NCBI GenBank assembly: GCA_009829735.1
Contig: CM020618.1
Coordinates: 43,500,497-43,564,496, forward strand
Origin: Pyropia yezoensis
Lineage: Eukaryota; Rhodophyta; Bangiophyceae; Bangiales; Bangiaceae
DNA length: 64,000 nucleotides
Reading direction: 5' to 3'
Part shown: positions 1-64,000 of the stretch, one piece after another
How positions within the stretch are numbered: the stretch's first letter is position 1
Layout of the letters: each line of letters begins with the position of its first letter
Made by a program: the position numbers and the translations under genes
The notes under the pieces: model-generated
What the model was told of the DNA's origin: nothing
Database searches by the model: none
Seen by the model: the letters and a program-made list of their open reading frames with translations, nothing else

Positions 1-584
1 CCCGCCCCCGACGGGCGCCCGCCAGCCGCCCCGGCAGTGCGGGCCCTCACCGCCGGCGGCGGCGTGCGCCGCCTTTGCGGACCCGTCCCGCCCCCGCCGC
101 CGAGGCGGTGCGGCCGCGCGTGCCGCGGCGGCGGGTGGCCGCCGCCGCCGCCGCGCTCGCCGCAGGTGGCGGCCGCGGCGGCCGCGCAGCGGCCGCTCGG
201 CCGCGCTGGCGGTGGCCGCCGTGGGGGGTCCCCTGCGTCGGCGGCGGCCGTGCTGCCGCGGTCGCTGTCGCCGCGTCGGGCGTCGGTATGGGGCGGAAGG
301 GGGGGGGGGGGGGGGGGGCATGGAGGCGTGTTTGTTTTGGCTGGGCTGCTGCCGGTGGTGGCGCCGGCGGCTAATGCTGCAGCGCGGTCCATCTTAGGGA
401 TCGGCGTGGGTGGGGAGGGAGCCGCGGGGGGGAGGGGGGAGGGGGCGTGCACGCGGGGAAGGGGCAGGGGGGAAGAGCGGGGTGCAGGAGGCAAGCAATT
501 CGCCCAGCGGGCAGACTTGTACGTTCCCGTGCAGCGCGTGAGTGTCGAGGGCGGCCACGGGCGCGGCCGTCACCAAGCGCGCAC
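1..584. other. GC-rich region without a supported gene
   Basis: This stretch is almost pure G+C with a long G run near 300-319. Reading frames stay open on both strands only because stop codons are rare at this composition, and the translations are Arg/Ala/Pro/Gly runs without domain signal. The stop codon of the ankyrin gene lies at its right edge. I see no RNA gene or ordered repeat. Confidence 0.6.
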
Positions 585-3500
585 TCATCTACCGTGCGTG
601 GCGGACCGTACCGCCAACGCACACCCCGTCGCGTCGCCCTCCGTCGCGGCGCCGCCGCGTCCATCCCGGTGACGCCGCGGCCGCCCGCCCTCGGCCGCCT
701 CACCGTGCAGTCGCCCCGTGGTGGCCAGGCGCGCAAACTGCCGCGGCCCAAACCCGTCCGCGCTGCGAACGATGCGCAGGCACAGCTGCCGCACGTGCCG
801 GTGGTCAAGCCCGCGGCCGCCGCCGCCGCCCAGGCCACCAACGTGCACGCCGGCGGTGAGGAAGCACAGCACCACCGCGCGGAAGTCCTCGAGCTTGCGG
901 GTGACCCGGTCGGGGACGCCTGGCAGCTCCATCACCGTGCCCGACGGCCTCCGCCGCACCAGGTGGCCAGCGGCCGCGCTACGCAGGCGGCGGCCAACGT
1001 CCTTGCGGTCTTTCGCTCGCATATTGTCGTTCTCGGCGTCCCGCACTCGGCTCCCGAGCCACGCTACCGCCCTGTAGAGCGGCGCGTCGTCGTCTTCATT
1101 ACGCCGGTGGACGTCAGCACCCAGCCTTACTAACGCCCGCACCGAGGCGGCGTCCACAGCGCTGGCAGCAAGGTGCAGCGCCGTGCTGCCGGTCTCGTCC
1201 ACGACCAGCAAATACGGACGCAGCTGCGGCTTGTCGAAAATAAAAAAAAAAAAAGCCCCACGCGTCCATACTTGGCTGTTGCGTGCAGGGGAGTGCTCAC
1301 CGCATCGGCCGGCTGCTCAGCAGGGTCAAGTTGGTCCACGATGTCCTCGTGGCCAAGCGATGCGGCAATGTATAGGGGGGTCACGCCCATGATGTTCGCC
1401 ACCGCAGGCTGGGCGCCGTGGCCAAGAAGCATTGCCACGGCGTCTGCACGCCCGTTGAACGCGGCGTAGTGTAGCGGGGTCTGGCCATCGCTGTCAACCG
1501 CATCCACGCCGACGTCGGGCGGCGGGGTGACAACGTTTTGCGCCTTACGGCCAAGCTTGACGCCCGGTGGACCACAGCCGCAGACTTCACCAGGTGCTCG
1601 AGGAAGGTAAGAGAGAAGAGCGGCGACCACGCGTCTCCTGCCATGCTGCACGGCCAAGTGCAGCGCAGAGCGACCGCAGCAGTCCCGAGCATCAACGCTA
1701 GCACCAGCTTGACAAAGAGGTACAAGCGCGCCAGGGAACTCAGAACGAGCCGCGCAATGTAGAGGAGTTGACTTGGACGTGTCGATAACCGCAGCATCAG
1801 CACCCGCCCCGAGCAGCGCCCAAACCGCCCCCGCGCTGCCACTGCTCCCCGCTGAGAACAGCGCCGTGTGCCCGTCATTGCTTGTGGCATGCACGTTGGC
1901 ACCCGCCTGTAGTAGATTCCGCGCCGCCGCCGCCCTGCCACTACTCCCTGCCCAGTGGAGCGCTGTGCACCCCTTGTCGATCGTGGCATCCACGTTGGCA
2001 CCCGCCGCAAGTAGTGTTCGCACCGTCGCCACGATGCCGCTCCTCCCCGCCCAGTGCAGCGCCGTGCTCCCGCCGTTTCTCGCGCCATCCACGTTGGCAC
2101 CCGCTTCCAGTAGTGTCCGCACCGCCGCCGCGCTGCCCCTCTTCGCCGCTGAGTGCAGCGCCGTGTGCCTGTCGCTGCTCGTGGCATGCACTTTGGCACC
2201 TGCATCCAGTAGTGTCTGCACCGCCGCCGCGCTGCCTCTACTTCCCGCCCAGTGCAGCGCCGTGCGCCCGTTGTCGGTCGTGGCATGCACATTGGCACCC
2301 GCCTCCAGTAGTGTCTGCACCGCCGCCGCGCTGCCACTGCTCCCCGCCTCGTGCAGCGCCGTGCCCCACGCGCGGCTTGTGGCATGCACGTTGGCACCCG
2401 CCTCCAGTAGTGTCCGCACCGCCGGCGCGCTGCCACTTCTCCCCGCTGAGTGTAGCGCAGTACCCCACACGCGGCATGTGGCATTCACGCTGGCACCCGC
2501 CTCCAGTAGTGTTTGCACCGTCGCCGCGCTGCCACTGCTCCCCGCGAAGTGCAGCGCCGTGCGCCTGTCGATGCTCGAGGAATCCGCGTTGGCACTCGCC
2601 TCCACAAAAAGTGCCCGCACCGCCGCCTCGACGCGGACATACCATGCCGAGTGCAGCATCGAAAACCCGCGGTAGCTCTTGGCATCCACGTTAGCACCCG
2701 CCTGCAGAAGTGTCCGCACCGCCGCCGAGCTGCCGCTCCTGCCCGCCTCATGCAGCGCCGTGTGCCCGTCGTCGCTTGCTGCATCTACATTGCCACCCGC
2801 CTCCAGTAGTGTCTGCACCGCCGCCGCGCTGCCACGCCTCCCCGCCGAGTGCAGCGCCGTGCTCCCGTCGCGCCTCGTGGCATCCACGCTGGCACCCGCC
2901 TGCAGTTGTGTCCGCACCGCGGCCGCGCTCCCACTGGTCCCCGCCGAATCGAGCGCCGTGTGCCCAAGAACGGTGGTGGCATCTACATTGGCACCCGCCT
3001 CCAGTAGTGTCCGCACCGCCGCCGCGCTGCCCCTCCTCCCCGCCGAGTGCAGCGCCGTGCCCCACGCGCGGCTCGTGGCATCTACGTTGGCACCCGCCTC
3101 CAGTAGTGTCCGCACCGCGGCCGCGCTGCCACTGGTCCCCGCCGAGTGCAGTGCCGTGTGCCCGTCGTCGGTCGTGGCATCCACGTTGGCACCCGCCGCC
3201 AGCAGTGTCCGCACCCCGGCCGCGTTCCCAATCCTCCCCGCCGAGTGCAACACCGTGCGCCCGTCGTCGCTTTCGGCATGCACGTTGGCACCCGCCTCCT
3301 GTAGTGTCCGCACCGCCGCCGCGCTGCCCCTCTTCGCCGCTGAGTGCAGCGCCGTGTGCCCGTCGTTGCTCGTGGCATGCACGCTGGCACCCGCCTCCAG
3401 TAGTGTCCGCACCGCCGCCACGTTGCCACTGCACGCCGCCGAGTGCAGCGCTGTGTACCCCTCGTCGGTCGTGGCATCCACGTTGGCACCCGCCTCCAGT

Positions 3501-4522
3501 AGTGTCTGCACTGCGGCCGCGTTGCCACTCTGCCACGCCGAGTGCAGGATCGTATGTCCGAGGTCGCTGGTGGCCTGCACGTCGGCACCCGCGTTCAGCA
3601 GCGTCTGAATGGTGGCAACATTACCTCTCCCCGCAGCAAAGTGCAGCGGCGTGCTGCCAGGAGGACTGCCCGTAGGCCCGCGTTCATTGTCAACAACGGC
3701 CGTCCGTTGGAGGAGCGGTACGTACGTGCATAGGCCAAACGGGTTCTCGAATCCGCTGGATGTGGCCTCAACGCAGGCCCCCGCGTCCAACAATACTCGA
3801 GCAGCTGCTGCAGCCCCATCTCTGTCGCCCGTGCCGACCATATCCAGCGCAGTCAGTCCGTCCACAGTGCACACAGCCACATTTGCGCTAGCAGATAACA
3901 ACGTTCGTACTGCTGCAGCGCTCCCACTATACGCCGCACAGTGCAAAGGCGCTTCCCCAAGCTCATTGCTGGCCGCCACGTCCGCTCCCGCGTCGAGCAG
4001 CGCCCGGATGGCAGCCGCGTGCCCAGCTATCCCCGCGTAGTGTAGTGCCGTCGACCGAATGTCGGTGGGAGCGTCTACGGGCGTGCCAGCGTCAAGTAGC
4101 GCCTTGATTGTCGGCACATCGCCGCCGCTGGCCGCCCAGTGCAAAGCCTGAAGCCCGTGATAGTAGCGTGACCCAAGTATGTGTTCCACGCACCATGTTA
4201 ACGACGCCGCCACGCTGGCGCCCGCTGCCAGCAGTGCCCGCACCGACGCAACGTCCCCGACGGCAGCCGCCCAGTGCAGGGCCGTGTCGCCTTCGTCGTT
4301 GGCCGCCGTCGCGTCGGCACCCGCGTCAAGGAGCGCCTTTACGGCAGCCACTCTACCGCTCCACGCAGCCTCGTGCAGCGGCGGCAGCGGCCTCTCCTTC
4401 GTCGCATACCACGGCGGCGAGCGGCGCGGCAGCGCTGCGGGCGCGACCGCCGCCGAACCAGTGGGCACTGCCACAAACTGGGACGTCGGCAGCGGCGGCG
4501 GCACCACCGGGGTGGTCGTCAT
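585..4522 (-). CDS. Ankyrin-repeat protein, about 32 repeats, frameshifted at a poly-T run
   Basis: The gene encodes a long ankyrin solenoid, a protein-binding scaffold whose partner cannot be told from sequence. The start at 4522 (MTTTPVV) was chosen because ankyrin repeats begin within about 40 residues of it; the open frame runs on to 5374 but that part is Pro/Arg low complexity. I count about 30 repeats of the TALHxAxxxGxxAAVxxLLxAGANV type before position 1255. There, 13 consecutive T (coding sense) shift the frame. Past the run, the next frame goes on with two more repeats (TALHLAAS, then APLYRAVAWLG) and ends at 585 after about 130 non-repeat residues. The joined product would be about 1,300 aa. 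The central repeats are nearly identical at a 99-bp DNA period. The shift may be a homopolymer sequencing error, real decay or slippage. No membrane segment is seen. The family is clear; the exact start is not. Confidence 0.8.
1242..1254 (-). other. 13-nt A/T homopolymer at the ankyrin frameshift
   Basis: A run of 13 A on the plus strand (T in coding sense) separates two frames that both encode ankyrin repeats. Upstream the frame reads HATAKYGRVG and then Phe. Downstream the meaningful frame reads IFDKPQLRPYLLVVDETG and then TALHLAAS. A one-base length change in the run restores one continuous repeat array. Confidence 0.75.
1800..3610 (-). repeat. 99-bp tandem coding repeats (ankyrin units)
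   Basis: About 18 consecutive 99-bp units each encode one 33-residue ankyrin repeat. The block reading CCGCCTCCAGTAGTGTCCGC on the plus strand recurs almost unchanged from unit to unit, for example at about 3,000 and 3,099. Third codon positions are conserved as well as the protein, which points to recent unequal exchange or gene conversion. Units towards both ends of the gene are more diverged. Confidence 0.8.
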
Positions 4523-6380
4523 GGTCGCTGCGCCGCCCCCAAACTCACACACAACCGCCTCACCAGTTGTTGGCGCCGCGGCCCGGCCGAAGTCCCCGCC
4601 GCCCAACTGCGACTGCCGTGGGGGAAACTGCCGCCGACGGAGCTGGCGGAGCGACCGCGGTGACAGCAGCGGCGGGCGGCCGCCCAGCCAGCCGGTGGCG
4701 GCTGTCGCTGCCGCCACGCGACCGGGCGGCGGCCGGCGGCAGAGATGCTCACACACGCTGCCCAGAGGGGGAAGACGAGTGCGGGGGGGGGGAGGCGACG
4801 ACACTCCACCGCGACAAACACCAAGCGTGGGGCTCGGCCGGCACCTTGCAGCGGCCGCAACGGCTGTGGCAGCGGCGGCGCGCACCTCAGGTCGACGCGG
4901 CCGTGGCAGCCGCGGCGCGCAGGGTGGCACCAGCTGGTGGGGGGCGACGGCGGCGCGGCGCCGAGATGGCGGCAAAGCGAAACGGGTGGTGGGCCAGGAC
5001 GGCGAGAGGGAGATGAGACCAGAGCTCGACGGAGACGTCCGCTCGTGCAAGGGCGTGCGTCCGGCCTCGCCGAGTGTCCGCGCGGAGCGCACGGGCGGCG
5101 GCACCTGCGTGTAGGGCGGCGGGGTTTTGAAGCGGTGCATGCCCCCGCGGGGCGGTGCCAACGGCGGGGGCCGCGCGGGGTGGCCCCGCAGGGGAGGGCC
5201 CCTGCTGGCCGGTTGGGTGCCCATACTGTAGGGGATATGACAGGGATCGCCAGGCTGGGCAACGGCGCCGGTCGCCCCGACGCGGCCGCCTGCACAATCG
5301 TCGCGAGGGGCGGGGGGAGGCCGCCTGCGTGTCGGCGCGCGGCTGGCCCGGCGTGCCCCCTCGGGCGGAGGCACAGGGCAGGGGGGGCCACGCCGCTACA
5401 CCGCGGACTCGGCCCACCAGCAGTCGGCTGGACGCCCCAGCTGGCGTGCGCTGGCACGCCCGTCACCCGGCGGGGGGGTGGCCAAGCGGTGTCCGCGGAC
5501 CCACCGCAGCGGCGCGCTCCCGCCGGGCGCTCGGCGCGGGCCGGCGGGCTGATTGGGCCAGGTGGTTGGCAGCCGTGCCACACCCCGGCGGGCGCCGCAG
5601 CGTGCCGCCGCGCGCGGCGAGGCCGCGGCCCCACGCCGCCCACGCTAAGGTGTCCCCCCCCGCGCGCGGAGCGGCGCCGCCCAGAGCAGCCGGTGCAGGA
5701 GGACGCCTGGGGCCGTCTACGCCGCCGCGGCGCCGCCCCAGTCTCGCCGCCCGCAGCCGTCCGTACTTTCCCGTCGCGCTGGAGGGACAGGCGGTCCCCC
5801 CCCTTCCCCGGGGTGCCCCCGCAAGTGTCGGGCAGCGCCGGCCGGCGGCATCGCCGCGTCGGCCGCCGCACCCCCAACCACGCGCGGCACACCCCACGGG
5901 TGCCGCGCCCGCGAGTTTTCTTTTTTTTTGTTTGTTTGGCGGCCGACGGGGCGCCGGGCGTGGCCGGCGCGCTGCCGCAGCCGCTGGCCCGGCTCGCCGT
6001 GGCGGCCGCCGCCGCCGCCGCGGCCGCGAGCCGCGGCGGGCGGCCGCTGCGGCGGCCGCCCCGTCGAGCCAGCGGGCGCTGCCCGTGGGGACCCTGTCCC
6101 AGCCGGCGGGGGTGGTCCTCGCGCCACCGGTGGGGTTGCCCACGCCACCGCCGTCATACACGGCGTCGCGCACGCCGCGGCCGACAGCGACGCCGTCGCC
6201 GACGGCGGAGCTCATCGCTGTCGCCCACGCGGACGCCTTCGCCGTCGCCTTCGCCGACACCGACGCCGTCGCCGGCGCTGCCACCGAGGCTCGGGTACCA
6301 TGCACACACGAGAACTGAGCGCACGTTCGTGAAATCACCCTGCCTGTAGCCCTTGGATGGCTGGCTGCAGAATGTCCTTT
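4523..6380. other. GC-rich low-complexity spacer, no supported gene
   Basis: This holds the upstream side of the ankyrin gene and the downstream side of the minus-strand HEAT-like stretch. Open frames on both strands are Arg/Pro/Ala compositional translations. A T-rich run near 5,918-5,936 is the only AT-rich patch. A run of short GCC/GAC-type repeats (near 6,170-6,290) is simple sequence. I see no promoter motif that I would defend. Confidence 0.5.
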
Positions 6381-8460
6381 TCAGATGGCCACCAGGACGG
6401 CCGCGTCACGCTCGCGGCTGAGCAGCGCGTGCAGCGTGGCCGCCGCCGACGCAAACGTGGATGCGCGCGCTCTTCGCCTCCACCGCCCGGCCCGCTGCGA
6501 CCGCCGTGACCACGTCCGCAGCGAGTCCGCGGCGAGTTTGTCAGCCAGCGGCCACACACGCGCCGCAACCAGCCCCAGTGGCGACCGCCACACGGCGTCG
6601 CGCAGCAGCGGGAGCACCCACGGCTGGGCGAGCACCCACGACGGGTCGGGGCCGAGCGGGATCCCGTCAAAGAGCACCGCGCCACCCCCCACCGAAGACC
6701 AGCAACGCAAAAACCCCCTCCACCTGCCGCCCTTGGCGCGGTCCTTGCGTGCCGACCCGCGGCCGGCGGCGAGCAACACGACCAGCGGCCGGAAGGCGGC
6801 ACCCAGGTGCGGCGCACCCGCCGCGCCGCGGAGCTCTTCAGGAACCGCTTGAGCGCCCGGGACGACGCCTCCCAGTGCAGCTTGAGCGCGTAGCCGGGCG
6901 TCAGGACGAGCGTGGCGATGAACGCGGCCGAGCGCGACGCCGCGTCGGTGCGCGCGAGGCGGGTCAGGTGGTCGGCGACGAGCAGATGTGGGTGGCGGCC
7001 GCCGACAGCAGCGTCCCCGCCGTCGCGCGCGCACGGTGGGTGCCGCCGACGGCGCGGCCACCGCCGCCGCCACGCCGCTGGTCGCTGGCAGCGGCGGCCG
7101 CGGCGTCGGCCGCCGACGCCGGCGGCAGCAGCGATGGGTCCATGGCATCGGCGAGCGCCGAGGCGACGCGCGCCAGCGTTGCCTGCACGGGCCCGTCGCC
7201 CGGTCGGGGGTCACCACCGACACCCCCGCCACGGCCGTCACCATACCGACGCGAGCAGCCCCGCACAGACGAAGACCGGGTCGGCGTCGGCCTTTGGGGG
7301 CGGCGCCCCCCCCGCGAGGAGCGCGTCGAGGAGGGTGGCCGTCAATGCCGGAGGCAGCGTGCCCCCCCCTCCTCCTCCGCCCCCACCCCCGCCTCGCCCC
7401 GCAGCTGCCGCCGCCGCCGCTGCCGTCACCGCCGCAGCCGCCCGGTCCAGCAGCCGCGACGTCGCCACCGCCCCGACGGCCTTCACCCGCGGCGCGTGTA
7501 CGGCGGCGACGGCGGCAAGGCCCGGCGCGCGGCGCGCCACCCCGCTTGCGCCCACCGCCGAGGCCATCCCGACAGTCGCCACCACCGGCGCGATGCCGTG
7601 GAGGGCGGCCGCCGCCGCGGCGCCGCCGGTGCCGAAAGGCCCGACGAGACGCGCTCGAGGATCGCGGTGCGCACGCAGAGCGCCACCGCCGCTGCCGCCG
7701 CCGCCGTCGCCACCGCCGCCACCGCCACCGCCTTCCCCCCCGCCCTGACCAGTGGCCTACGAGGGCGGCCAGCGACTCGCGCGCGCGGCGGCGAGGGCGG
7801 GGCGCGACGCCGTGCCCCTCCCCTCCAAGGCGTGCCACCACCCCCACCCCCCCCCACGCGTGCCCGCCCGCGGCGGCCGTCAGCAGCCACGTGTGCGCGC
7901 GCGCAACGAGCGGCCGCGGTCCGCGGCAGCACGGCGAGCTCGGCCGCGGCGGTCAGCGGCACCGCGTGCCGCAGGAGCGGCCCGACGGCGGGGAACGGGG
8001 CGAGCGCCCATTCAACCGACCGCGGCACGCGGTCGGCGTGCCCGCAGCAACGACCGCGGGGTGGACAGCGCCGACAGCCAGGCTGGCCAGGTAGGCCAGG
8101 GCGGCGACGAGGACGTCGGGCGACTCGACGCCGCCGCCGGCCACCAGAGACGTGGCCGCCGTCCTTGTCGCCGCCGTCGCCACGCTCGCTGCGCCTGCGG
8201 CGCCCGCCGCGCCCGCCGCGCCCGCAGCTCCCGCCACGCCCGCCGGCACCGACACGACAACCTTGTCGAGGGTGACCAGCAGCGCCGCGACGTGCACCCC
8301 CGCCACCGCCGCGGCGTCCACGTCGGGCGCGAGCGTCAGCGACGCGGTCACCGCGTGGAGCGCGGCGACCTCGGCCTGCCCGCCGCTTGCGCCAGCACCC
8401 CCCGCGCGGCGGTCTGCGCCTTGCCGTCCGCGATAGCGGGGATGGTGTCGAGGGCGTCGA
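6381..8460 (-). pseudogene. Ala-rich HEAT/ARM-like coding stretch broken across frames
   Basis: Read from 8460 down to 6381, the minus strand gives a coherent Ala/Leu/Val-rich helical protein only if the frame changes about six times. Pieces in order include GVLAQAAG, LAYLASLAVGAVHPAVVAAG, RSVEWALAPFPAVGPLLRH, VALCVRTAILERVSSGL, VGMASAVGASGVARRAPG, LTRLARTDAASRSAAFIATL, GYALKLHWEASSRALKRFL and PDPSWVLAQPWVLPLLRDAV, ending ATLHALLSRERDAAVLVAI and a stop at 6381. The alternating helices suggest HEAT/ARM repeats, but I do not recognise the family. Most breaks fall near G/C homopolymers, so sequencing errors, real decay or unmodelled introns are all possible. The 5' end is undefined; the frame extends into Gly/Arg low complexity above 8,500. 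Confidence 0.4.
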
Positions 8461-8549
8461 GGGTGCCGGCTGCCGCGCCGCGGGCCGAGCGCAACCAGTC
8501 GCGGCTGCCGTGGCGGCTCACCGACGAGCGGGACAAACGGCCCTGAGGG

Positions 8550-8588
<39 letters not shown>

Positions 8589-8928
8589 GCCGCCGTCACG
8601 CCCGCCCTGGCAACGGTGGCTGCCGCCGTCGTCGACGTCCCCGTCACGCCCTGCTTCGACGACGGGGCAGCCGCCTTCGGCGGCAACGCGCGCCCGCCAC
8701 ACCCCCCCCCCCCGACCGGCCGCCACTGGTCGGCCGCCGCGGCAGAATCCGCCGCCGCGGCATCCCCCCCGTCCACCACCGGGGCGGCGGCGTCCGCGCG
8801 TGGGCGCCGCCCCGCGCGCTCGCCTCGACGCGGGGCTCGACGCGCGGCCCGCCGCGCCCTCGGCGGCGAGCACCGCCTCCGCACGCGCCGCCGGGCGCCG
8901 CGGCCGCCGCTTCCCCGGCGCGCCCCGC

Positions 8929-8974
<46 letters not shown>

Positions 8975-10424
8975 CTTGTCGCCGCCGCCGCCGCCGCCGC
9001 CGTCTTGCCGTTGCCGCCGCCATCGCTGCCGCCGCCGCACCCGCCGCCGTCGCCAACGCCGCCGCCAACGCCGCCGCCGCTGCCGTCGCCCCCACCACCA
9101 CCCCTTCCCTCCCCTCAGTCCCCCCCTCCCCTCTCGCCCGCCACCGCCGCCGCCCTCCTCTCCCCTCAGCTCCCCACCCGTCTCGCCTACCACCAAAAAA
9201 ATAAACAACAACACCAACAAAACAAAACGGAAAAAAGCAGTGGCACAAGCAGCGGCTGCCGGAGAAGCGATGGCCGAGTCAGCGATGACAGCAGCTGGCG
9301 GTGGCGGCAGCGGCGGCGGCGTGTCGGCGTGGCCCCCCCCACCCCCCCACCCCCACCACCCAGAACGCGACGGGGCACCTTCCCCAAAGTGCCCCGCCAC
9401 GTCGGTCGTCACCACCACGCCGCCGCCACCACCCCGCCGCCAGCTACCAAACCCCCACCACCACCACCCGACCACCACCACTCCGCCAGCCACCACACGC
9501 CCACCACCACCAGCCCGCCACCACCACAACCGCCATGGCCCGCCCCTCCCCCCCCCCCCCCCCCACCCCCCCCCTTCCGCGTCGGCCGCACGCAGCCACA
9601 CGCACGACTGCCCATCCCCCTCCCCCCCCCCCCCGCCCCCCCCTCCTCGGCCCGCACCCGGGACCGTGGCGCCGCCGTCGCCTCCCCGCCTACATGCACC
9701 CCCCCCCCCCCCCCCCCCTGGCAGCGCGGCCACGCCACGCCACGCAGGCGGGCGGTCCCGCGGCGCAGTGCTACCAAACCCGTGGACCCCTGGCGAGCAA
9801 AACTTTGCCGGAATCGGGCGTGCGCGGGCGTGCCGCGGCGTGCAAACCCCCCTCTACGGTGTCCCAGAGACAGATTTTCTGGGGCTCTGCCCTATAGCAC
9901 CGCTCAGTCGCCCGTGCAGGGGCTCCGGAACACTTTTCTTCCACCGATGCATAGAGGGCGTTCTCGAGCACGTCTTGAACCTCGACGACATCGTCGGAAG
10001 GGCCTGGACGTCGTTCCCCGCCGCGGTGGTGAAAAGTTCTGCACAACTATGTAAGCGCTCGAGTCGTGCGGTCGCCGCACAAGTTCTTCCTGCCGGGAGA
10101 CACTCGCATTAAGGGGATTAAGGAGCGCTCTATCAGGGGCATCTCGTCTTAATCTTCCTATGCCGGCAAGCCCAGGAGGCGGCCTGTCTCAAGTCCAGCG
10201 CCAACTGGCTATCCGGTTCATCTCGGGAAATGTTTCCCGAGCGGGAGGATCTGAGTGCCAATCAAAAAACCATGACACGCGGCGTCCACCCTAATTCTCA
10301 AATACTTCCTCGGATACTCAGCTAGGCAGGTGCAGCGGTGAACCACGGGCTCTGACCGAAAAGCACCCGAACGAGGGGCTACGGTTGCTCAGAGCGCGTA
10401 CACACTTGGTCGGCCTGCTGTGAG
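8461..10424. other. Simple-sequence GC region and spacer
   Basis: From 8,540 to 9,760 the sequence is GCC/CCG triplet arrays and C homopolymers with CCA-rich tracts. Translations are Ala, Pro, Gly or Arg runs in every frame, so no protein is supported. From about 9,900 to 10,424 composition becomes ordinary and I see no gene; this part would hold the promoter of the two-exon gene that follows. Confidence 0.55.
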
Positions 10425-13400
10425 ATGTTTTCTCGTCCGTTCACTCTTCAAGACCGGCCATACCTCTTCGTTGCCGCGCTGTGGCGTGTGCACGTCTTTG
10501 TGCAGCTGGCGGCCTGCACCATGACGCCCCATCATCCCACTGCCTTCTTAGTCCCTGACGCCCGTGGTCGTACGCTTGTGACGCCGCCGGTACCTAGGTC
10601 CCGTGCATCCTTCCGACCAACGCCCCACCTCCCCCGCTATGGTCGTCCGTTTGTCGGGGTTGGTAGAGCTCTGCTGCGAAGTCCGGTCATGTGCTCTGCG
10701 CAACCTGGAGATGCGGGACGCAATACGGACCAGTCGTCATCCGCGGAAATCAAGAGGCTGCAAGAGGAAAACAAGAGGCTGAAGGAGGAGCTCAACAAGG
10801 TGGCGATAAAGAAGGCGCCCAAGGACCATCAGGTATGAGAGTGGGTCGAGGGCGTCTCTGAGTAGAGTGTCTCCATGCAGTTTGTTGAGGGCTGGGACTG
10901 CGTTTGACGGACGCTGGTCTTCCTGACAGATTGTCAACTCTCCGCTGGACCGCTCGCTCTCTCCTATTGTTTTCCCGGCTCGATTCTCTTCTTGTTCTCT
11001 GCAGGGCGTATCGACTACACCTGCCTTCCCTGGACCAGTTTGTCGTCTGCTTCAGCGTCTTGGGCAGGCCCGATTCGACTTCTCGCTCCTTGAAGAGGAC
11101 GCCGAGCACCCACAAGATGTTTGGACGCCTCCCAACTTTGATGTCATCTTCCAGCCCAACCCAAGCTCCCAAGTCGACTGGGACAAGCGGAAGGCGATGG
11201 GAGAAGCCTTTGTGGAGCGCATTGAACTACTCGCGTTCCAGGGTGGTGGCCCTTCACAGACAGCACCCGGACGCATGCCCTTGCTCTACATACTGGCGTC
11301 GAGCGGGCGTGGAAAGACTGAGGCCCTCCGCACGGTCGCTATGTGCGCTTCCCCCAGTGCTGATGTGCCAGACCCCGCGGGGTCTCCCGTCGTTGTCATG
11401 GGTCTCAGCTTCAACGGCAGCTTCCCCGTGCTACCCGCCGAGGAGGACTGCACCAACTTCTCTCGCGGCTACTACCTTTTGCTGTACGTGCGGCTGCTGT
11501 ATTGCGAGCTGGCCAAGTTTGGACGGAACCCGCTGACCTCTTTTGGCGCATTCATGACGACCTTCTACGCTGGGCTGACCAGCGAGCACACCGGGGTGGA
11601 GGGCGAGTACACCCCGGACGACGTGAAAGAGGAGGCACGCAGCATGATTGTACGCAAGGTGTCCCTAGCCGGTCCTGGGGCGCGGTTGGTGCTGCTCGTA
11701 GACGAGCTTGGGTTGCTGTCGACCTCGAGTGCTGGGGCCAAAGTGTGCAAAATGCTGAAGCAAGACATCAAGTACCCCATCCGCAGCGAAGCGTGCGCCT
11801 TGGCCGACAACGGTGTGGGTGTAGCCATCTTCTCGTCGCTGGATCGGGCCCTGATGATTGCAGAGCAGACGGCGTCGGGGCGCCGCGCCAAGATGGTGCG
11901 CAGCATTGACCCTCCCAAGTTTGCAGAGCTGTTCATCACGATGAGCAACGCCTTGTGGTCCAGGCCCCGCAAGGTCGACGACGAGCTGGCTGTATCGGTG
12001 GGATCGACGCGGCTCAAGATGAAAGTGACGGACTGCGCGGAAGTCTACGCGCTGATGGCGGGGTCCAGCTGGCGTGCCGGTGCCCTGACTGCTTTGGCTC
12101 TCAAGAATGTGCGCAAGCTGGACTTCTTTGACGTTGCGGAAGCGGTCAATACGGGCACCTCATCGGGGCGGTCTGCGAGTGCCTATGTAGTTGGCGCTGG
12201 AAGCGCCAGCAAGCCTGCACAAGGCAACCCCCAACGCCTGCCGCCGGACCTGTGGTCGGCACCCCCGGAGTTCCGTGATGCGGTGCTGGCGGCCGTTTTT
12301 GTCGCCATGAAGGTGCGCGCAGACGATCTCGTGTTGCCGCGTCCTTTCACGGGCGGTCACCTCGGGGCGTCAACTGGTGGACGAGGCGGAGCAGAACGCG
12401 AGGCGCCTGCAGCTGGTGCTTCCTCCGCGCTTGGTGTTGATACAGCCTCCTTGGAGGACGGAGCTGATGCTGTTCCCGCTGATCGCACTGCTGACGCGGC
12501 CATCATCTCGCGTGCAGCTGATGCGCGCCCGTCGGACCAGCGAGACAAGACCAAGGAGGAGGAGGAGGAAGTGCGCAATGAGCGTGACGCCGTGGCTTTG
12601 GCTGAGTACGAGCGGTGGCGAAACCTGTCTGTTTGGGATCTCACCTGGGGTGATGCACGTGCTTTGGCCTACATCACTGCAGGGGGCGACAAGACCTTTG
12701 TGCCGGGCTTGACCGGATTTGACGCCGTCGCAGGCGTGACTGCCGAGTGCACACCCTCTGCCCTCATGGATGCGTTCAAGATGGTCGTCGACGTTGTTGT
12801 TGAGCAGGCGGAGGACGCCCCGATTGACCTGGATGACGCCTCGCCCTCCCAGGAGACGGCTCGCAAGACGCTGGTCGGAGCCAAATGGGAGGAACTGGTC
12901 ATGTACGCCGAGTACCTGCGCTCCATTTGCCGTGCCCGATTCCCAACGGCCTACTCTTCCGTGACCCTGCTGGAGCTGCTTGGGATTGGTGCCGCCTACG
13001 TCGGCGAAGACCGCATTGTGCGGGACGTGCGCGTGAACGCCTCGGTCGCGCACAAGGAGGTACGGCGGCTGGCTGGCAAAGTGGGCAACAACACCCGGCA
13101 GCCAGATACCGTGATGGATCTTCTGCGGCGTGCGCGGAGCTTTCCCAAGCAGGTGTCGAGGACGGTGTTCCTTTTGCCCAACAACTTCTTCAAGCTTGAC
13201 GGCGTGTTCTTCCTCGTGGGGCCAGACGGTCCTGTCGCAGTCTGGGTCCAGGCCAAGAAGCGTGGCGCCACCGCCCTGCCAGACGGCAACCCGGTGACCA
13301 TCCTGCGGAAGCTGCACAAGGATGAGTCCAAGTTGGTGGAGCTGTTTGGCGGCCAGGACGAGTACGACTATTGGCTGCCGCGCTCTTGCTACTTGCACGT

Positions 13401-13575
13401 GGTTGACAATGAGCTGACTAAGCCTGACAAGAACGAGCATCCAGCTGCCGGCGCGTGGACGGAGCGCGCCATCATCCGGACCCGTACGGACCTTCCGCGC
13501 CTCTTGGGAAGGACGGTGTACAGCTTGGGCAGACTCCTTGCCCTTGTAAGCGGGCAGGACGTCTTCTCTGATTGA
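10425..13575 (+). CDS. Crinkler/RHS-type P-loop NTPase with C-terminal REase-like domain (two exons)
   Basis: Two exons, 10425-10832 and 11005-13575, join in phase 0 (KDHQ/GVSTT) to give about 992 aa. A later start at 10689 (MCSAQPG) would give about 904 aa; the longer N-terminus is Arg/Ser/Pro-rich and could be a targeting peptide. A short coiled coil follows (IKRLQEENKRLKEELNK). The P-loop is ASSGRGKT (K240 from the long start). A sensor-like GLSFNGSFPV comes next, then Walker B LVLLVDELG (D369, E370). Near the C-terminus, FFKLDGVFF with VWVQAKK supplies the D868...Q885-x-K887 pattern of PD-(D/E)xK nucleases. This NTPase plus REase-fold order is that of Crinkler/RHS-type proteins of oomycetes, trypanosomes and other eukaryotes. 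No signal peptide is obvious. Exon 2 is free of stops and has normal codon use, so the gene looks intact. The target of the putative nuclease is unknown. Confidence 0.72.
10833..11004 (+). other. Spliceosomal intron, 172 bp
   Basis: The donor reads CAG/GTATGAG and the acceptor TTCTCTGCAG/GGC after a pyrimidine-rich tract. Removing 172 bp joins frame 3 to frame 1 in phase 0. The downstream frame is open and protein-like from exactly 11005, about 190 bp before its first ATG at 11197, which is strong evidence for the acceptor. Confidence 0.8.
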
Positions 13576-13581
13576 GGCTTC

Positions 13582-14290
13582 ATGGCGACGTGGCGGAAGC
13601 GCGGGCCCCACCCCACCAGATGGGTAGGCGGTTGTGGCTTCGGTCGTGGTGGCGGCGGCGACGGCGGCGGGGCCGTCGCGCGGGCGCACCTGAACGTCGC
13701 CCTGCGGGCGGATGCGGTGCAGGCGCTGAGGGGGCTGGTCGACGCCGCCGCCGATGCCGCGGCGGTGCACCCCGGCGGCGGCGGCAGCGGCGGTGGTGGT
13801 GGTGGTGGTGGCGGCGGTGGTGGCGGTTGTGGTGGCGGCGGGTGGGGCGTGCCCCCCCCCCCCCCGCCCCCCACAGTCGCCCTCCCCCTCCCCGCCGTGC
13901 CCGTGCGGCACGTGCTGTGGGTGCTGACGCGGGCCTTCCTCGTCGACTTTCTCCCCTGGCGGCTGGGCGGCGCCTAGCTGGATGACCTCTCCCGCCTCGT
14001 CGTGCGCTCCATTGGGGGCGATGCCGCCGCCCGCGGGCGGGCTGTGGCAGCAGATGCGCCGGGGTGGCCGCGGCATTCGCGGCCTACCCCGCCTGCCCTG
14101 CGGTGCTGGGCGGCGGCGCCCGACGCGCCGGCGGGGTGGCGGGTGGCCGCCGCCGACCTGTTGTCGCTACTCGCGGCGGGGGCGGCGGCGGAGCGGGTGG
14201 AGTGGGGCTGGGTGGGGGGGGGGGTGGCGGGGCGCGCCGCCCCTGTCGCTCTCCTCCTCGGGGGCGGGGGCAGGGGCGGGGGATTGAGAG
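13582..14290 (+). pseudogene. Short Ala/Leu-rich helical coding remnant
   Basis: Just after the NTPase-nuclease stop, two frames together read like a helical repeat protein: LNVALRADAVQALRGLVDAA, VRHVLWVLTRAFLVDFLPW, then after a stop/frame change LDDLSRLVVRSIGG and VAAAFAAYPACPAVLGG. They are separated by Gly runs over GGT/GGC simple sequence and a C run near 13,853-13,867. It could be an exon or fragment of a HEAT-like gene such as the one on the other strand at 6.4-8.5 kb. It could also be chance in GC-rich DNA. Confidence 0.25.
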
Positions 14291-16230
14291 TGCTTCAGAA
14301 AAGTTTGTTGATAGGTCCCTGACTCGTGTTGCACGCCGTGAGAGCGCCTGATTGCACATGTCTGCGCAATGCACCGCACGCCGCCACAACGCGTTTCGGC
14401 AAGGCATACAAACGTTTTTCAAACTGTTCTCATAAGACTAAAACGACGACGCTGAGCACGCGTATGTGCTCAGAAACTGTCGCAAACGACGGGAAGTGGG
14501 TCATATGGGCCCCCAAAGTGGCCATTCTGGGCAGGTACCACAGACAGGCCGTCCAACGCCCCACAGTGCTCTCACCCTATAAAACCTACATCTGTCAGAT
14601 CTATACAGTATACCAAGTTACCTCAACAGCTGTTTTTCCACTCTCACCGGCACTGTGGGCGCGTCCAGCTGCGCCACAGTGCCCACCACCCCCTCTGCAG
14701 TCAGTCAGTCGCCAATGTGCGGACTCCAGTGTGCTTTCTTTACAGTATTACGGCACCATAGCCACCAGGTACCTTTGCCCTCAGGGTTCACTGAAAAAAG
14801 TAGACCCATAATGCTCACAATCGCTCGGAGGGGGCGCTTATAGCGCTTCACCCACCCAGCCTCTCGCTGTTCCTGTCGGCTGTACGGGTGCACGAAGCTA
14901 GATGTGTGCACACATAGACTCAGCGTGCTCATATTACCCAGAAACAACTATCTCTTCCCCCCGTGGGGCTCTCATGCACTTTATAGCCAGGCCCATAGTG
15001 GACAACTGATGATAATGAAACAGACTGGGGGCACTTTCTTGCGCTGTATGCACAAACGGTTGTGTCTCGCTGGCGCATAGACCTTCAGGGATGATCAAAA
15101 AGTCATAGCGAACGGTGTTTCACCGTCACAGGCGCCCTCGAGCTGCGGAACCCAGGGGGGATGGTGAGGACATTGTGTCCGTCCATGGGGTCGTTGGGGG
15201 CTCTGCTCTAGCAGACGTCTGCAGACCCACGCTCAAGACTGAGTAGAACAAGTAATAAAGGCTTGTGTATCCACTCGGCCTGCTGGGTGGCCGGGAAATG
15301 GTGAAGCGGGCGACAGGGCGGGGTGGAGGGGGGCGTCGGACGCCTGCGCTTCAGCCGCTGTCGACGGCAGTTGTGTAAGTGGCTGACCAGGTTACTCGCC
15401 GAGTCAAATATTGTACTCGTCCATCCAGCAATGATGAACCCGGGATACACTCCTCAGGATATATGGCTGATATCGTGTGACAGCCAATCACATCGGACGA
15501 ATGGGACCGATGATTCGCCAGATAAGCCAGGAGATGTGAGCTAAGTCGGGGGTGTATGTATTGTTCTCAGCTCAATATCTCGTAGTGCAATTTTTATAGT
15601 CGAATACCTCTGTGGGCAACCAGGGTTGCTTGTCCCCAGCGCAGTGGGGCTAAGAGCACACCCAACCACGTCATCCCCATCGGGAATAAGCAAACGTGGC
15701 ACGTAATTGGACCGCGAATCGGCTTAAAACGGCATCAAACCTCTGTTCTGGCGGGTTTCAAGATTGCGGGCGGTCATGTAGTGACGTCGACGGAAGGATC
15801 TCCACGTTCTCGGATCGGATTCGACCAAACCCAATTCATGTAACTCCTCCCGGGTTTCGGGCATGTTGGGGCCCCGTTGGGGCATGGGAATGGGGACACC
15901 CCAATCCGGTCGGAAATGGGCCATCCCCATCCCCATTCCCCATTCTCGCGGGCTGGTTGGGCCTCGACCACGTGTCCGATCGTCGCCGCATAGCAATTTT
16001 TTGCAATATGAATCTGACCGTGCACGATCGGTGACGACCGCAGCACGATCGCAGGCGCTTCGGGGCCCCCATCGGGCTCCGCGAAGTGGGGCGAATGGTC
16101 GGCGGGTAGCACTCGCGTGACAACCACAACAGGCCCGTGCCGGCTGCCCGCTGTGCCCGCGCCACTGGTATGGGGCGAGGGGCACACAGGCGGCGTGTCG
16201 GCCGGCGGTTGCGCAGCACCACAAACCGTG
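14291..16230. other. AT-richer intergenic region, no recognised gene
   Basis: Composition drops sharply from the flanking GC-rich DNA. A TATA-like CCTATAAAACC lies near 14,576 with no credible coding sequence after it. A perfect inverted repeat (GGCACTGTGG at 14,649-14,658 and CCACAGTGCC at 14,674-14,683) is present. Open frames at 15,700-16,230 exist on both strands but show no domain signal. This is the flank into which the first mobile element (E1) abuts. Confidence 0.5.
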
Positions 16231-16232
16231 CC

Positions 16233-16545
16233 TAACATAAGAATCTACAAAATCGACGAACCACCCCCCCTCAGTTCGTCAATTTCGCATGGTTCGTCAA
16301 TCGACGAACCGCCCCATATGGCCTGGAATCGCCACACCCCCCCCAGGTCGTCAATTTGGCCGGTTCGTCCACTCAGATCCGGAATCGACGAACCGCCCTT
16401 GACGCCCCCCTGGCGCGCATTCGACGAACCCCCCCCAGTTCGTCGATTTGGCCGGTTCTTCCTTTCCGCCCCCAGGCCCCCCCAGGCGCGCATCCGACGA
16501 ACCCCCCCTAGTTCGTCAATTTTGCCGGTTCTTCCTTTTGCCACC
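16233..16545 (+). repeat. E1 left-end subterminal hairpin repeats
   Basis: Just inside the left end, CGACGAAC and its complement GTTCGTCG/A alternate, separated by C-rich loops, giving several potential hairpins. A unit of about 65 bp (GGCGCGCATTCGACGAACCC then GTTCGTCGATTTGGCCGG) occurs twice here and three times in E2. The word GTCAATTTCGC also occurs in the E3 left end. Such subterminal repeats are typical binding sites for an element's own recombinase; that role is inferred. Confidence 0.7.
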
Positions 16546-17430
16546 CATCGTGCCTGTCCCCCCGCCTCCATTTATGCCACACCGCTTGTACCCCCGCCCC
16601 CACTTCCTCTCCCCTGCTCCTCCTGTCCGCGGCCCCATGTTGCCCGCTCGCGCATCCCCTCCCCCACCCTCGGCCCCCTTCCCCCCTCCCCTCCAGTACT
16701 TCCCCTCCCTTTTCCCTTCCCCTTTATCCTATGCACCCCAACCCGCCCCCTGCCCAAAATCTAGTGCCCATCCCCCCCCCCCCTTCCCTGGCTTCCCCCC
16801 CCCTTCTCACCCTTCCCCCACCCCCCCTTCCCCCTCCCCCCCCACCCCCTCCCCCCCTCCCATGCACTAAGGTAGAAATTACAGCCCCCACGTGGGCGCC
16901 TGTATCCACGCCCTTTTGCCTCCCCGATAGCCTGTCCTACTCGCCCCGCTCCCCCCATCCTCCCTTCATCCTCATCCAGCGTATCCACCTCCCCCTCAGC
17001 CTCTGACCACCGTCCCGCCCGACTGTCCCCTCCTCCAAAACTCCCTCACCGTCCTCTAGCCGTGGCCCTCCCCACTCGCACGCCCCCTCGCCCACAGACG
17101 ATTGCCACTTGACTCGCACGCCTCCCCGACCACGGACGCTTGGCCATAACCCTCTTTCTCTCCGCTGCGCCCACCACCACCTGAGAGGTACCCAATCACA
17201 CGCCCCCCCCTCCCAGGCGCACGTCTGATCCACCACAAAACGGTCGCCTCTTTGAACAACCCCCTCCATCTCTCCCGCCAATGCGCTCACGCGATAGCCG
17301 TCGTGGCATTCCCAGTAGCCGTTTTTCTTCCCGCGTAAAAAACTGCCGTCCTCTGCCCGTTTCGCCCACTCGGGGCGTAACGCCTGGGCCAACGCCTCCA
17401 CCCCGCAACGCACCGGTCCCGCGTCCGCGG

Positions 17431-17590
17431 CACAGTGGGCACACTGCCCCGCCCATAGCCTCTCTACCGACACAGTGGGCACACTGCCCCGCCCATAGCC
17501 TCTATACCGGCACAGTGGGCACACTGCCCCGCCCATAGCCTCTACAGTGGCACAGTGGGCACGCTGCCCCGCCCACAGCCTCTATAACAA
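17431..17590 (+). promoter_or_regulatory. Four 40-bp repeats and TATA-like box upstream of E1 helicase
   Basis: Four direct copies of a 40-bp unit (starts 17,431, 17,471, 17,511, 17,551) contain CACAGTGGGCACACTGCCCC and CGCCCATAGCCTCTATA. Inside the unit, CAGTG-GGCA-CACTG is an inverted repeat. The last copy leads into TATAAC at 17,583, 208 bp before the chosen ATG; the same spacing holds in E2. This looks like an upstream activating array plus core promoter. Conservation between E1 and E2 supports function but could be mere recent ancestry. Confidence 0.6.
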
Positions 17591-17790
17591 CCGTTACCAC
17601 TCCGTAGACTCTCTGTTGCCGGCTGGCTGGTGTGCGGCGTGTCCTTCTCTTCCCCCCACTCTGCCCATCCGCCCGCGTCCTCCTATGCCAGCCGCCCTGC
17701 CCTGGTCCTCCCCCGCCACCCGTCCGCCCGCCCCGCCGTCCCTCTCCACCCCCGCCTTTGCCTACCCGTCCCTCCCCCCCACTCGCTGCC

Positions 17791-20250
17791 ATGGCAGGCG
17801 AAGGCCCAGCCCGGCTCCCCCCATTCCCCCCCCTGCCCCTGACCGTTGTGCTCGCTGAGCGGGCAGCGACACAAGACGGCCCTGCACCCCCTCTGGCCCC
17901 TGTGCCAGCGCCTGCTCCGGTTCCGACTGGGCTGGTTGCGTGGCAGCCGGCGGCGCTCGTCATCTGTATGCCGTGCAAGACGGCCATCTATGACGGCACA
18001 GAGCTCAAGCACCACCTCGCCACCTCCCCCCACAAGGCCGCGGTGGCGCAAGCGCTGCAGGAGACTCCGCGGCCGGCTGCCCTCTCATCTGCCACCAGCT
18101 CTGTAGACGACTGCAAGGCGATGCTGGCCGCAGGCCCTCAGACGCCGGCGCAAAAGGCCGTCTCCGAGCGCTCCCTCAACTCTCCGTGGCCTGCTTCCTC
18201 GGCCGCGCCGCATCTGGCCCCGCTGCCGGGCCTGCCAACGTATAATGGCTACGTGTGCTACAACTGCAGGTCGGGCAACACGGACCTGCGGCAGCTGCAA
18301 AAGCAGCACACTGTCCACGGCGACGGCGCTCCACCCCTCGACGATGACCCGTTTGAGGAAAAGTGCGCCAAGGGCATCTACACCCTGGCCACCCTCCAGT
18401 CTCTGCAGCGTGGCAACAGGACCAGGCTCTACCCTGTGCAAGAGGTCTCCAACACCCCCCCCGCAGCGGCTGCCCCCGGCGCGCTGCCGACGGCGGCGAC
18501 CATGCCTCTGGACGTCTTCCTGGGCGGCGGCCCCCCCCCTGTCGACACTGGCGGCGGCACGGGCGGCAGTGCCGCGGCAGCCGGCCCTTCCTCTGTGCTT
18601 CCAACCTCTGATGACGCCACCGACGCCTCGGCCGGCGGCCTCATGCAAATGTTCCGCTTTGACGCGTCCCTGGCGGCCCTCCACTGGACGGCCGCGTCGA
18701 CCATGGAGCACTTTGGGCTGTTTGCCGCCCTCAAGACGACGGCTCCCCCACCCGGCGCACCCGCATACAGTTACGAGCCTCGTGGCTTGTTTTTCTTTGC
18801 CTCCCTCAAGGCGGCCGTCCTGGCGGTCTGCGACGGCGCCCTGTCCTTTGTCAGGGACCGGCGGCCCACTGTCGCCTCGCGGCTCCGCATCGGCAAGGCC
18901 ACTGCCGACACGGTGAGCCATCGCCCGTTCAACGTCCGCATCACCCCGCCGACGGTGAGCAAGTACGCGCGCGACACGGCCATCCTCCTCTACGTCTGCG
19001 TCGAGCTGGCCGCCCTGGGCGCCCGCACAGACACCGAGGTGCTGGAAGACGGCCGGCAGACCCCTGCCCTTTCCGCCGCTACCTGTGCGCTGGCTGCCAA
19101 GGTACGCCGTGCCTTTCGGGCAAAGGCACCTCGCGTCGTCCAAGTGGTGCGTGACAAGCGGGCGGCGCAGCCAGACTATGCCGCTGGGCAGGACGACGCG
19201 TCCCTGGTGGGCCAGGCGGTCCTTGCCGACGCCGTCTCTGCCCTCTTGCGGGGCATCTTCCACGAGGTCTTTGACCCCCGACCGCTGGCCGTCGGCGGCA
19301 GTGGCAAAACGCAGTCGGATCTGGCCCTCCTCATGCCCTTTCTCTCCGTCTTGTACCCGTCGGCGACAGCGGCCGCGCTGACGACCGCCGGCGGGGACCC
19401 CACGGCAGATACGGCCGCCCTGCATGTGAGCTACGTGGACGCGGGGAGCGCTCAGCACCTGGCGGGCGCCCTCATCTTTTTCACCTACATTGCCAACACC
19501 CTTCACCTGATGAAGGAAAAGGTCGCCACCGCGACCGAGTCGTACGCACAAATCGCCGAGCTGTCCAACCCGACGGCCGACACGGCCGCTGCCTACATTG
19601 TGCAGCTCTATGCGCACGGCGAGAGCATTGGGCGGTCCGAGCACCTGGCGCCCTCCTTTCTCCCCTGCGAGGACCCCGAACACCTTGTCGATGCCGTGCC
19701 GGGCGCCATTTGTGGCTCCCTCCTCACCCGCGGCGTCCACCTCAGCACGGTCACCCTGGGCGAGCGCGTCGTGGCCGCCCAGGCCCGCATGTATGACAAG
19801 GTACGGGAGCTCCTCTTTGGCTACGACCCCGAGCAGTCGTCCTTTTTCACCGACGCCCTGTCGTTGGTGGACGTGCCAACCCGCCAGGAGCCTGGCGTGT
19901 CCTTCCTCCAGATCAAGGAGAACCGCGAGACGGTGCGGCGCCTCCAGTCTCACCTTCTCACGTCTGGCGTCCTCGACTCGGCCGCCTGCCCCGTACGTCC
20001 GGCGTACAAGCGTGCAAGCGGCCCGCGCCGCCCGGGGGAGCCCGCGCGTATGGAGCTCGACCTGTCGGCCCCGCCTGTGGCGGTCAAGGGCAAGGCCCGC
20101 GTAGACGCGTGGCTCAAGCAGGTGGAGCTGCTTCGCGCCGACCTATGGGCCATCATGCACGTTGTCGGGGGCGCTCCCGCCCGTCAGACCGAGAGCGCGG
20201 CCATCTCCATCTGTGCCTCGATCGCCCGCATCCGACGGTCGCTCTTTATC
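17791..20250 (+). pseudogene. E1 recombinase-helicase gene, truncated after codon 820
   Basis: This is the first 820 codons of a gene nearly identical to the intact E2 copy, starting at GCCATGGCAGG. It keeps both N-terminal zinc-finger-like motifs and the long middle region, and ends at ARIRRSLFI where the E2 left end interrupts it. The run-on frame reads 56 foreign residues to a stop at 20,421. It lacks the recombinase-like catalytic boxes, the helicase and the Cys-rich tail, so it should not encode a working enzyme. No insertion or deletion separates it from E2 across 820 codons. The missing C-terminal part (HDGQVYIV onward) is not found elsewhere in the window apart from the intact E2 copy. 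Confidence 0.85.
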
Positions 20251-20251
20251 C

Positions 20252-20635
20252 TAACATACGAATCTACAAAATCGACGAACCACCCCCCCTCAGTTCGTCA
20301 ATTTCGCATGGTTCGTCAATCGACGAACCGCCCCATATGGCCCGGAATCGCCACACCCCCCCCAGTTCGTCAATTTGGCCGGTTCGTCCTCTCAGATCCG
20401 GAATCGACGAACCGCCCGTGACGCCCCCCAGGCGCGCATTCGACGAACCCCCCCCAGTTCGTCGATTTGGCCGGTTCTTCCTTTCCGCCCCCACTGCCCC
20501 CCAGGCGCGCATTCGACGAACCCCCCCCAGTTCGCCAAAATCGCCGGTTCTTCCTTTTCGCCCCCACGCCCCCCCAGGCGCGCATTCGACGAACCCCCCT
20601 CAGTTCGTCAATTTCGCCGGTTCTTCCTTTTGCCA
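20252..20635 (+). repeat. E2 left-end subterminal hairpin repeats
   Basis: This is the same CGACGAAC/GTTCGTCG hairpin series as in E1 but with one more copy of the unit of about 65 bp (three rather than two), so the leader is longer by about that much. The repeat number is therefore evolving by slippage or exchange. Confidence 0.7.
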
Positions 20636-21524
20636 CCCGTCGTGCCTGTCCCCCCGCCTCCATTTATGCCACACCGCTTGTACCCCCGCCCCCACTTCTT
20701 CTCCCCTGCTCCTCCTGTCCGCGTCCCTACCTTGCCCGCTCACCCATGCCTTCCCCCATCCTCTGCGCGCTTCCCCCCTCCCCTCCCAGTACTTCCCCTC
20801 CTCCCTTCACCCCTCCTCTTCATCCTGTGCACCCCTACCCGCCTCCTCGCCAAACTTCAGTGCCCAACCCCCCCCCCTCCTCCCTGGCCCCCCCCCCCCT
20901 TCCCACCCTTCCCCAGCCCCCCTTCCCCCTCCCGCCCCACCCCCTCCTCCCCTCCCATGCACTAAGGTAGAAATTACAGCCCCCTTGTGGGCGCCTGTAT
21001 CCACGCCCTTTTGCCTCCCCGATAGCCTGTCCTACTCGCCCCGCCCCCCCCCTCCTCCGTCCATCCTCATCCAGCGTATCCACCTAGCCCTCAGCCTGTA
21101 ACGACCGTGCCGCCCCACTGTCCCCTCCTCCAAAACTCCCTCACGGTCCTCTAGCCGTGGCCCTCCCCACTCGCACGCCCCCTCGCCCACAGACGCTTGC
21201 CACTTGACTCGCACGCCCCCCCGACCACGGGCGCTTGGCCATAACCCTCTTTCTCTCCGCTGCGCCCACCACCACCTGAGAGGTACCCAGTCACACGCCC
21301 CCCATTCCCAGGCGCACGTCTGATCCACCACAAAACGGTCGCCTCTTTGAACAACCCCCTCCATCTCTCCCGCCAATGCGCTCACGCGATAGCCGTCGTG
21401 GCATTCCCAGTAGCCGTTTTTCTTCCCTCCTAAAAAACTGCCGTCCTCTGCCCGTTTCGCCCACTCGGGGCGTAATGCCTGGGCCAACGCCTCTACCCCG
21501 CAACGCACCGGTCCCGCGTCCGCG

Positions 21525-21684
21525 GCACAGTGGGCACACTGCCCCGCCCATAGCCTCTCTACCGACACAGTGGGCACACTGCCCCGCCCATAGCATCTAT
21601 ACCGGCACAGTGGGCACACTGTCCCGCCCATAGCTTCTACAGTGGCACAGTGGGCACGCTGCCCCGCCCACAGCCTCTATAACA
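21525..21684 (+). promoter_or_regulatory. Four 40-bp repeats and TATA-like box upstream of E2 helicase
   Basis: Copies start at 21,525, 21,565, 21,605 and 21,645 and match the E1 array. TATAAC lies at 21,678, again 208 bp before the ATG. The third copy carries small substitutions. A pyrimidine-rich leader follows, as it does before most genes of these elements. Confidence 0.6.
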
Positions 21685-21885
21685 ACCGTTACCACTCCGT
21701 AGACTCTCTGTTGTCGGCTGGCTGGTGTGCGCCGTGTCCCTCTCTTCCCCCCACTCTGCCCATCCGCCCGCGTCCTCCTATGCCAGCCGCCCTGCCCTGG
21801 TCCTCCCCCGGCACCCGTCCTCCCGCCCCGCCGTCCCTCTCCGCCGCCGCCTTTGCCTACCCGTCCCTTCCCCTCACCCGCTGCC

Positions 21886-24800
21886 ATGGCAGGCGAGGGC
21901 CCAGCCCAGCTCCCCCCATTCCCCCCCCTTCCCCTGACCGTTGTGCCCGCTCAGCGGGCAGCGACACAAGACGGCCCCGCCCCCCCTCTGGCCCCTGTGC
22001 CAGCGCCTGCGCCGGTTCCGACTGGGCTGGTTGCGTGGCAGCCCGCGGCGCTCGTCATCTGTATGCCGTGCAAGACGGCCATCTATGACGGCACCAAGCT
22101 CAAGCACCACCTCGCCACCTCCCCCCACAAGGCTGCCGTGGCGCAAGCGCTGCAGGAGACCCCGCGGCCGGCTGCCATCTCGTCTGCCACCAGCTCTGTG
22201 AACGACTGCAAGGCGATGCTGGCCGCAGGCCCTCAGACGCCGGCGCAAAAGGCCCTCTCCGAGCGCTACCTCAACTCCCCTTGGCCTGCTTCCTCGGCCG
22301 TGCCGCATCTGGCTCCTCTGCCGGGCCTGCCAACGTATGATGGCTACGTATGCTACAACTGCAAGTCGGGCAACACGGACCTGCGGCAGCTGCAAAAGCA
22401 GCACACTGTCCACGGCGACGGCGCTCCACCCCTCGACGATGACCCGTTTGAGGAAAAGTGCGCCAAGGGCATCTACACCCTGGCCACCCTCCAGTCTCTG
22501 CAGCGTGGCAACAGGACCAGGCTCTACCCTGTGCAAGAGGTCTCCAACACCCCCCCCGCAGCGGCTGCCCCCGGCGCGCTGCCGACGGCGGCGACCATGC
22601 CCCTGGACGTTTTCCTGGGCGGCGGCCCCCCCCCTGTCGACACTGGCGGCGGCACGGGCGGCAGTGCCGCGGCAGCCGGCCCTTCCTATGTGCTTCCAAC
22701 CTCTGAGGACGCGACCGACGTCTCGGCCGGAGGTCTCATGCAAATGTACCGTTTTGACGCGTCCCTGGCGGCCCTCCACTGGACGGCCGCGTCGACCATG
22801 GAGCACTTTGGGCTGTTTGCCGCCCTCAAGACGACGGCTCCCCCACCCGGCGCACCCGCAGACAGTTACGAGCCTCGTGGCTTGTTTTTCTTTGCCTCCC
22901 TCAAGGCGGCCGTCCTGGCGGTCTGCGACGGCGCCCTGTCCTTTGTCAGGGACCGGGGGCCCACTGTCGCGTCGCGGCTCCGCATCGGCAAGGCCACTGC
23001 CGACACGGTGAGCCATCGCCCGTTCAACGTCCGCATCACCCCGCCGACGGTGAGCAAGTACGCGCGCGACACGGCCGTCCTCCTCTACGTCTCCGTCGAG
23101 CTGGCCGCCCTGGGCGCCCGTACCGACACCGAGGTGCTGGAAGACGGCCGGCAGACCCCTGCCCTTTCCGCCGCTACCAGTGCGCTGGCTGCCAAGGTAC
23201 GCCGTGCCTTTCGGGCAAAGGCACCTCGCGTCATCCAAGTCGTGCGTGACAAGCGGGCGGCGCAGCCAGACTATGCCGCTGGGCAGGACGACGCGTCCCT
23301 GGTGGGCCAGGCGGTCCTTGCCGACGCCGTCTCTGCCCTCTTGCGGGGCATCTTCCACGAGGTCTTTGACCCCCGACCGCTGGCCGTCGGCGGCAGTGGC
23401 AAAACGCAGTCGGATCTGGCCCTCCTCATGCCCTTTCTCTCCGTCTTGTACCCGTCGGCGACAGCGGCCGCGCTGACGACCGTCGGCGGGGACCCCACGG
23501 CAGATACGGCCGCCCTGCATGTGAGCTACATGGACGCGGGGAGCGCCCAGCACCTGGCGGGCGCCCTCATCTTTTCCACCCACATTGCCAACACCCTTCA
23601 CCTGATGAAGGAAAAGGTCGCCACCGCGACCGAGTCGTACGCGCAAATCGCCGACCTGTCCAACCCGACGGCCGACACGGCCGCTGCCTACATTGTGCAG
23701 CTCTATGCGCACGGCGAGAGCATTGGGCGGTCCGAGCACCTGGCGCCCGCCTTTCTCCCCTGCGAGGACCCCGAGCACCTTGTCGATGCCGTGCCGGGCG
23801 CCATTTGTGGCTCCCTCCTCACCCGCGGCGTCCACCTCAGCACGGTCACCCTGGGCGAGCGCGTCGTGGCCGCCCAGGCGCGCATGTATGACAAGGTACG
23901 GGAGCTCCTCTTTGGCTACGACCCCGAGCAGTCGTCCTTTTTCACCGACGCCCTGTCGTTGGTGGACGTGCCAACCCGCCAGGAGCCTGGCGTGTCCTTC
24001 CTCCAGCTCAAGGAGAACCGCGAGACGGTGCGGCGCCTCCAGTCTCACCTTCTCACGTCTGGCGCCCTCGACTCGGCCGCCTGCCCCGTACGTCCGGCGC
24101 ACAAGCGTGCAAGCGGCCCGCGCCGCCCGGGGGAGCCCGCGCGTATGGAGCTCGACCTGTCGGCCCCGCCTGTAGCGGTCAAGGGCAAGGCCCGCGTGGA
24201 CGCGTGGCTCAAGCAGGTGGAGCTGCTTCGCGCCGACCTATGGGCCATCATGCACGTTGTCGGGGGCGCTCCCGCCCGTCAGACCGAGAGCGCCGCCATC
24301 TCCATCTGTGCCTCGATCGCCCGCATCCGACGGTCGCTCTTTATCCACGATGGACAGGTCTACATTGTCCTGTTCTACCACAAGGGCCAAGTGCAGGGCC
24401 AAGGGGTTGGGCGACCCATTGCCCGCTTTCTAGACGCCAAGACGTCGGCGCTCGTCCTCCTCATCCTCACCCTCCTAGACCCGCTAGAGGCCTACATTGC
24501 ACGGGCCGTCGCCCCCACTGCGGGCGCTGGAGCAGCCCCTATGGACCGCAGCCTGCTTTTCCGCGACTCGCGCGGCGGGCAGCTGTCCGCGCGGCACCTG
24601 TCTACGGCCCTCGAGTCGAGACTCTTGGGCGGTGTCACGAGGCTCCCCATGGGCGTCCGCGTCTACCGCCAGGTCTCCGCCGCCATGGCCAAGGCCGTCA
24701 CCAAGGCAGATCTGCTGGCCGTCGCCTACGGAACCCCCCAAGCGGAGGAGGCAGACAGGGGCTCGGTCATGGAGCTGCAGAGCGGTCACTCGAGCCGAAC

Positions 24801-27800
24801 GGCGGCTGGCAGCTACGCCGGCGACCCGTCGCTGACGTTTGCCAGCCTCACCAACCTGGCATTTTTCAAGTTTCGTCAAGTGTCTTTGCTGTGGCACGCT
24901 TCCATGGGTCTGGCATCGACCCACGTGGGGGGCTCTCTACGCCGGCCCCTCGAGCCGGCACAGGTGGCCATCAATGCCATCAAGTCGGTCGGCCGCGGTG
25001 GTGATCGTCCCAGCGGCGGCGCGACGACCACCGCCGCAGGACCAGCAGCAGGAGCATCCGACGCTGGGGCGCCCCCCCCCCTGTCACTCCCGCTAGCCGT
25101 GCAGCTGGGGCGTCCGAGGCGCATCCCCACCGTCTCTGCCCTCAAGATGGTGGACGAGCTGGTTTCCAAGCGCTTTGGCAGCTACAAGTCTGCCGAGCAA
25201 GAGGCGGGCACCCACCACATCTTGCTGGCTCGTGACCCGCAGACCATTCTTCTCGTCCTTCCTACCGGGGGAGGCAAGTCTGCCTGCATCCTTCTCCCTG
25301 TCGCCTGTGAAGCAGAGTGTGCCCGCACGCTACTGCTGCCTGGCCCCGCCGTTACCTTTGTCCTCTCCCCCACCCGTGCCGTGTCGGCAACCATCAAGGA
25401 AGCCGCCAAAGCCCTTGGACTGGTCGTCGTCATGTGGCGGCGGGGCGGCTGTGCGTGCCCCGAGTCGGCGTCGCTCGTCATTGTGGACATTAGTACGGCC
25501 GTCCAAGACATGGCGGACCTTCTCCTGTTTGTCAGCCATCTCGATGGCCAAGGTCGGCTCGCCCGCTTTGTCGTGGACGAGGCCCACCTGGTCAACCTTT
25601 GGTCGGCCTTTCGGTACCACCTCCTCCACCTCCGGACCCTGCTGGCTGATCTACCTTGCCCGCTGGTCCTGCTGACCGCCACCGCCCCTGTCGCGTGGGT
25701 GCGGTCGCTGGTCAACTCGGTGACCCTCTCCCCGTCGCGGCCGCTGTCTGTCATCCGCCCCGCGTCGACGCGGCGCCCCAACATCCAGTACCGGGTCGAG
25801 CCATGCCCCGAGCCCTACCAAGCCGCCCCCATCCCCGACGCCAACGCCCGCCTGCACGCTGCCATGGCCGCGCGTATCAACGTCCAAGTTGCCGCCATTC
25901 GAAACCCGTCGGGCGACCGCCAAGGTCGCTCTGCCATTATTGGCTGCTTTTGCGAGACGGTCAAGGAGGTCACCGGCGTGGCAGACGCCCTCTGCGCCGC
26001 ACTTGGCGCCAGCGACTCTGACGGCGCTGCCGACGACGTGGTCGTCCTCATGTTTCACTCGACCGGCAACTCTATTGCCTCTCGCCAAGGTGCACACAAC
26101 AACAATGGCGTGAGCGGTGTGGGCACAACCTCAACGGGCGGTGAAGCTGCTGCAGCCGCCCCCGGGACCTCTGGTGCCCCTCCTGTCGGCAGCAGTGGCG
26201 ACACACCCAACCCTGACTTTATCGTCCACCAGCTCTTTGGCCGGGGACAGCGCCTTGGCGGTCAAGGTGTTGGCGGTGTTGGTGGGGGGACCCCGTTGAG
26301 CTCGTCCTCTGGTCAGGTTTCCGCAGCCGCCCTCGTTGAAGAAGTCTCCCACCGGCCAGGCGTAGGCGTCACCGTTGTTGTCGGCTCGCCTGCCGTGTCG
26401 ACGGGCACGGACTTTCCCCGCATGGTTTGGGCGCTCTTCTTGAGCTCTCGCAACCTCATGTCGTTTGCCCAAACGTCGGGCCGCCTGTGCCGCAACCCGA
26501 CATTGGTCGGCACCGCCGTGGTGTGGGTCCCCGAGCACTACTCCCGTGTCCTGACCGACGTCGACCAGGCCGAGCGGATCCCGCAACTCGAAGCGCTTGG
26601 TGACTTTGTCAAGTGGGCTTGCCTTCCGCCCACTTGCTGTCGCCGCCTGGGTCTCGACACCGTGCTGGATGGCACCCATCCAGACGACTTTTTGTCGTGC
26701 GTTGCCGGCAACTTTGCCAAGTGCGACTATTGCTCCCCGACGGGAACGGCCAAGCGCGGTCGAGGGGGGCAGGGCAATGACGGCGGCGGCGACGGAGGCG
26801 GTGGTAAGCGGCACCAAGCCAACAATGGGCAGCAGCCACCGCCGCAACTAGGCCCTCCTCCGAGCGAGGGCCCGTCTCCCGGCGGCGCTGGAGGCACCGG
26901 CAGCCGTGGCATTCGCCAATTTCTCAACTCGGCGCCCCGGCCTCTCGGACGCGCGCCACTTGCCGCGGCGGAGCCTGACGCTGAGGGGCCTCGTACACCG
27001 TCGAGACCAGCGACGTCGACCATGTCGGATGATGGAGCGGGCGAAGACGACGGCGACGTCCTCGAGTCTCTCGTCAACCTCTATCCAATGTCGTTTGTCA
27101 CCCCCCCCCGCCAAGGTCGGCGGTCGGCAGCGGCAGACTCGGAGTTTGAGCAGGCTTTGCTCGACACACCCATTCCCGCTAGCAGGCAGCCGACCCGGGT
27201 GGATCATCCCGCAGGGTCGCCCGTCGGCGGGACCCGACTTCCGGTTGTGCAAGCGGCACTGGAGAGGGGGATGCGCGCCGCTGCTGCCGTGGTGCAAAGC
27301 GTCCATCAAGGTGGAGACACCCGACCCTGTGCATGGTGCCGCGCGTTATCCGTGTCGCAGTTTCCAGAGTCGCATGGCTATGGCAGCTGCTTCCCCTCCT
27401 TTTGCATGCACTGTGTGCGGCCTTCCATCAAGCCGGGCAGCCTCAACGTCGACACCGTCCACGCGGTGTGCGTTAAGACCTACGCAAACTGCAAGAAGGA
27501 CCGGACCCCGTGGGATCGATCGGGTCTAGGCTCTCCATCCGCCAAGGGCACCATCTGTAGCGGCTGTCGCCTTTCTCGCACCATTCGCCCCGATCAACAT
27601 CTGAGTTTGGACTCTCATGCTCGAGACGGCTTTGGTGCGACCAAGTGCGCGTGGACGTTTTGTATCAAGGTCGTCCTCATCCAGGTGCACCTGGCGCGCT
27701 CCGAGATGTCAACGACGAACGACACATTTGCTGAGGCGCTCTTCAACGCGTGCAAGGTGGCCTACACGTTGGAGCCACAAGGCGCCGACCTGGCGACGGA

Positions 27801-27972
27801 CACACCTTCTGTGGCAGAGCGTGTTATTCCAGCTCGTCTGGTCGATTGGGGCAGCGAGAGCAGCCCTCCGAGTGTCGACTTGGTGGCTTCTTGGTTGACG
27901 GACGGGGGGACCTTGCCCAACATTGTTTTGTTTGCGCCTGTGCTCGCGCGTGCGTTTGGTTTGACGTTTTGA
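21886..27972 (+). CDS. C2H2 / tyrosine-recombinase-like / RecQ-like helicase fusion (intact, 2,028 aa)
   Basis: This is the probable mobility and replication protein of the element, acting on DNA in the nucleus. The start at 21886 has an ideal context (GCCATGGCA); the frame is open 53 codons further up, but that part is Pro-rich. Domains in order: zinc finger C59-C62...H75-H81; a second finger-like motif C156-C159...H173-H176; a long helical region; a tyrosine-recombinase-like core with R925-V-Y-R928 and GHSSRTAAGSYA (H968, Y977, the canonical nine-residue spacing); an SF2 helicase with Walker A LPTGGGKS (K1131), DEAH at 1231-1234, motif V GSPAVSTGTDFP and motif VI QTSGRLCR (from Q1529); a disordered linker; and a Cys-rich tail (about 1810-2028) ending PNIVLFAPVLARAFG. 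Fungal telomere-linked RecQ-type proteins with an N-terminal finger have a similar layout. The first box residue is Arg where His is usual, so recombinase activity is uncertain. The repeat array begins 124 bp past the stop. Confidence 0.82.
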   Translation: MAGEGPAQLPPFPPLPLTVVPAQRAATQDGPAPPLAPVPAPAPVPTGLVAWQPAALVICMPCKTAIYDGTKLKHHLATSPHKAAVAQALQETPRPAAISSATSSVNDCKAMLAAGPQTPAQKALSERYLNSPWPASSAVPHLAPLPGLPTYDGYVCYNCKSGNTDLRQLQKQHTVHGDGAPPLDDDPFEEKCAKGIYTLATLQSLQRGNRTRLYPVQEVSNTPPAAAAPGALPTAATMPLDVFLGGGPPPVDTGGGTGGSAAAAGPSYVLPTSEDATDVSAGGLMQMYRFDASLAALHWTAASTMEHFGLFAALKTTAPPPGAPADSYEPRGLFFFASLKAAVLAVCDGALSFVRDRGPTVASRLRIGKATADTVSHRPFNVRITPPTVSKYARDTAVLLYVSVELAALGARTDTEVLEDGRQTPALSAATSALAAKVRRAFRAKAPRVIQVVRDKRAAQPDYAAGQDDASLVGQAVLADAVSALLRGIFHEVFDPRPLAVGGSGKTQSDLALLMPFLSVLYPSATAAALTTVGGDPTADTAALHVSYMDAGSAQHLAGALIFSTHIANTLHLMKEKVATATESYAQIADLSNPTADTAAAYIVQLYAHGESIGRSEHLAPAFLPCEDPEHLVDAVPGAICGSLLTRGVHLSTVTLGERVVAAQARMYDKVRELLFGYDPEQSSFFTDALSLVDVPTRQEPGVSFLQLKENRETVRRLQSHLLTSGALDSAACPVRPAHKRASGPRRPGEPARMELDLSAPPVAVKGKARVDAWLKQVELLRADLWAIMHVVGGAPARQTESAAISICASIARIRRSLFIHDGQVYIVLFYHKGQVQGQGVGRPIARFLDAKTSALVLLILTLLDPLEAYIARAVAPTAGAGAAPMDRSLLFRDSRGGQLSARHLSTALESRLLGGVTRLPMGVRVYRQVSAAMAKAVTKADLLAVAYGTPQAEEADRGSVMELQSGHSSRTAAGSYAGDPSLTFASLTNLAFFKFRQVSLLWHASMGLASTHVGGSLRRPLEPAQVAINAIKSVGRGGDRPSGGATTTAAGPAAGASDAGAPPPLSLPLAVQLGRPRRIPTVSALKMVDELVSKRFGSYKSAEQEAGTHHILLARDPQTILLVLPTGGGKSACILLPVACEAECARTLLLPGPAVTFVLSPTRAVSATIKEAAKALGLVVVMWRRGGCACPESASLVIVDISTAVQDMADLLLFVSHLDGQGRLARFVVDEAHLVNLWSAFRYHLLHLRTLLADLPCPLVLLTATAPVAWVRSLVNSVTLSPSRPLSVIRPASTRRPNIQYRVEPCPEPYQAAPIPDANARLHAAMAARINVQVAAIRNPSGDRQGRSAIIGCFCETVKEVTGVADALCAALGASDSDGAADDVVVLMFHSTGNSIASRQGAHNNNGVSGVGTTSTGGEAAAAAPGTSGAPPVGSSGDTPNPDFIVHQLFGRGQRLGGQGVGGVGGGTPLSSSSGQVSAAALVEEVSHRPGVGVTVVVGSPAVSTGTDFPRMVWALFLSSRNLMSFAQTSGRLCRNPTLVGTAVVWVPEHYSRVLTDVDQAERIPQLEALGDFVKWACLPPTCCRRLGLDTVLDGTHPDDFLSCVAGNFAKCDYCSPTGTAKRGRGGQGNDGGGDGGGGKRHQANNGQQPPPQLGPPPSEGPSPGGAGGTGSRGIRQFLNSAPRPLGRAPLAAAEPDAEGPRTPSRPATSTMSDDGAGEDDGDVLESLVNLYPMSFVTPPRQGRRSAAADSEFEQALLDTPIPASRQPTRVDHPAGSPVGGTRLPVVQAALERGMRAAAAVVQSVHQGGDTRPCAWCRALSVSQFPESHGYGSCFPSFCMHCVRPSIKPGSLNVDTVHAVCVKTYANCKKDRTPWDRSGLGSPSAKGTICSGCRLSRTIRPDQHLSLDSHARDGFGATKCAWTFCIKVVLIQVHLARSEMSTTNDTFAEALFNACKVAYTLEPQGADLATDTPSVAERVIPARLVDWGSESSPPSVDLVASWLTDGGTLPNIVLFAPVLARAFGLTF

Positions 27973-28095
27973 TAAAGAGATGCTGTCATTGCTGTGGAAC
28001 AGGCATGCTGAGCGACGAAGCCGGTGTTGAGGTCTCACCTGTCCCACAGGTGCACATGTCATGCAGCACAAAACGGAGCAAGGGGGGCAAACCTC

Positions 28096-28495
28096 GTTTT
28101 AAAGCAGTACAAAACTCGCCCGACTCGACCCCCCGTGGATGCATTTCAAAGCAGTACAAAACTCGTCCTGCTCGACGCGCCATGTATACGTATCAAAGCA
28201 GCACCATACTCGTCCGACCCGTCCCACCGTGGACTCGTTTCAAAGCAGTACAAAACTTTTCCCACTTGACGCGCCATGCACACGTTTCAAAGCAGTACAA
28301 AACTCGTCCTGCTCGACACTCCATGCATACGTTTCAAAGTAGTACAAAACTCATTCCGCTCCAACACGCGCGCAAACGTTTCAAAGCAGTACAAAACTCG
28401 TTGGACCTGTTCCACCGTGGACTTGTTTCAAAGCAGTACAAAACTCGTCCAGACCCTCCCGCCCTCGTGTCGATGGGTTTCGAAGTAGTATGAAG
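28096..28495 (+). repeat. Repeat A array: nine TTTCAAAGCAGTACAAAA units, about 47-bp period
   Basis: Nine copies of the core TTTCAAAGYAGTACAAAA, mostly followed by CTCG, recur every 46-48 bp directly after the helicase gene. The intervening sequences are also partly repeated (TCCTGCTCGACGCGCCATG), so this is a tandem satellite-like array, not unique spacers. Its position matches that of the palindromes after the E4 and E3 helicase genes. I infer an iteron- or parS-like binding array for the adjacent ParB-like proteins. Confidence 0.8.
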
Positions 28496-28848
28496 CAAGA
28501 CAGGCTGTCCCAATTTCAATTACGCAGATCAATTCCTATCGTTCATTAAGTATTGTACTTACAGTGCAAGAACTCCATATTAGATGAACTTGATCCAATC
28601 GACACCGTTTCGGATCAAGTCTCTGCCTGGCACTGAACGCTTGCCCTGTGGCCATGTCTTTCAGAGTCCAGGTTCGACGGGCTGTCATGATTTTATATCC
28701 GCCCTCAGTCGACCACGCCGCGCCTCGGCCGCCCATTCTTTTTGCAGACCATGTTGCGGTGTTCTCCAACGTCCTCCAGTCCACTCACTCCCCCTCTCCC
28801 AAGTACTCGTCCTCTTCTTACGCCCTCCGTTTCCCTCTGTGCCATATC

Positions 28849-29805
28849 ATGGCAGGTGGCGCATCTGGCAAGGCATCTCCTGACGCGGGCATCACTTCTG
28901 TTGTGGACCGTAGTGGCCCATCTGCGGCTGGGGGCGGGTCACCTGCTCAGGCGACCACGATGTCGGACGCTGAGATGGGTGTCGAGGCAGGGATTGGTGC
29001 GGTCGACGCTGAGGCAGATATTGGCATTGCAGCTGTGGCGTCGGCCAATTCTGATGATGTTGCAGGCGACAGCGCTGAAGAGGGCTATCCTTTGCCCAGC
29101 TTCCAGCACCCGCATCCGACTTCTCCGTCAGGGTTTCCCAAGTTTGTATGGCATGACTATGCCGCGGACTATGGCGAGGGTGTGCTACGCCATGTCCCAG
29201 TCTGTGAGATCCGCAAGGCGGAGCACATCCGCGCCATTAGCGATGGTCACGTGGCCCGTTACGCATCCTCATTTCGAGTGCGCGGCTACAACACCCTTTT
29301 GGGCATTGTGACGGTGTGCCTTGACCCGACGGGCGCCCGCAAGTGGCTTATTGTGGATGGGGGCCATCGTCTGGCTGCCATGAAGGTGCTGCTCGAGGAA
29401 GACCATCCGCGTGCGCAGTCGGAAGTTATTGCTCGAGTGATCCAACGCTCGGACGCGACTCCCATGTCAGAGCTGGACGCTGTCAAGGTGAGCTGGTTCA
29501 TCAATTGTTCGCCCCCCCCCTCTGCTCCCATTCATCATGCGGACTACGATCGCTTGGCACGTCGTCTCATATCGGCGGCTCCGCGGTGCGGCGCTCATCT
29601 AGACCTTTCGAGCATTATTAGCGAGCTACGATCCAAGGGCTACCCTGAGGACGGCGGGATTGGATGCTCCGGGCCAGCCTCTATTGTCCAGCCTCTTTCC
29701 TGGCCTCTTCATTGGATGCCACCTAAGGAACGGTCGGGTGACCTCGCTCTGTTTCAGAAAACTCCTCCTCCGTCGGCCAGTAGTGCGGAAAATCGTACCG
29801 ATTGA
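28849..29805 (+). CDS. Small ParB/Srx-fold protein (318 aa)
   Basis: The start at 28849 (ATCATGGCAGG) follows a CT-rich leader; an in-frame ATG at 28648 is less likely. The N-terminal 80 residues are Ala/Gly/Ser/Asp-rich. The conserved part has the order of a ParB N-terminal domain: VPVCEIRKAEHI, a fast-turn helix reading YASSFRVRGY, then KWLIVDGGHRLAAMKVLLEE (D170) and a tail with DATPMSELDAVKVSWFIN. The xDGxHRxxAx signature is shared by ParB, sulfiredoxin-fold and DGQHR-type proteins. ParB members bind specific DNA sites and some hydrolyse CTP; which applies here is unknown. No HTH is evident, but the C-terminal 130 residues are unassigned. The gene sits between two arrays of the same 18-bp repeat, which suggests its binding site. 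Confidence 0.7.
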   Translation: MAGGASGKASPDAGITSVVDRSGPSAAGGGSPAQATTMSDAEMGVEAGIGAVDAEADIGIAAVASANSDDVAGDSAEEGYPLPSFQHPHPTSPSGFPKFVWHDYAADYGEGVLRHVPVCEIRKAEHIRAISDGHVARYASSFRVRGYNTLLGIVTVCLDPTGARKWLIVDGGHRLAAMKVLLEEDHPRAQSEVIARVIQRSDATPMSELDAVKVSWFINCSPPPSAPIHHADYDRLARRLISAAPRCGAHLDLSSIISELRSKGYPEDGGIGCSGPASIVQPLSWPLHWMPPKERSGDLALFQKTPPPSASSAENRTD

Positions 29806-30635
29806 TGCTCTTGACGGTCATTTTTTCTCATGATTGCTTTTTGACGTTCGTGCGAATGTGTAGAGCTAGGCAATGTTGTGAATCCGTTTCTGTACATGTT
29901 ATTGCTTGCGTGCCTCTGTCATGACAATCCGATTGGCTTCGAATGGCAGGTCTCCTCATGGGTATGTACAAACGAGACCCGTGTCGCGTCCGCCACCCAC
30001 GACTTTGGTGGCCAGCCCCCGTTGGCCGGTCAAAAAATGCGGTGCCCAAGCACTCAAGCACAGTGTTTTTCAGTGTCTCTTTTCTTGTCTCTGTGGTCGC
30101 TCTCCATCATATACCGCACTCGGGCATATGGACGCATTGGCACTATTCCCGACCACTTGTCCTGTGCAGGGCAGGGCGCCTCGGAGCATGATTTTCAAGC
30201 AGTACCAAAGTGATTATCTTGCGCACCAACCACGGGGCGCCGGAAATTTTGCCAAAACCCAGATGCTGTTCCAGCAAATGTATTCATAAATTTGTTCATT
30301 ACAGCGGAAAAAAACAGCAGAATTAGAAGAATGTGTCAATTGCAACGGATCATGTTTTTGGATCAAGTCCATCCCTCAGGATCTAGTCATAAATTAGTCA
30401 GCCCCCAGGGTGCTCATACCGCTGGCTGCATATATCATCAGTCGAAGGAGGGCGTTCCAACGGACCAGTCCGACTCAGTCGTCCAGTGCGGCTCGCGCTC
30501 ATTCTCACCTTCCCAGCCTTTTCCGCTGTCAAACCCTATCCTGCCACGTTCTCCCCGTCGCGCCTTACCCTTCCTCTCTGACGTCGACGACCTGCAACCC
30601 TCGCACCACCTTTTGCAGCTGGTCGCGATCTCGCA
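29806..30635 (+). other. Spacer between the two small ParB-like genes
   Basis: No gene is supported. A single degenerate copy of the repeat A core (TTTTCAAGCAGTACCAAAG) lies at 30,192-30,210. The word TTGGATCAAGTCC at about 30,358 is shared with the leaders of the neighbouring ParB-type genes. The last 150 bp before the ATG are pyrimidine-rich. Confidence 0.5.
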
Positions 30636-31358
30636 ATGGCGGAACGTGCATCTTCGCCCAACATGACGCTGGACTCCGAGGTGGCCAGTAACGCTGTTGT
30701 CGACCCAGACGGCGCTTCCGCAGCGGACATGCCCCCGGAGCCCGTTAGGACTCCCAACTTTGCGTTGGACTTCAGGCATGGCAACTCTCAAGAGGTGGAA
30801 CTTTCCCACGTGCGAATTTCCTTACATCCGGCTCGACCGGTTTACGATGATATTGTCGAGAGGTTCTGCACCTCTTTTCGTGACCGCGGCTACACCCCAC
30901 TGCTCGGGTCTGTATCTGTTTGTCGCGACCCCACGGGTGAGGCGCAGTGGCTCTTGATTGACGGCGGTCATCGCCTTGCCGCGATGAAGGTGCTTCTGGA
31001 GGAGATGCATTCAAATGCGCTCTCGGGAATGTCAGCGCGTGTCTACTCTCGCTCGGACGGAACTACCATGACGGAGGTGGACGCGCTCCAGCTGGGCATT
31101 TATCTGAACCGTGCTCGCCGCCAGCGGCCCAACAATCACGAGTTGGCGGTCAACATTATTGAGTTGTCCATTCGTCATGGTGGACCGTCGGATATGAGTT
31201 CAGTTTATGCAGCCTGGCGTCGCAATGGCACCAGCTCGGCGGGCCGCCGTGCCTACGCAACCCGTGATTCTTCCAGCGGCCGATGGGTTCTTGTCGATGG
31301 CTCTCATCGATTGGCCGCTCTTCAGGGACTCGATCCCAACGGTGACGAGCGGCACTAG
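30636..31358 (+). CDS. Small ParB/Srx-fold protein with a second partial ParB motif (240 aa)
   Basis: The start GCAATGGCGG is the first ATG of the frame after a CT-rich leader. Residues 60-170 align by eye with the neighbouring small gene: FRDRGYTPLLGSVSVCRD, then WLLIDGGHRLAAMKVLLEE (D109) and SDGTTMTEVDALQLGIYLN. Near the C-terminus a second copy of the core occurs, RWVLVDGSHRLAALQG (D221), so the protein ends with an incomplete duplicate of the domain. This looks like internal duplication followed by truncation, or a recombination scar between related genes. Role inferred as for its neighbour: binding of the flanking repeats. Confidence 0.65.
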   Translation: MAERASSPNMTLDSEVASNAVVDPDGASAADMPPEPVRTPNFALDFRHGNSQEVELSHVRISLHPARPVYDDIVERFCTSFRDRGYTPLLGSVSVCRDPTGEAQWLLIDGGHRLAAMKVLLEEMHSNALSGMSARVYSRSDGTTMTEVDALQLGIYLNRARRQRPNNHELAVNIIELSIRHGGPSDMSSVYAAWRRNGTSSAGRRAYATRDSSSGRWVLVDGSHRLAALQGLDPNGDERH

Positions 31359-31679
31359 CTAGATGAACTGCCCGTGCTTAGTTTTGGTGCCACTCTGTCT
31401 GTTTCATACGTCACACGCTTTGACTCGTGAGTTGTTCCCATCCTCATGTGTGCAGCAAACGTGTACGTGCACTTTGGTGAGGACAGAAAAAAGAGTCCCT
31501 GAGCATCGACTCATTTCATAGGCGACAAGGCGACATAATTTTATTGAACACAGCCCAGTAATTGCTGGAGTTAGCGAACTCAAATACCTAAGTAACAATA
31601 AGTGCGGAATTACTTCAATTTCACGGCTACCGAGACTGACTACGCGTTTCATAACCAGCACGCTCGAAACATGATCGAG

Positions 31680-32005
31680 TTTCAAAGCAGTACAAAAGAT
31701 GAATGTGATCATTCGAGTTATGTTTCCCGCTCCCACGTCAGCAGCACAAAATGAAGATTGCTCTCATCTGACGACCGTTTCAAAGCAGTACAAAAGTCAT
31801 GTTCCGGCTTCACACCAGATCAAACAAGATCGACCAGATCTCCATTTCAAAGTAGTACAAAACACCCAGACAAGCCAACCGTTTCAAAGCAGTACAAAGC
31901 AAGTTGATGTCGTTTCAAAGTAGTGCAAAACTTCGGAGTTTCAAAGTAGTACAAACCTGTCGCACGCTTGGGTACAAAACCTTGACTTTCAAAAGTAGTA
32001 CAAAA
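31680..32005 (+). repeat. Repeat A second cluster: seven dispersed cores
   Basis: Seven copies of TTTCAAAGYAGTACAAAA or close variants occur at irregular spacing (about 25-100 bp), at roughly 31,680, 31,779, 31,843, 31,880, 31,911, 31,937 and 31,987. Unlike the first array, the sequence between them is not repeated, so conservation is confined to the core. That pattern is what is expected of a protein-binding site under selection. Confidence 0.75.
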
Positions 32006-32972
32006 GGCAGACGGTCAACTGATTCTAGCACATGTGTTTCAATGCCGCACATATCTCTGGTGGACTCACTGGATTTGTCAATGGTAACTCCAAGCAATGT
32101 AATTAATTCAATTCGTGTCCTTTGAGTACTTAATCGAAAGCATGATGGGATGGATCAAGTACAGTTTGCTCTGGGCCCGCGCTCATGGTAGGCGGTGGAC
32201 AGTCAACGTTTCGGCAACCGTTCCGAATCGTGGGTCTTTCGCGTCCCCTCTTGGGGCTGCGCTGATTTCGACCGTTGCACGTGTGTGCCGCTTGCCGTTT
32301 CGTCTGCTCACCTTCGCCTCCGCCTCGCGTGTCCTACCCCTCTGTCACACCTCGCTGACTCGCCAGCCCTGTCGCCGTGTTGCCCGTCCCACTCGCGCCC
32401 GTCCCTCCTGGTTTCGTGTCCCCGGCCTGCTTTACTCTTTCCTGAGCCACCGAATACACTCCCGATCCCACCCCCCCTTATTACGTGTCCGCCCCGCGTC
32501 CTTCCCCGATCCCACGCTTGTTACGTGTCCGCACGCCCTCCCCAGTTGCGTCTTCTCCTCCTGTCGCCCGTCTCTTTTCCTGCTGCCTCACGTTTGCCAC
32601 CTGTTAGCTCTTCCCTGCTGCCCCTTCATCTCGCACCCCACCGTCCCTTGGCCTGATTCCGCTGCGGTTTCCGATTGCCTGTTTCCAATACTTCCCCAGC
32701 CTTGACACTCCTTCCCTAGCCATCACACTCCTCACCGAGCCCTCACACTCTCCCCCCGACCTCACTGGGCTAGTGGCGCCTCTTCTTTCTCGCACACCGC
32801 CAGAGCGCGTTTGCACTTCTGCCCTCCACACCCATCCCCGTGCAGCCGGTCGCCGTGCCCATCCTCCAACTGCACTCCTGTTCTACTGCTGTTCCCGCGC
32901 CATTGTCTGGGGCCTTGCTGTTTGCAGGCGCGGCGCCTCTGTGCGGTTCTACTCTCTCCTGGGCGGGTCATC
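32006..32972 (+). promoter_or_regulatory. CT-rich leader of the large ParB-like fragment, with shared GGATCAAGT word
   Basis: GGATCAAGT occurs at about 32,150 here, at about 28,612 and at about 30,360, upstream of three ParB-type starts. From 32,250 to 32,970 the strand is strongly pyrimidine-rich. No coding signal is convincing. The stretch just before the repeats (31,359-31,679) likewise holds no gene. Confidence 0.4.
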
Positions 32973-33999
32973 ATGGCTCGTCTGCGGACTACTTCTGCTC
33001 GTGGCGGGGCCCGTGGTGGAGCTGGAGCTGGTGCTCCCCGTTCTACCCGCTCCCATCGTCGCAGTGGTGAATCTGTCGTCGATGGTGCCGTCTCTGCGGA
33101 TGCGGACGATCGTGCAACCGAGGGCGGCTCAGGCGCCATGCCCGGTGCAGCAGAGGAGGCGGCGGTTAGCGTCCAAGGCCACCGAGTCGGGCGAGGAGCC
33201 ATCGACACGTCTGGTGTCGTCGGCGGCCGGGATGAGACCGCTGCTGTGGATGGCGACCCTGGAGGTCGGGATGGGAAGGACGTGGCTGACGTCTCTGCCC
33301 AGAGGACGATGGGATCGTTGTTGCAGCAGCGGCGTCAAGGTCAGTGGGGAGGCCAAGGATGGAGGCGAAACTGCGGGCGATGGCCGGCGGCGGCGACGAC
33401 GCTGTGTCGGGCGACAAGAGTGAGGCAGAGGGCGCGAAAGAACGGAAGAAGCGGAGAAAGACGACGCGAAGGCGGACGAAGAGGCGGGCAAGGACACAGC
33501 TGTTGCTGGCGAAGCGGATGCCGAGAAAGTTGCGGAGGGAAGCGGAAGCCCTGAAAGACAAGGACAAGGATACCAGCGCCTCTGATCAACGCGAAGTCGA
33601 TGCAAGTGTCGTCGGCAAAGGTGATGTCCTCGGCGGCCGCAGTGGCTCGCCGTCTGAGGAGCGTACCGGCTCGCACAGCGGCAGCGAACACGAGAGCGTG
33701 ACGCCCGACAGCGAGCTATCTGCGCATGCTCGCCGCAGCGGCACGCCAAGGCCGCTGCAAAGCCCCGCAGCGTTATCGACGACTTGAGGGCGCGCGGTTG
33801 GCGTCGTTTCGACGACTGGATCTGCTAGCGGCTCTGACTCGAGCGGCGCCCGCCGCCGCCCGCCGCGCCGGCCGCAGCGGCTGAGGGCAGCGTCTTGCGC
33901 CGGACCGCGTCGTCTGTCGAGATGGACGTGGCCCACGGGGCGGCGCCCAGCGCGGCTCGGTCCGGGACGACGTGGCGGCGGTCAGCAACCAGCCTGGCG
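32973..33999 (+). pseudogene. N-terminal fragment of large ParB-type gene, frameshifted, runs into gap
   Basis: It starts ATCATGGCTCG and reads MARLRTTSARGGARGGAGAG, closely resembling the starts of the two large ParB-oxygenase genes (MARKRSTGSGRGTRGRGGRG and MARSPRKASSRGRGRGGGRR). The following Gly/Ala/Asp-rich segment is continued by an acidic stretch (EEAEKDDAKADEEAGKDTAV) only in another frame, then by a Ser/Gly/Glu stretch in a third, so at least two frameshifts are present. The copy enters the assembly gap before any ParB domain would be reached. Whether the rest exists in the gap is unknown. Confidence 0.55.
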
Positions 34000-34499
34000 N
34001 NNNNNNNNNNNNNNNNNNNNNNNNNNNNNNNNNNNNNNNNNNNNNNNNNNNNNNNNNNNNNNNNNNNNNNNNNNNNNNNNNNNNNNNNNNNNNNNNNNNN
34101 NNNNNNNNNNNNNNNNNNNNNNNNNNNNNNNNNNNNNNNNNNNNNNNNNNNNNNNNNNNNNNNNNNNNNNNNNNNNNNNNNNNNNNNNNNNNNNNNNNNN
34201 NNNNNNNNNNNNNNNNNNNNNNNNNNNNNNNNNNNNNNNNNNNNNNNNNNNNNNNNNNNNNNNNNNNNNNNNNNNNNNNNNNNNNNNNNNNNNNNNNNNN
34301 NNNNNNNNNNNNNNNNNNNNNNNNNNNNNNNNNNNNNNNNNNNNNNNNNNNNNNNNNNNNNNNNNNNNNNNNNNNNNNNNNNNNNNNNNNNNNNNNNNNN
34401 NNNNNNNNNNNNNNNNNNNNNNNNNNNNNNNNNNNNNNNNNNNNNNNNNNNNNNNNNNNNNNNNNNNNNNNNNNNNNNNNNNNNNNNNNNNNNNNNNNN
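34000..34499. other. Assembly gap, 500 N
   Basis: Exactly 500 N, a placeholder size. It separates a gene start on the left from a helicase 3' end on the right that belongs to a different element (E4), so several kilobases are probably missing or collapsed here. Confidence 0.95.
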
Positions 34500-35765
34500 C
34501 GGGAGCTGCGGCTTATCGGACCGTTCCACCATCTCATGTCACTTCTTCCCCCCTTTCACCTGCTGCCGACGCTGCCGGAAGTCTGCCAGACTCCTCTTTG
34601 TGGCGCGCAAAAGAGGCAGCCCCAACCCCAGAGAAGCGGGGGCTAACGTACTCGGGACAGCTTCAAACCCCTCCCCGCCAAGTGCGTCAACGAATGGGTG
34701 CTGCGTCATGGTCGGCGACGACCGGGCGTGGGCAGGCGCCTGCGCCTGAGTCGGGCGGTGGTCGGCAGGCTGTGACACTGGCGGACAGCAGTGGGCGAGC
34801 CACGTCGGCAGGCGGAACGATGGCTGGGCCGGAGCATAGTGCGTTGGTGCAGACTCAACTGGTGCAGGGGCGCCTCGTCGTTGAACGACCACCCGTCGTA
34901 GGCATAGGTGCCCGCCACAGCGACGGGCCCCCGCCCCAGTCGTGGTGCACCGGCCTTGGCGACTAGGCCGTCCGTGGCGGCTGTTGCTCCGGGCACCCTG
35001 GGCACACTGCATGTTGCCAATTGGCAAGTACGGGATGCTACCCTGCAAGCGTTGGAGTTTGGTAGGAGGGCCGCTACGGCGATTATGGACAGCCGCCAGG
35101 CGGATAGTGTTCGGCCTTGTGCAGCATGCTGCGCTCTTCGCGTTCCGTCTGTTCCTGCCCGGCGGCATACGCCCGCCGCCTGTTTCAAGAACATTTGCTG
35201 CTCGTGCTTGCGGACGTCTCGGTACGTGTCGGCGGAATCGGCGGAGCGGCCATTGGAAAACGTGTGCTCAACGCCCAGTGCCGAGTGCAGGAACGTGCCA
35301 CCACCGTGGATTCCTGTGTACCCGGAGGAAGGCGAGCCTGAAGGATCGTGTACGGGTTGTGGGCTCCCACCGAGTGTGGTCATCCCATCTGTTGGGGTTT
35401 TTGGTCTGCACGCTCAAGGACAACGCGGCAATCTCAAGTGCCCATGGGCGTTCACCATCCGCGTGGCAATGCTTCAAATGGCGCGTGCTCGTACGGGCAT
35501 GGCAATGCAACGGCCGCTCTTTTCTGTTGCTCTTCAGCAGCGATGCCACATTGCTTGGACGTGGCCAGAGGAGGCGCTGGGGGCAGAAGACGCGGTCAGG
35601 CGCTGCGTACGTCTCCCTCCACGGAACATCCTCGACTGGGGCGACTCTCTTGACGGTATGTCTTCAAGATCCTTTGCTCAATGGTTGACGTCTGGCACGA
35701 CGTTGCCAAATGTTGTGCTCTTCGCGCCAGTGCTTGCAAAGGCTTTGGGCGTGTTGCCTCTCTAG
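34500..35765 (+). pseudogene. E4 recombinase-helicase 3' remnant (Cys-rich tail)
   Basis: From about 34,960 to the stop the frame encodes the Cys-rich tail of the helicase family: RPCAACCALRV, CFKNICCSCLRT, SCTGCGLPPSV, LKCPWAFTIRVAML and the signature ending LPNVVLFAPVLAKALGV. It is clearly diverged from both E2 and E3, so it is a fourth element, not the missing end of E1. Upstream, a different frame (about 34,598-34,966, with TPPRQ as in E2) looks like the disordered linker, which implies a frameshift. Everything N-terminal lies in the gap or is absent. Confidence 0.75.
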
Positions 35766-35850
35766 TGTTCGTACACGTTAAAGAATGTCGCCGCAATGTA
35801 TCATCGGTACCTGGGGCATGCACACAGGTGGACCCAGGATGGGCATCCCA

Positions 35851-35882
35851 AGTGAGTGTTTATAGTACTATAAACACTCACT
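35851..35882. repeat. Palindrome B, first copy (32-bp perfect palindrome)
   Basis: A perfect 32-bp palindrome with centre GTTTATAGTACTATAAAC and outer arms AGTGAGT/ACTCACT. It lies 85 bp after the E4 helicase stop, the position occupied by repeat A in E2 and palindrome C in E3. The same palindrome recurs four times in the intergenic region after the next gene. Confidence 0.85.
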
Positions 35883-36427
35883 CGGGTCGGCCTCCGAGTC
35901 CTGACAGTCGATTCAGTTCGAAAATATTTTAATAGTACTTGTTGTACCATGATTTCGAATTGGTAGTATTCAGGTCTCAAGTGTCAAATGCGCAGCAAAT
36001 TTCCAGACTTTGGTCAGCGGAACGCTCCTTTTTCTGCCCAGGGCATACTCGTGACGACATTGAGGCGGCCTCTCTGAGCTGCGATTATGCAGAGCCGCGT
36101 GAGGAGGGGTGTGGCTTGTGGCTTTACGCGCCATTTGGTATGCTGTGTCGTCCATTTGTTCCTTGTGAATGGTTTCGATTGTATGAAATTACGAGTAAAT
36201 CTTCTTGGGGGGGGTCAGTCGCCGACGGAACGTTTACAGTACTGGAAACTGCCTTGACTCTTTTTCCTTCGGCGATGACGCGCGTGGTGCCCCCGTGCTC
36301 TGCCGTCTTGGAGTCTGCGTTGCATGCTGTCGTGCATGCGTTTGTCCCCTCTGCAGCTGTTTCACCCCGCGATCTCTGTGCGGCTGGCGTGTGCGCTTCT
36401 GTGTGTTCGCTCGCGGCGCGGGCGTGA
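35883..36427 (+). other. Spacer upstream of tandem repeats, no supported gene
   Basis: Open frames here (for example at 35,939-36,427) lack domain signal and run into the repeat block. The sequence likely belongs to the promoter region of the large ParB-oxygenase gene. Confidence 0.4.
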
Positions 36428-36900
36428 GTGGTGCTGCTGTGCGGTGCCTGGGGGCATCGCTGGCAGCCGTGTGTCGGTTGTGTGTGTGGGTGAGAGGTGT
36501 GTGTTTGGGCGTAGGTGGCTCTGACGCCCGCCAGGTGGCGGTGGGTCCGTGCTTGCGTCTGCGGCCTGAGGGTGGTGCTTGGCCGTCTGCCTAGCGGGGC
36601 CGAGTGCAGCGGTGCAGCTCGGCGGGGGCCTGTGTGGTGCTGCTGTGCGGTGCCTGGGGGCATCGCTGGCAGCCGTGTGTCTGTTGTGCGTGTGGGTGAG
36701 AGGTGTGTGTTTGGGCGTAGGTGGCTCTGACGCCCGCCAGGTGGCGGTGGGTCCGTGCCTGCGTCTGCGGCCTGAGGGTGGTGCTTGGCCGTCTGCCTCG
36801 CGGGGCCGAGTGCAGCGGTGCAGCTCGGCGGGGGCGTGTGTGGTACAGCTGTGGGGTTGGAGGTGGCATCGCGGGCAGCCGTGTGTGTCCGCCGGGCGTG
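36428..36900 (+). repeat. 206-bp tandem repeat, two full copies plus part
   Basis: Units start at 36,428 and 36,634 with GTGGTGCTGCTGTGCGGTGC, and a third, diverging unit starts at 36,840. The period is 206 bp. The block is G- and T-rich and lies 235-700 bp before the ATG of the ParB-oxygenase gene. No equivalent is seen in E3. Confidence 0.8.
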
Positions 36901-37134
36901 TGGGTGGTGGGTGTGTTTGGGCGTACTTTGCGGTGACGAGGCCCGCTGTAGTTGGGCGTGGAGGTGGCTGGCGTCCGCGATAGGGCGCAGCGCCCGAGTG
37001 GTTGTGCGCTCTTTTGCGCGAGGCAGGCTGGCTGCAGGGTGGGCGGCGAACGCTGGGGAGCCGGTTTGGTGGGAGATCGCGGCTGCTCTTGCCGAATTCT
37101 TGCCGCGCGCGCGCGGCAGACTCTCTCTGCGCCG

Positions 37135-40100
37135 ATGGCGCGCAAGCGTTCGACCGGATCCGGTCGTGGAACGCGCGGTCGCGGCGGTCGTGGGCGTGGT
37201 CAGGGTCGCGGGGCGGCGGTCGCAGCGGAAGTGGGCGCGGGTGAAAGCTCCGGGGATATTGTTGCCGCCCGTGCTTCGTCTCCTAGTGACAAGGATCGCG
37301 GCCATGGCGGCAACGCCCCTTCAGCTGTTGGTGAGGCTGCCGTGGGCGGTGGCGGTGGCGCTGCCGAGGCAGTAATGCTGGGTGTCGGCCTGACCTCTGC
37401 GGGTTCTAAAGGCCGCGGCGGAGACCGTGGCGGCGGCGGGGTTTCAAGCGGTGGTGAGGACCAAGCTGCTGGGGCTGTGGACGGTAGCCAGCGCCCTGGA
37501 CGTGGCGGTCGTGGCGGTGGTGGTGGCCGTGGCGGCGGCCGCGTGGGAGGCGGCCGCGGAGGCGATCGTGGCGGTGAGGCGTCAAGCGCTGGTGCTGTTG
37601 GACCTGTGCGGGGCCCCTCCGGCACGGGCGGAGGCTCCCCATCTTCTGCTGACCGGGAGCCGCGCCGCAGTGTCGCCGGTTCTGCTTACGGTCGAGCGGA
37701 CCGTGCCAACGAGAGTTCCTCGGCATCATCCGGTGACCTCGACGAGGTGACGCGTCGTACTCACACTCGGGCTGCCCGACCCGGCGGTGGCCCAACGGAG
37801 GACCAACATGCCCAGCGCCGGGCGGTACGTCTTGCGGAATCGGAACCGTCGGCCGAGGCGGGTCGCTTAGCGTCGGACAATGACGACGCGGAAGAGGAAG
37901 GCGATGTTTTGAGGCAGCGCTCGGGCGGCGATAACGTCGACACCGTCGACGACACGTTTGTTAACGACATTGATGAAGGCAACGTGGACGCTGGCAGCGA
38001 CGCGTTTCGAGAGCTCCCGAACGATGACAAGATCGTCCCCAAGATGACGCTGAAGCCCAAGTCACAGCTGTACAAGGTTCGCTCCGAGGTCATCCAGCTG
38101 GACAAGGTCGACTTCCTCGAGAACACGGCGCGCGAGATCTCCGACAAGTGGGTCAACAACTTCATTCGAAAGTTTACCAGCTTTGGCTACATCCCTACGA
38201 ATGGCGTCATTCAAGTGACGCCCAACCCAAAGAAGCCTGGGCGGTACATCCTTGTCGACGGGGCCCACCGGCTGACGGCGCTGTGCATCATCCTTGAGCG
38301 TAAGCTCAAAGACCAGTTTGGCAGCGCGCCGGCTTCCGCTGTGGAAATGGCAGTCAAGGAGCTCAAGGACGGCAAGCCCATGACAGACGTGGAGATTCTC
38401 TTCGAGGCAGGAGCCGCCAATGGGGGGGCCCTCACGCCTCTGCCTATGTCCACCGGCCATCAGCTGCAGTGGTCCACCCACATCATGGGGGCCATGGCGA
38501 GGACGCAGAACTTGCAGCTGGCGCCGGGCAATGTGAACGTGGGAAAAACGGCAGAGCAGCTGCTCAAGAGCGGCAACGTGCCGAGCTCCAACAAGGGTGT
38601 CCCCGTGCAGCTGCAGTCCCTCAAGCGGTTCGTCACAATCGGTATCATGCTGGCGGTGAGTCCGCTCACGAAGGAGCGCCTGATGCGCTACCTGACCATC
38701 CTGGAAGCCGACCGAATGATGGTGCGGGCGATCAAGAAGAAAAAGGACCGGCCTGCGCCTCAAGCGGGGGAAAGCTCCCTGGCCTGCGAGGGGCTGGTCT
38801 CCCCGGCGTTCATCTTTTGTCCTGGAACGCCCCGTGAGGATGCAGACATTGTGCGCGACAAGATGCTCGAGATTGCGTGGTTGTGGACGGGGGTGGCCAA
38901 GCCTGCTGGTCTGCCGCCGAACCGGCTCAAGCAAGGGTGCGACAGTATGTTCTTTACTGTCCTCTTGGTCTTCCTCAACCGCCTGCGTGTCGCAGTGCGG
39001 GTGGCCAAGCGTCAGCTGGAAGGCGCGTCGGCGCAGCAGGTGGCGAGCACTCTGGCGGCGCGCAAGCAGTACGTTGAAAAGGTGATTGAGCGCAAGCGCG
39101 CCATTGACAACATCGAGTCCCCGGCCGAGCGGGACGCACTTCGTCGTGAGCGGCGTATCACAGCGCGCAACGCCCCCCGGCAGAAGCGGATTGACAAGTT
39201 GCAGCAGAAGCAGCCGGACGGGTATCAAGTCAAGATCCTGCGGCTCATGAGCGCTATGAACAAGGAGACGGGCAGCATAGCCAGCGACTCTGAGTCGTCG
39301 CAGGAGGATGAAGCTGCTCGTGACTTGCTTGTCCATGGCTCCTACGAGGTTGGCCCGGACTTTGATATGGCCAACATGTGGGGTCTTGTGCACCCCTTCC
39401 TTGGCGGCGAGACAATGTCAGCGCACCTGACTGCCCTCTTTATGGAGTACGACGTGAACGACGTAGAAGGTGGGGGCACTCTGGTCGAGTCCGCATCCGA
39501 CGTAGAGGCCTCGGACGACGACGAACAAGAGGAGCTGGAGGAAGACGAGGAGGAGGCGGACCCGGGCGGGCGTAAGAGCAAGGGCAAGCGCCAGTCAGCG
39601 GGTCGGACTGCAGGCAAGGGCAAAGGCCAGGGCAAGGGCAAGAAAGGCAAGGCCCTCGGCGTGAAGCGCGGCGCCACCGAGTCTGTTGGCGTCGAGGCGG
39701 CCCGCGCCCATGGATTTTTCAAGAAGCACTGGGGTGACTGGTGTGCCCTGATCGCGGAATGGGTGCGGCCGACAATGCCGCCAGATCCCACCCCACCGAC
39801 GCCGTTGCCCGCACGTCGTGCCCTCGCCGGCGGTGGCGGCGTCAATGTGAGTGGCACAGGCGGCAACACCGAAGGCGACGCTGCGGCACCCAATCAAGTT
39901 GACGCCGGACCTGGAGGGGCCGCAACCCGAAGCGGAGGTGACGCTGTCGACGCCGACGGTGGTAGCGGTGGCAAAGAGGGTGCCGACGTTGGGGCGGGCG
40001 GCCCTGGAAAGGTGTCTTCACCGTCGGGCCAAGCGGTGGGTGATGGCGGCCCGCCTTCTTCGTCTGTCCCGCCTGCCGAGCAAGCCGGTCCAAGAGGGCC

Positions 40101-42198
40101 CTCCGACAACGTCGATCCCGCGGCGGTCCAGAAAGAACCAGACGCCGTAATCGTGGCGGCCGGACCCTCGGTGGGTGGTGGCGGAGAGGAAGGCCCAGGT
40201 GGAGTCAGCGGTGACGCTCGAGACGAGATTGCTCCTTTGCGCCCGCCAACCAGTACGAACACGGCGACTGGCGGTGCTCCTGGAGGTCCTCAGCCATCTG
40301 CAGAGCGGCCCCCCGAGCCCGCCACGAACGAGGTGGCGGGCATGACGCCTGGTCATGAACAACCGCCAACGCCTTCACCCGCTGCCGCCGTCGGCTCTAT
40401 CGAGCCAGGTCGGGCGGCCACGGCGCCCTCAACGCCCGGTGGAGGACAACCGCCGGCTCTTGCCACAGCGGCTGCTGCCGTCGCCCCTGTAGAGCCGTGT
40501 CGGGCGGGCACCGCGCCTACAACGGCTGGTGGGGGACATCCGTCGGCGATGCCAGCAGCTGCTGCGGTCGCCCGCGTCGACACGGGTCGGGCGGAGACGA
40601 CGCCCACGACGGAAGGTGGTGGCACAAAGCGGCCGGCACCTGATGGCGGCTCGGATTGTCCAGATGGGGCGAGCAAACGGTCGCGGGCGGTAGGGTCATC
40701 CGACGGCGGTGGCGGTGACAAAGCAGCGGGCTCTGCGGAGAATGCACCATCCTCACGTGGAGTGGAAGGGGACGGTGGTTCCACGGGTGCCGATGCGTTC
40801 CCGCAACCGCCGCCCGACATGCCAGACACGCCCGCGCAGATGTCGCGAGCCGACCGGCAGAGAATGGCGACCCGGAAGACGTCAGACCTGCCTCGCTTTG
40901 CCGAGCTTCTACCAGATGACCACCCGGCTCGTGGCGTTGTCGACACCGAGGACTTCTTTGCCATTGACCAGCACGTCACGCTTTATGGGCGCTGGGAGGT
41001 CACTCACGGCATCGCTTCGGAGCAGCCCTACATGTGGAATATTAACGACGCCCCGTCCGAGATTGAGCGCCACGTGACGGCGGCGGAGGTCCACGCGCGG
41101 CTGCTGTACACGGTAGGGCACGAGGAACTTCACGAGCGGGGCTACACGATCTACACGAACGCGCTGCGGACGGGGACACCATCGCGGACTCGGTTTCACC
41201 TTCGTTCATACCTGCGTCACTTCCACCAGGCTTTACCAGACGAGGCCACCTTGCGGGAACGTCATGAGGCCGACGTCCTCGACGCCACGGAGTTTTGCTT
41301 CATCCACAACAGGGTGGCCGTCGACGATCCCGCGATTGCAAGCCGTGGCGAAGGGCGGCTGATGACAACGGCGCAGTACCTCGCCAGCGAGCTGCAACGC
41401 GCCAGTCGCGAGGTATACATGAGTAAGCAGAACGTCGACCTCTTCCTTGCTGCGATTGTTTGGAGGACTCTTCATGGCGGGATCCAGCGCAACAACCGGC
41501 GCATTGGTCCTATGTGCATCCCTCGCACCGGGTCCCGTCTTCTTGTGACGACCAAGGGCGCTGAACGTCAGCGGCCGCACACCGACACTCCTATTCCTGA
41601 CGGCGCGTACGGACCTGATGTGGCGGAAGAGCTTCGTCCTGTTGAAGTTGGGGCAGGTACTCCTCCGCTGACACAAGTTCCTGAGCACTTGGCGGCGCAG
41701 CATCTTGCGGCGTCGTTTGAAAACCAATCACCTGCTTCGTCCAGCCGGGATGCAGGATCTCATGCGGCACCGTCGTACTTTGTCATGGCGTCGGCGGAAG
41801 ACGGGTTTCCACTTTGGGTGTGGCCGGACAGCCATAACCATGCTTGTCGACTTCGTGATGGCATGGCGGGCAAGTCGGTTCCGCCTCCGGCTCGTCTGCT
41901 GCAAATTCCTCCCTACTCGGTCCTGATTGTCCGTGGTGACCTGGTGCACGCTGGTGCTGCTGATGTTGACGATCACTACCGGCATGGTCTCTGCGGCGTC
42001 AAGAAGGTTCGTAGTTACTACCGGCGCAACATCCGTGCACACATGTACGTGCGGAAAGTTGGTGACACCATTCAGGACGCCATCTATCCGGCGCCCGACG
42101 TCTTTACCTTTCTTCCGCCGGCGCGGGGTGGTGGCGAAGCCACGGAGGCTGCCGGGTCAACTAGAGTGAATTCTGGAGGAATGGTGATCGAAGAGTGA
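37135..42198 (+). CDS. Large ParB-like / 2OG-Fe(II) oxygenase-like protein, E4 copy (1,687 aa)
   Basis: The start at 37135 (MARKRSTGSG) was chosen because the other large copies begin alike after a leader; 61 upstream in-frame codons are discarded. The N-terminal 300 residues are disordered, rich in RGG/GRG and then acidic. A ParB-like domain spans about 320-480: VIQLDKVDFLEN, FTSFGYIPTNGVIQV, RYILVDGAHRLTALCIILE (D375), KPMTDVEILFEA. A helical region follows, with an acidic and Lys/Gly-rich stretch and a long Pro/Ala/Gly linker. The C-terminal part (about 1240-1670) has an iron site HxD at RPHTDTP (H1482, D1484), a distal His in RGDLVHAG (H1605) and a candidate 2-oxoglutarate Arg in RAHMYV (R1634), as in 2OG-Fe(II) dioxygenases. 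Substrate is unknown; demethylation of DNA or histone is a guess. It is uninterrupted and looks functional. Palindrome B flanks it on both sides. Confidence 0.72.
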   Translation: MARKRSTGSGRGTRGRGGRGRGQGRGAAVAAEVGAGESSGDIVAARASSPSDKDRGHGGNAPSAVGEAAVGGGGGAAEAVMLGVGLTSAGSKGRGGDRGGGGVSSGGEDQAAGAVDGSQRPGRGGRGGGGGRGGGRVGGGRGGDRGGEASSAGAVGPVRGPSGTGGGSPSSADREPRRSVAGSAYGRADRANESSSASSGDLDEVTRRTHTRAARPGGGPTEDQHAQRRAVRLAESEPSAEAGRLASDNDDAEEEGDVLRQRSGGDNVDTVDDTFVNDIDEGNVDAGSDAFRELPNDDKIVPKMTLKPKSQLYKVRSEVIQLDKVDFLENTAREISDKWVNNFIRKFTSFGYIPTNGVIQVTPNPKKPGRYILVDGAHRLTALCIILERKLKDQFGSAPASAVEMAVKELKDGKPMTDVEILFEAGAANGGALTPLPMSTGHQLQWSTHIMGAMARTQNLQLAPGNVNVGKTAEQLLKSGNVPSSNKGVPVQLQSLKRFVTIGIMLAVSPLTKERLMRYLTILEADRMMVRAIKKKKDRPAPQAGESSLACEGLVSPAFIFCPGTPREDADIVRDKMLEIAWLWTGVAKPAGLPPNRLKQGCDSMFFTVLLVFLNRLRVAVRVAKRQLEGASAQQVASTLAARKQYVEKVIERKRAIDNIESPAERDALRRERRITARNAPRQKRIDKLQQKQPDGYQVKILRLMSAMNKETGSIASDSESSQEDEAARDLLVHGSYEVGPDFDMANMWGLVHPFLGGETMSAHLTALFMEYDVNDVEGGGTLVESASDVEASDDDEQEELEEDEEEADPGGRKSKGKRQSAGRTAGKGKGQGKGKKGKALGVKRGATESVGVEAARAHGFFKKHWGDWCALIAEWVRPTMPPDPTPPTPLPARRALAGGGGVNVSGTGGNTEGDAAAPNQVDAGPGGAATRSGGDAVDADGGSGGKEGADVGAGGPGKVSSPSGQAVGDGGPPSSSVPPAEQAGPRGPSDNVDPAAVQKEPDAVIVAAGPSVGGGGEEGPGGVSGDARDEIAPLRPPTSTNTATGGAPGGPQPSAERPPEPATNEVAGMTPGHEQPPTPSPAAAVGSIEPGRAATAPSTPGGGQPPALATAAAAVAPVEPCRAGTAPTTAGGGHPSAMPAAAAVARVDTGRAETTPTTEGGGTKRPAPDGGSDCPDGASKRSRAVGSSDGGGGDKAAGSAENAPSSRGVEGDGGSTGADAFPQPPPDMPDTPAQMSRADRQRMATRKTSDLPRFAELLPDDHPARGVVDTEDFFAIDQHVTLYGRWEVTHGIASEQPYMWNINDAPSEIERHVTAAEVHARLLYTVGHEELHERGYTIYTNALRTGTPSRTRFHLRSYLRHFHQALPDEATLRERHEADVLDATEFCFIHNRVAVDDPAIASRGEGRLMTTAQYLASELQRASREVYMSKQNVDLFLAAIVWRTLHGGIQRNNRRIGPMCIPRTGSRLLVTTKGAERQRPHTDTPIPDGAYGPDVAEELRPVEVGAGTPPLTQVPEHLAAQHLAASFENQSPASSSRDAGSHAAPSYFVMASAEDGFPLWVWPDSHNHACRLRDGMAGKSVPPPARLLQIPPYSVLIVRGDLVHAGAADVDDHYRHGLCGVKKVRSYYRRNIRAHMYVRKVGDTIQDAIYPAPDVFTFLPPARGGGEATEAAGSTRVNSGGMVIEE

Positions 42199-42390
42199 AG
42201 AGGAAGATGCGCGAGTAAGAGATTGTGGGGCACAATGAGCCTTGGGCATGTATGCGTATCTGCTTTGCATCATGATGGCATTGTTGCAGGATTCTCGAGC
42301 GCTCTGTCGGTGACTGTTGCATTGACCAAAATGCACTTGGACGTAGCGAGTCAGACATACCAAATGGAACGACAACACCCAGGTCGACCA

Positions 42391-42701
42391 AGTCAGTGTT
42401 TATAGTACTATAAACACTCACTTGGGTAAGGCCTGTAGACGACCGAGGTGCTCAGATCCACGTGCGCCACGTGGATCAAGGCAACACGTGGCAGTCTTGA
42501 GTGAGTGTTTATAGTACTATAAACACTCACTTGGGTCAGGCCTGTAAACGACCAAGGTGCTGAGATCCACGTGAGCCACGTGGATCAAGGCAACACGTGG
42601 CAATCTTGAGTGAGTGTTTATAGTACTATAAACACTCACTTGGGTCAGGCCTGTAGACGACGAAGGTGCTCAGATCCACGTGAGCCACGCGGATCAAGGC
42701 A
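42391..42701. repeat. Three 109-bp repeats each carrying palindrome B
   Basis: Units start at 42,391, 42,500 and 42,609. Each begins with the 32-bp palindrome B (first copy with one mismatch in the outer arm) and contains a second inverted repeat, GATCCACGTG and CACGTGGATC separated by 3 bp (first copy 42,455-42,477; one arm decayed in the last unit). The array is between the ParB-oxygenase and methyltransferase-SET genes. Two different palindromes per unit suggest sites for two dimeric proteins. Confidence 0.85.
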
Positions 42702-43692
42702 CGGGACGGGCGAAAGTGAATCCACTGGGGATCAAACCCACGACGACGCCTACACGCGTGTTTCTTAATGTGGTTATGTTACCCATACGCCTCTTGTGCA
42801 AAATCTTGTAGCTCACAACGCTATGAGTGTACTTGGTTTACTGGTATTTGTGATCTTTGCTTTCGATTTGCTTGACATGATTCTTGTTTGGTTTGGCGGT
42901 TGGCTGCGTGAGTGTACTTGGCGTTGTGTGCACACATCGCGCGGTTTCATCAGCCTACGTTTAGTCTGCCTGCGAGCGGATGAAGGTCTACAGGACAACC
43001 AACACACGCACCTTCGTTCCCTCACAGCAATCGTTTACCTCTGACCGCACCATCGCCATCATGTCAAATGTCCGGATGTCCCCTTGGCTGACCCAGTGAG
43101 TGCTTGCAGTACCAAAAGCGATTGGTCGGCTAGGATTGGCGGGGAACAGACAGTCAGACTCCATATGGACCTTGTAAAGTGTTTCGAATTTGTGTTTTGT
43201 ATTTATCACGCTTGTCAATTCCTTGAATGTGAGTGTTTATAGTACTATAATCACCTACTTCTCAGTGATTTGCGCCATCTGCCTGACCTGCGATTCAGTT
43301 GTTTGCAAAGAGTCCCTGTCATCCCCGGAATGGATGCCTTATTGTGTTGGTTTCTCAGCCGAGGAAGCCTGGTTGTCTTATCTTGTTCACTCCACCACTT
43401 CGTTTTTGGACTTTTTTGTCGACTCACAAGTTGCATTCCATTTTAGAACGCATATTGAGTTCCGTAATGGTAGGTTCATAGTTGCAAGTACTTTGGGCGT
43501 TGAACTGGCTTGTTTTTATGACGTGAAATCGGTCGTGGTGTATCGCTCACCGCGGTCGGATGTTTACAGTGTTGTTTGTGCGCGCTCTGGCTTTTCCTGC
43601 CGCGTTGTATGTGCCCGCGGCGGCTGCAGTGGATCTTTGATTCCCCGTGCTTCTTGTGGTGTTGTCTGTTCATGTCGCTTTGTACATCCATC
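42702..43692 (+). promoter_or_regulatory. Upstream region of methyltransferase-SET gene with a degenerate palindrome B
   Basis: At 43,229 the left half of palindrome B is intact (GTGAGTGTTTATAGTACTAT) but the right half is mutated (AATCACCTACT). No gene is supported between 42,721 and the ATG; frames are short and AT-richer than the genes. A B-box-like word on the minus strand near 42,720-42,735 does not fold into a tRNA. Confidence 0.5.
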
Positions 43693-45304
43693 ATGGCTTC
43701 TCCGTCGGATCGCACGTCTCGGGCCGTGCAGGCAGTGGCAGCGTGCGCGAGGCGGTTCAGCTTGTCTCCGAACGATGTGGAGTCTGGGGTCGAGCTGCAG
43801 GTTTCCTTGTTGTTCGCTGTTGGTGACGTACGTGACGCGTACCTGTCGACTTTGCTGCAGACGGGTCGTGCAGTGGGTTCGGTCGGTCAGCGTGCTGGGG
43901 CTGTGCGTTGCTCTTGGGATGCGGTGTGCGCTTGGGCTCGCGATGCGGCTGCCTCTGGCGGCGAACCCGATGATGACGTCGCGTTGCTGGAGCTCCCCTT
44001 CGTGGCCGATTTATCGGCAGCCGTCTGCGCGCTCATGCACTACCGTTCGCGAGACGTGGAAGAGGTTGCAAAGCGCGTTGCTGGCGTTTTATCAACCGAT
44101 GTGGTAGATGCAGGCTATGCGTACCTCTCGTGGCCTCCGCCGGCGGCCGACTATCGCGTTTGGCAGCTGCTGCTCGCTTGGACCGGTCGGTGGCAACAAC
44201 TTGCGGATCTCGAAGATGCCGTCAGCCGTAGCCGTGGCTGCTTACCGCTGACCGGGCGCTCTCCGGGTGCGACCGCTGTGATCTGTGCCATGGAGTCCAT
44301 GTCTGGCATGCGGTTCGACGCTGATGTCGGGCAATCATGGCTTGGCGACGTGCTGGCACCCGCTCTACCTTCCGTGCATCGTTCGGCGCGTCGGCGCGTC
44401 GGGGCAAGGCGGCATCGTGCTTCTTCCCTCACGCCCTTTGAGCAGGTGCTTTGGCTATCTCGCGTGATTGAGCTGACCGGCGGGACGCCGATGCAGCACA
44501 CGACGGCGCGCCAAGAGCAGCTGCGGGAGCTGCATGGTCGACAAAGTAGGCAGCCACCGCGCCATCAAGGAGTCCAGGACACGTCGGGGGGTACTTCTTC
44601 GGCGCTCGTACGTGCGCACGCCATCTCGGAGGTTGTTGCACGTGCTGTTCGGAGTCTAGTGCGGGCTTGGGACGCGCTTGCGCGTCGCGCGCGCTTCTCG
44701 TCTGCGGAGGAGATGCTGGGTCCGTACATTCTGTGGTCTCCTTCGCGTCTCAAGTACGAGGCGCTCGTGGAGGGGGGTATTGGGCGGCTGGCGCCCCTTG
44801 CTCAGAGTCGAGATCTTTTTCACGGCCTTGTTCCGAGTGCTGTTCGCGGCAGTGTGGATCCAGAAGCGCTGGGGCGTTCGCCAGTTGCGGATGAGCAGCT
44901 TCGTCTGGCGTCCAAGCTTTTTCTATCCCACTTGGAGACTGTCACATCTCGTGTCGACATCTTGGGCTTTGCCTTGCACCCTTCGACAGAGCCGCGGTAC
45001 CGGTTGAAGTCTCTGCACGCCAACACGCGGCGGCGCGGTCGAGTTGCTGGAAGCAGTAGCGGAAGTGCGCTCCCAGCACATCCGCAAGCTGCGTGTCTGT
45101 CTTTGGCGCACTACCGCTTGCCGCGCTCTTTGTGCTGTGCAGATGGAGTTCCCCCGATTCTGGCGGCTATTTCTGCTGGCCTGAATGCCCTCGCTCCGCC
45201 CGAGGACGCTGCTGAGGACGGGGGGAAGCTCCCGTTTTGGGACAGCAGCAGCAGCAGCGAGGTCAGCGATGGAAGCGACAGCAGCAAAAGTGACGACCGC
45301 AGCA

Positions 45305-45340
<36 letters not shown>

Positions 45341-47374
45341 GGAGCTCTGGGGGGGGCGGCACTCGTTCAAGCCAAGGGGAAACAGTAGAGGACTGGCAAA
45401 GCGTTCTCGGTGACAGCAGCAGGACGCGCAGCAGCGGCAGCGGCAGCAGCTCGTCGAGTGGCGGCGGCAGCAGGAGCGACCGCACGTGGAGTAGCGGCGG
45501 TACCTCCCCGGCGGGTCAGGTTGTGCCCGACTCGCCGCTTCGAAGAATCTCATTATCGGCGGTCATATCGGATCTGTATGCGTCGTGTTCGTCAGCGGAA
45601 GGGGTTGGATATAGGCGGCAACCGGGGAGTGGCATTGACACTGCGTACGCAGGGAGCGTGCTTGCTGCTGCAGGTCCTGTTGTGCCTTTGGCATCGGTGC
45701 ACCCTCTGATCCCCGCCCGTCGTCGGGGCTTCCTTCCTGCTCTGGGCGGTGTTATGCTGTCTGCAGCTGGCGGCAGCGGCGGGAGTGTCGGTCGTCGCAC
45801 GGCCGCAGCGGGCGGGGCTGCCCCTGTCGGTTCTCCTCTGGCTCGGTCTACCTCTCCTACCCCATCGTCTAAGAAGGCTGCTGCGTCGTCTTCTTTGGTG
45901 CGTTCTGCTCAGGAAGGCCTGTCAGTGGCGGAGGCGCAAGGTGTCGTCAGCGCTGCTCTCAGCAAGGTGGTGTGGACGCACAGCGGGGACTACAAAGACT
46001 TCCTGAAAGCGCATGAGGCGCATCGGGGCGGCAGTGCATCTGAAGCTGAGCACAAGGGCATCGTGGGACAGGTGCAGCTTGTACTGACCGACCCTCCGTA
46101 CAACACACGCCGGGAGCAGAACGCCAAGCACTCTGAGTACGATGTCATGGGAGCAGAGGACTACACTTTCTCTGTGCGGCTCTTTCGCGACCTTGTTCGC
46201 CCAGGCGGCCATGTCCTCATCTTTTGCTCCTTCCAGCAATGGTCTTTGTGGGTGGATGCGCTGCGGGCATGCCAAGATGATTGGCAAGATGCAGGCGAAC
46301 ACGGCGCCCGGCGGGGCTCGAAGCGGTCAAGGGATGGGGGGGGTTCCGCTGCCGGCGCGCCCAAGTCTCAGTCGCCCGCTTTCATTGTGGACGGCGTGCC
46401 CCTGCTCGTGATCAAGGATCCTCATTCCTTTTCTTTTGGTCAGACGTTCAGCTCTGTGGTGCTGACGAGCAAGGCAGAGATTGTTGTGCACGCCACCCGC
46501 CGTGGGCTCTCCCCCAGTGAAGCGCATGCGCGGGTGTCTTACCGGGGATTTGGCTACGTTGCGTCCGACTACGCCGCCTCGACCAACATCGTCAACAATG
46601 TTCGCAGTCTTCCCCGAGCAGAAGTGGTGCTGCGAAATCCTTCGGCCCGGTCCGGCGGCTTCCTGAGACCCGAGCAAAAGGGGTTGGCGCTGCTGCAAGA
46701 GTTGATCGCTCGCTTCTCCCACCCGCTGGACTTGGTGGCGGACCCCTTTTGTGGTACTCTATCCGTTGCAGTCGCGGCCCTGACCATGCGCGCGGGCCAA
46801 TATCGACGGGCCCTTGTGGGTGACTCTGACGCGGCGTGCATTGCTGCCTCTCGAGGACGGCTCCTCCGCGCATTTGTCAGCGCCGTGCTGCAAGGTGGTC
46901 TGGCGGAGCATGTCGACGGCCGGATCGTTCGGGCTTGTCGGGTTCTGGCGGAGGCTTCCTTGCGGGAGGACATTGCGTCAGGCATTCAATACCTGTCTCA
47001 GTCGGCGTACGCGTATGGGTCGTCCTACACGGCGCCGTTTCCCAGTCTCCCCCGGCCGGTGGCGTACCAACTCGACATGCAGGTCCCGGCCGGCCAGCCT
47101 GCACACTGTGCTCTGCCCGACGTTCTCATTTCCTGGCTCGCCTCCAGGTGGGCAGTGCCGCACGCCGGCATGGTGTCGGACGGCGAGCGCGTGTCAATGC
47201 CTCAGATTTTGGCTCTCCGAGGTGTTGCCGTCGACCGCTGGCCGCTGGAGCTGCGGTGCCGTCTCATGGTGGAGGACCTTGACGCGATGAGGTGTGCCGA
47301 AGCTGCCAGCCTCGGCGTTGCCGTCGCCCCCTCCTCTGTAAACGGGGGCGCAGGTGGTCTCGGCATTTTTGCCC
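43693..47374 (+). pseudogene. Beta-class DNA methyltransferase-SET gene, E4 copy, SET domain cut off by E3
   Basis: The start ATCATGGCTTC at 43693 matches the start style of the other element genes. The first 500 residues are an unassigned helical region shared with the E3 copy (VGDVRDAYLS). A Ser-rich low-complexity segment (about 515-600) follows. The methyltransferase has motif IV in VLTDPPYNTRREQ (D800), a target-recognition-like middle (VVHATRRGLSPSEA), LRPEQKGLALLQELIARF, and motif I DLVADPFCGT (D1017 of DPFCGT). Motif IV before motif I marks the beta class of N6-adenine/N4-cytosine enzymes. The frame then enters a SET domain at GGAGGLGIFA and is replaced by E3 sequence at about 47,375; the stop at 47,380 belongs to E3. 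The methyltransferase part may still be expressed as an intact domain, but the SET domain is lost. Confidence 0.8.
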
Positions 47375-47720
47375 TAAGGTAAGAATATACGGAAGGAACG
47401 AGGGACCCCCCTCAGTGAATCAATTTCGCAGTGTTTCGGAAACGACGCAACTGTAAGGACCCCCCAGACTGCGTCGATTTCGCAGGGTGGCCCATACGCG
47501 TCAATTTCGCACCTACGTTCCTTTCCTCTGCGTCGCTTCCATCTGGCTTCTCATTGGCCGCCGACACGGAAACGATGCAACCCCCCCCAGTGCGTCAATT
47601 TCGCACCCTCTGCGTCGTTTCCCGATCGCTTCCGATTGGCCCCCGCCTGGAAAGGAACGAACCCCCCTCAGTGCGTCGATTTCGCACCCTCTGCGTCGTT
47701 TCCCGCGACCCTGCCAGGTG
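47375..47720 (+). repeat. E3 left-end subterminal repeats
   Basis: The arrangement mirrors E1/E2 but with different words: ACGATGCAAC or ACGACGCAAC, a C-rich loop, then GTGCGTCAATTTCGC or TGCGTCGATTTCGC, followed by CTCTGCGTCGTTTCC. The last pair occurs at about 47,590 and 47,672. The stretch GTC(A/G)ATTTCGC is common to E1, E2 and E3. A shared layout with diverged sequence suggests co-evolving recombinase sites. Confidence 0.65.
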
Positions 47721-48661
47721 ATCCGCGCGAACGCCCACCTCCTCCCCCTCCTTTGAGTCCGCCGCTCCCCCCCCCCCCCAACCCGCCGTTGATTTCCCCC
47801 TTCTGCACGCTCCCCTGGCGTTCCCCCCCCCTCCCGTTTCCCTTCTCAAATCCCCCGAAGCCCCCCGCGCTACCTCCCCTCATACTCTGCCGTCCCCCCC
47901 CCCCCCCAGTGCCTCCCCGCCCTCCCCCCCCAACCTCCTGCGCGCCGCTTGGCGCTTCCCCTGTGCACTAAGTCGAGTAGCCCACCTTTCTGCCGCCAGT
48001 ACACATACCCCCCCCCCCCCGCCCCAAAAGCATCCCCCCCCGTGCCCTTGGTCATTTTTCCTCTCTCCGCCCGCCACCCCTCACCCCCGTTGATCCCGGC
48101 TTCCCCTGCCCGCCTCCCCACCCCTCCCCCCGCCCCCCTTCTTCATCTGCCTCTGTGTCTATTACAATAAACCCCTGCATCCAGATGTTTCCCGCCAATC
48201 CCGCCGTCCCCGTCCGTTACACTTGCCGATCCCTCCCCCGCAGCCGCCCGTTTATCCAACCGCGCGTTTCGCATCAATACCTCGTCCCCTCGCGTTCCCA
48301 GTCGCACGTAACGTCCCACTGTGCTGCACTCCCGTTTCCCTCCCCCATCGCCTTGCCCCCCCTTTGCTCTCCGCCGTGCCCGCCGACCTGACTGGCCGTT
48401 GCCCACCCTGTCCTTCCCACGCGCCCCTTCCGCCCCCGCTCGCTCTCCGCCGTGCCCTCCAACCTGGCCCTGTCCTTTCCACCCTGTCCTTCCCCCGTGC
48501 CCCCTCCGCCCAACCCCCCCCCCACGCTTGGCCACGCGCTGGTCAGCCCCGACGCCGCCGCCCCACCCCTCTCTGCTCTCTCTCCTCCCGTTGCCCTCCT
48601 GCTCTTCCCCCCCGCCTCGAGCCCCCCCTCAACCCTTATCGCACTCAATTCTCAGCTGGAC
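47721..48661 (+). other. E3 CT-rich leader, no gene
   Basis: This stretch is C- and T-rich with long C runs. Frames open on it are Pro/Ser-rich translations. By analogy with E1/E2 it is the promoter and leader of the helicase gene; the 40-bp repeats seen there are absent. CAATAAAC at about 48,166 is an isolated polyadenylation-like word. Confidence 0.45.
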
Positions 48662-51600
48662 ATGGACGGCGGGGCTGGCGCCGCCGCGAGACCTGCCGGG
48701 AGCTCTGCCCGGCAAGCCCCTGCCGGCCCGCCTACTGCTGCTGTCCCCGCCGCTCCTCCTGCAGCGCCTCTGCCCGTCTCCGTTCCTGCTGCCTCTCTGG
48801 GCGCCCCGTCTGGGCCGCCCATCGCCCCTCCCCCCCCCCCCCCCCCGCCCGCGCCAGCGCCTCACCCCCCTTGCGTCGACACTGGCGCCCCGCCTGGGGC
48901 GCCAGCTGGGCTCCCGCCCCCTGCGCCTGATGGCGGGGAGCCCCCCACTTGGACGGGTCTCTACGCCTGGGAGCAGGCGGCGCTCGTTATCTGCGTGCCC
49001 TGCCAGACCACCATCGAGTCGGCGGCCCAGCTCAAGAACCACCTGAGCCTGCGAACGCACAAGCACGCCCTGCGGGCCGCCTGCGGCGCCGAAGGCGGCG
49101 CGCCACTGCCAGCAGGGTCGCAGCTTCCGGCCTATGCGGCGTCTACTGTGGCGCAGAGCCAGGCGCTGCTGGTGGTCCCGGCCGAGCCGGCGCAAGCGGC
49201 ACTGCGCGAGCGCTACACCTCGTCGCCGTGGCNNNNNNNNNNNNNNNNNNNNNNNNNNNNNNNNNNNNNNNNNNNNNNNNNNNNNNNNNNNNNNNNNNNN
49301 NNNNNNNNNNNNNNNNNNNNNNNNNNNNNNNNNNNNNNNNNNNNNNNNNNNNNNNNNNNNNNNNNNNNNNNNNNNNNNNNNNNNNNNNNNNNNNNNNNNN
49401 NNNNNNNNNNNNNNNNNNNNNNNNNNNNNNNNNNNNNNNNNNNNNNNNNNNNNNNNNNNNNNNNNNNNNNNNNNNNNNNNNNNNNNNNNNNNNNNNNNNN
49501 NNNNNNNNNNNNNNNNNNNNNNNNNNNNNNNNNNNNNNNNNNNNNNNNNNNNNNNNNNNNNNNNNNNNNNNNNNNNNNNNNNNNNNNNNNNNNNNNNNNN
49601 NNNNNNNNNNNNNNNNNNNNNNNNNNNNNNNNNNNNNNNNNNNNNNNNNNNNNNNNNNNNNNNNNNNNNNNNNNNNNNNNNNNNNNNNNNNNNNNNNNNN
49701 NNNNNNNNNNNNNNNNNNNNNNNNNNNNNNNNGGGGCCAACCAGGCGCTCCATGACGCGGTTGCGATGCGCGTCGCGGAGCAGGTGCGGCAGATTGGCAA
49801 CCCGTCGGGCGACGCTTCGGGCCGCTCTGCGGTCATTGGCGTTTTTTGCGAGACGGTGGACGAGGTCAACGGCGTTGCAAACGCCTTGTGTGGCATCCAA
49901 GGAACCCTGCGGAGCCAACGCCGCGGGCGGCTCTTCACGACATGCGTGACGTGGTGGTGCTCAAGTTTCACGCCGCGGACGCCACACTTGCGGAGCGTGC
50001 TCCGGACGCGCCGGCCCCGCTACCTGCCCGTGCTGCCGCACCTGGTAACTCCTCCGCACCGGTTGCAACCCCGTCCGACCTCACGGGCGCGACAACCCGC
50101 GCCCGTGGCAGTGACGCTGAGCCCGACACGCAGCCGCTGTTCCACGTTCACAACCTCTTTTCTGAAGGCGGCCGCCCCGGCGACGACGCCTCTACCATTG
50201 CGTCGTACACGGGCAGCAAGTCCGCGGCCGAGGTTGTGGCCTCAACAATCGCGCGCCCGTCTGTCGGCGTTGTCATTGTCGTTGGCTCCCCGGCGGTCTC
50301 GACAGGCACCGACTTCCCCTCCATGGTGTGGGCTCTGTTTCTCGGTGGTCGGAACCTGTTGACATTTGGCCAAGCGTCTGGCCGCCTATGCCGCTCCCCG
50401 TCCCTGGTGGGTACGGCCGTCGTTTGGAACCCGGACGGGTACTCGTACGTGCTGACGTCGCAGTCGGCGGTCGAGCGGGTGCCCAACTTGGCGGCCCTGG
50501 GCAACTTTGACCAGTGGTCCGCTCTCCCTGCCACCGAATGCCGCAGGCTTGGGTTGGACGCCACCCTCGATGGCTTCTCGCGAGACACGTTTGTGTCGTG
50601 CACCGCGGGGGGATTTGCACGCTGCGACTACTGTGAGGAGCAGGTGCGGAAGAAGCGCCGTCGCGAGTCGGATGTCGCGGGGTCGCCCGACAAACCCCCC
50701 GACTCTGGCACCAGCGGTGGCCGTGGCCACGATATTGCTGGCTCCTCCTCCGGCGGCGGGGCAGCTGAGAGTCCGCAAGAGCGGGACATGCGAATGCGCA
50801 CTCCTCTACCTGGGCTGCGGTTTCCGACGAGGACGCGCCTGGCAGACGACCTGGACATGACGCCTCCATCGGGGCCGCCGACAAGGACAACGACCGCCCG
50901 AATGGACAACGCTGTGAGTGGCAACGCCGGTGGCTCTGGCGGCGACATCATCACGTCGCCCTTGACGCAGTCCCAGAGGGCTGCACTTCCGCCGACATCC
51001 GTCGTCACGGCTAGCGCCACTCCCGCAGCCGGCCGCGGTAGCAGTGGTGGACCCGCTTCCTCTTCCGGTCCTCCCGCCTCCACTGTACCTGCCGTTTTCG
51101 AGAGTGCGCGCTACATGCTGGCAGACGACCGGGCGCTCGCGGCATACGCGCTCACTCTGGAGACCCTTCAGCGGGGTCAGCGCGCTGCACTTGCCGTGTG
51201 GCGCAGCTACGACCAGGGCGACTACAAGCCGCCATGCTCGTGGTGTCGGGCGCTGTCTGTGCCAGTCACTCCCGGCATGAAGCACACGTCGTCCTCGTGC
51301 TTCAACCGTGTTTGCATGAACTGCCTTCGGCCAAGCATCATGCGCCAGTCTGCAAGGACGGCAACCATGGGAGACGTTTGCTGTCAGCCGCGCAACATTT
51401 GCAAGGAGGACCCCAAGCCGTGGGATCCCAACACGGACGGGCACATCGACCCGAGCATCTCTCGATGTGACGGGTGCTGCCTGCCAAGGACGGTGCGCTG
51501 CGACGACGAGACGGCTCACGACATGCACGGGGCGGCGCACTTTGGGCCGACCAAGTGCCCGTGGACGTTGTGTATCAAGGTCGTGCTGATCCAGGTGCTG

Positions 51601-51867
51601 CTGTCCCGGGCCCACATGTCGGTCGACAAGCCTGATTTTGCGCCGGCCTTGTTCAAGGCATGCCAAGTCGAGTGGACAACGACCTCAGGCAATGGCAGCG
51701 ACGCAGCGCCCGAGCGTCTTATTCCCAACGACCTCTTGGTCTGGGGGCCAAACAAGCGCCAGCAAGGTACAGACGCGATTGCTCGTTGGCTGACAAGCGG
51801 CCGAAAGCTGCCCAACATTGTCTTGCTTGCGCCCATCTTGGCGCGCGCGTTTGATCTTTCGTTTTAA
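48662..51867 (+). pseudogene. E3 recombinase-helicase gene, interrupted by assembly gap and a frameshift
   Basis: The start ACATGGACGG is followed by a Pro-rich N-terminus and a finger equivalent to that of E2 (VICVPCQTTIES, LKNHLSLRTHKHAL). The gap begins after ERYTSSPW. It resumes at NQALHDAVAMRVAEQV, which matches E2 about 3.57 kb further on, so about 3 kb more than the 500 N is missing if the gene is full length. At 49,895-49,945 the frame changes: CETVDEVNGVANALC is in one frame and DMRDVVVLKFHAAD in the next. Then follow motif V GSPAVSTGTDFPSMVW, motif VI QASGRLCRSP, and the Cys-rich tail (PPCSWCRALSV, CFNRVCMNCLRPS, KCPWTLCIKVVLIQV) ending PNIVLLAPILARAFD. Since the shift is near the gap, an assembly error is possible and the real gene may be intact. 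Confidence 0.75.
49233..49732. other. Assembly gap, 500 N
   Basis: Exactly 500 N. The flanking helicase segments correspond to positions about 3.57 kb apart in the intact E2 gene, so the true length is probably near 3.5 kb unless the copy carries a deletion. Confidence 0.95.
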
Positions 51868-52040
51868 ACATGCATGCATATGTAAAGGCAAAAACTTAGA
51901 AGACAGTAAGTACAAATTACATTCTAATTATTCCGAAATGTATTCACTCGCAAAAGTACAAGAATCACTTGTGAGTCACGACATATTCGGATTTCAAGAC
52001 TCGCGGAAAGTGCGCATGGTCAGGACTGGGCCGGACCAGG

Positions 52041-53039
52041 CCAGTAGCACTACTGGTGCACGTGACGAGTAGTGCTACTCGTCCTGTTTCGACTGCGCCT
52101 AATCCCGTGAAAACTCCTGTGATGCACATGTCGTTGTGGAAAGTTCGAAATGTCATTGGTGCGTGACTTCAAAAATAATGGCATGTCTCAGAGGTGACAC
52201 TTGTTTTTCGCGGTGAGCATGAATCGACGAGTAGTACTACTCGTCAGTCCCCTGACGAGTAGTGCTACTCATCCAATTCCCGAAGTTGTTCTTTCAGGAA
52301 GTGTTTTTTGCAGATGCTGGTTGCTGCTCCAACGAGTAGCACCACTCGTTCAGAAGTACCAAACCATGGATGAGCAGTGCTACTCACACACGGGCTCTAT
52401 CTTCGGTGATGGAGTCGCTCGTGCGTGGGATGCCAGACGAGTAGTGCTACTCGCCAGATGCTGTATAGTTGCCACCATGCTGGGCTTCTCCTGCCGTAAC
52501 GACGAGTAGTGCTACTGTGAAGCACACACTGTCTGGAGAGGTCGTGCGTTGTCACAGCAGGGTTTTCAATCACGAGTAGTGCTACTCTCGATCGTCACGT
52601 ACATTTCCATGTTAGTCATAAGCAGATCTTCCTTGTCCTTACGGCACAAGATGGCTCGATGCTTTACGATCCGTTCCCCGGACAAAAACACATACGCCCC
52701 AACGCACGAGGGTGAATGAGTCGTGCTGCTCCTCGCCATCATGAACATCAGTCTGCCTTTGATGGATGCTGAACGAGTAGTGCCACTCGAAGTGAAGGTC
52801 ACCATATTGCCACACTCTGCAGAGTGCGTTCAGTAGTACTACTGGCATGCGCTTCGAGTTTTGTATGTTTAAATGTCATACGTGCTCATCAGTTGAACTG
52901 TTAGAGTTGCACCACTCGATGACAACCACCTGCACGTGGAAGGCCTGGGTCGATTGTCTAGGGATCACCAGTAGTGCTACTGGATTTGCGTGTCAGTATC
53001 ATGTTGCCCTTTGAAGTGAATGTCCAGTAGCACTACTGG
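52041..53039. repeat. Palindrome C cluster 1 (about 14 copies)
   Basis: About fourteen dispersed copies of GACGAGTAGTGCTACTCGTC or variants begin 174 bp after the helicase stop. Examples: 52,064-52,083 (full), 52,226-52,245 (full, with perfect centre AGTAGTACTACT), 52,254, 52,331, 52,436, 52,501, 52,571, 52,771. Towards the next gene the outer arms change to CCAGTAG/CTACTGG (52,041, 52,968-52,983, 53,024-53,039). The centre is usually TG or CA, which gives most copies an orientation. The intervening sequence is unique, so selection on the site is likely. Inferred role: parS-like binding sites. Confidence 0.85.
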
Positions 53040-53465
53040 CAGATGTTTCCCAGTCGGTCGTTCGGTGATGGGTCAAAGCAGTTATCGTAAGTGCGACTTA
53101 GTCGGACTTACATTTTTAAATACGACTTGACCGGAATTTTTCGAGACCATTTGGTTTTGGATTATGAGATCTGATTTATGCTCCCATGTGCTATGTTGGG
53201 GCCCTCACAGCGCGGGCCAATGAGATGCCTCTCGGGCTCTATAAATTTGGTTCTTGTCGGGTCCTCGTTTGCTTCTCAGGTCGTCATCTCATCCTCATCC
53301 GCCACACCCACTCCTTTGTACCCCGCTTACCATTGCCTTATCTGCCCCTCATTTTCCCTTTTTCACCTCGCTTGTCCTCCTTTTCTCCTACCCACGTTTT
53401 TTCTTTTCACGCCTTTTCCTCATACTTTCCCCTTTTCTTGCCTGGACTTCCAGCAGTTTTTCATC
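53040..53465 (+). promoter_or_regulatory. Promoter and leader of E3 ParB-oxygenase gene, TATA box at 53,240
   Basis: TATAAAT at 53,240-53,246 lies in the context GGGCTCTATAAATTTGG, about 220 bp before the ATG. It is followed by a long CT-rich leader. This is the clearest core promoter in the window. Confidence 0.6.
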
Positions 53466-56400
53466 ATGGCCCGGTCTCCCCGGAAGGCGAGCTCTCGTGG
53501 CCGTGGTCGCGGCGGTGGTCGGCGTGGATGCGGCGGCGTGGCTGCGCCGGTTGCTGACGGTGCAAGCGTTGGTGACTCTCCTGCTCGCGGTCGTGGTGGG
53601 CGTGGTCGTGGACGTGGCGGTCTGTCATCCCCTCGAGGTGGTCGCTTGTATTCCTCTCGTTCGCCATCGCCTCAACGGAGCGCTCCCTCGGTTGGGGTGA
53701 GCCATACCCAAGTCGCCGCCTGCGATGCGGCTGAGGCGGCCTTGCTTCTGCGCCCTCCTTCGGCTGCCAGTGAGTCTGGCGCCGAGTCTGGTGGTTCGTC
53801 TTGTAGCCGCTCTGCGTCCAAGAGCGCGTCCCGATCACGGGCAAGCCGTTCATCAGCCTCACGCAGCGGATCGGGCGAGTCGGGTTCCGGCGGCGGCTCT
53901 GACGAGTCTGGTTCAAGCAGGTCATCAGGCGTGTCTTCGAGTACTTCGGGAGAGGCACGTTCCCGCGGCGGCTCCGGAGAGTCAAGTTCAGCTGGTGCTT
54001 CGGGCGAATCCGGCTCCAGAAGTGGTCGTGGTGCGAGTGGGAGCGGAGAAAGCGGTTCTTCAAGGACGGGCTCGAGGTCTTCCTCGCCTCTTGTTCAGGC
54101 TTTCAAGCGATCCTCTGGCGATGTTGGGTCGGGCAGCCTTAGGCAGGCCCGCCTGCTGGTCGCGCCGTCGAAGGGCGCACCGGCTGCCGTCGCGGGCTCT
54201 TCATCGCCTGCTCGGCGAGGTCGGGTCGCCACACCACGGCGGCCACCGGCGTCTTCGGCTGCGGCATCTCGTCGGGGGCCGCAACTGAACAAGAACGTTT
54301 CCGTCTCCGTACGCGGGATCGAGTTCACCCCTGGCGCTTCGGGGTCCGTCGTTCAAACGCCGGGGTCATCTGTCTCGGCGGCGGAGCGTTTCGCCCGGAT
54401 TTACAAGGTGACCATGATCATCGGTCGGGTGCGAAACGTTCGTGTTTTGGTGCGATCTGTGCGCGACACGGAGATCGCCGACGTCAAGAGGTACATCAAA
54501 TCTTTTACCACGACGGGCTACGACTGGGCGCACGGTATGATCAAGGTGACCGAGGACTTCACACAAGACAATGACCGTGAGTTTGAACCGCTAGTGGTGG
54601 GCGAGGATGGCGTTTTGGAGGACAAGAGCGACCGCCATTACGTCACAGTCGACGGGCACCACCGACAGACGGCGTTGGTGACTGTGTTGGAGCGGGATCT
54701 TCCGAATGCTTCGGAAACCTGTCGGTACGCCCTCGTACAGCGTCGCGACGGCAAGCCAATGACAGAGACGGAAGTGCTGTCGTTGGGCTTGGACTCGAAC
54801 GAGTCGACGGTGCAGAGCAAGCTTATGGACACTGCCGACGTCGTCGTCTTCCTGACGCACTGGGTGCGAGGCAAGCACAACGAGAGGCGTCTCAAGCATT
54901 TGGCTGGCCTAAAGTTGGGCGTCACCAAGACAGGAGATCTCTTGAATGAGCTGCTCAAGGAAAAGATTGGCGGCTTGTGTAAGGACGACGGGACGATGGC
55001 GTACGGCGTCGCATCCATGCGCCGAATGCTCAACATTGGCTTGTTGGGGTTGGAGGACAGCGCTTCTACAAGGTACATGGTCGAGAAGCTGAAGGCGTCC
55101 AAGGTCAAGGATGGCTCGGACGGCTCGTTCGCTCTTGACACGCTTATCTCGCCCATCATGCTCTACGCCGAGTCAATTTACACGGACAAGGAAGCCGTGC
55201 GTCTTCGACTTCTCAAGATGGCGTGGGAGTATACGTGCCATCGCACGCCCGACAAGAAGGTTCGTCGGCTTGTCGCAGGCAGTGACGGCTCGTTCTACGC
55301 AAGCGCTGTGCTCTTCATCAAGTACGTCCAAGATGCAACCCTGAAAGTTGTCAAGCAAAAAGGCGGCACGCCCAGCGGAGTGCGGTCCCTGTGGTCGGGC
55401 AAGGGTAAGCAGCCAGCCGGATCTCCCGCTCGGCCAAGCGCTGTCCCTGCTGTCCCTGCAGAGCAGACTGCACCCGCTTCCGACGAGGCGTCTGCCCAGG
55501 CCGCGACGATTCACGCGTCCACAGGGTCACTGGACTTGCTGCAGCAGACCCGTCCGGGTGCGACCATGACGTTGGGCGACGAGCTGACAGACTTGTTTGT
55601 GAAGCACTACACCGAGGCGGGTAACGAGGCACCCAAGGCGGGGCAATCCGTGAGCAAGCTGGTGCTGGCGATGCAGTATCCGTTTGTGCTCAAGTACTTG
55701 CCGTCCTGGAAGAAGATGGTGGACGAGTTTATCGCGCCTCCTCCGCCGCCGCCGCCGCCGCCGGCCAAGAAGAAGCCGTCGAAGAAGAAGCAGTCCAAGA
55801 AAGGCGGCGGGAAGTCCAAGTCCAAGAAAGGCAAGAAGAGCACGACTGGAGGAGATGCAGGTGCTTCCACCGGTGACGCGCCATGTCACCCTGACGCGGG
55901 CGCTCCACCATCGGGTGGTGTCTCGCCAGGAACCGGCCTCGAAGCACAGCCTGGAGCCGCCGGCGCTGCCGGTGCTCATGGCGGTGGCGACGCGCAGACA
56001 GTGAAAGACGCGTCGGGCGGCGGCGAAGGCGATGGCGTCAAGGACAAGGAAGCTGGTGAAGCCGGGACCGCGGACAGCGTCGGTGATGGCGGCAAAGGCG
56101 GCGACGACGGGACGGGGAAGGACCCGCGTAAGCGAAAGCGGCACAGTGGTGTGGGCGGGGAAAAGCGGCGCAGCAAGCGATCCCGTCATCCTCCTCCGGA
56201 GCTTGGTGAGCTGGTAGCTGTTCCGACTGACCAGCAGCTTCGTGCGCAGCTGGTTCGCGGCATGTCGGTCCGCGCCAAGTCCCCGTTTGCTCGGGCGGTA
56301 CGTCGAGTGTTCGTCAACGGTCGTCGTCAAGGCCGTCATGACATCCGCAACCAGGTAGCTGAGAAGCCGTACGACGACACTGTTCCTCCGATCGTCGAGA

Positions 56401-58082
56401 GTCTTCACGAGCGAGCTGCGGCGAACCGGCGCAAGCTACTTGAGCCCCATTTCGGGGCTCCTGGAGTGCCCCCGCCCCCGGATCCCCCACTGCACGTCCG
56501 ACTTCCTCGCTTTGCGGCTCTGCTGCCGACGGAGCATCAGGGCCGCGACGTTCTACCTGGGGACGCTTGGAAAGACATCGACAAGTGCGTGTCTTTGTTC
56601 ATGGCGCAGCAGGGGGTCAAGCTGCTGACGGGCATGCCTGGTGTCCCGACGTCGCTGCCGGACGACGATTCGGGTGTTCACTCTCTTCTTGGAGGCGCTG
56701 CGTGCCTGGCATTTGCCAAGACCCTCGTGGAGTGCGGCTGGGTGATCATTGAGAATGCCGTGCAGGACGGCATGCCACGTCTTCTCCAAGGTGGACCTTC
56801 GAGCGTGGACGCCGTGCTGGACCATTATGTGCACTTGTTCCCAGGTGAAGCCGAGGTTGCAAAGGCAGCGGCTAGCCCGGGGACGAGAACAACACCTTCA
56901 GTATGGGCTCCCATTCACAACGTCGACACGGATTTGGACAAGGTGCATCTTGCGGACGGGCAAGGGCGATTTTCGGTGCCAGTCAAGATGGTGGCTTCCT
57001 CCGACGACGCTACGCAGTCATTCGTCTTCATCCGCAAACTTCACGCTGACGCCTGCATGGCCGCCATCGCCAACAAGATCTTAGAAGCCGTTCCTGCCGC
57101 CGAAGGTCGCTCAAGTGCCCCCCCGGTTGTAAGGACGCCCAAGACTGGGGCTCGCCTGCTGCTGACAACTGAGAACGCTGTGCGGCAGCGTCCTCACATC
57201 GACTCTGGGCTGCTTGAGGACAAGCTGCAGCAGGAGGAGATCAAGTCAGTCGAAGACGCTGGCGGCTCATTCACAGGGGCGGACAAGATCGAGCCAACCG
57301 AGGACAATGAAGTTCAGTTCGTTTCCGCCAAGAAGTACAAGATGCCGCTGTCCAAGAGCTTCTTTATCATGGCGTCCGGGAGGGACTCCTTCGTGTTGGC
57401 AGTGTGGCCAGGAAGCGTGCTTGCTCTACGGCGGATCGAGGACGGACACGTTGTGGACCGCACGCTTGTGAGCGAAGTCATTGAGGTCCCCAAGAACTCA
57501 ATACTTCTCTGCCGGAGCGACTTGGTGCACGCTGGGTGTGGAGCCGATGAAGACACCACGCGGCTGAACAAGGCGCCTGTTGAGCTTGCCTACGCGCGCT
57601 CCATCCGTTTGCACATGTACCTGCAGCACCCGCATCAAGCCCTCAAGGACGCCATCTTTCCCGTCAGCAGAGTGACGTTTGCGAGCAACGCCTCCCCGTC
57701 GTTGAGCGCCGTTCCCGCGGTCGATGGTGCAGACGCGCCCACTTCACGTGACGGAAAAGCTGGTGCTGCTGCGGACAAGCCCAGTTCTTTGCCGGATGAA
57801 AACGAGGACGTCGACATGTCCGACGTCGTCGGGGGCGAGGTGGAAAGCTCCGAAGAATCGTCATCCAGCTACGAGGTCTCTGAGGATGAGACCGATGTCA
57901 AGGCGGCTGACGACAAGGGTCAAGATGCCAAGGAGTCCGATGCCATGGAAGAAGATGGCGGAGATGACAATGATGACGTCGGCTCTGCCAAGGATACAAG
58001 TGTCAACGGAGAAGACGAAGAAGATGACGGGGGGAGCAACGTAGGTGGGGACGGTGAAGATTCTGAAGGCAAGGATGCCTAG
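53466..58082 (+). CDS. Large ParB-like / 2OG-Fe(II) oxygenase-like protein, E3 copy (1,538 aa)
   Basis: The start ATCATGGCCCG at 53466 aligns with the other large copies; the frame is open 96 codons further up through the leader. Regions: GRG/RGG-rich N-terminus (1-60); Ser/Gly/Arg-rich disorder to about 290; ParB-like domain about 310-450 (IKSFTTTGYDWAHGMIKVTE, HYVTVDGHHRQTALVTVLE with D396, KPMTETEVLSLGLD); helical region to about 760; Lys-rich stretch and Gly/Ala/Asp-rich linker; a basic nuclear-localisation-like cluster near 886-905; oxygenase-like domain about 1230-1400 with RPHIDS (H1244, D1246), RSDLVHAG (H1355) and IRLHMYL (candidate R1381); and a strongly acidic tail. HxD...H...R is the 2OG-Fe(II) dioxygenase site. 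The substrate is unknown. Palindrome C flanks it on both sides, matching the E4 copy's relation to palindrome B. It is intact. Confidence 0.72.
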   Translation: MARSPRKASSRGRGRGGGRRGCGGVAAPVADGASVGDSPARGRGGRGRGRGGLSSPRGGRLYSSRSPSPQRSAPSVGVSHTQVAACDAAEAALLLRPPSAASESGAESGGSSCSRSASKSASRSRASRSSASRSGSGESGSGGGSDESGSSRSSGVSSSTSGEARSRGGSGESSSAGASGESGSRSGRGASGSGESGSSRTGSRSSSPLVQAFKRSSGDVGSGSLRQARLLVAPSKGAPAAVAGSSSPARRGRVATPRRPPASSAAASRRGPQLNKNVSVSVRGIEFTPGASGSVVQTPGSSVSAAERFARIYKVTMIIGRVRNVRVLVRSVRDTEIADVKRYIKSFTTTGYDWAHGMIKVTEDFTQDNDREFEPLVVGEDGVLEDKSDRHYVTVDGHHRQTALVTVLERDLPNASETCRYALVQRRDGKPMTETEVLSLGLDSNESTVQSKLMDTADVVVFLTHWVRGKHNERRLKHLAGLKLGVTKTGDLLNELLKEKIGGLCKDDGTMAYGVASMRRMLNIGLLGLEDSASTRYMVEKLKASKVKDGSDGSFALDTLISPIMLYAESIYTDKEAVRLRLLKMAWEYTCHRTPDKKVRRLVAGSDGSFYASAVLFIKYVQDATLKVVKQKGGTPSGVRSLWSGKGKQPAGSPARPSAVPAVPAEQTAPASDEASAQAATIHASTGSLDLLQQTRPGATMTLGDELTDLFVKHYTEAGNEAPKAGQSVSKLVLAMQYPFVLKYLPSWKKMVDEFIAPPPPPPPPPAKKKPSKKKQSKKGGGKSKSKKGKKSTTGGDAGASTGDAPCHPDAGAPPSGGVSPGTGLEAQPGAAGAAGAHGGGDAQTVKDASGGGEGDGVKDKEAGEAGTADSVGDGGKGGDDGTGKDPRKRKRHSGVGGEKRRSKRSRHPPPELGELVAVPTDQQLRAQLVRGMSVRAKSPFARAVRRVFVNGRRQGRHDIRNQVAEKPYDDTVPPIVESLHERAAANRRKLLEPHFGAPGVPPPPDPPLHVRLPRFAALLPTEHQGRDVLPGDAWKDIDKCVSLFMAQQGVKLLTGMPGVPTSLPDDDSGVHSLLGGAACLAFAKTLVECGWVIIENAVQDGMPRLLQGGPSSVDAVLDHYVHLFPGEAEVAKAAASPGTRTTPSVWAPIHNVDTDLDKVHLADGQGRFSVPVKMVASSDDATQSFVFIRKLHADACMAAIANKILEAVPAAEGRSSAPPVVRTPKTGARLLLTTENAVRQRPHIDSGLLEDKLQQEEIKSVEDAGGSFTGADKIEPTEDNEVQFVSAKKYKMPLSKSFFIMASGRDSFVLAVWPGSVLALRRIEDGHVVDRTLVSEVIEVPKNSILLCRSDLVHAGCGADEDTTRLNKAPVELAYARSIRLHMYLQHPHQALKDAIFPVSRVTFASNASPSLSAVPAVDGADAPTSRDGKAGAAADKPSSLPDENEDVDMSDVVGGEVESSEESSSSYEVSEDETDVKAADDKGQDAKESDAMEEDGGDDNDDVGSAKDTSVNGEDEEDDGGSNVGGDGEDSEGKDA

Positions 58083-58513
58083 GGTGATGGCGCTCAGTGA
58101 GAGCATGTACGCGCGAGTGTTTGTTGTGGGCATGATTTCGTGAGAGAATAGCAAGCGATAATGATTAGTTTTGCCGTCACCTGCATCCACATGTACTTTC
58201 CCATGGAAGTGATGACAGCTTGGAACAGAATTCAGGAGGTCTGATTCATTACAAAACGTTAATCATCTCTCTTGACCCAGACGACGATCATCGATGCAAG
58301 TCGAGGTCATGCCAGTCCACGACCAAGTCGGACAGCATGTGCAATGTCATCTTAAGCAGTGAGCTCTCGGCATCTCGACATGGTAACTGGGCAACAAATC
58401 AGTCTGAGCAGAGCATCAGAACTTGTACCATCCGCGCACTTCACTGAACTTTGATATATCAACAGCTTTGGTGCTCTAAGATTGGATCAGTCTTGAATGG
58501 TCAATGTCATGCT
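58083..58513. other. Downstream spacer of ParB-oxygenase gene
   Basis: About 430 bp without a gene or clear repeat before the second palindrome cluster starts. It is AT-richer than the flanking genes. Confidence 0.4.
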
Positions 58514-59475
58514 GATGAGTAGTGCTACTCGTGGAAGTCCATGATGAGTAGCAGTACTCGTCGCGTCGTTCTACCCGATTGCTTTTGGTATTTCGAGATT
58601 TTGTGATTTCGAAACCCGTCAACGGACGAGTAGCACTACTCGTCGAGAGGGAATGGCAAGAAAAGGAGCAGTGCTGCTTGTCAACAGAGGTCTCATATCG
58701 AGAAGAGCGTCTCGGTGACGTCATTCGACGAGTAGCACTACTCGCCAAGTGGGACGGTCGAGAAAATGAGTAGTACTACTCGTCAACTCAGAATGCTTTA
58801 TATCGAGAACTGCTTCTTGCTGATTTCACCCGACGAGTAGCACTACTCGTTCACAGAGAATGACAAGAAGGACAGTTGTGCTACTCGTCCAGAGAGAATG
58901 TCTCGGATCGAGAAGAGATGCTGTGTGATGTCACCCGACGAGTAGTGCTACTCGGCCAGAAGGGATCATGCAAGCACGCGTCGTGCTTCTGGTCGATAGC
59001 GAGTGTTGGATTGGGGGAATATACAAGTCGGTCACCTCTGTTGACGAGTAGTGCCACTCGTTAACATGGAAGCACTCTAACAGTTGTGCTACTCTCAGAT
59101 AGCGAAGTTCATAACGGGAGTGCAGTGCAATTTTGTTATGTCACTCCACAAGTGGTGCTGCTGATCATGAGTCAGCGTTTCCAGGACGTCGAGGTCCCTT
59201 TTTGGACGACGAGTGCCATTTGTGAGCAGTGCCGTTTGGCCTTGTTCTTCCTCTTCTTTCTTGCAAGTCGCCATCATCCTCCCCACATATCCTGGAGCGG
59301 CGATGAGTAGTGCTACTCGCCTGGTACCGTTCGCGGCATTGTACGGCAAATTTTCTGCAAAAGGTTCTCTCGCGACGAGTTGTGCTACTCGTTTGTCGGT
59401 TCCGAGAAACTGTTCTACTTTGTGGTTCACTTCCTTGAGAGTTTTTCTATGTCCGACGAGCAGGGCTACCTGTCA
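58514..59475. repeat. Palindrome C cluster 2 (about 13 copies)
   Basis: About thirteen copies lie between the ParB-oxygenase and methyltransferase-SET genes. Full copies include 58,625-58,644 (CA centre); near-full copies start at 58,727, 58,832, 58,937 and 59,043. Degenerate ones lie near 58,544, 58,767, 58,873, 59,083, 59,301, 59,375 and 59,457. CA-centred and TG-centred copies are mixed, in contrast to cluster 1, which is mostly TG. Spacing is irregular, roughly 30-220 bp. Confidence 0.85.
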
Positions 59476-59819
59476 TATGGCATGATTTGTTCCAGTCTTG
59501 CTGTCGGTTTTCCGCCATAATTATGTATTTAGTCGGGACTTACTTGTTCTTGAAGGCCAATTACTTTCTGATTTATGATTTGATTTATATAATCTTTTAC
59601 ACAGCTCTTTGGTGTCCTGTCTGTGGTCCACATTTGTGCGTAAATATGGTCGATCAGGTTGTCGATGTTGGCTTGGCGGTCTGTTACGCCAGTCGGCCAC
59701 CTTTTGGCCATCGTTCCTCGCCTGATTTTTTCCTTTCCTTCCCTCCGTCGTCCCCGTTTGCCCTTGACCGTGTCACTGTCGTGTCGCAATATTTGTCGTC
59801 TTCCGACATCACTATCCTC
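59476..59819 (+). promoter_or_regulatory. Leader of E3 methyltransferase-SET gene
   Basis: AT-rich just after the palindromes, then pyrimidine-rich from about 59,690. The frame is open through this leader from 59487, giving a hydrophobic N-terminal extension that I consider untranslated because the E4 copy has no counterpart. An alternative start at 59487 or 59646 cannot be excluded. Confidence 0.4.
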
Positions 59820-62800
59820 ATGGGAGGGCCGTCAACTGCTGTTGTTGTTGATGTTGTCACCTCATTGGCTGAGCGTGGTTTTCGCGCATTTCTGGACATG
59901 CGGTCGTCTGATGTCGGGGTCTTCCCTACGTCTTGTGTACTCCTGTGTCTCAGTGAGTTACGCGACGTGTACTTCCACTGCAATGCCATCGCGGATGCTG
60001 TTGATCGCGAAGGTTCCGATTTTTCGGTTCTGCGTCTTGAAGACGCGTCATGGGAAGCTGTTCGGTTTTGGATTGTATCGCATGTCCGTCGTGTCCCTGG
60101 GACTGAGGTCGGGACTTCTTTGTCGCGGGAGCAAGAGTTTGGACCTGGGCTATCGCGGAGCGTCATCGTCAAGATTTCTCGTCGGACGGAGTGGCTTGTC
60201 GATAATCGTATCGAACGCGTGTATACCTCCCTTTGGCAGTTGAAGCGGTTTATCGCAGTGCCGAGTGCCCCTAGGGGGCTTGATGGCATTTTTTTGCTGC
60301 GTTCAGGGTGTGCTGGCTTTGCGGATGGACCCGGCAGCGTGTCGGGCGTCGGTGTCGATGTTGACGACGTGCTGCATGATGACGACGTTTCAAGGGTCGT
60401 GAATGTGTTGGCGGTGTCAGCGGATTCACGACTCGCTTCTCTGGACGGACGGGCGTGGCAGGTTGTATTGGCGTTGTCAGGCCAGCAGGCAGCGCTTGAA
60501 GACCTCATTGTCTTTGCGCGCTCGCACTTCCCCGCTTTGTCGTCTTCAGCCGAGCAGGAGGCTTCCTTGGTGCGTGGTTTCCCTGCTGGCCCGGCAGCGG
60601 TTGGAGAGCTTCGTCGGTTTGCAGCTGATGACCTGGGGAACATGATCGCTTCCTCAGCTGGACAGGGTTCTCCTGCGCCCACACACCCGGTCAAGCTCCA
60701 CCATGAGCTCCCGGCGGACGTTCTCCTCCGTGGGGTCCTTGAGGCCTGGCCTGATGATGACGGCTATCGCGCTCACTGCGCGAGGCACGGCGTGCCGTCA
60801 ATTGCGGCGTTGACGCCGTTTCAAGTCGTTGTTTGGCTGTCCGCTGTGTGTGGTCTTGGCCGGCAGCCCGCGTCCGGCAGCAAGGCCGATCTCTGGCGGC
60901 ACGCTGTGTTGCTGAGGGGTGTCGTATACGACGTGATATCTGGCTTCGACGTGGTCGCTCGCAGTGTTGGCTTTTCTTCGATCGAGTCCATGGTGGCGCC
61001 CTATCTCTTGTGGCATGCCAAGGAGTGCGAGTTCTTGTCGCTTGCGCGCCCTGAGGACGACGATCTGTTCGCGCCTGTGAGCCAAGGCGGGAATCTGTGG
61101 CATGCTGCTGGACCTGTCAGGCGCTCCTCTGCGGCTGTAGCTGCAGACGTGCTGTCTCGGACGCCGGCGGCCAACAAGCAATTGCGTGTTGTTGCACACC
61201 TGCTACACCTGCACCTCTACTGGTGTACGCGCGTCGACCGTCTTGATGGGGAGCCCGCGCTGGTGGATCTTCTCACTGTTGCCCGCAAGCGGCCCTCGCG
61301 GGCTTCGACGACGACGACTGATGAGGATGGTGACGCGTCGTCCGATGTTGTCGTACGGGTGCCCAGCGACCCTGGCAGATCGTCGCAGTCCCGCAAAGGG
61401 AAGGAGCCGGTCCGCGTTGACCGCCGGAGGAAGCCTCTTTCCGGTCGTATGTCTGTCGCGGATTATCGACCTCCGCGTTGGTCTGGCGACTTGACTGAGG
61501 TTCCGCAGGTTCTGAAGTCCGTCCTGGCCGGTCTTTCGGCTTTTAAGCGGGTACCTGTGACGTCTGGGGGAGCCTTGAAGGTCGGGATCGGACCCCGCGG
61601 TAGCCTGCGGTCGAGGCTGTGCGCCCGCGGCGCGATGCGGGCTTCTGGTGTTGACGCAGAGCTTGCCGCGGGTTCCCGGCGTGGTATGTCTCCTGCCTCG
61701 CCTGACCAGGCGGCTGTGCCTGATATGGGAACCGCTTGGTCAACGGTTACTCGCGCGATGCAACATGTCGCGCAGGTGCACGTTTGTCCATTTCAAGACC
61801 TCATGACCGTCCACGACGAGCTTTTGCAGCAGCAAGAGCAGGCGTTGATCGAGTCCCGCGGCGATGGTCGGTTCGGGCGAGCGGTGGCGCAGGGTCAGGC
61901 GGCGACTTCTGTTCCGTCGCAGTCCATCCCGCGCTTTCTCACCGGCCAAGTGCAGCTGATCTTGACCGATCCGCCGTATAACATCCGTCGGGACGCCAAC
62001 CTGCCGCAGTCTGCGCACGACATTTTGACTGAAAGTCAGATGCTGAGGTGCGCTAACCTGTTTATGTTGCTGCTTCGCCCTGGTGGTCACCTTTTGGTGT
62101 TTTGCTCCTCGGCCCAGCATCCTGAATGGGTACGAGTCCTTCGAGGCCTGCGGGATCGTGCTAAGCGTGGCGCAAGGGACGGGACGAGCGCCTTCGCGGT
62201 CGACGGCGCCGCACTCGTGACGATCAAGGACCCCCACGCTATTGCCACTGCGCGGCGGAGCTCAACGAACCTGACCAACAAGACCGAAATGGTCGTGCAT
62301 GCCACTCGGTGTGGCGCATCCGCGCAGGAGGCGTACGAGATGGTGAACTACCGCACGTTTAACCGTGTACCGTCGCACTTCCTGGCCCACGACAACGTCA
62401 TTGACAATGTCCGTCCGCCCGGTGCGTCGGAAGTGGTGTACCGCGTCGAGGCGGGCTCCCGCCAATGGATACGCCCGGAGCAGAAGGCTATCTCGTTGGG
62501 ACAGGAGTTGATTGAGCGGTTCTCCCAGTGCGGGGACCTTGTTGTGGACTGTTTCGCTGGCACCTGCTTCGTAGCGGCGGCATGTCTGCGCCTGCCACTC
62601 GGGCAGTACCGGCGAGTCGTATGCTGCGACTCTGATGCTGACGTCATCCGCGCGGCTCTTCCACGTCTTCGCCGCGAATTCATCGAGCAGGTGATCGCTG
62701 GTGGATACGCGAACTTCCCTAGTGTGGGGGACGACCCGTCCGTGGTCGCGGCGGCGCATATGGTGCGGAAGCTTGCACCGGTCGTTGTGAACGTCGGGCG

Positions 62801-63776
62801 TGGAGAGGAAGATGTCCCTCGTCTCGCCCCTCCCCTTCCCCCATTTGACGCTGACTGGACTCCCCCTGCCGGACGGCCGTGTCACTCTGCTCTACCTCTG
62901 TCCGTCATTCAGCTGCTGGCGAGCAGATGGGCGCGTGCTGCGGACGAGGAGCGTGTTGGGCGTGAGAGTTTTCCCTCTGCCCCACCGCCCGGCCGAGATA
63001 TTGCTGCTGCGGTGCTGGCCCTGGCAAACAGCGCGGTTGGCGCTTGGCCGCGCAAGTACCAATGCGCTTTATCTACCGAGGATGGGACGGCACTGCGAGA
63101 GCATGCGGCGGCAGAGTTGGGTCTTTTCTTGGCCACCTCAGGGCTCGCCGGTGGAAGTGCTGGGACGGGGGTCTTTGCGGCGCGGCGATTTCCTGCCGGT
63201 GTCGTTGTGGCTCCCTTTTTCGGCGCCATTATCTACACGGATCTGGGTGTCAAGCTGAACCGCACCGTTCGGTACGCGTCGTCTGTTCTTGGTTCATATG
63301 GGCCCACGGCGCAAGAGTGCTCCGAGCGAGCACTGGCGGTTTCTGTGCGGAAGTCGAGCGCGAGTGAAGGGCGACGTGTGCATGTTACCGAAACCGACAA
63401 TTGTTCGGAAGACTTTACGGTGTGGATTGTGCCCTCAGTCTGCTGCGTGGCGGGGTACGTCAACGACTGCACGGCCGTTTCCAAGGTCGACCAAGCTGCC
63501 GCCGCGTCGTCGTCGCATGCCATCCCGCGTGCTCACGCCAACGTGGTCATCCAAGTGTCGCCCAAGGTGAGTGGTGACGATCTTACCATTGACGACTTGC
63601 TAGCGGTGGACGCCGTTCAGCTCGTTGCCTGTCGGGATATATCCCCTGGCGAGGAGTTGGTAGCATGGTATGGGACCGAATACGACTTTCTACACGATGA
63701 GGAGGTGCGGGGTGGGCGCGCTTCTGGTGGGCGGTTGGTGAGTCGGAGCACTCCGCACACTTTCGCTGGGGTGTAG
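59820..63776 (+). CDS. Beta-class DNA methyltransferase fused to SET domain (intact, 1,318 aa)
   Basis: Predicted to methylate DNA at adenine N6 or cytosine N4 and, through SET, a protein lysine, probably on chromatin. The start at 59820 (CTCATGGGAG) was chosen because residues after it align with the E4 copy (ELRDVYFHCNAIADAV against DVRDAYLSTLLQTGRAV). Residues 1-700 are an unassigned helical region with a short disordered patch. The methyltransferase has motif IV LILTDPPYNIRRD (D717), HATRCGASAQEAYEMVNY, WIRPEQKAISLGQELIERF and motif I DLVVDCFAGT (near 905), in permuted beta-class order. The SET domain (about 1110-1305) begins GTGVFAARRFPAG, has YVNDC (N1215) where NHS is usual, and ISPGEELVAWYG (Y1284). 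The usual SET His is replaced by Asp, which is also seen in other divergent SET proteins, so activity is plausible but unproven. No pre- or post-SET Cys clusters are present. Confidence 0.8.
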   Translation: MGGPSTAVVVDVVTSLAERGFRAFLDMRSSDVGVFPTSCVLLCLSELRDVYFHCNAIADAVDREGSDFSVLRLEDASWEAVRFWIVSHVRRVPGTEVGTSLSREQEFGPGLSRSVIVKISRRTEWLVDNRIERVYTSLWQLKRFIAVPSAPRGLDGIFLLRSGCAGFADGPGSVSGVGVDVDDVLHDDDVSRVVNVLAVSADSRLASLDGRAWQVVLALSGQQAALEDLIVFARSHFPALSSSAEQEASLVRGFPAGPAAVGELRRFAADDLGNMIASSAGQGSPAPTHPVKLHHELPADVLLRGVLEAWPDDDGYRAHCARHGVPSIAALTPFQVVVWLSAVCGLGRQPASGSKADLWRHAVLLRGVVYDVISGFDVVARSVGFSSIESMVAPYLLWHAKECEFLSLARPEDDDLFAPVSQGGNLWHAAGPVRRSSAAVAADVLSRTPAANKQLRVVAHLLHLHLYWCTRVDRLDGEPALVDLLTVARKRPSRASTTTTDEDGDASSDVVVRVPSDPGRSSQSRKGKEPVRVDRRRKPLSGRMSVADYRPPRWSGDLTEVPQVLKSVLAGLSAFKRVPVTSGGALKVGIGPRGSLRSRLCARGAMRASGVDAELAAGSRRGMSPASPDQAAVPDMGTAWSTVTRAMQHVAQVHVCPFQDLMTVHDELLQQQEQALIESRGDGRFGRAVAQGQAATSVPSQSIPRFLTGQVQLILTDPPYNIRRDANLPQSAHDILTESQMLRCANLFMLLLRPGGHLLVFCSSAQHPEWVRVLRGLRDRAKRGARDGTSAFAVDGAALVTIKDPHAIATARRSSTNLTNKTEMVVHATRCGASAQEAYEMVNYRTFNRVPSHFLAHDNVIDNVRPPGASEVVYRVEAGSRQWIRPEQKAISLGQELIERFSQCGDLVVDCFAGTCFVAAACLRLPLGQYRRVVCCDSDADVIRAALPRLRREFIEQVIAGGYANFPSVGDDPSVVAAAHMVRKLAPVVVNVGRGEEDVPRLAPPLPPFDADWTPPAGRPCHSALPLSVIQLLASRWARAADEERVGRESFPSAPPPGRDIAAAVLALANSAVGAWPRKYQCALSTEDGTALREHAAAELGLFLATSGLAGGSAGTGVFAARRFPAGVVVAPFFGAIIYTDLGVKLNRTVRYASSVLGSYGPTAQECSERALAVSVRKSSASEGRRVHVTETDNCSEDFTVWIVPSVCCVAGYVNDCTAVSKVDQAAAASSSHAIPRAHANVVIQVSPKVSGDDLTIDDLLAVDAVQLVACRDISPGEELVAWYGTEYDFLHDEEVRGGRASGGRLVSRSTPHTFAGV

Positions 63777-64000
63777 TAGGGTTTGGGCCGTGATCAGAGA
63801 CATAGTGTATTTGACCATAAACGGAGGAAGGGGCGGAAGAACGGAAATGTATGTCGCGCACAAAGGAAGCAACCTGCAAGGATTGTGTACGAACGGGCAC
63901 ATTGCGATCAGTCAGACGTAGGACTCGTCACGGTTGGCGCGGATACTGAGATTGCCAGTGCGGAGCAACATGGTCTCTGGCGAAGGCCAAGTGTCAACGG
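63777..64000. other. Downstream end of window
   Basis: About 220 bp after the methyltransferase-SET stop. No repeat, element end or gene is recognised here. Confidence 0.4.

Follow-up and report, generated by a model that had tools for sequence, protein, structure and literature searches.

A 64,000-nucleotide stretch of scaffold C1 of Pyropia yezoensis (the window, 27.6 kb short of the scaffold end) contains four units in a single orientation, as a sequence-only reading had proposed: E1, E2, unit A, which is present only in its downstream part, and unit B (= E4). New here is that four unit lineages each carry their own repeated motif (iterons) in the gaps between their genes. There are also signs of mobility, in that one left end occurs at different sites and two unfilled target sites are present. 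We tentatively interpret the units as nested composite DNA elements that lie mainly near the chromosome ends of P. yezoensis and stack by end addition, an interpretation to which we give slightly less than an even chance. This end-stacking DNA element is the explanation we favour; it resembles fungal subtelomeric helicase elements in its helicase and its location, not in its gene set.

Genes of the repeated units

The repeated order described earlier, helicase (HEL), palindromes, ParB-like gene (PO), palindromes and methyltransferase gene (MT), is present. HEL_E2 is an open frame of 2089 codons with its first ATG at codon 62 (21703..27969, + strand). It includes an OrsD domain (about 22048-22401, +; Pfam), a motif series resembling a tyrosine recombinase, seen by eye (from about 24268, +), and a RecQ-type helicase whose DEAD part lies at about 25216-25695 (+). 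The helicase matched RecQ5 with an E value of 1.1e-22. For E1 and E2 the OrsD match exceeded its Pfam cut-off; OrsD was unmatched in the jgi homologues P0011, P0012 and P0013. The helicase of unit A is represented by its tail, HEL_D (35082..35753, +; sequence match). That of unit B, HEL_E4 (48392..51864, +), is split by an assembly gap, and a fuller copy lies at the C3 end (L008, L009). Between E1 and E2, HEL has a dN/dS of 0.32, and the long frames are intact.

PO_A is an open frame of 1748 codons (36952..42195, +) with a ParB-like domain at residues about 369-447 (E 2.1e-4 in PHROGs; one of the four PO-family proteins scanned), and PO_B, of 1635 codons (53175..58079, +), is homologous to it at both ends. 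A short PO-related frame, PO0 (28594..29802, +), matches both in sequence, and another PO-related fragment was found nearby by sequence match (30756-31244, +). The C-terminus of PO_A shows by eye an HxD..H..R pattern like that of 2-oxoglutarate/iron oxygenases and, by this motif, may be oxygenase-like. The same end gave no match in Pfam, PHROGs or NCBIfam, a PDB profile search with PO gave none, and a structure model of PO failed (pLDDT 33).

MT_A (43522..47379, +) and MT_B (59439..63773, +) are N6/N4 DNA methyltransferases, and MT_B also has a SET region (methyltransferase at about 61950-62648, SET at about 63162-63674). The profile E values were 5e-10 for the methyltransferase and 3e-4 for SET, the latter just under its cut-off. 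Only MT_B keeps SET, because unit B cut MT_A where the SET region begins. For the recombinase and the oxygenase of the earlier reading, the evidence is at motif level.

Exact left ends within interrupted genes

Unit E1 (16231..20249, +) consists of the left end CCTAACATAAGAATC, a leader and residues 1-881 of a helicase frame, and is truncated by E2. Unit E2, which can be followed as far as an N gap (20250..33999, +), has its left end CCTAACATACGAATC within the E1 helicase gene: E1 aligns with E2 residues 1-881 (95.9% identity) and breaks off at 20250, the DNA of the two units being 94.6% identical. The remainder of HEL_E1 was absent among the helicase matches. The leader ahead of HEL_E2 holds a 40-bp repeat in four copies (21523..21681, +), with a matching repeat in E1 at 17428-17586. 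A second copy of E2 is located at the C1 end (L002, L003; 99.5-99.6% identity), and E2 and unit A belong to different lineages. Unit B (47370..64000, +), with the left end TGCCCTAAGGTAAGAATATAC, interrupts MT_A at 47370, and its left end occurs again at L008 (reverse, 6336), where it abuts a different gene. Outside its three genes, the space in unit B comes in pieces of 1.0-1.4 kb. The exact left ends inside interrupted genes that had been reported for two units are borne out.

In all, the exact left ends fall into three families, each of which recurs beside different flanks, and this recurrence makes them more than chance. The D left-end pattern was found at 10 genomic places (up to 2 mismatches; reversed control, 0), nine of them 4985-5064 bp upstream of a HEL core, two sharing one core. 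It was found in PO_C and in MT_E, and unfilled versions of both target sites are present. The E4 left end has two flanks, and the E2-type left end occurs at three places.

No right end was found for the units. Two joins in the window are 500-base N gaps (34000..34499, an unstranded N run, and 49233-49732), owing to which the start of unit A is absent from the window and the E4 helicase is split. Every insertion read meets a contig break before any right end: E2 runs into the gap that begins at 34000, unit B into N at the window end, D at L004 into the scaffold end, and D at L014 into the N gap in L015. The absence of a right end is therefore weak evidence. The published assembly has 524 unplaced contigs and the one analysed has 11 contigs, so that missing flanks may sit outside it.

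These findings bear on a two-ended tyrosine-recombinase element like a Crypton or Starship, which would be excised as a circle, integrate at a CCT core and nest by chance, its right ends unsampled. Such an element is possible, although we consider it rather unlikely. The motif series in the middle of HEL, which resembles that of tyrosine recombinases, is visible in aligned red-algal homologues, and on this motif the region may be recombinase-like; yet the His of HxxR is replaced by R or Q in red-algal proteins, no recombinase profile matched in the Pfam scans of HEL proteins, and a structure model (pLDDT 38) gave no usable fold. The 6-bp GACCCT common to both D targets and the junction agrees with the 4- to 6-bp terminal direct repeats of Cryptons, as given in the part of the source cited (PMC3212892), and the base immediately outside the D left end is variable, but the E2 target has only CC in common with the left end. 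Contig breaks would conceal right ends; against this, the right-hand flanks of both D targets are single copy in the assembly, each being the unfilled copy, so that the right flanks of the two filled sites have no second occurrence. Nor is the orientation bias described below expected from this model.

The units are like Cryptons in a motif-level resemblance to recombinases and a short core common to left end and target, and unlike them in that no right end was found and that they carry a RecQ helicase plus two further large genes. Like Starships, they are large multi-gene elements with a possible recombinase; unlike Starships, they occur in a red alga rather than a fungus and show left ends only. 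The Starship captain bears the Pfam label DUF3435, for which scans of the HEL_E2, PO and MT proteins gave no match.

Distribution in the genome and linkage of the genes

On C1-C3, 15 of the 25 merged HEL matches lie within 300 kb of the ends, which make up 1.7% of the sequence. HEL points outward in 13 of the 15 copies within 300 kb and in 18 of the 20 within 2 Mb, the copies not being independent because segments 96-100% identical recur at several scaffold ends. The other 2 of the 20 point inward, some copies lie 0.76-1.75 Mb from the end, and only 6 of the 8 end-side clusters are purely outward. Two weak entries (C3:2682275 and C3:17125007), neither within 2 Mb, may be host RecQ genes; when they are removed, the proportion within 300 kb becomes 15/23 and the two outward counts are unchanged. 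The count leaves out the C7 match and E1, whose helicase stops close to where the query piece begins. In the MT, PO and HEL lists, pieces of one gene were merged, or second pieces dropped.

MT has at least 32 copies (the best 32 of 440 candidates scored). Among the matches listed, a same-strand PO lies within 8 kb upstream of 26 of these 32 and downstream of none. Only four of the 32 have a HEL at most 25 kb upstream, all four less than 2 Mb from scaffold ends, and none of the 24 internal PO-MT copies has one, again among the matches listed. For one of the four, MT copy C1:43546538, the HEL in the count is HEL_E2, which lies 20 kb away and belongs to a different lineage, its own HEL_D tail being too short for the list. 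The ParB-like/methyltransferase pair is thus also a dispersed family without this helicase. LTRs were considered for that family, in view of repeats ahead of PO and behind MT, and rejected, these repeats being a leader of units of about 330 bp that runs into PO. The proposal of one composite element stands for the repeated multi-gene structure, the fixed left end, the signs of mobility and the PO-MT linkage, but HEL is often absent, so that the three genes do not everywhere form a single element. Nor did we find the three genes dispersed as single copies that lack common boundaries.

The location of HEL invites comparison with fungal telomere-linked helicases/UTAS and yeast Y', which, in the portions of the sources cited (PMC10532341, PMC4522978), combine a RecQ-type helicase and OrsD with a chromosome-end location and many near-identical copies. 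The present units share the RecQ-type helicase, OrsD, the position near scaffold ends and the near-identical copies with these, and differ in adding ParB-like and methyltransferase-SET genes, private iterons and a nested fixed left end, and in that no telomere repeats were seen at the scaffold ends. They might be host subtelomeric repeats of this Y'/telomere-linked-helicase kind, spread by ectopic recombination or break-induced replication, with PO-MT as an unrelated mobile module. OrsD and RecQ near chromosome ends, like UTASa/UTASb of Ustilago in the section cited (PMC10532341), the 96-100% identity between ends, and the occurrence of PO-MT without HEL inside chromosomes would all agree with this. 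Recombination, however, would not place the same exact left end beside many flanks that are unrelated, and in units A and B the private palindrome of the HEL-PO gap recurs in the PO-MT gap; we regard this explanation as unlikely.

Scaffolding may also have shaped the picture. The scaffolds were built from 660 contigs with Hi-C and optical maps, according to the published description in the part cited (PMC7423979), which leaves room for some errors of placement and orientation at the ends. Repetitive contigs parked at ends could produce the end location and orientation of an element that is itself real, an artefact compatible with the other readings. N gaps occur within the arrays, and telomere repeats were absent from the scaffold ends in a scan of the assembly, (CCCTAA)3 being confined to scaffold interiors; against an artefact, the left-end joins lie within N-free stretches and recur at several places, and we judge it improbable.

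A (CCTAA)n telomere was rejected as the wrong unit, since the published unit, in the passage cited, is TTAGGG (PMC3594237). The seven junctions read have CCTA/CCCTAA-like starts only, with no telomere-repeat array. That the left ends are telomere remnants of an older chromosome end also appears untenable, CCCTAA being on the wrong strand.

Lineage-specific iterons

In the E2 lineage, a motif scan found eight sites of GTTTCAAAGCAGTACAAAAC (up to 4 mismatches) in the HEL-PO0 gap (28096..28444, +) and six more at 31679-31957 (+). In total, the motif has 69 sites and the reversed motif none. Unit A has the palindrome GTGTTTATAGTACTATAAACAC in its HEL-PO gap (35847..35886) and three palindromes at 109-bp spacing in its PO-MT gap (42388..42640), with an extra one at 43233-43254. 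In unit B, CGAGTAG(YR)CTACTCG and near variants occupy the HEL-PO gap (52041..53039) and the PO-MT gap (58514..59315); these features of units A and B have no strand.

Units A and B have four such gaps, which contain 2, 5, 2 and 1 palindromes against first-order shuffle means of 0.05-0.11, although in two of the four the observed count was reached by some of 200 shuffles, and three of the ten palindromes are weak or unrelated to the family motif. The genome-wide count is a stronger test: the perfect unit-B palindrome occurs at 26 genomic places, all 26 of which flank PO_B copies among the matches listed. Of the 55 places in that count, the 50 listed lie in four regions. Such palindromes were not seen upstream of one internal PO-MT copy (pieces L037, L038).

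An integrated plasmid- or virus-like replicon, in which the ParB-like protein and palindromes would act as a parS-like partition or episome replication system, would account for the ParB-like match of PO_A and for iterons adjoining PO genes in each of the four lineages covered, but it is very improbable: iterons also precede MT, PO and HEL had no relatives in IMG/VR (scanned with few peptide patterns), no polymerase or capsid was seen among the proteins scanned, and Pfam scans of HEL, PO and MT proteins gave no viral hallmark genes.

A possible route to stacked chromosome ends

Our favoured end-stacking element has, in order, a fixed left end (5'-CCTA...), the OrsD/RecQ-type helicase gene, the ParB-like gene and the methyltransferase-SET gene, with iterons in the gaps. 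Each new copy would attach to a chromosome end that is exposed or broken. Its left end would join a site with a few matching bases (CC to GACCCT), and the DNA beyond would be lost. The 3' side of the unit would then face the telomere, and a later copy would treat the first in the same way. Addition would be driven by the helicase protein, which may also act as a recombinase. PO or MT may bind the private iterons; MT would write methylation on DNA, and perhaps on histones, PO would read it and perhaps erase it, and together they would hold the copies of the element in a chromatin state of their own. It is conceivable, though doubtful, that this amounts to a new eukaryotic class, making chromosome ends out of DNA and not RNA, in which an OrsD/RecQ helicase with a recombinase-like domain adds units of about 16-26 kb, each by its one fixed end, to exposed ends, and the private iterons of each lineage, read and written by its ParB-like oxygenase and methyltransferase-SET proteins, provide an element-owned epigenetic identity or partition.

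Bdelloid terminons and Drosophila HeT-A/TART stack in the same direction at chromosome ends, with older copies truncated and the 3' end joining the older copy. The units described here likewise stack one way, truncate older copies and point mostly outward near scaffold ends; unlike those elements, they join the older copy by the 5' end, and Pfam scans of the long proteins showed no reverse transcriptase. Terminon-like stacking, one of the parallels drawn earlier, thus fits better than Starships or Cryptons, the reverse transcriptase apart.

The nested copies may represent a new way to build chromosome ends. If so, a multicellular red alga would renew its chromosome ends with DNA elements that lack reverse transcriptase, and telomere-linked helicase elements, with accessory genes, would extend beyond fungi. 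This would help to show what use an element makes of a subtelomeric RecQ helicase. With its private iterons, the system lends itself to tests of a mobile element that has its own writer of DNA (perhaps histone) methylation and dedicated targets.

N4CMT of bdelloid rotifers, as described in the part of the source cited (PMC8885841), is likewise a bacterial-type amino-DNA methyltransferase in a eukaryote; unlike it, the enzyme here is SET-fused, multicopy and part of a repeated unit that has iterons of its own. Two internal pairs of MT C-termini have dN/dS values of 0.81 and 0.89, near neutral on few changes.

Fixed left ends adjoin differing flanks

Four units lie in one orientation, as the sequence-only reading had it, and on the forward strand of the window: E1 (16231-20249), E2 (from 20250), the downstream part of unit A (34500-47369) and unit B, or E4 (47370 to the window end; at least 16.6 kb). 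By arithmetic over overlapping, near-identical pieces of scaffolds C1 and C3, rather than from one read sequence, the E2 lineage would span about 26 kb until E4 cuts in, carrying the helicase gene (HEL), the short frame PO0, a PO fragment, PO_C, PO_E and MT_E, where PO is the ParB-like gene with an oxygenase-like end and MT the DNA methyltransferase-SET gene.

The proposed (CC)TAA left end recurs against differing flanks, at 10 places across the assembly for D (an element with a helicase of the unit A lineage) and, in the sequences examined, at 2 for E4 and 3 for the E2 type. The D count allows up to 2 mismatches and compares with 0 for the reversed control; the first base is C in 3 places, A in 4, T in 2 and G in 1. 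Nine of the 10 stand 4985-5064 bp ahead of a helicase core, two of them preceding the same core, and by coordinates two (C1:84588 and 59668) fall where other D helicase genes are cut off. D adjoins PO_C at L004:220 and MT_E at L014:4213, and both target sites are also present unfilled, in L007 and L008. The filled sites read CTTCAAGACCCTATGTATATTC and GATCTCGACCCTATGTATATTC and the unfilled ones CTTCAAGACCCTAGTCATCC and GATCTCGACCCTGTTGTCG, so that GACCCT is common to the junctions and both targets. E4 adjoins MT_A in one place and MT_E in another. The E2-type end stands at 16231, 20250 and L026:714, the last about 430 bp past an MT_B copy, and E2 target and element have only CC in common at the junction. 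All left-end starts resemble CCTA/CCCTAA; the telomere unit is given as TTAGGG in a published account (PMC3594237), a likeness that we note without explanation.

Insertions run into contig breaks, and helicase genes near scaffold ends mostly point outward

Comparison of copies yielded no right end. By BLAST of the sequences examined, no cut gene continues beyond an element, and in every insertion examined a contig break comes first: the N gap at 34000 for E2, the N run at the window end for unit B, the scaffold end in L004 and the N gap in L015 for the two D insertions. Two observations give stronger evidence for the lack of a right end. The sequence to the right of either D target occurs once in the 11-contig assembly, at the unfilled copy (unplaced contigs, 524 in print, seem to lie outside it), and the lost remainder of HEL_E1 (some 95% identical to E2) is absent among the helicase matches.

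The assembly totals 107.5 Mb in 11 contigs, with scaffolds of 43.6, 34.3 and 29.4 Mb; the window spans C1:43500497-43564496. C1 ends 27.6 kb beyond the window, within a further helicase gene and with no telomere repeats at its end; 5,171 N (C1:43564497-43569667; L001, L002) begin exactly where the window stops. Among HEL matches on C1-C3, 15 of 25 fall in the outermost 300 kb of a scaffold, zones that make up 1.7% of the sequence. Thirteen of these 15 point outward, as do 18 of the 20 within 2 Mb, copies that are not independent, given segments 96-100% identical among the right ends of C1 and C3 and the left end of C2. Near the ends, six of eight HEL clusters are purely outward and two mixed, and both inward copies sit in outermost stretches flanked by N gaps.

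Several other features of the scaffolds were observed. The C1, C2 and C3 ends (L003, L004, L006-L009, L014-L016) have 96-100% identical segments in common, in differing orientations. Short (CCCTAA)n stretches are internal (e.g., C1:17367815, C2:9447264-9447316, C2:28201667), with none at scaffold ends. Tandem repeats of about 1.55 kb lie near the C1 left end (L017:6698-10000 and L018), and HEL query residues 443-561 match twice more at C1:1744890-1745921, a local duplication beside an E4-like copy.

PO and MT are linked genome-wide

The PO oxygenase-like end has 104 genomic matches, the HEL core 74 and MT 66, the last grouping into at least 32 copies, a lower bound with 32 of 440 candidates scored. 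The claim that the three genes form one element held for PO and MT but not throughout for HEL. A same-strand PO lies within 8 kb upstream of 26 of the 32 MT copies (8/8 within 2 Mb of ends, 18/24 internal), with none downstream or on the other strand, whereas HEL lies within 25 kb upstream of only 4/32, all among the eight near ends (internal, 0/24).

The six internal MT copies examined are about 95-97% identical in DNA across 0.3-2.2 kb at and after the MT end, and the four followed further show homology over most of 7 kb. They represent another family, the second, which is dispersed and has PO-MT in different surroundings; upstream of one copy, HEL was not found in 8 kb, nor TAGTACTA in pieces L037 and L038. 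Loci of the dispersed family include C2:7.53 Mb, C2:12.17 Mb, C1:32.66 Mb and C3:25.75 Mb (L027-L038). A leader of about 330-bp repeat units precedes PO in one copy; in four it comes after MT, with more long frames beyond it. A frame upstream of a dispersed copy (L037:3854-4699) has a RING-H2-like CSICLEE pattern. Another PO-like group (C1:21507689, C2:28309080, C1:28785969, C2:13901093, C1:34848804 and similar) matches at about 48-51% over query residues of about 290-420 with intron-like spacing; MT was not seen adjoining the copies listed.

Domains and conservation of the encoded proteins

Profile searches upheld the helicase, the methylase and, in PO_A, the ParB-like assignment, left SET just below its cut-off and gave no match for the recombinase or the oxygenase. 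HEL_E2 contains OrsD and a DEAD-box helicase of RecQ type (RecQ5 profile, E 1.1e-22). Between them, by eye, lies the series RQTE, YHK, YRQ, GHS..TA...YA, which in our view resembles a tyrosine recombinase; its HxxR histidine is not conserved, and the region gave no profile match and no usable structure model. In PHROGs, PO_A hits ParB-like partition families at E 2.1e-4 and 0.0046; these went unmatched in three other PO-family proteins scanned (PO0, P0007, P0009). Pfam matches are weak only (GmrSD_N, 0.049; DndB, 0.16), both of the ParB superfamily. A C-terminal HxD...H...R pattern, conserved in PO_A, PO_B, P0007 and P0009, with its distal part missing in P0008, suggests a 2-oxoglutarate oxygenase, an end unmatched in any profile library searched. 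In MT_B, the N6/N4 DNA methylase scores E about 5e-10, and the SET domain reaches E 3e-4 (21.5 bits versus a cut-off of 22.4).

Homologues of the window genes are labelled Pyropia yezoensis and P. vietnamensis. MT relatives show 81%, 81% (source lgn) and 73% (P. vietnamensis) identity, and the PO relative P0007 (source lgn) 67%. For a more distant PO (P0009) and HEL (P0011) the longest contig given is in both cases a jgi contig of 27,741 bases, so the two may be neighbours on it. The E1/E2 helicase dN/dS is 0.32 (34 synonymous and 30 other changes, 821 codons).

Each lineage examined carries its own iterons

Palindromes had been claimed between the genes of units A and B; they are there, and the pattern extends to lineage-specific iterons (repeated motifs in the gaps), including those of the E2 lineage and a unit on contig C7. 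Both the HEL-PO and PO-MT gaps hold GTGTTTATAGTACTATAAACAC in unit A and CGAGTAG(YR)CTACTCG with near variants in unit B. The C7 iteron, read in the PO-MT gap only, is TTCCGTAGTACTACGGAA, with nine TAGTACTA cores, eight flanked by CCG/CGG arms. The TAGTACTA centre is common to the A, B and C7 iterons, and the arms differ. The E2-lineage iteron GTTTCAAAGCAGTACAAAAC has 69 sites at up to 4 mismatches (window, L003, L007, L008, L014), partly duplicate copies of one sequence, all in gaps and along the element direction; the reversed motif has 0 in those five sequences.

The perfect unit-B palindrome occurs at 26 places in the whole assembly, every one beside PO_B copies (C1:1.7348-1.7425 Mb, C1:43.5526-43.5594, C3:29.309 and C3:29.3617-29.3624 Mb). 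With up to 1 mismatch there are 55 places versus 7 for the reversed pattern; the 50 of the 55 that were listed are all in these four regions. A constant centre with lineage-specific arms would be expected of a binding site evolving with an element-coded protein, and a GTAC-centred palindrome would fit symmetric amino-methylation by MT.

A candidate mode of addition at chromosome ends

The sequences show a fixed left end against differing flanks, a bias in orientation near scaffold ends, intact frames and iterons private to each lineage. We propose that the left end attaches a unit to an exposed chromosome end, that DNA beyond the attachment point would be lost and that the helicase protein would drive the addition. 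PO and MT would act upon the iterons, one or the other being the putative binder.

Fungal telomere-linked helicases are described as combining RecQ and OrsD near telomeres (PMC10532341), a combination also carried by HEL_E2. Subtelomeric RecQ repeats are reported in Mycosphaerella, together with a subtelomeric repeat family containing a methyltransferase (PMC4522978). Cryptons are described with short terminal direct repeats, and a circle is proposed (PMC3212892). No paper on this gene set was found in the literature searched, which lacks most subscription journals. Because of the fungal RecQ/OrsD precedents and this search result, we regard the element as a variant of subtelomeric helicase elements, with a new class of element as the bolder possibility.

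Other frames in the window

An 882-codon frame at 10927-13572 has a P-loop-like GRGKTEA stretch; a 792-codon part of it matched nothing in Pfam at 0.001. On the reverse strand, a 1414-codon frame (1130-5374) holds a 99-bp tandem repeat in 17.8 copies (1824-3592), whose 33-residue period is ankyrin-like by length only.
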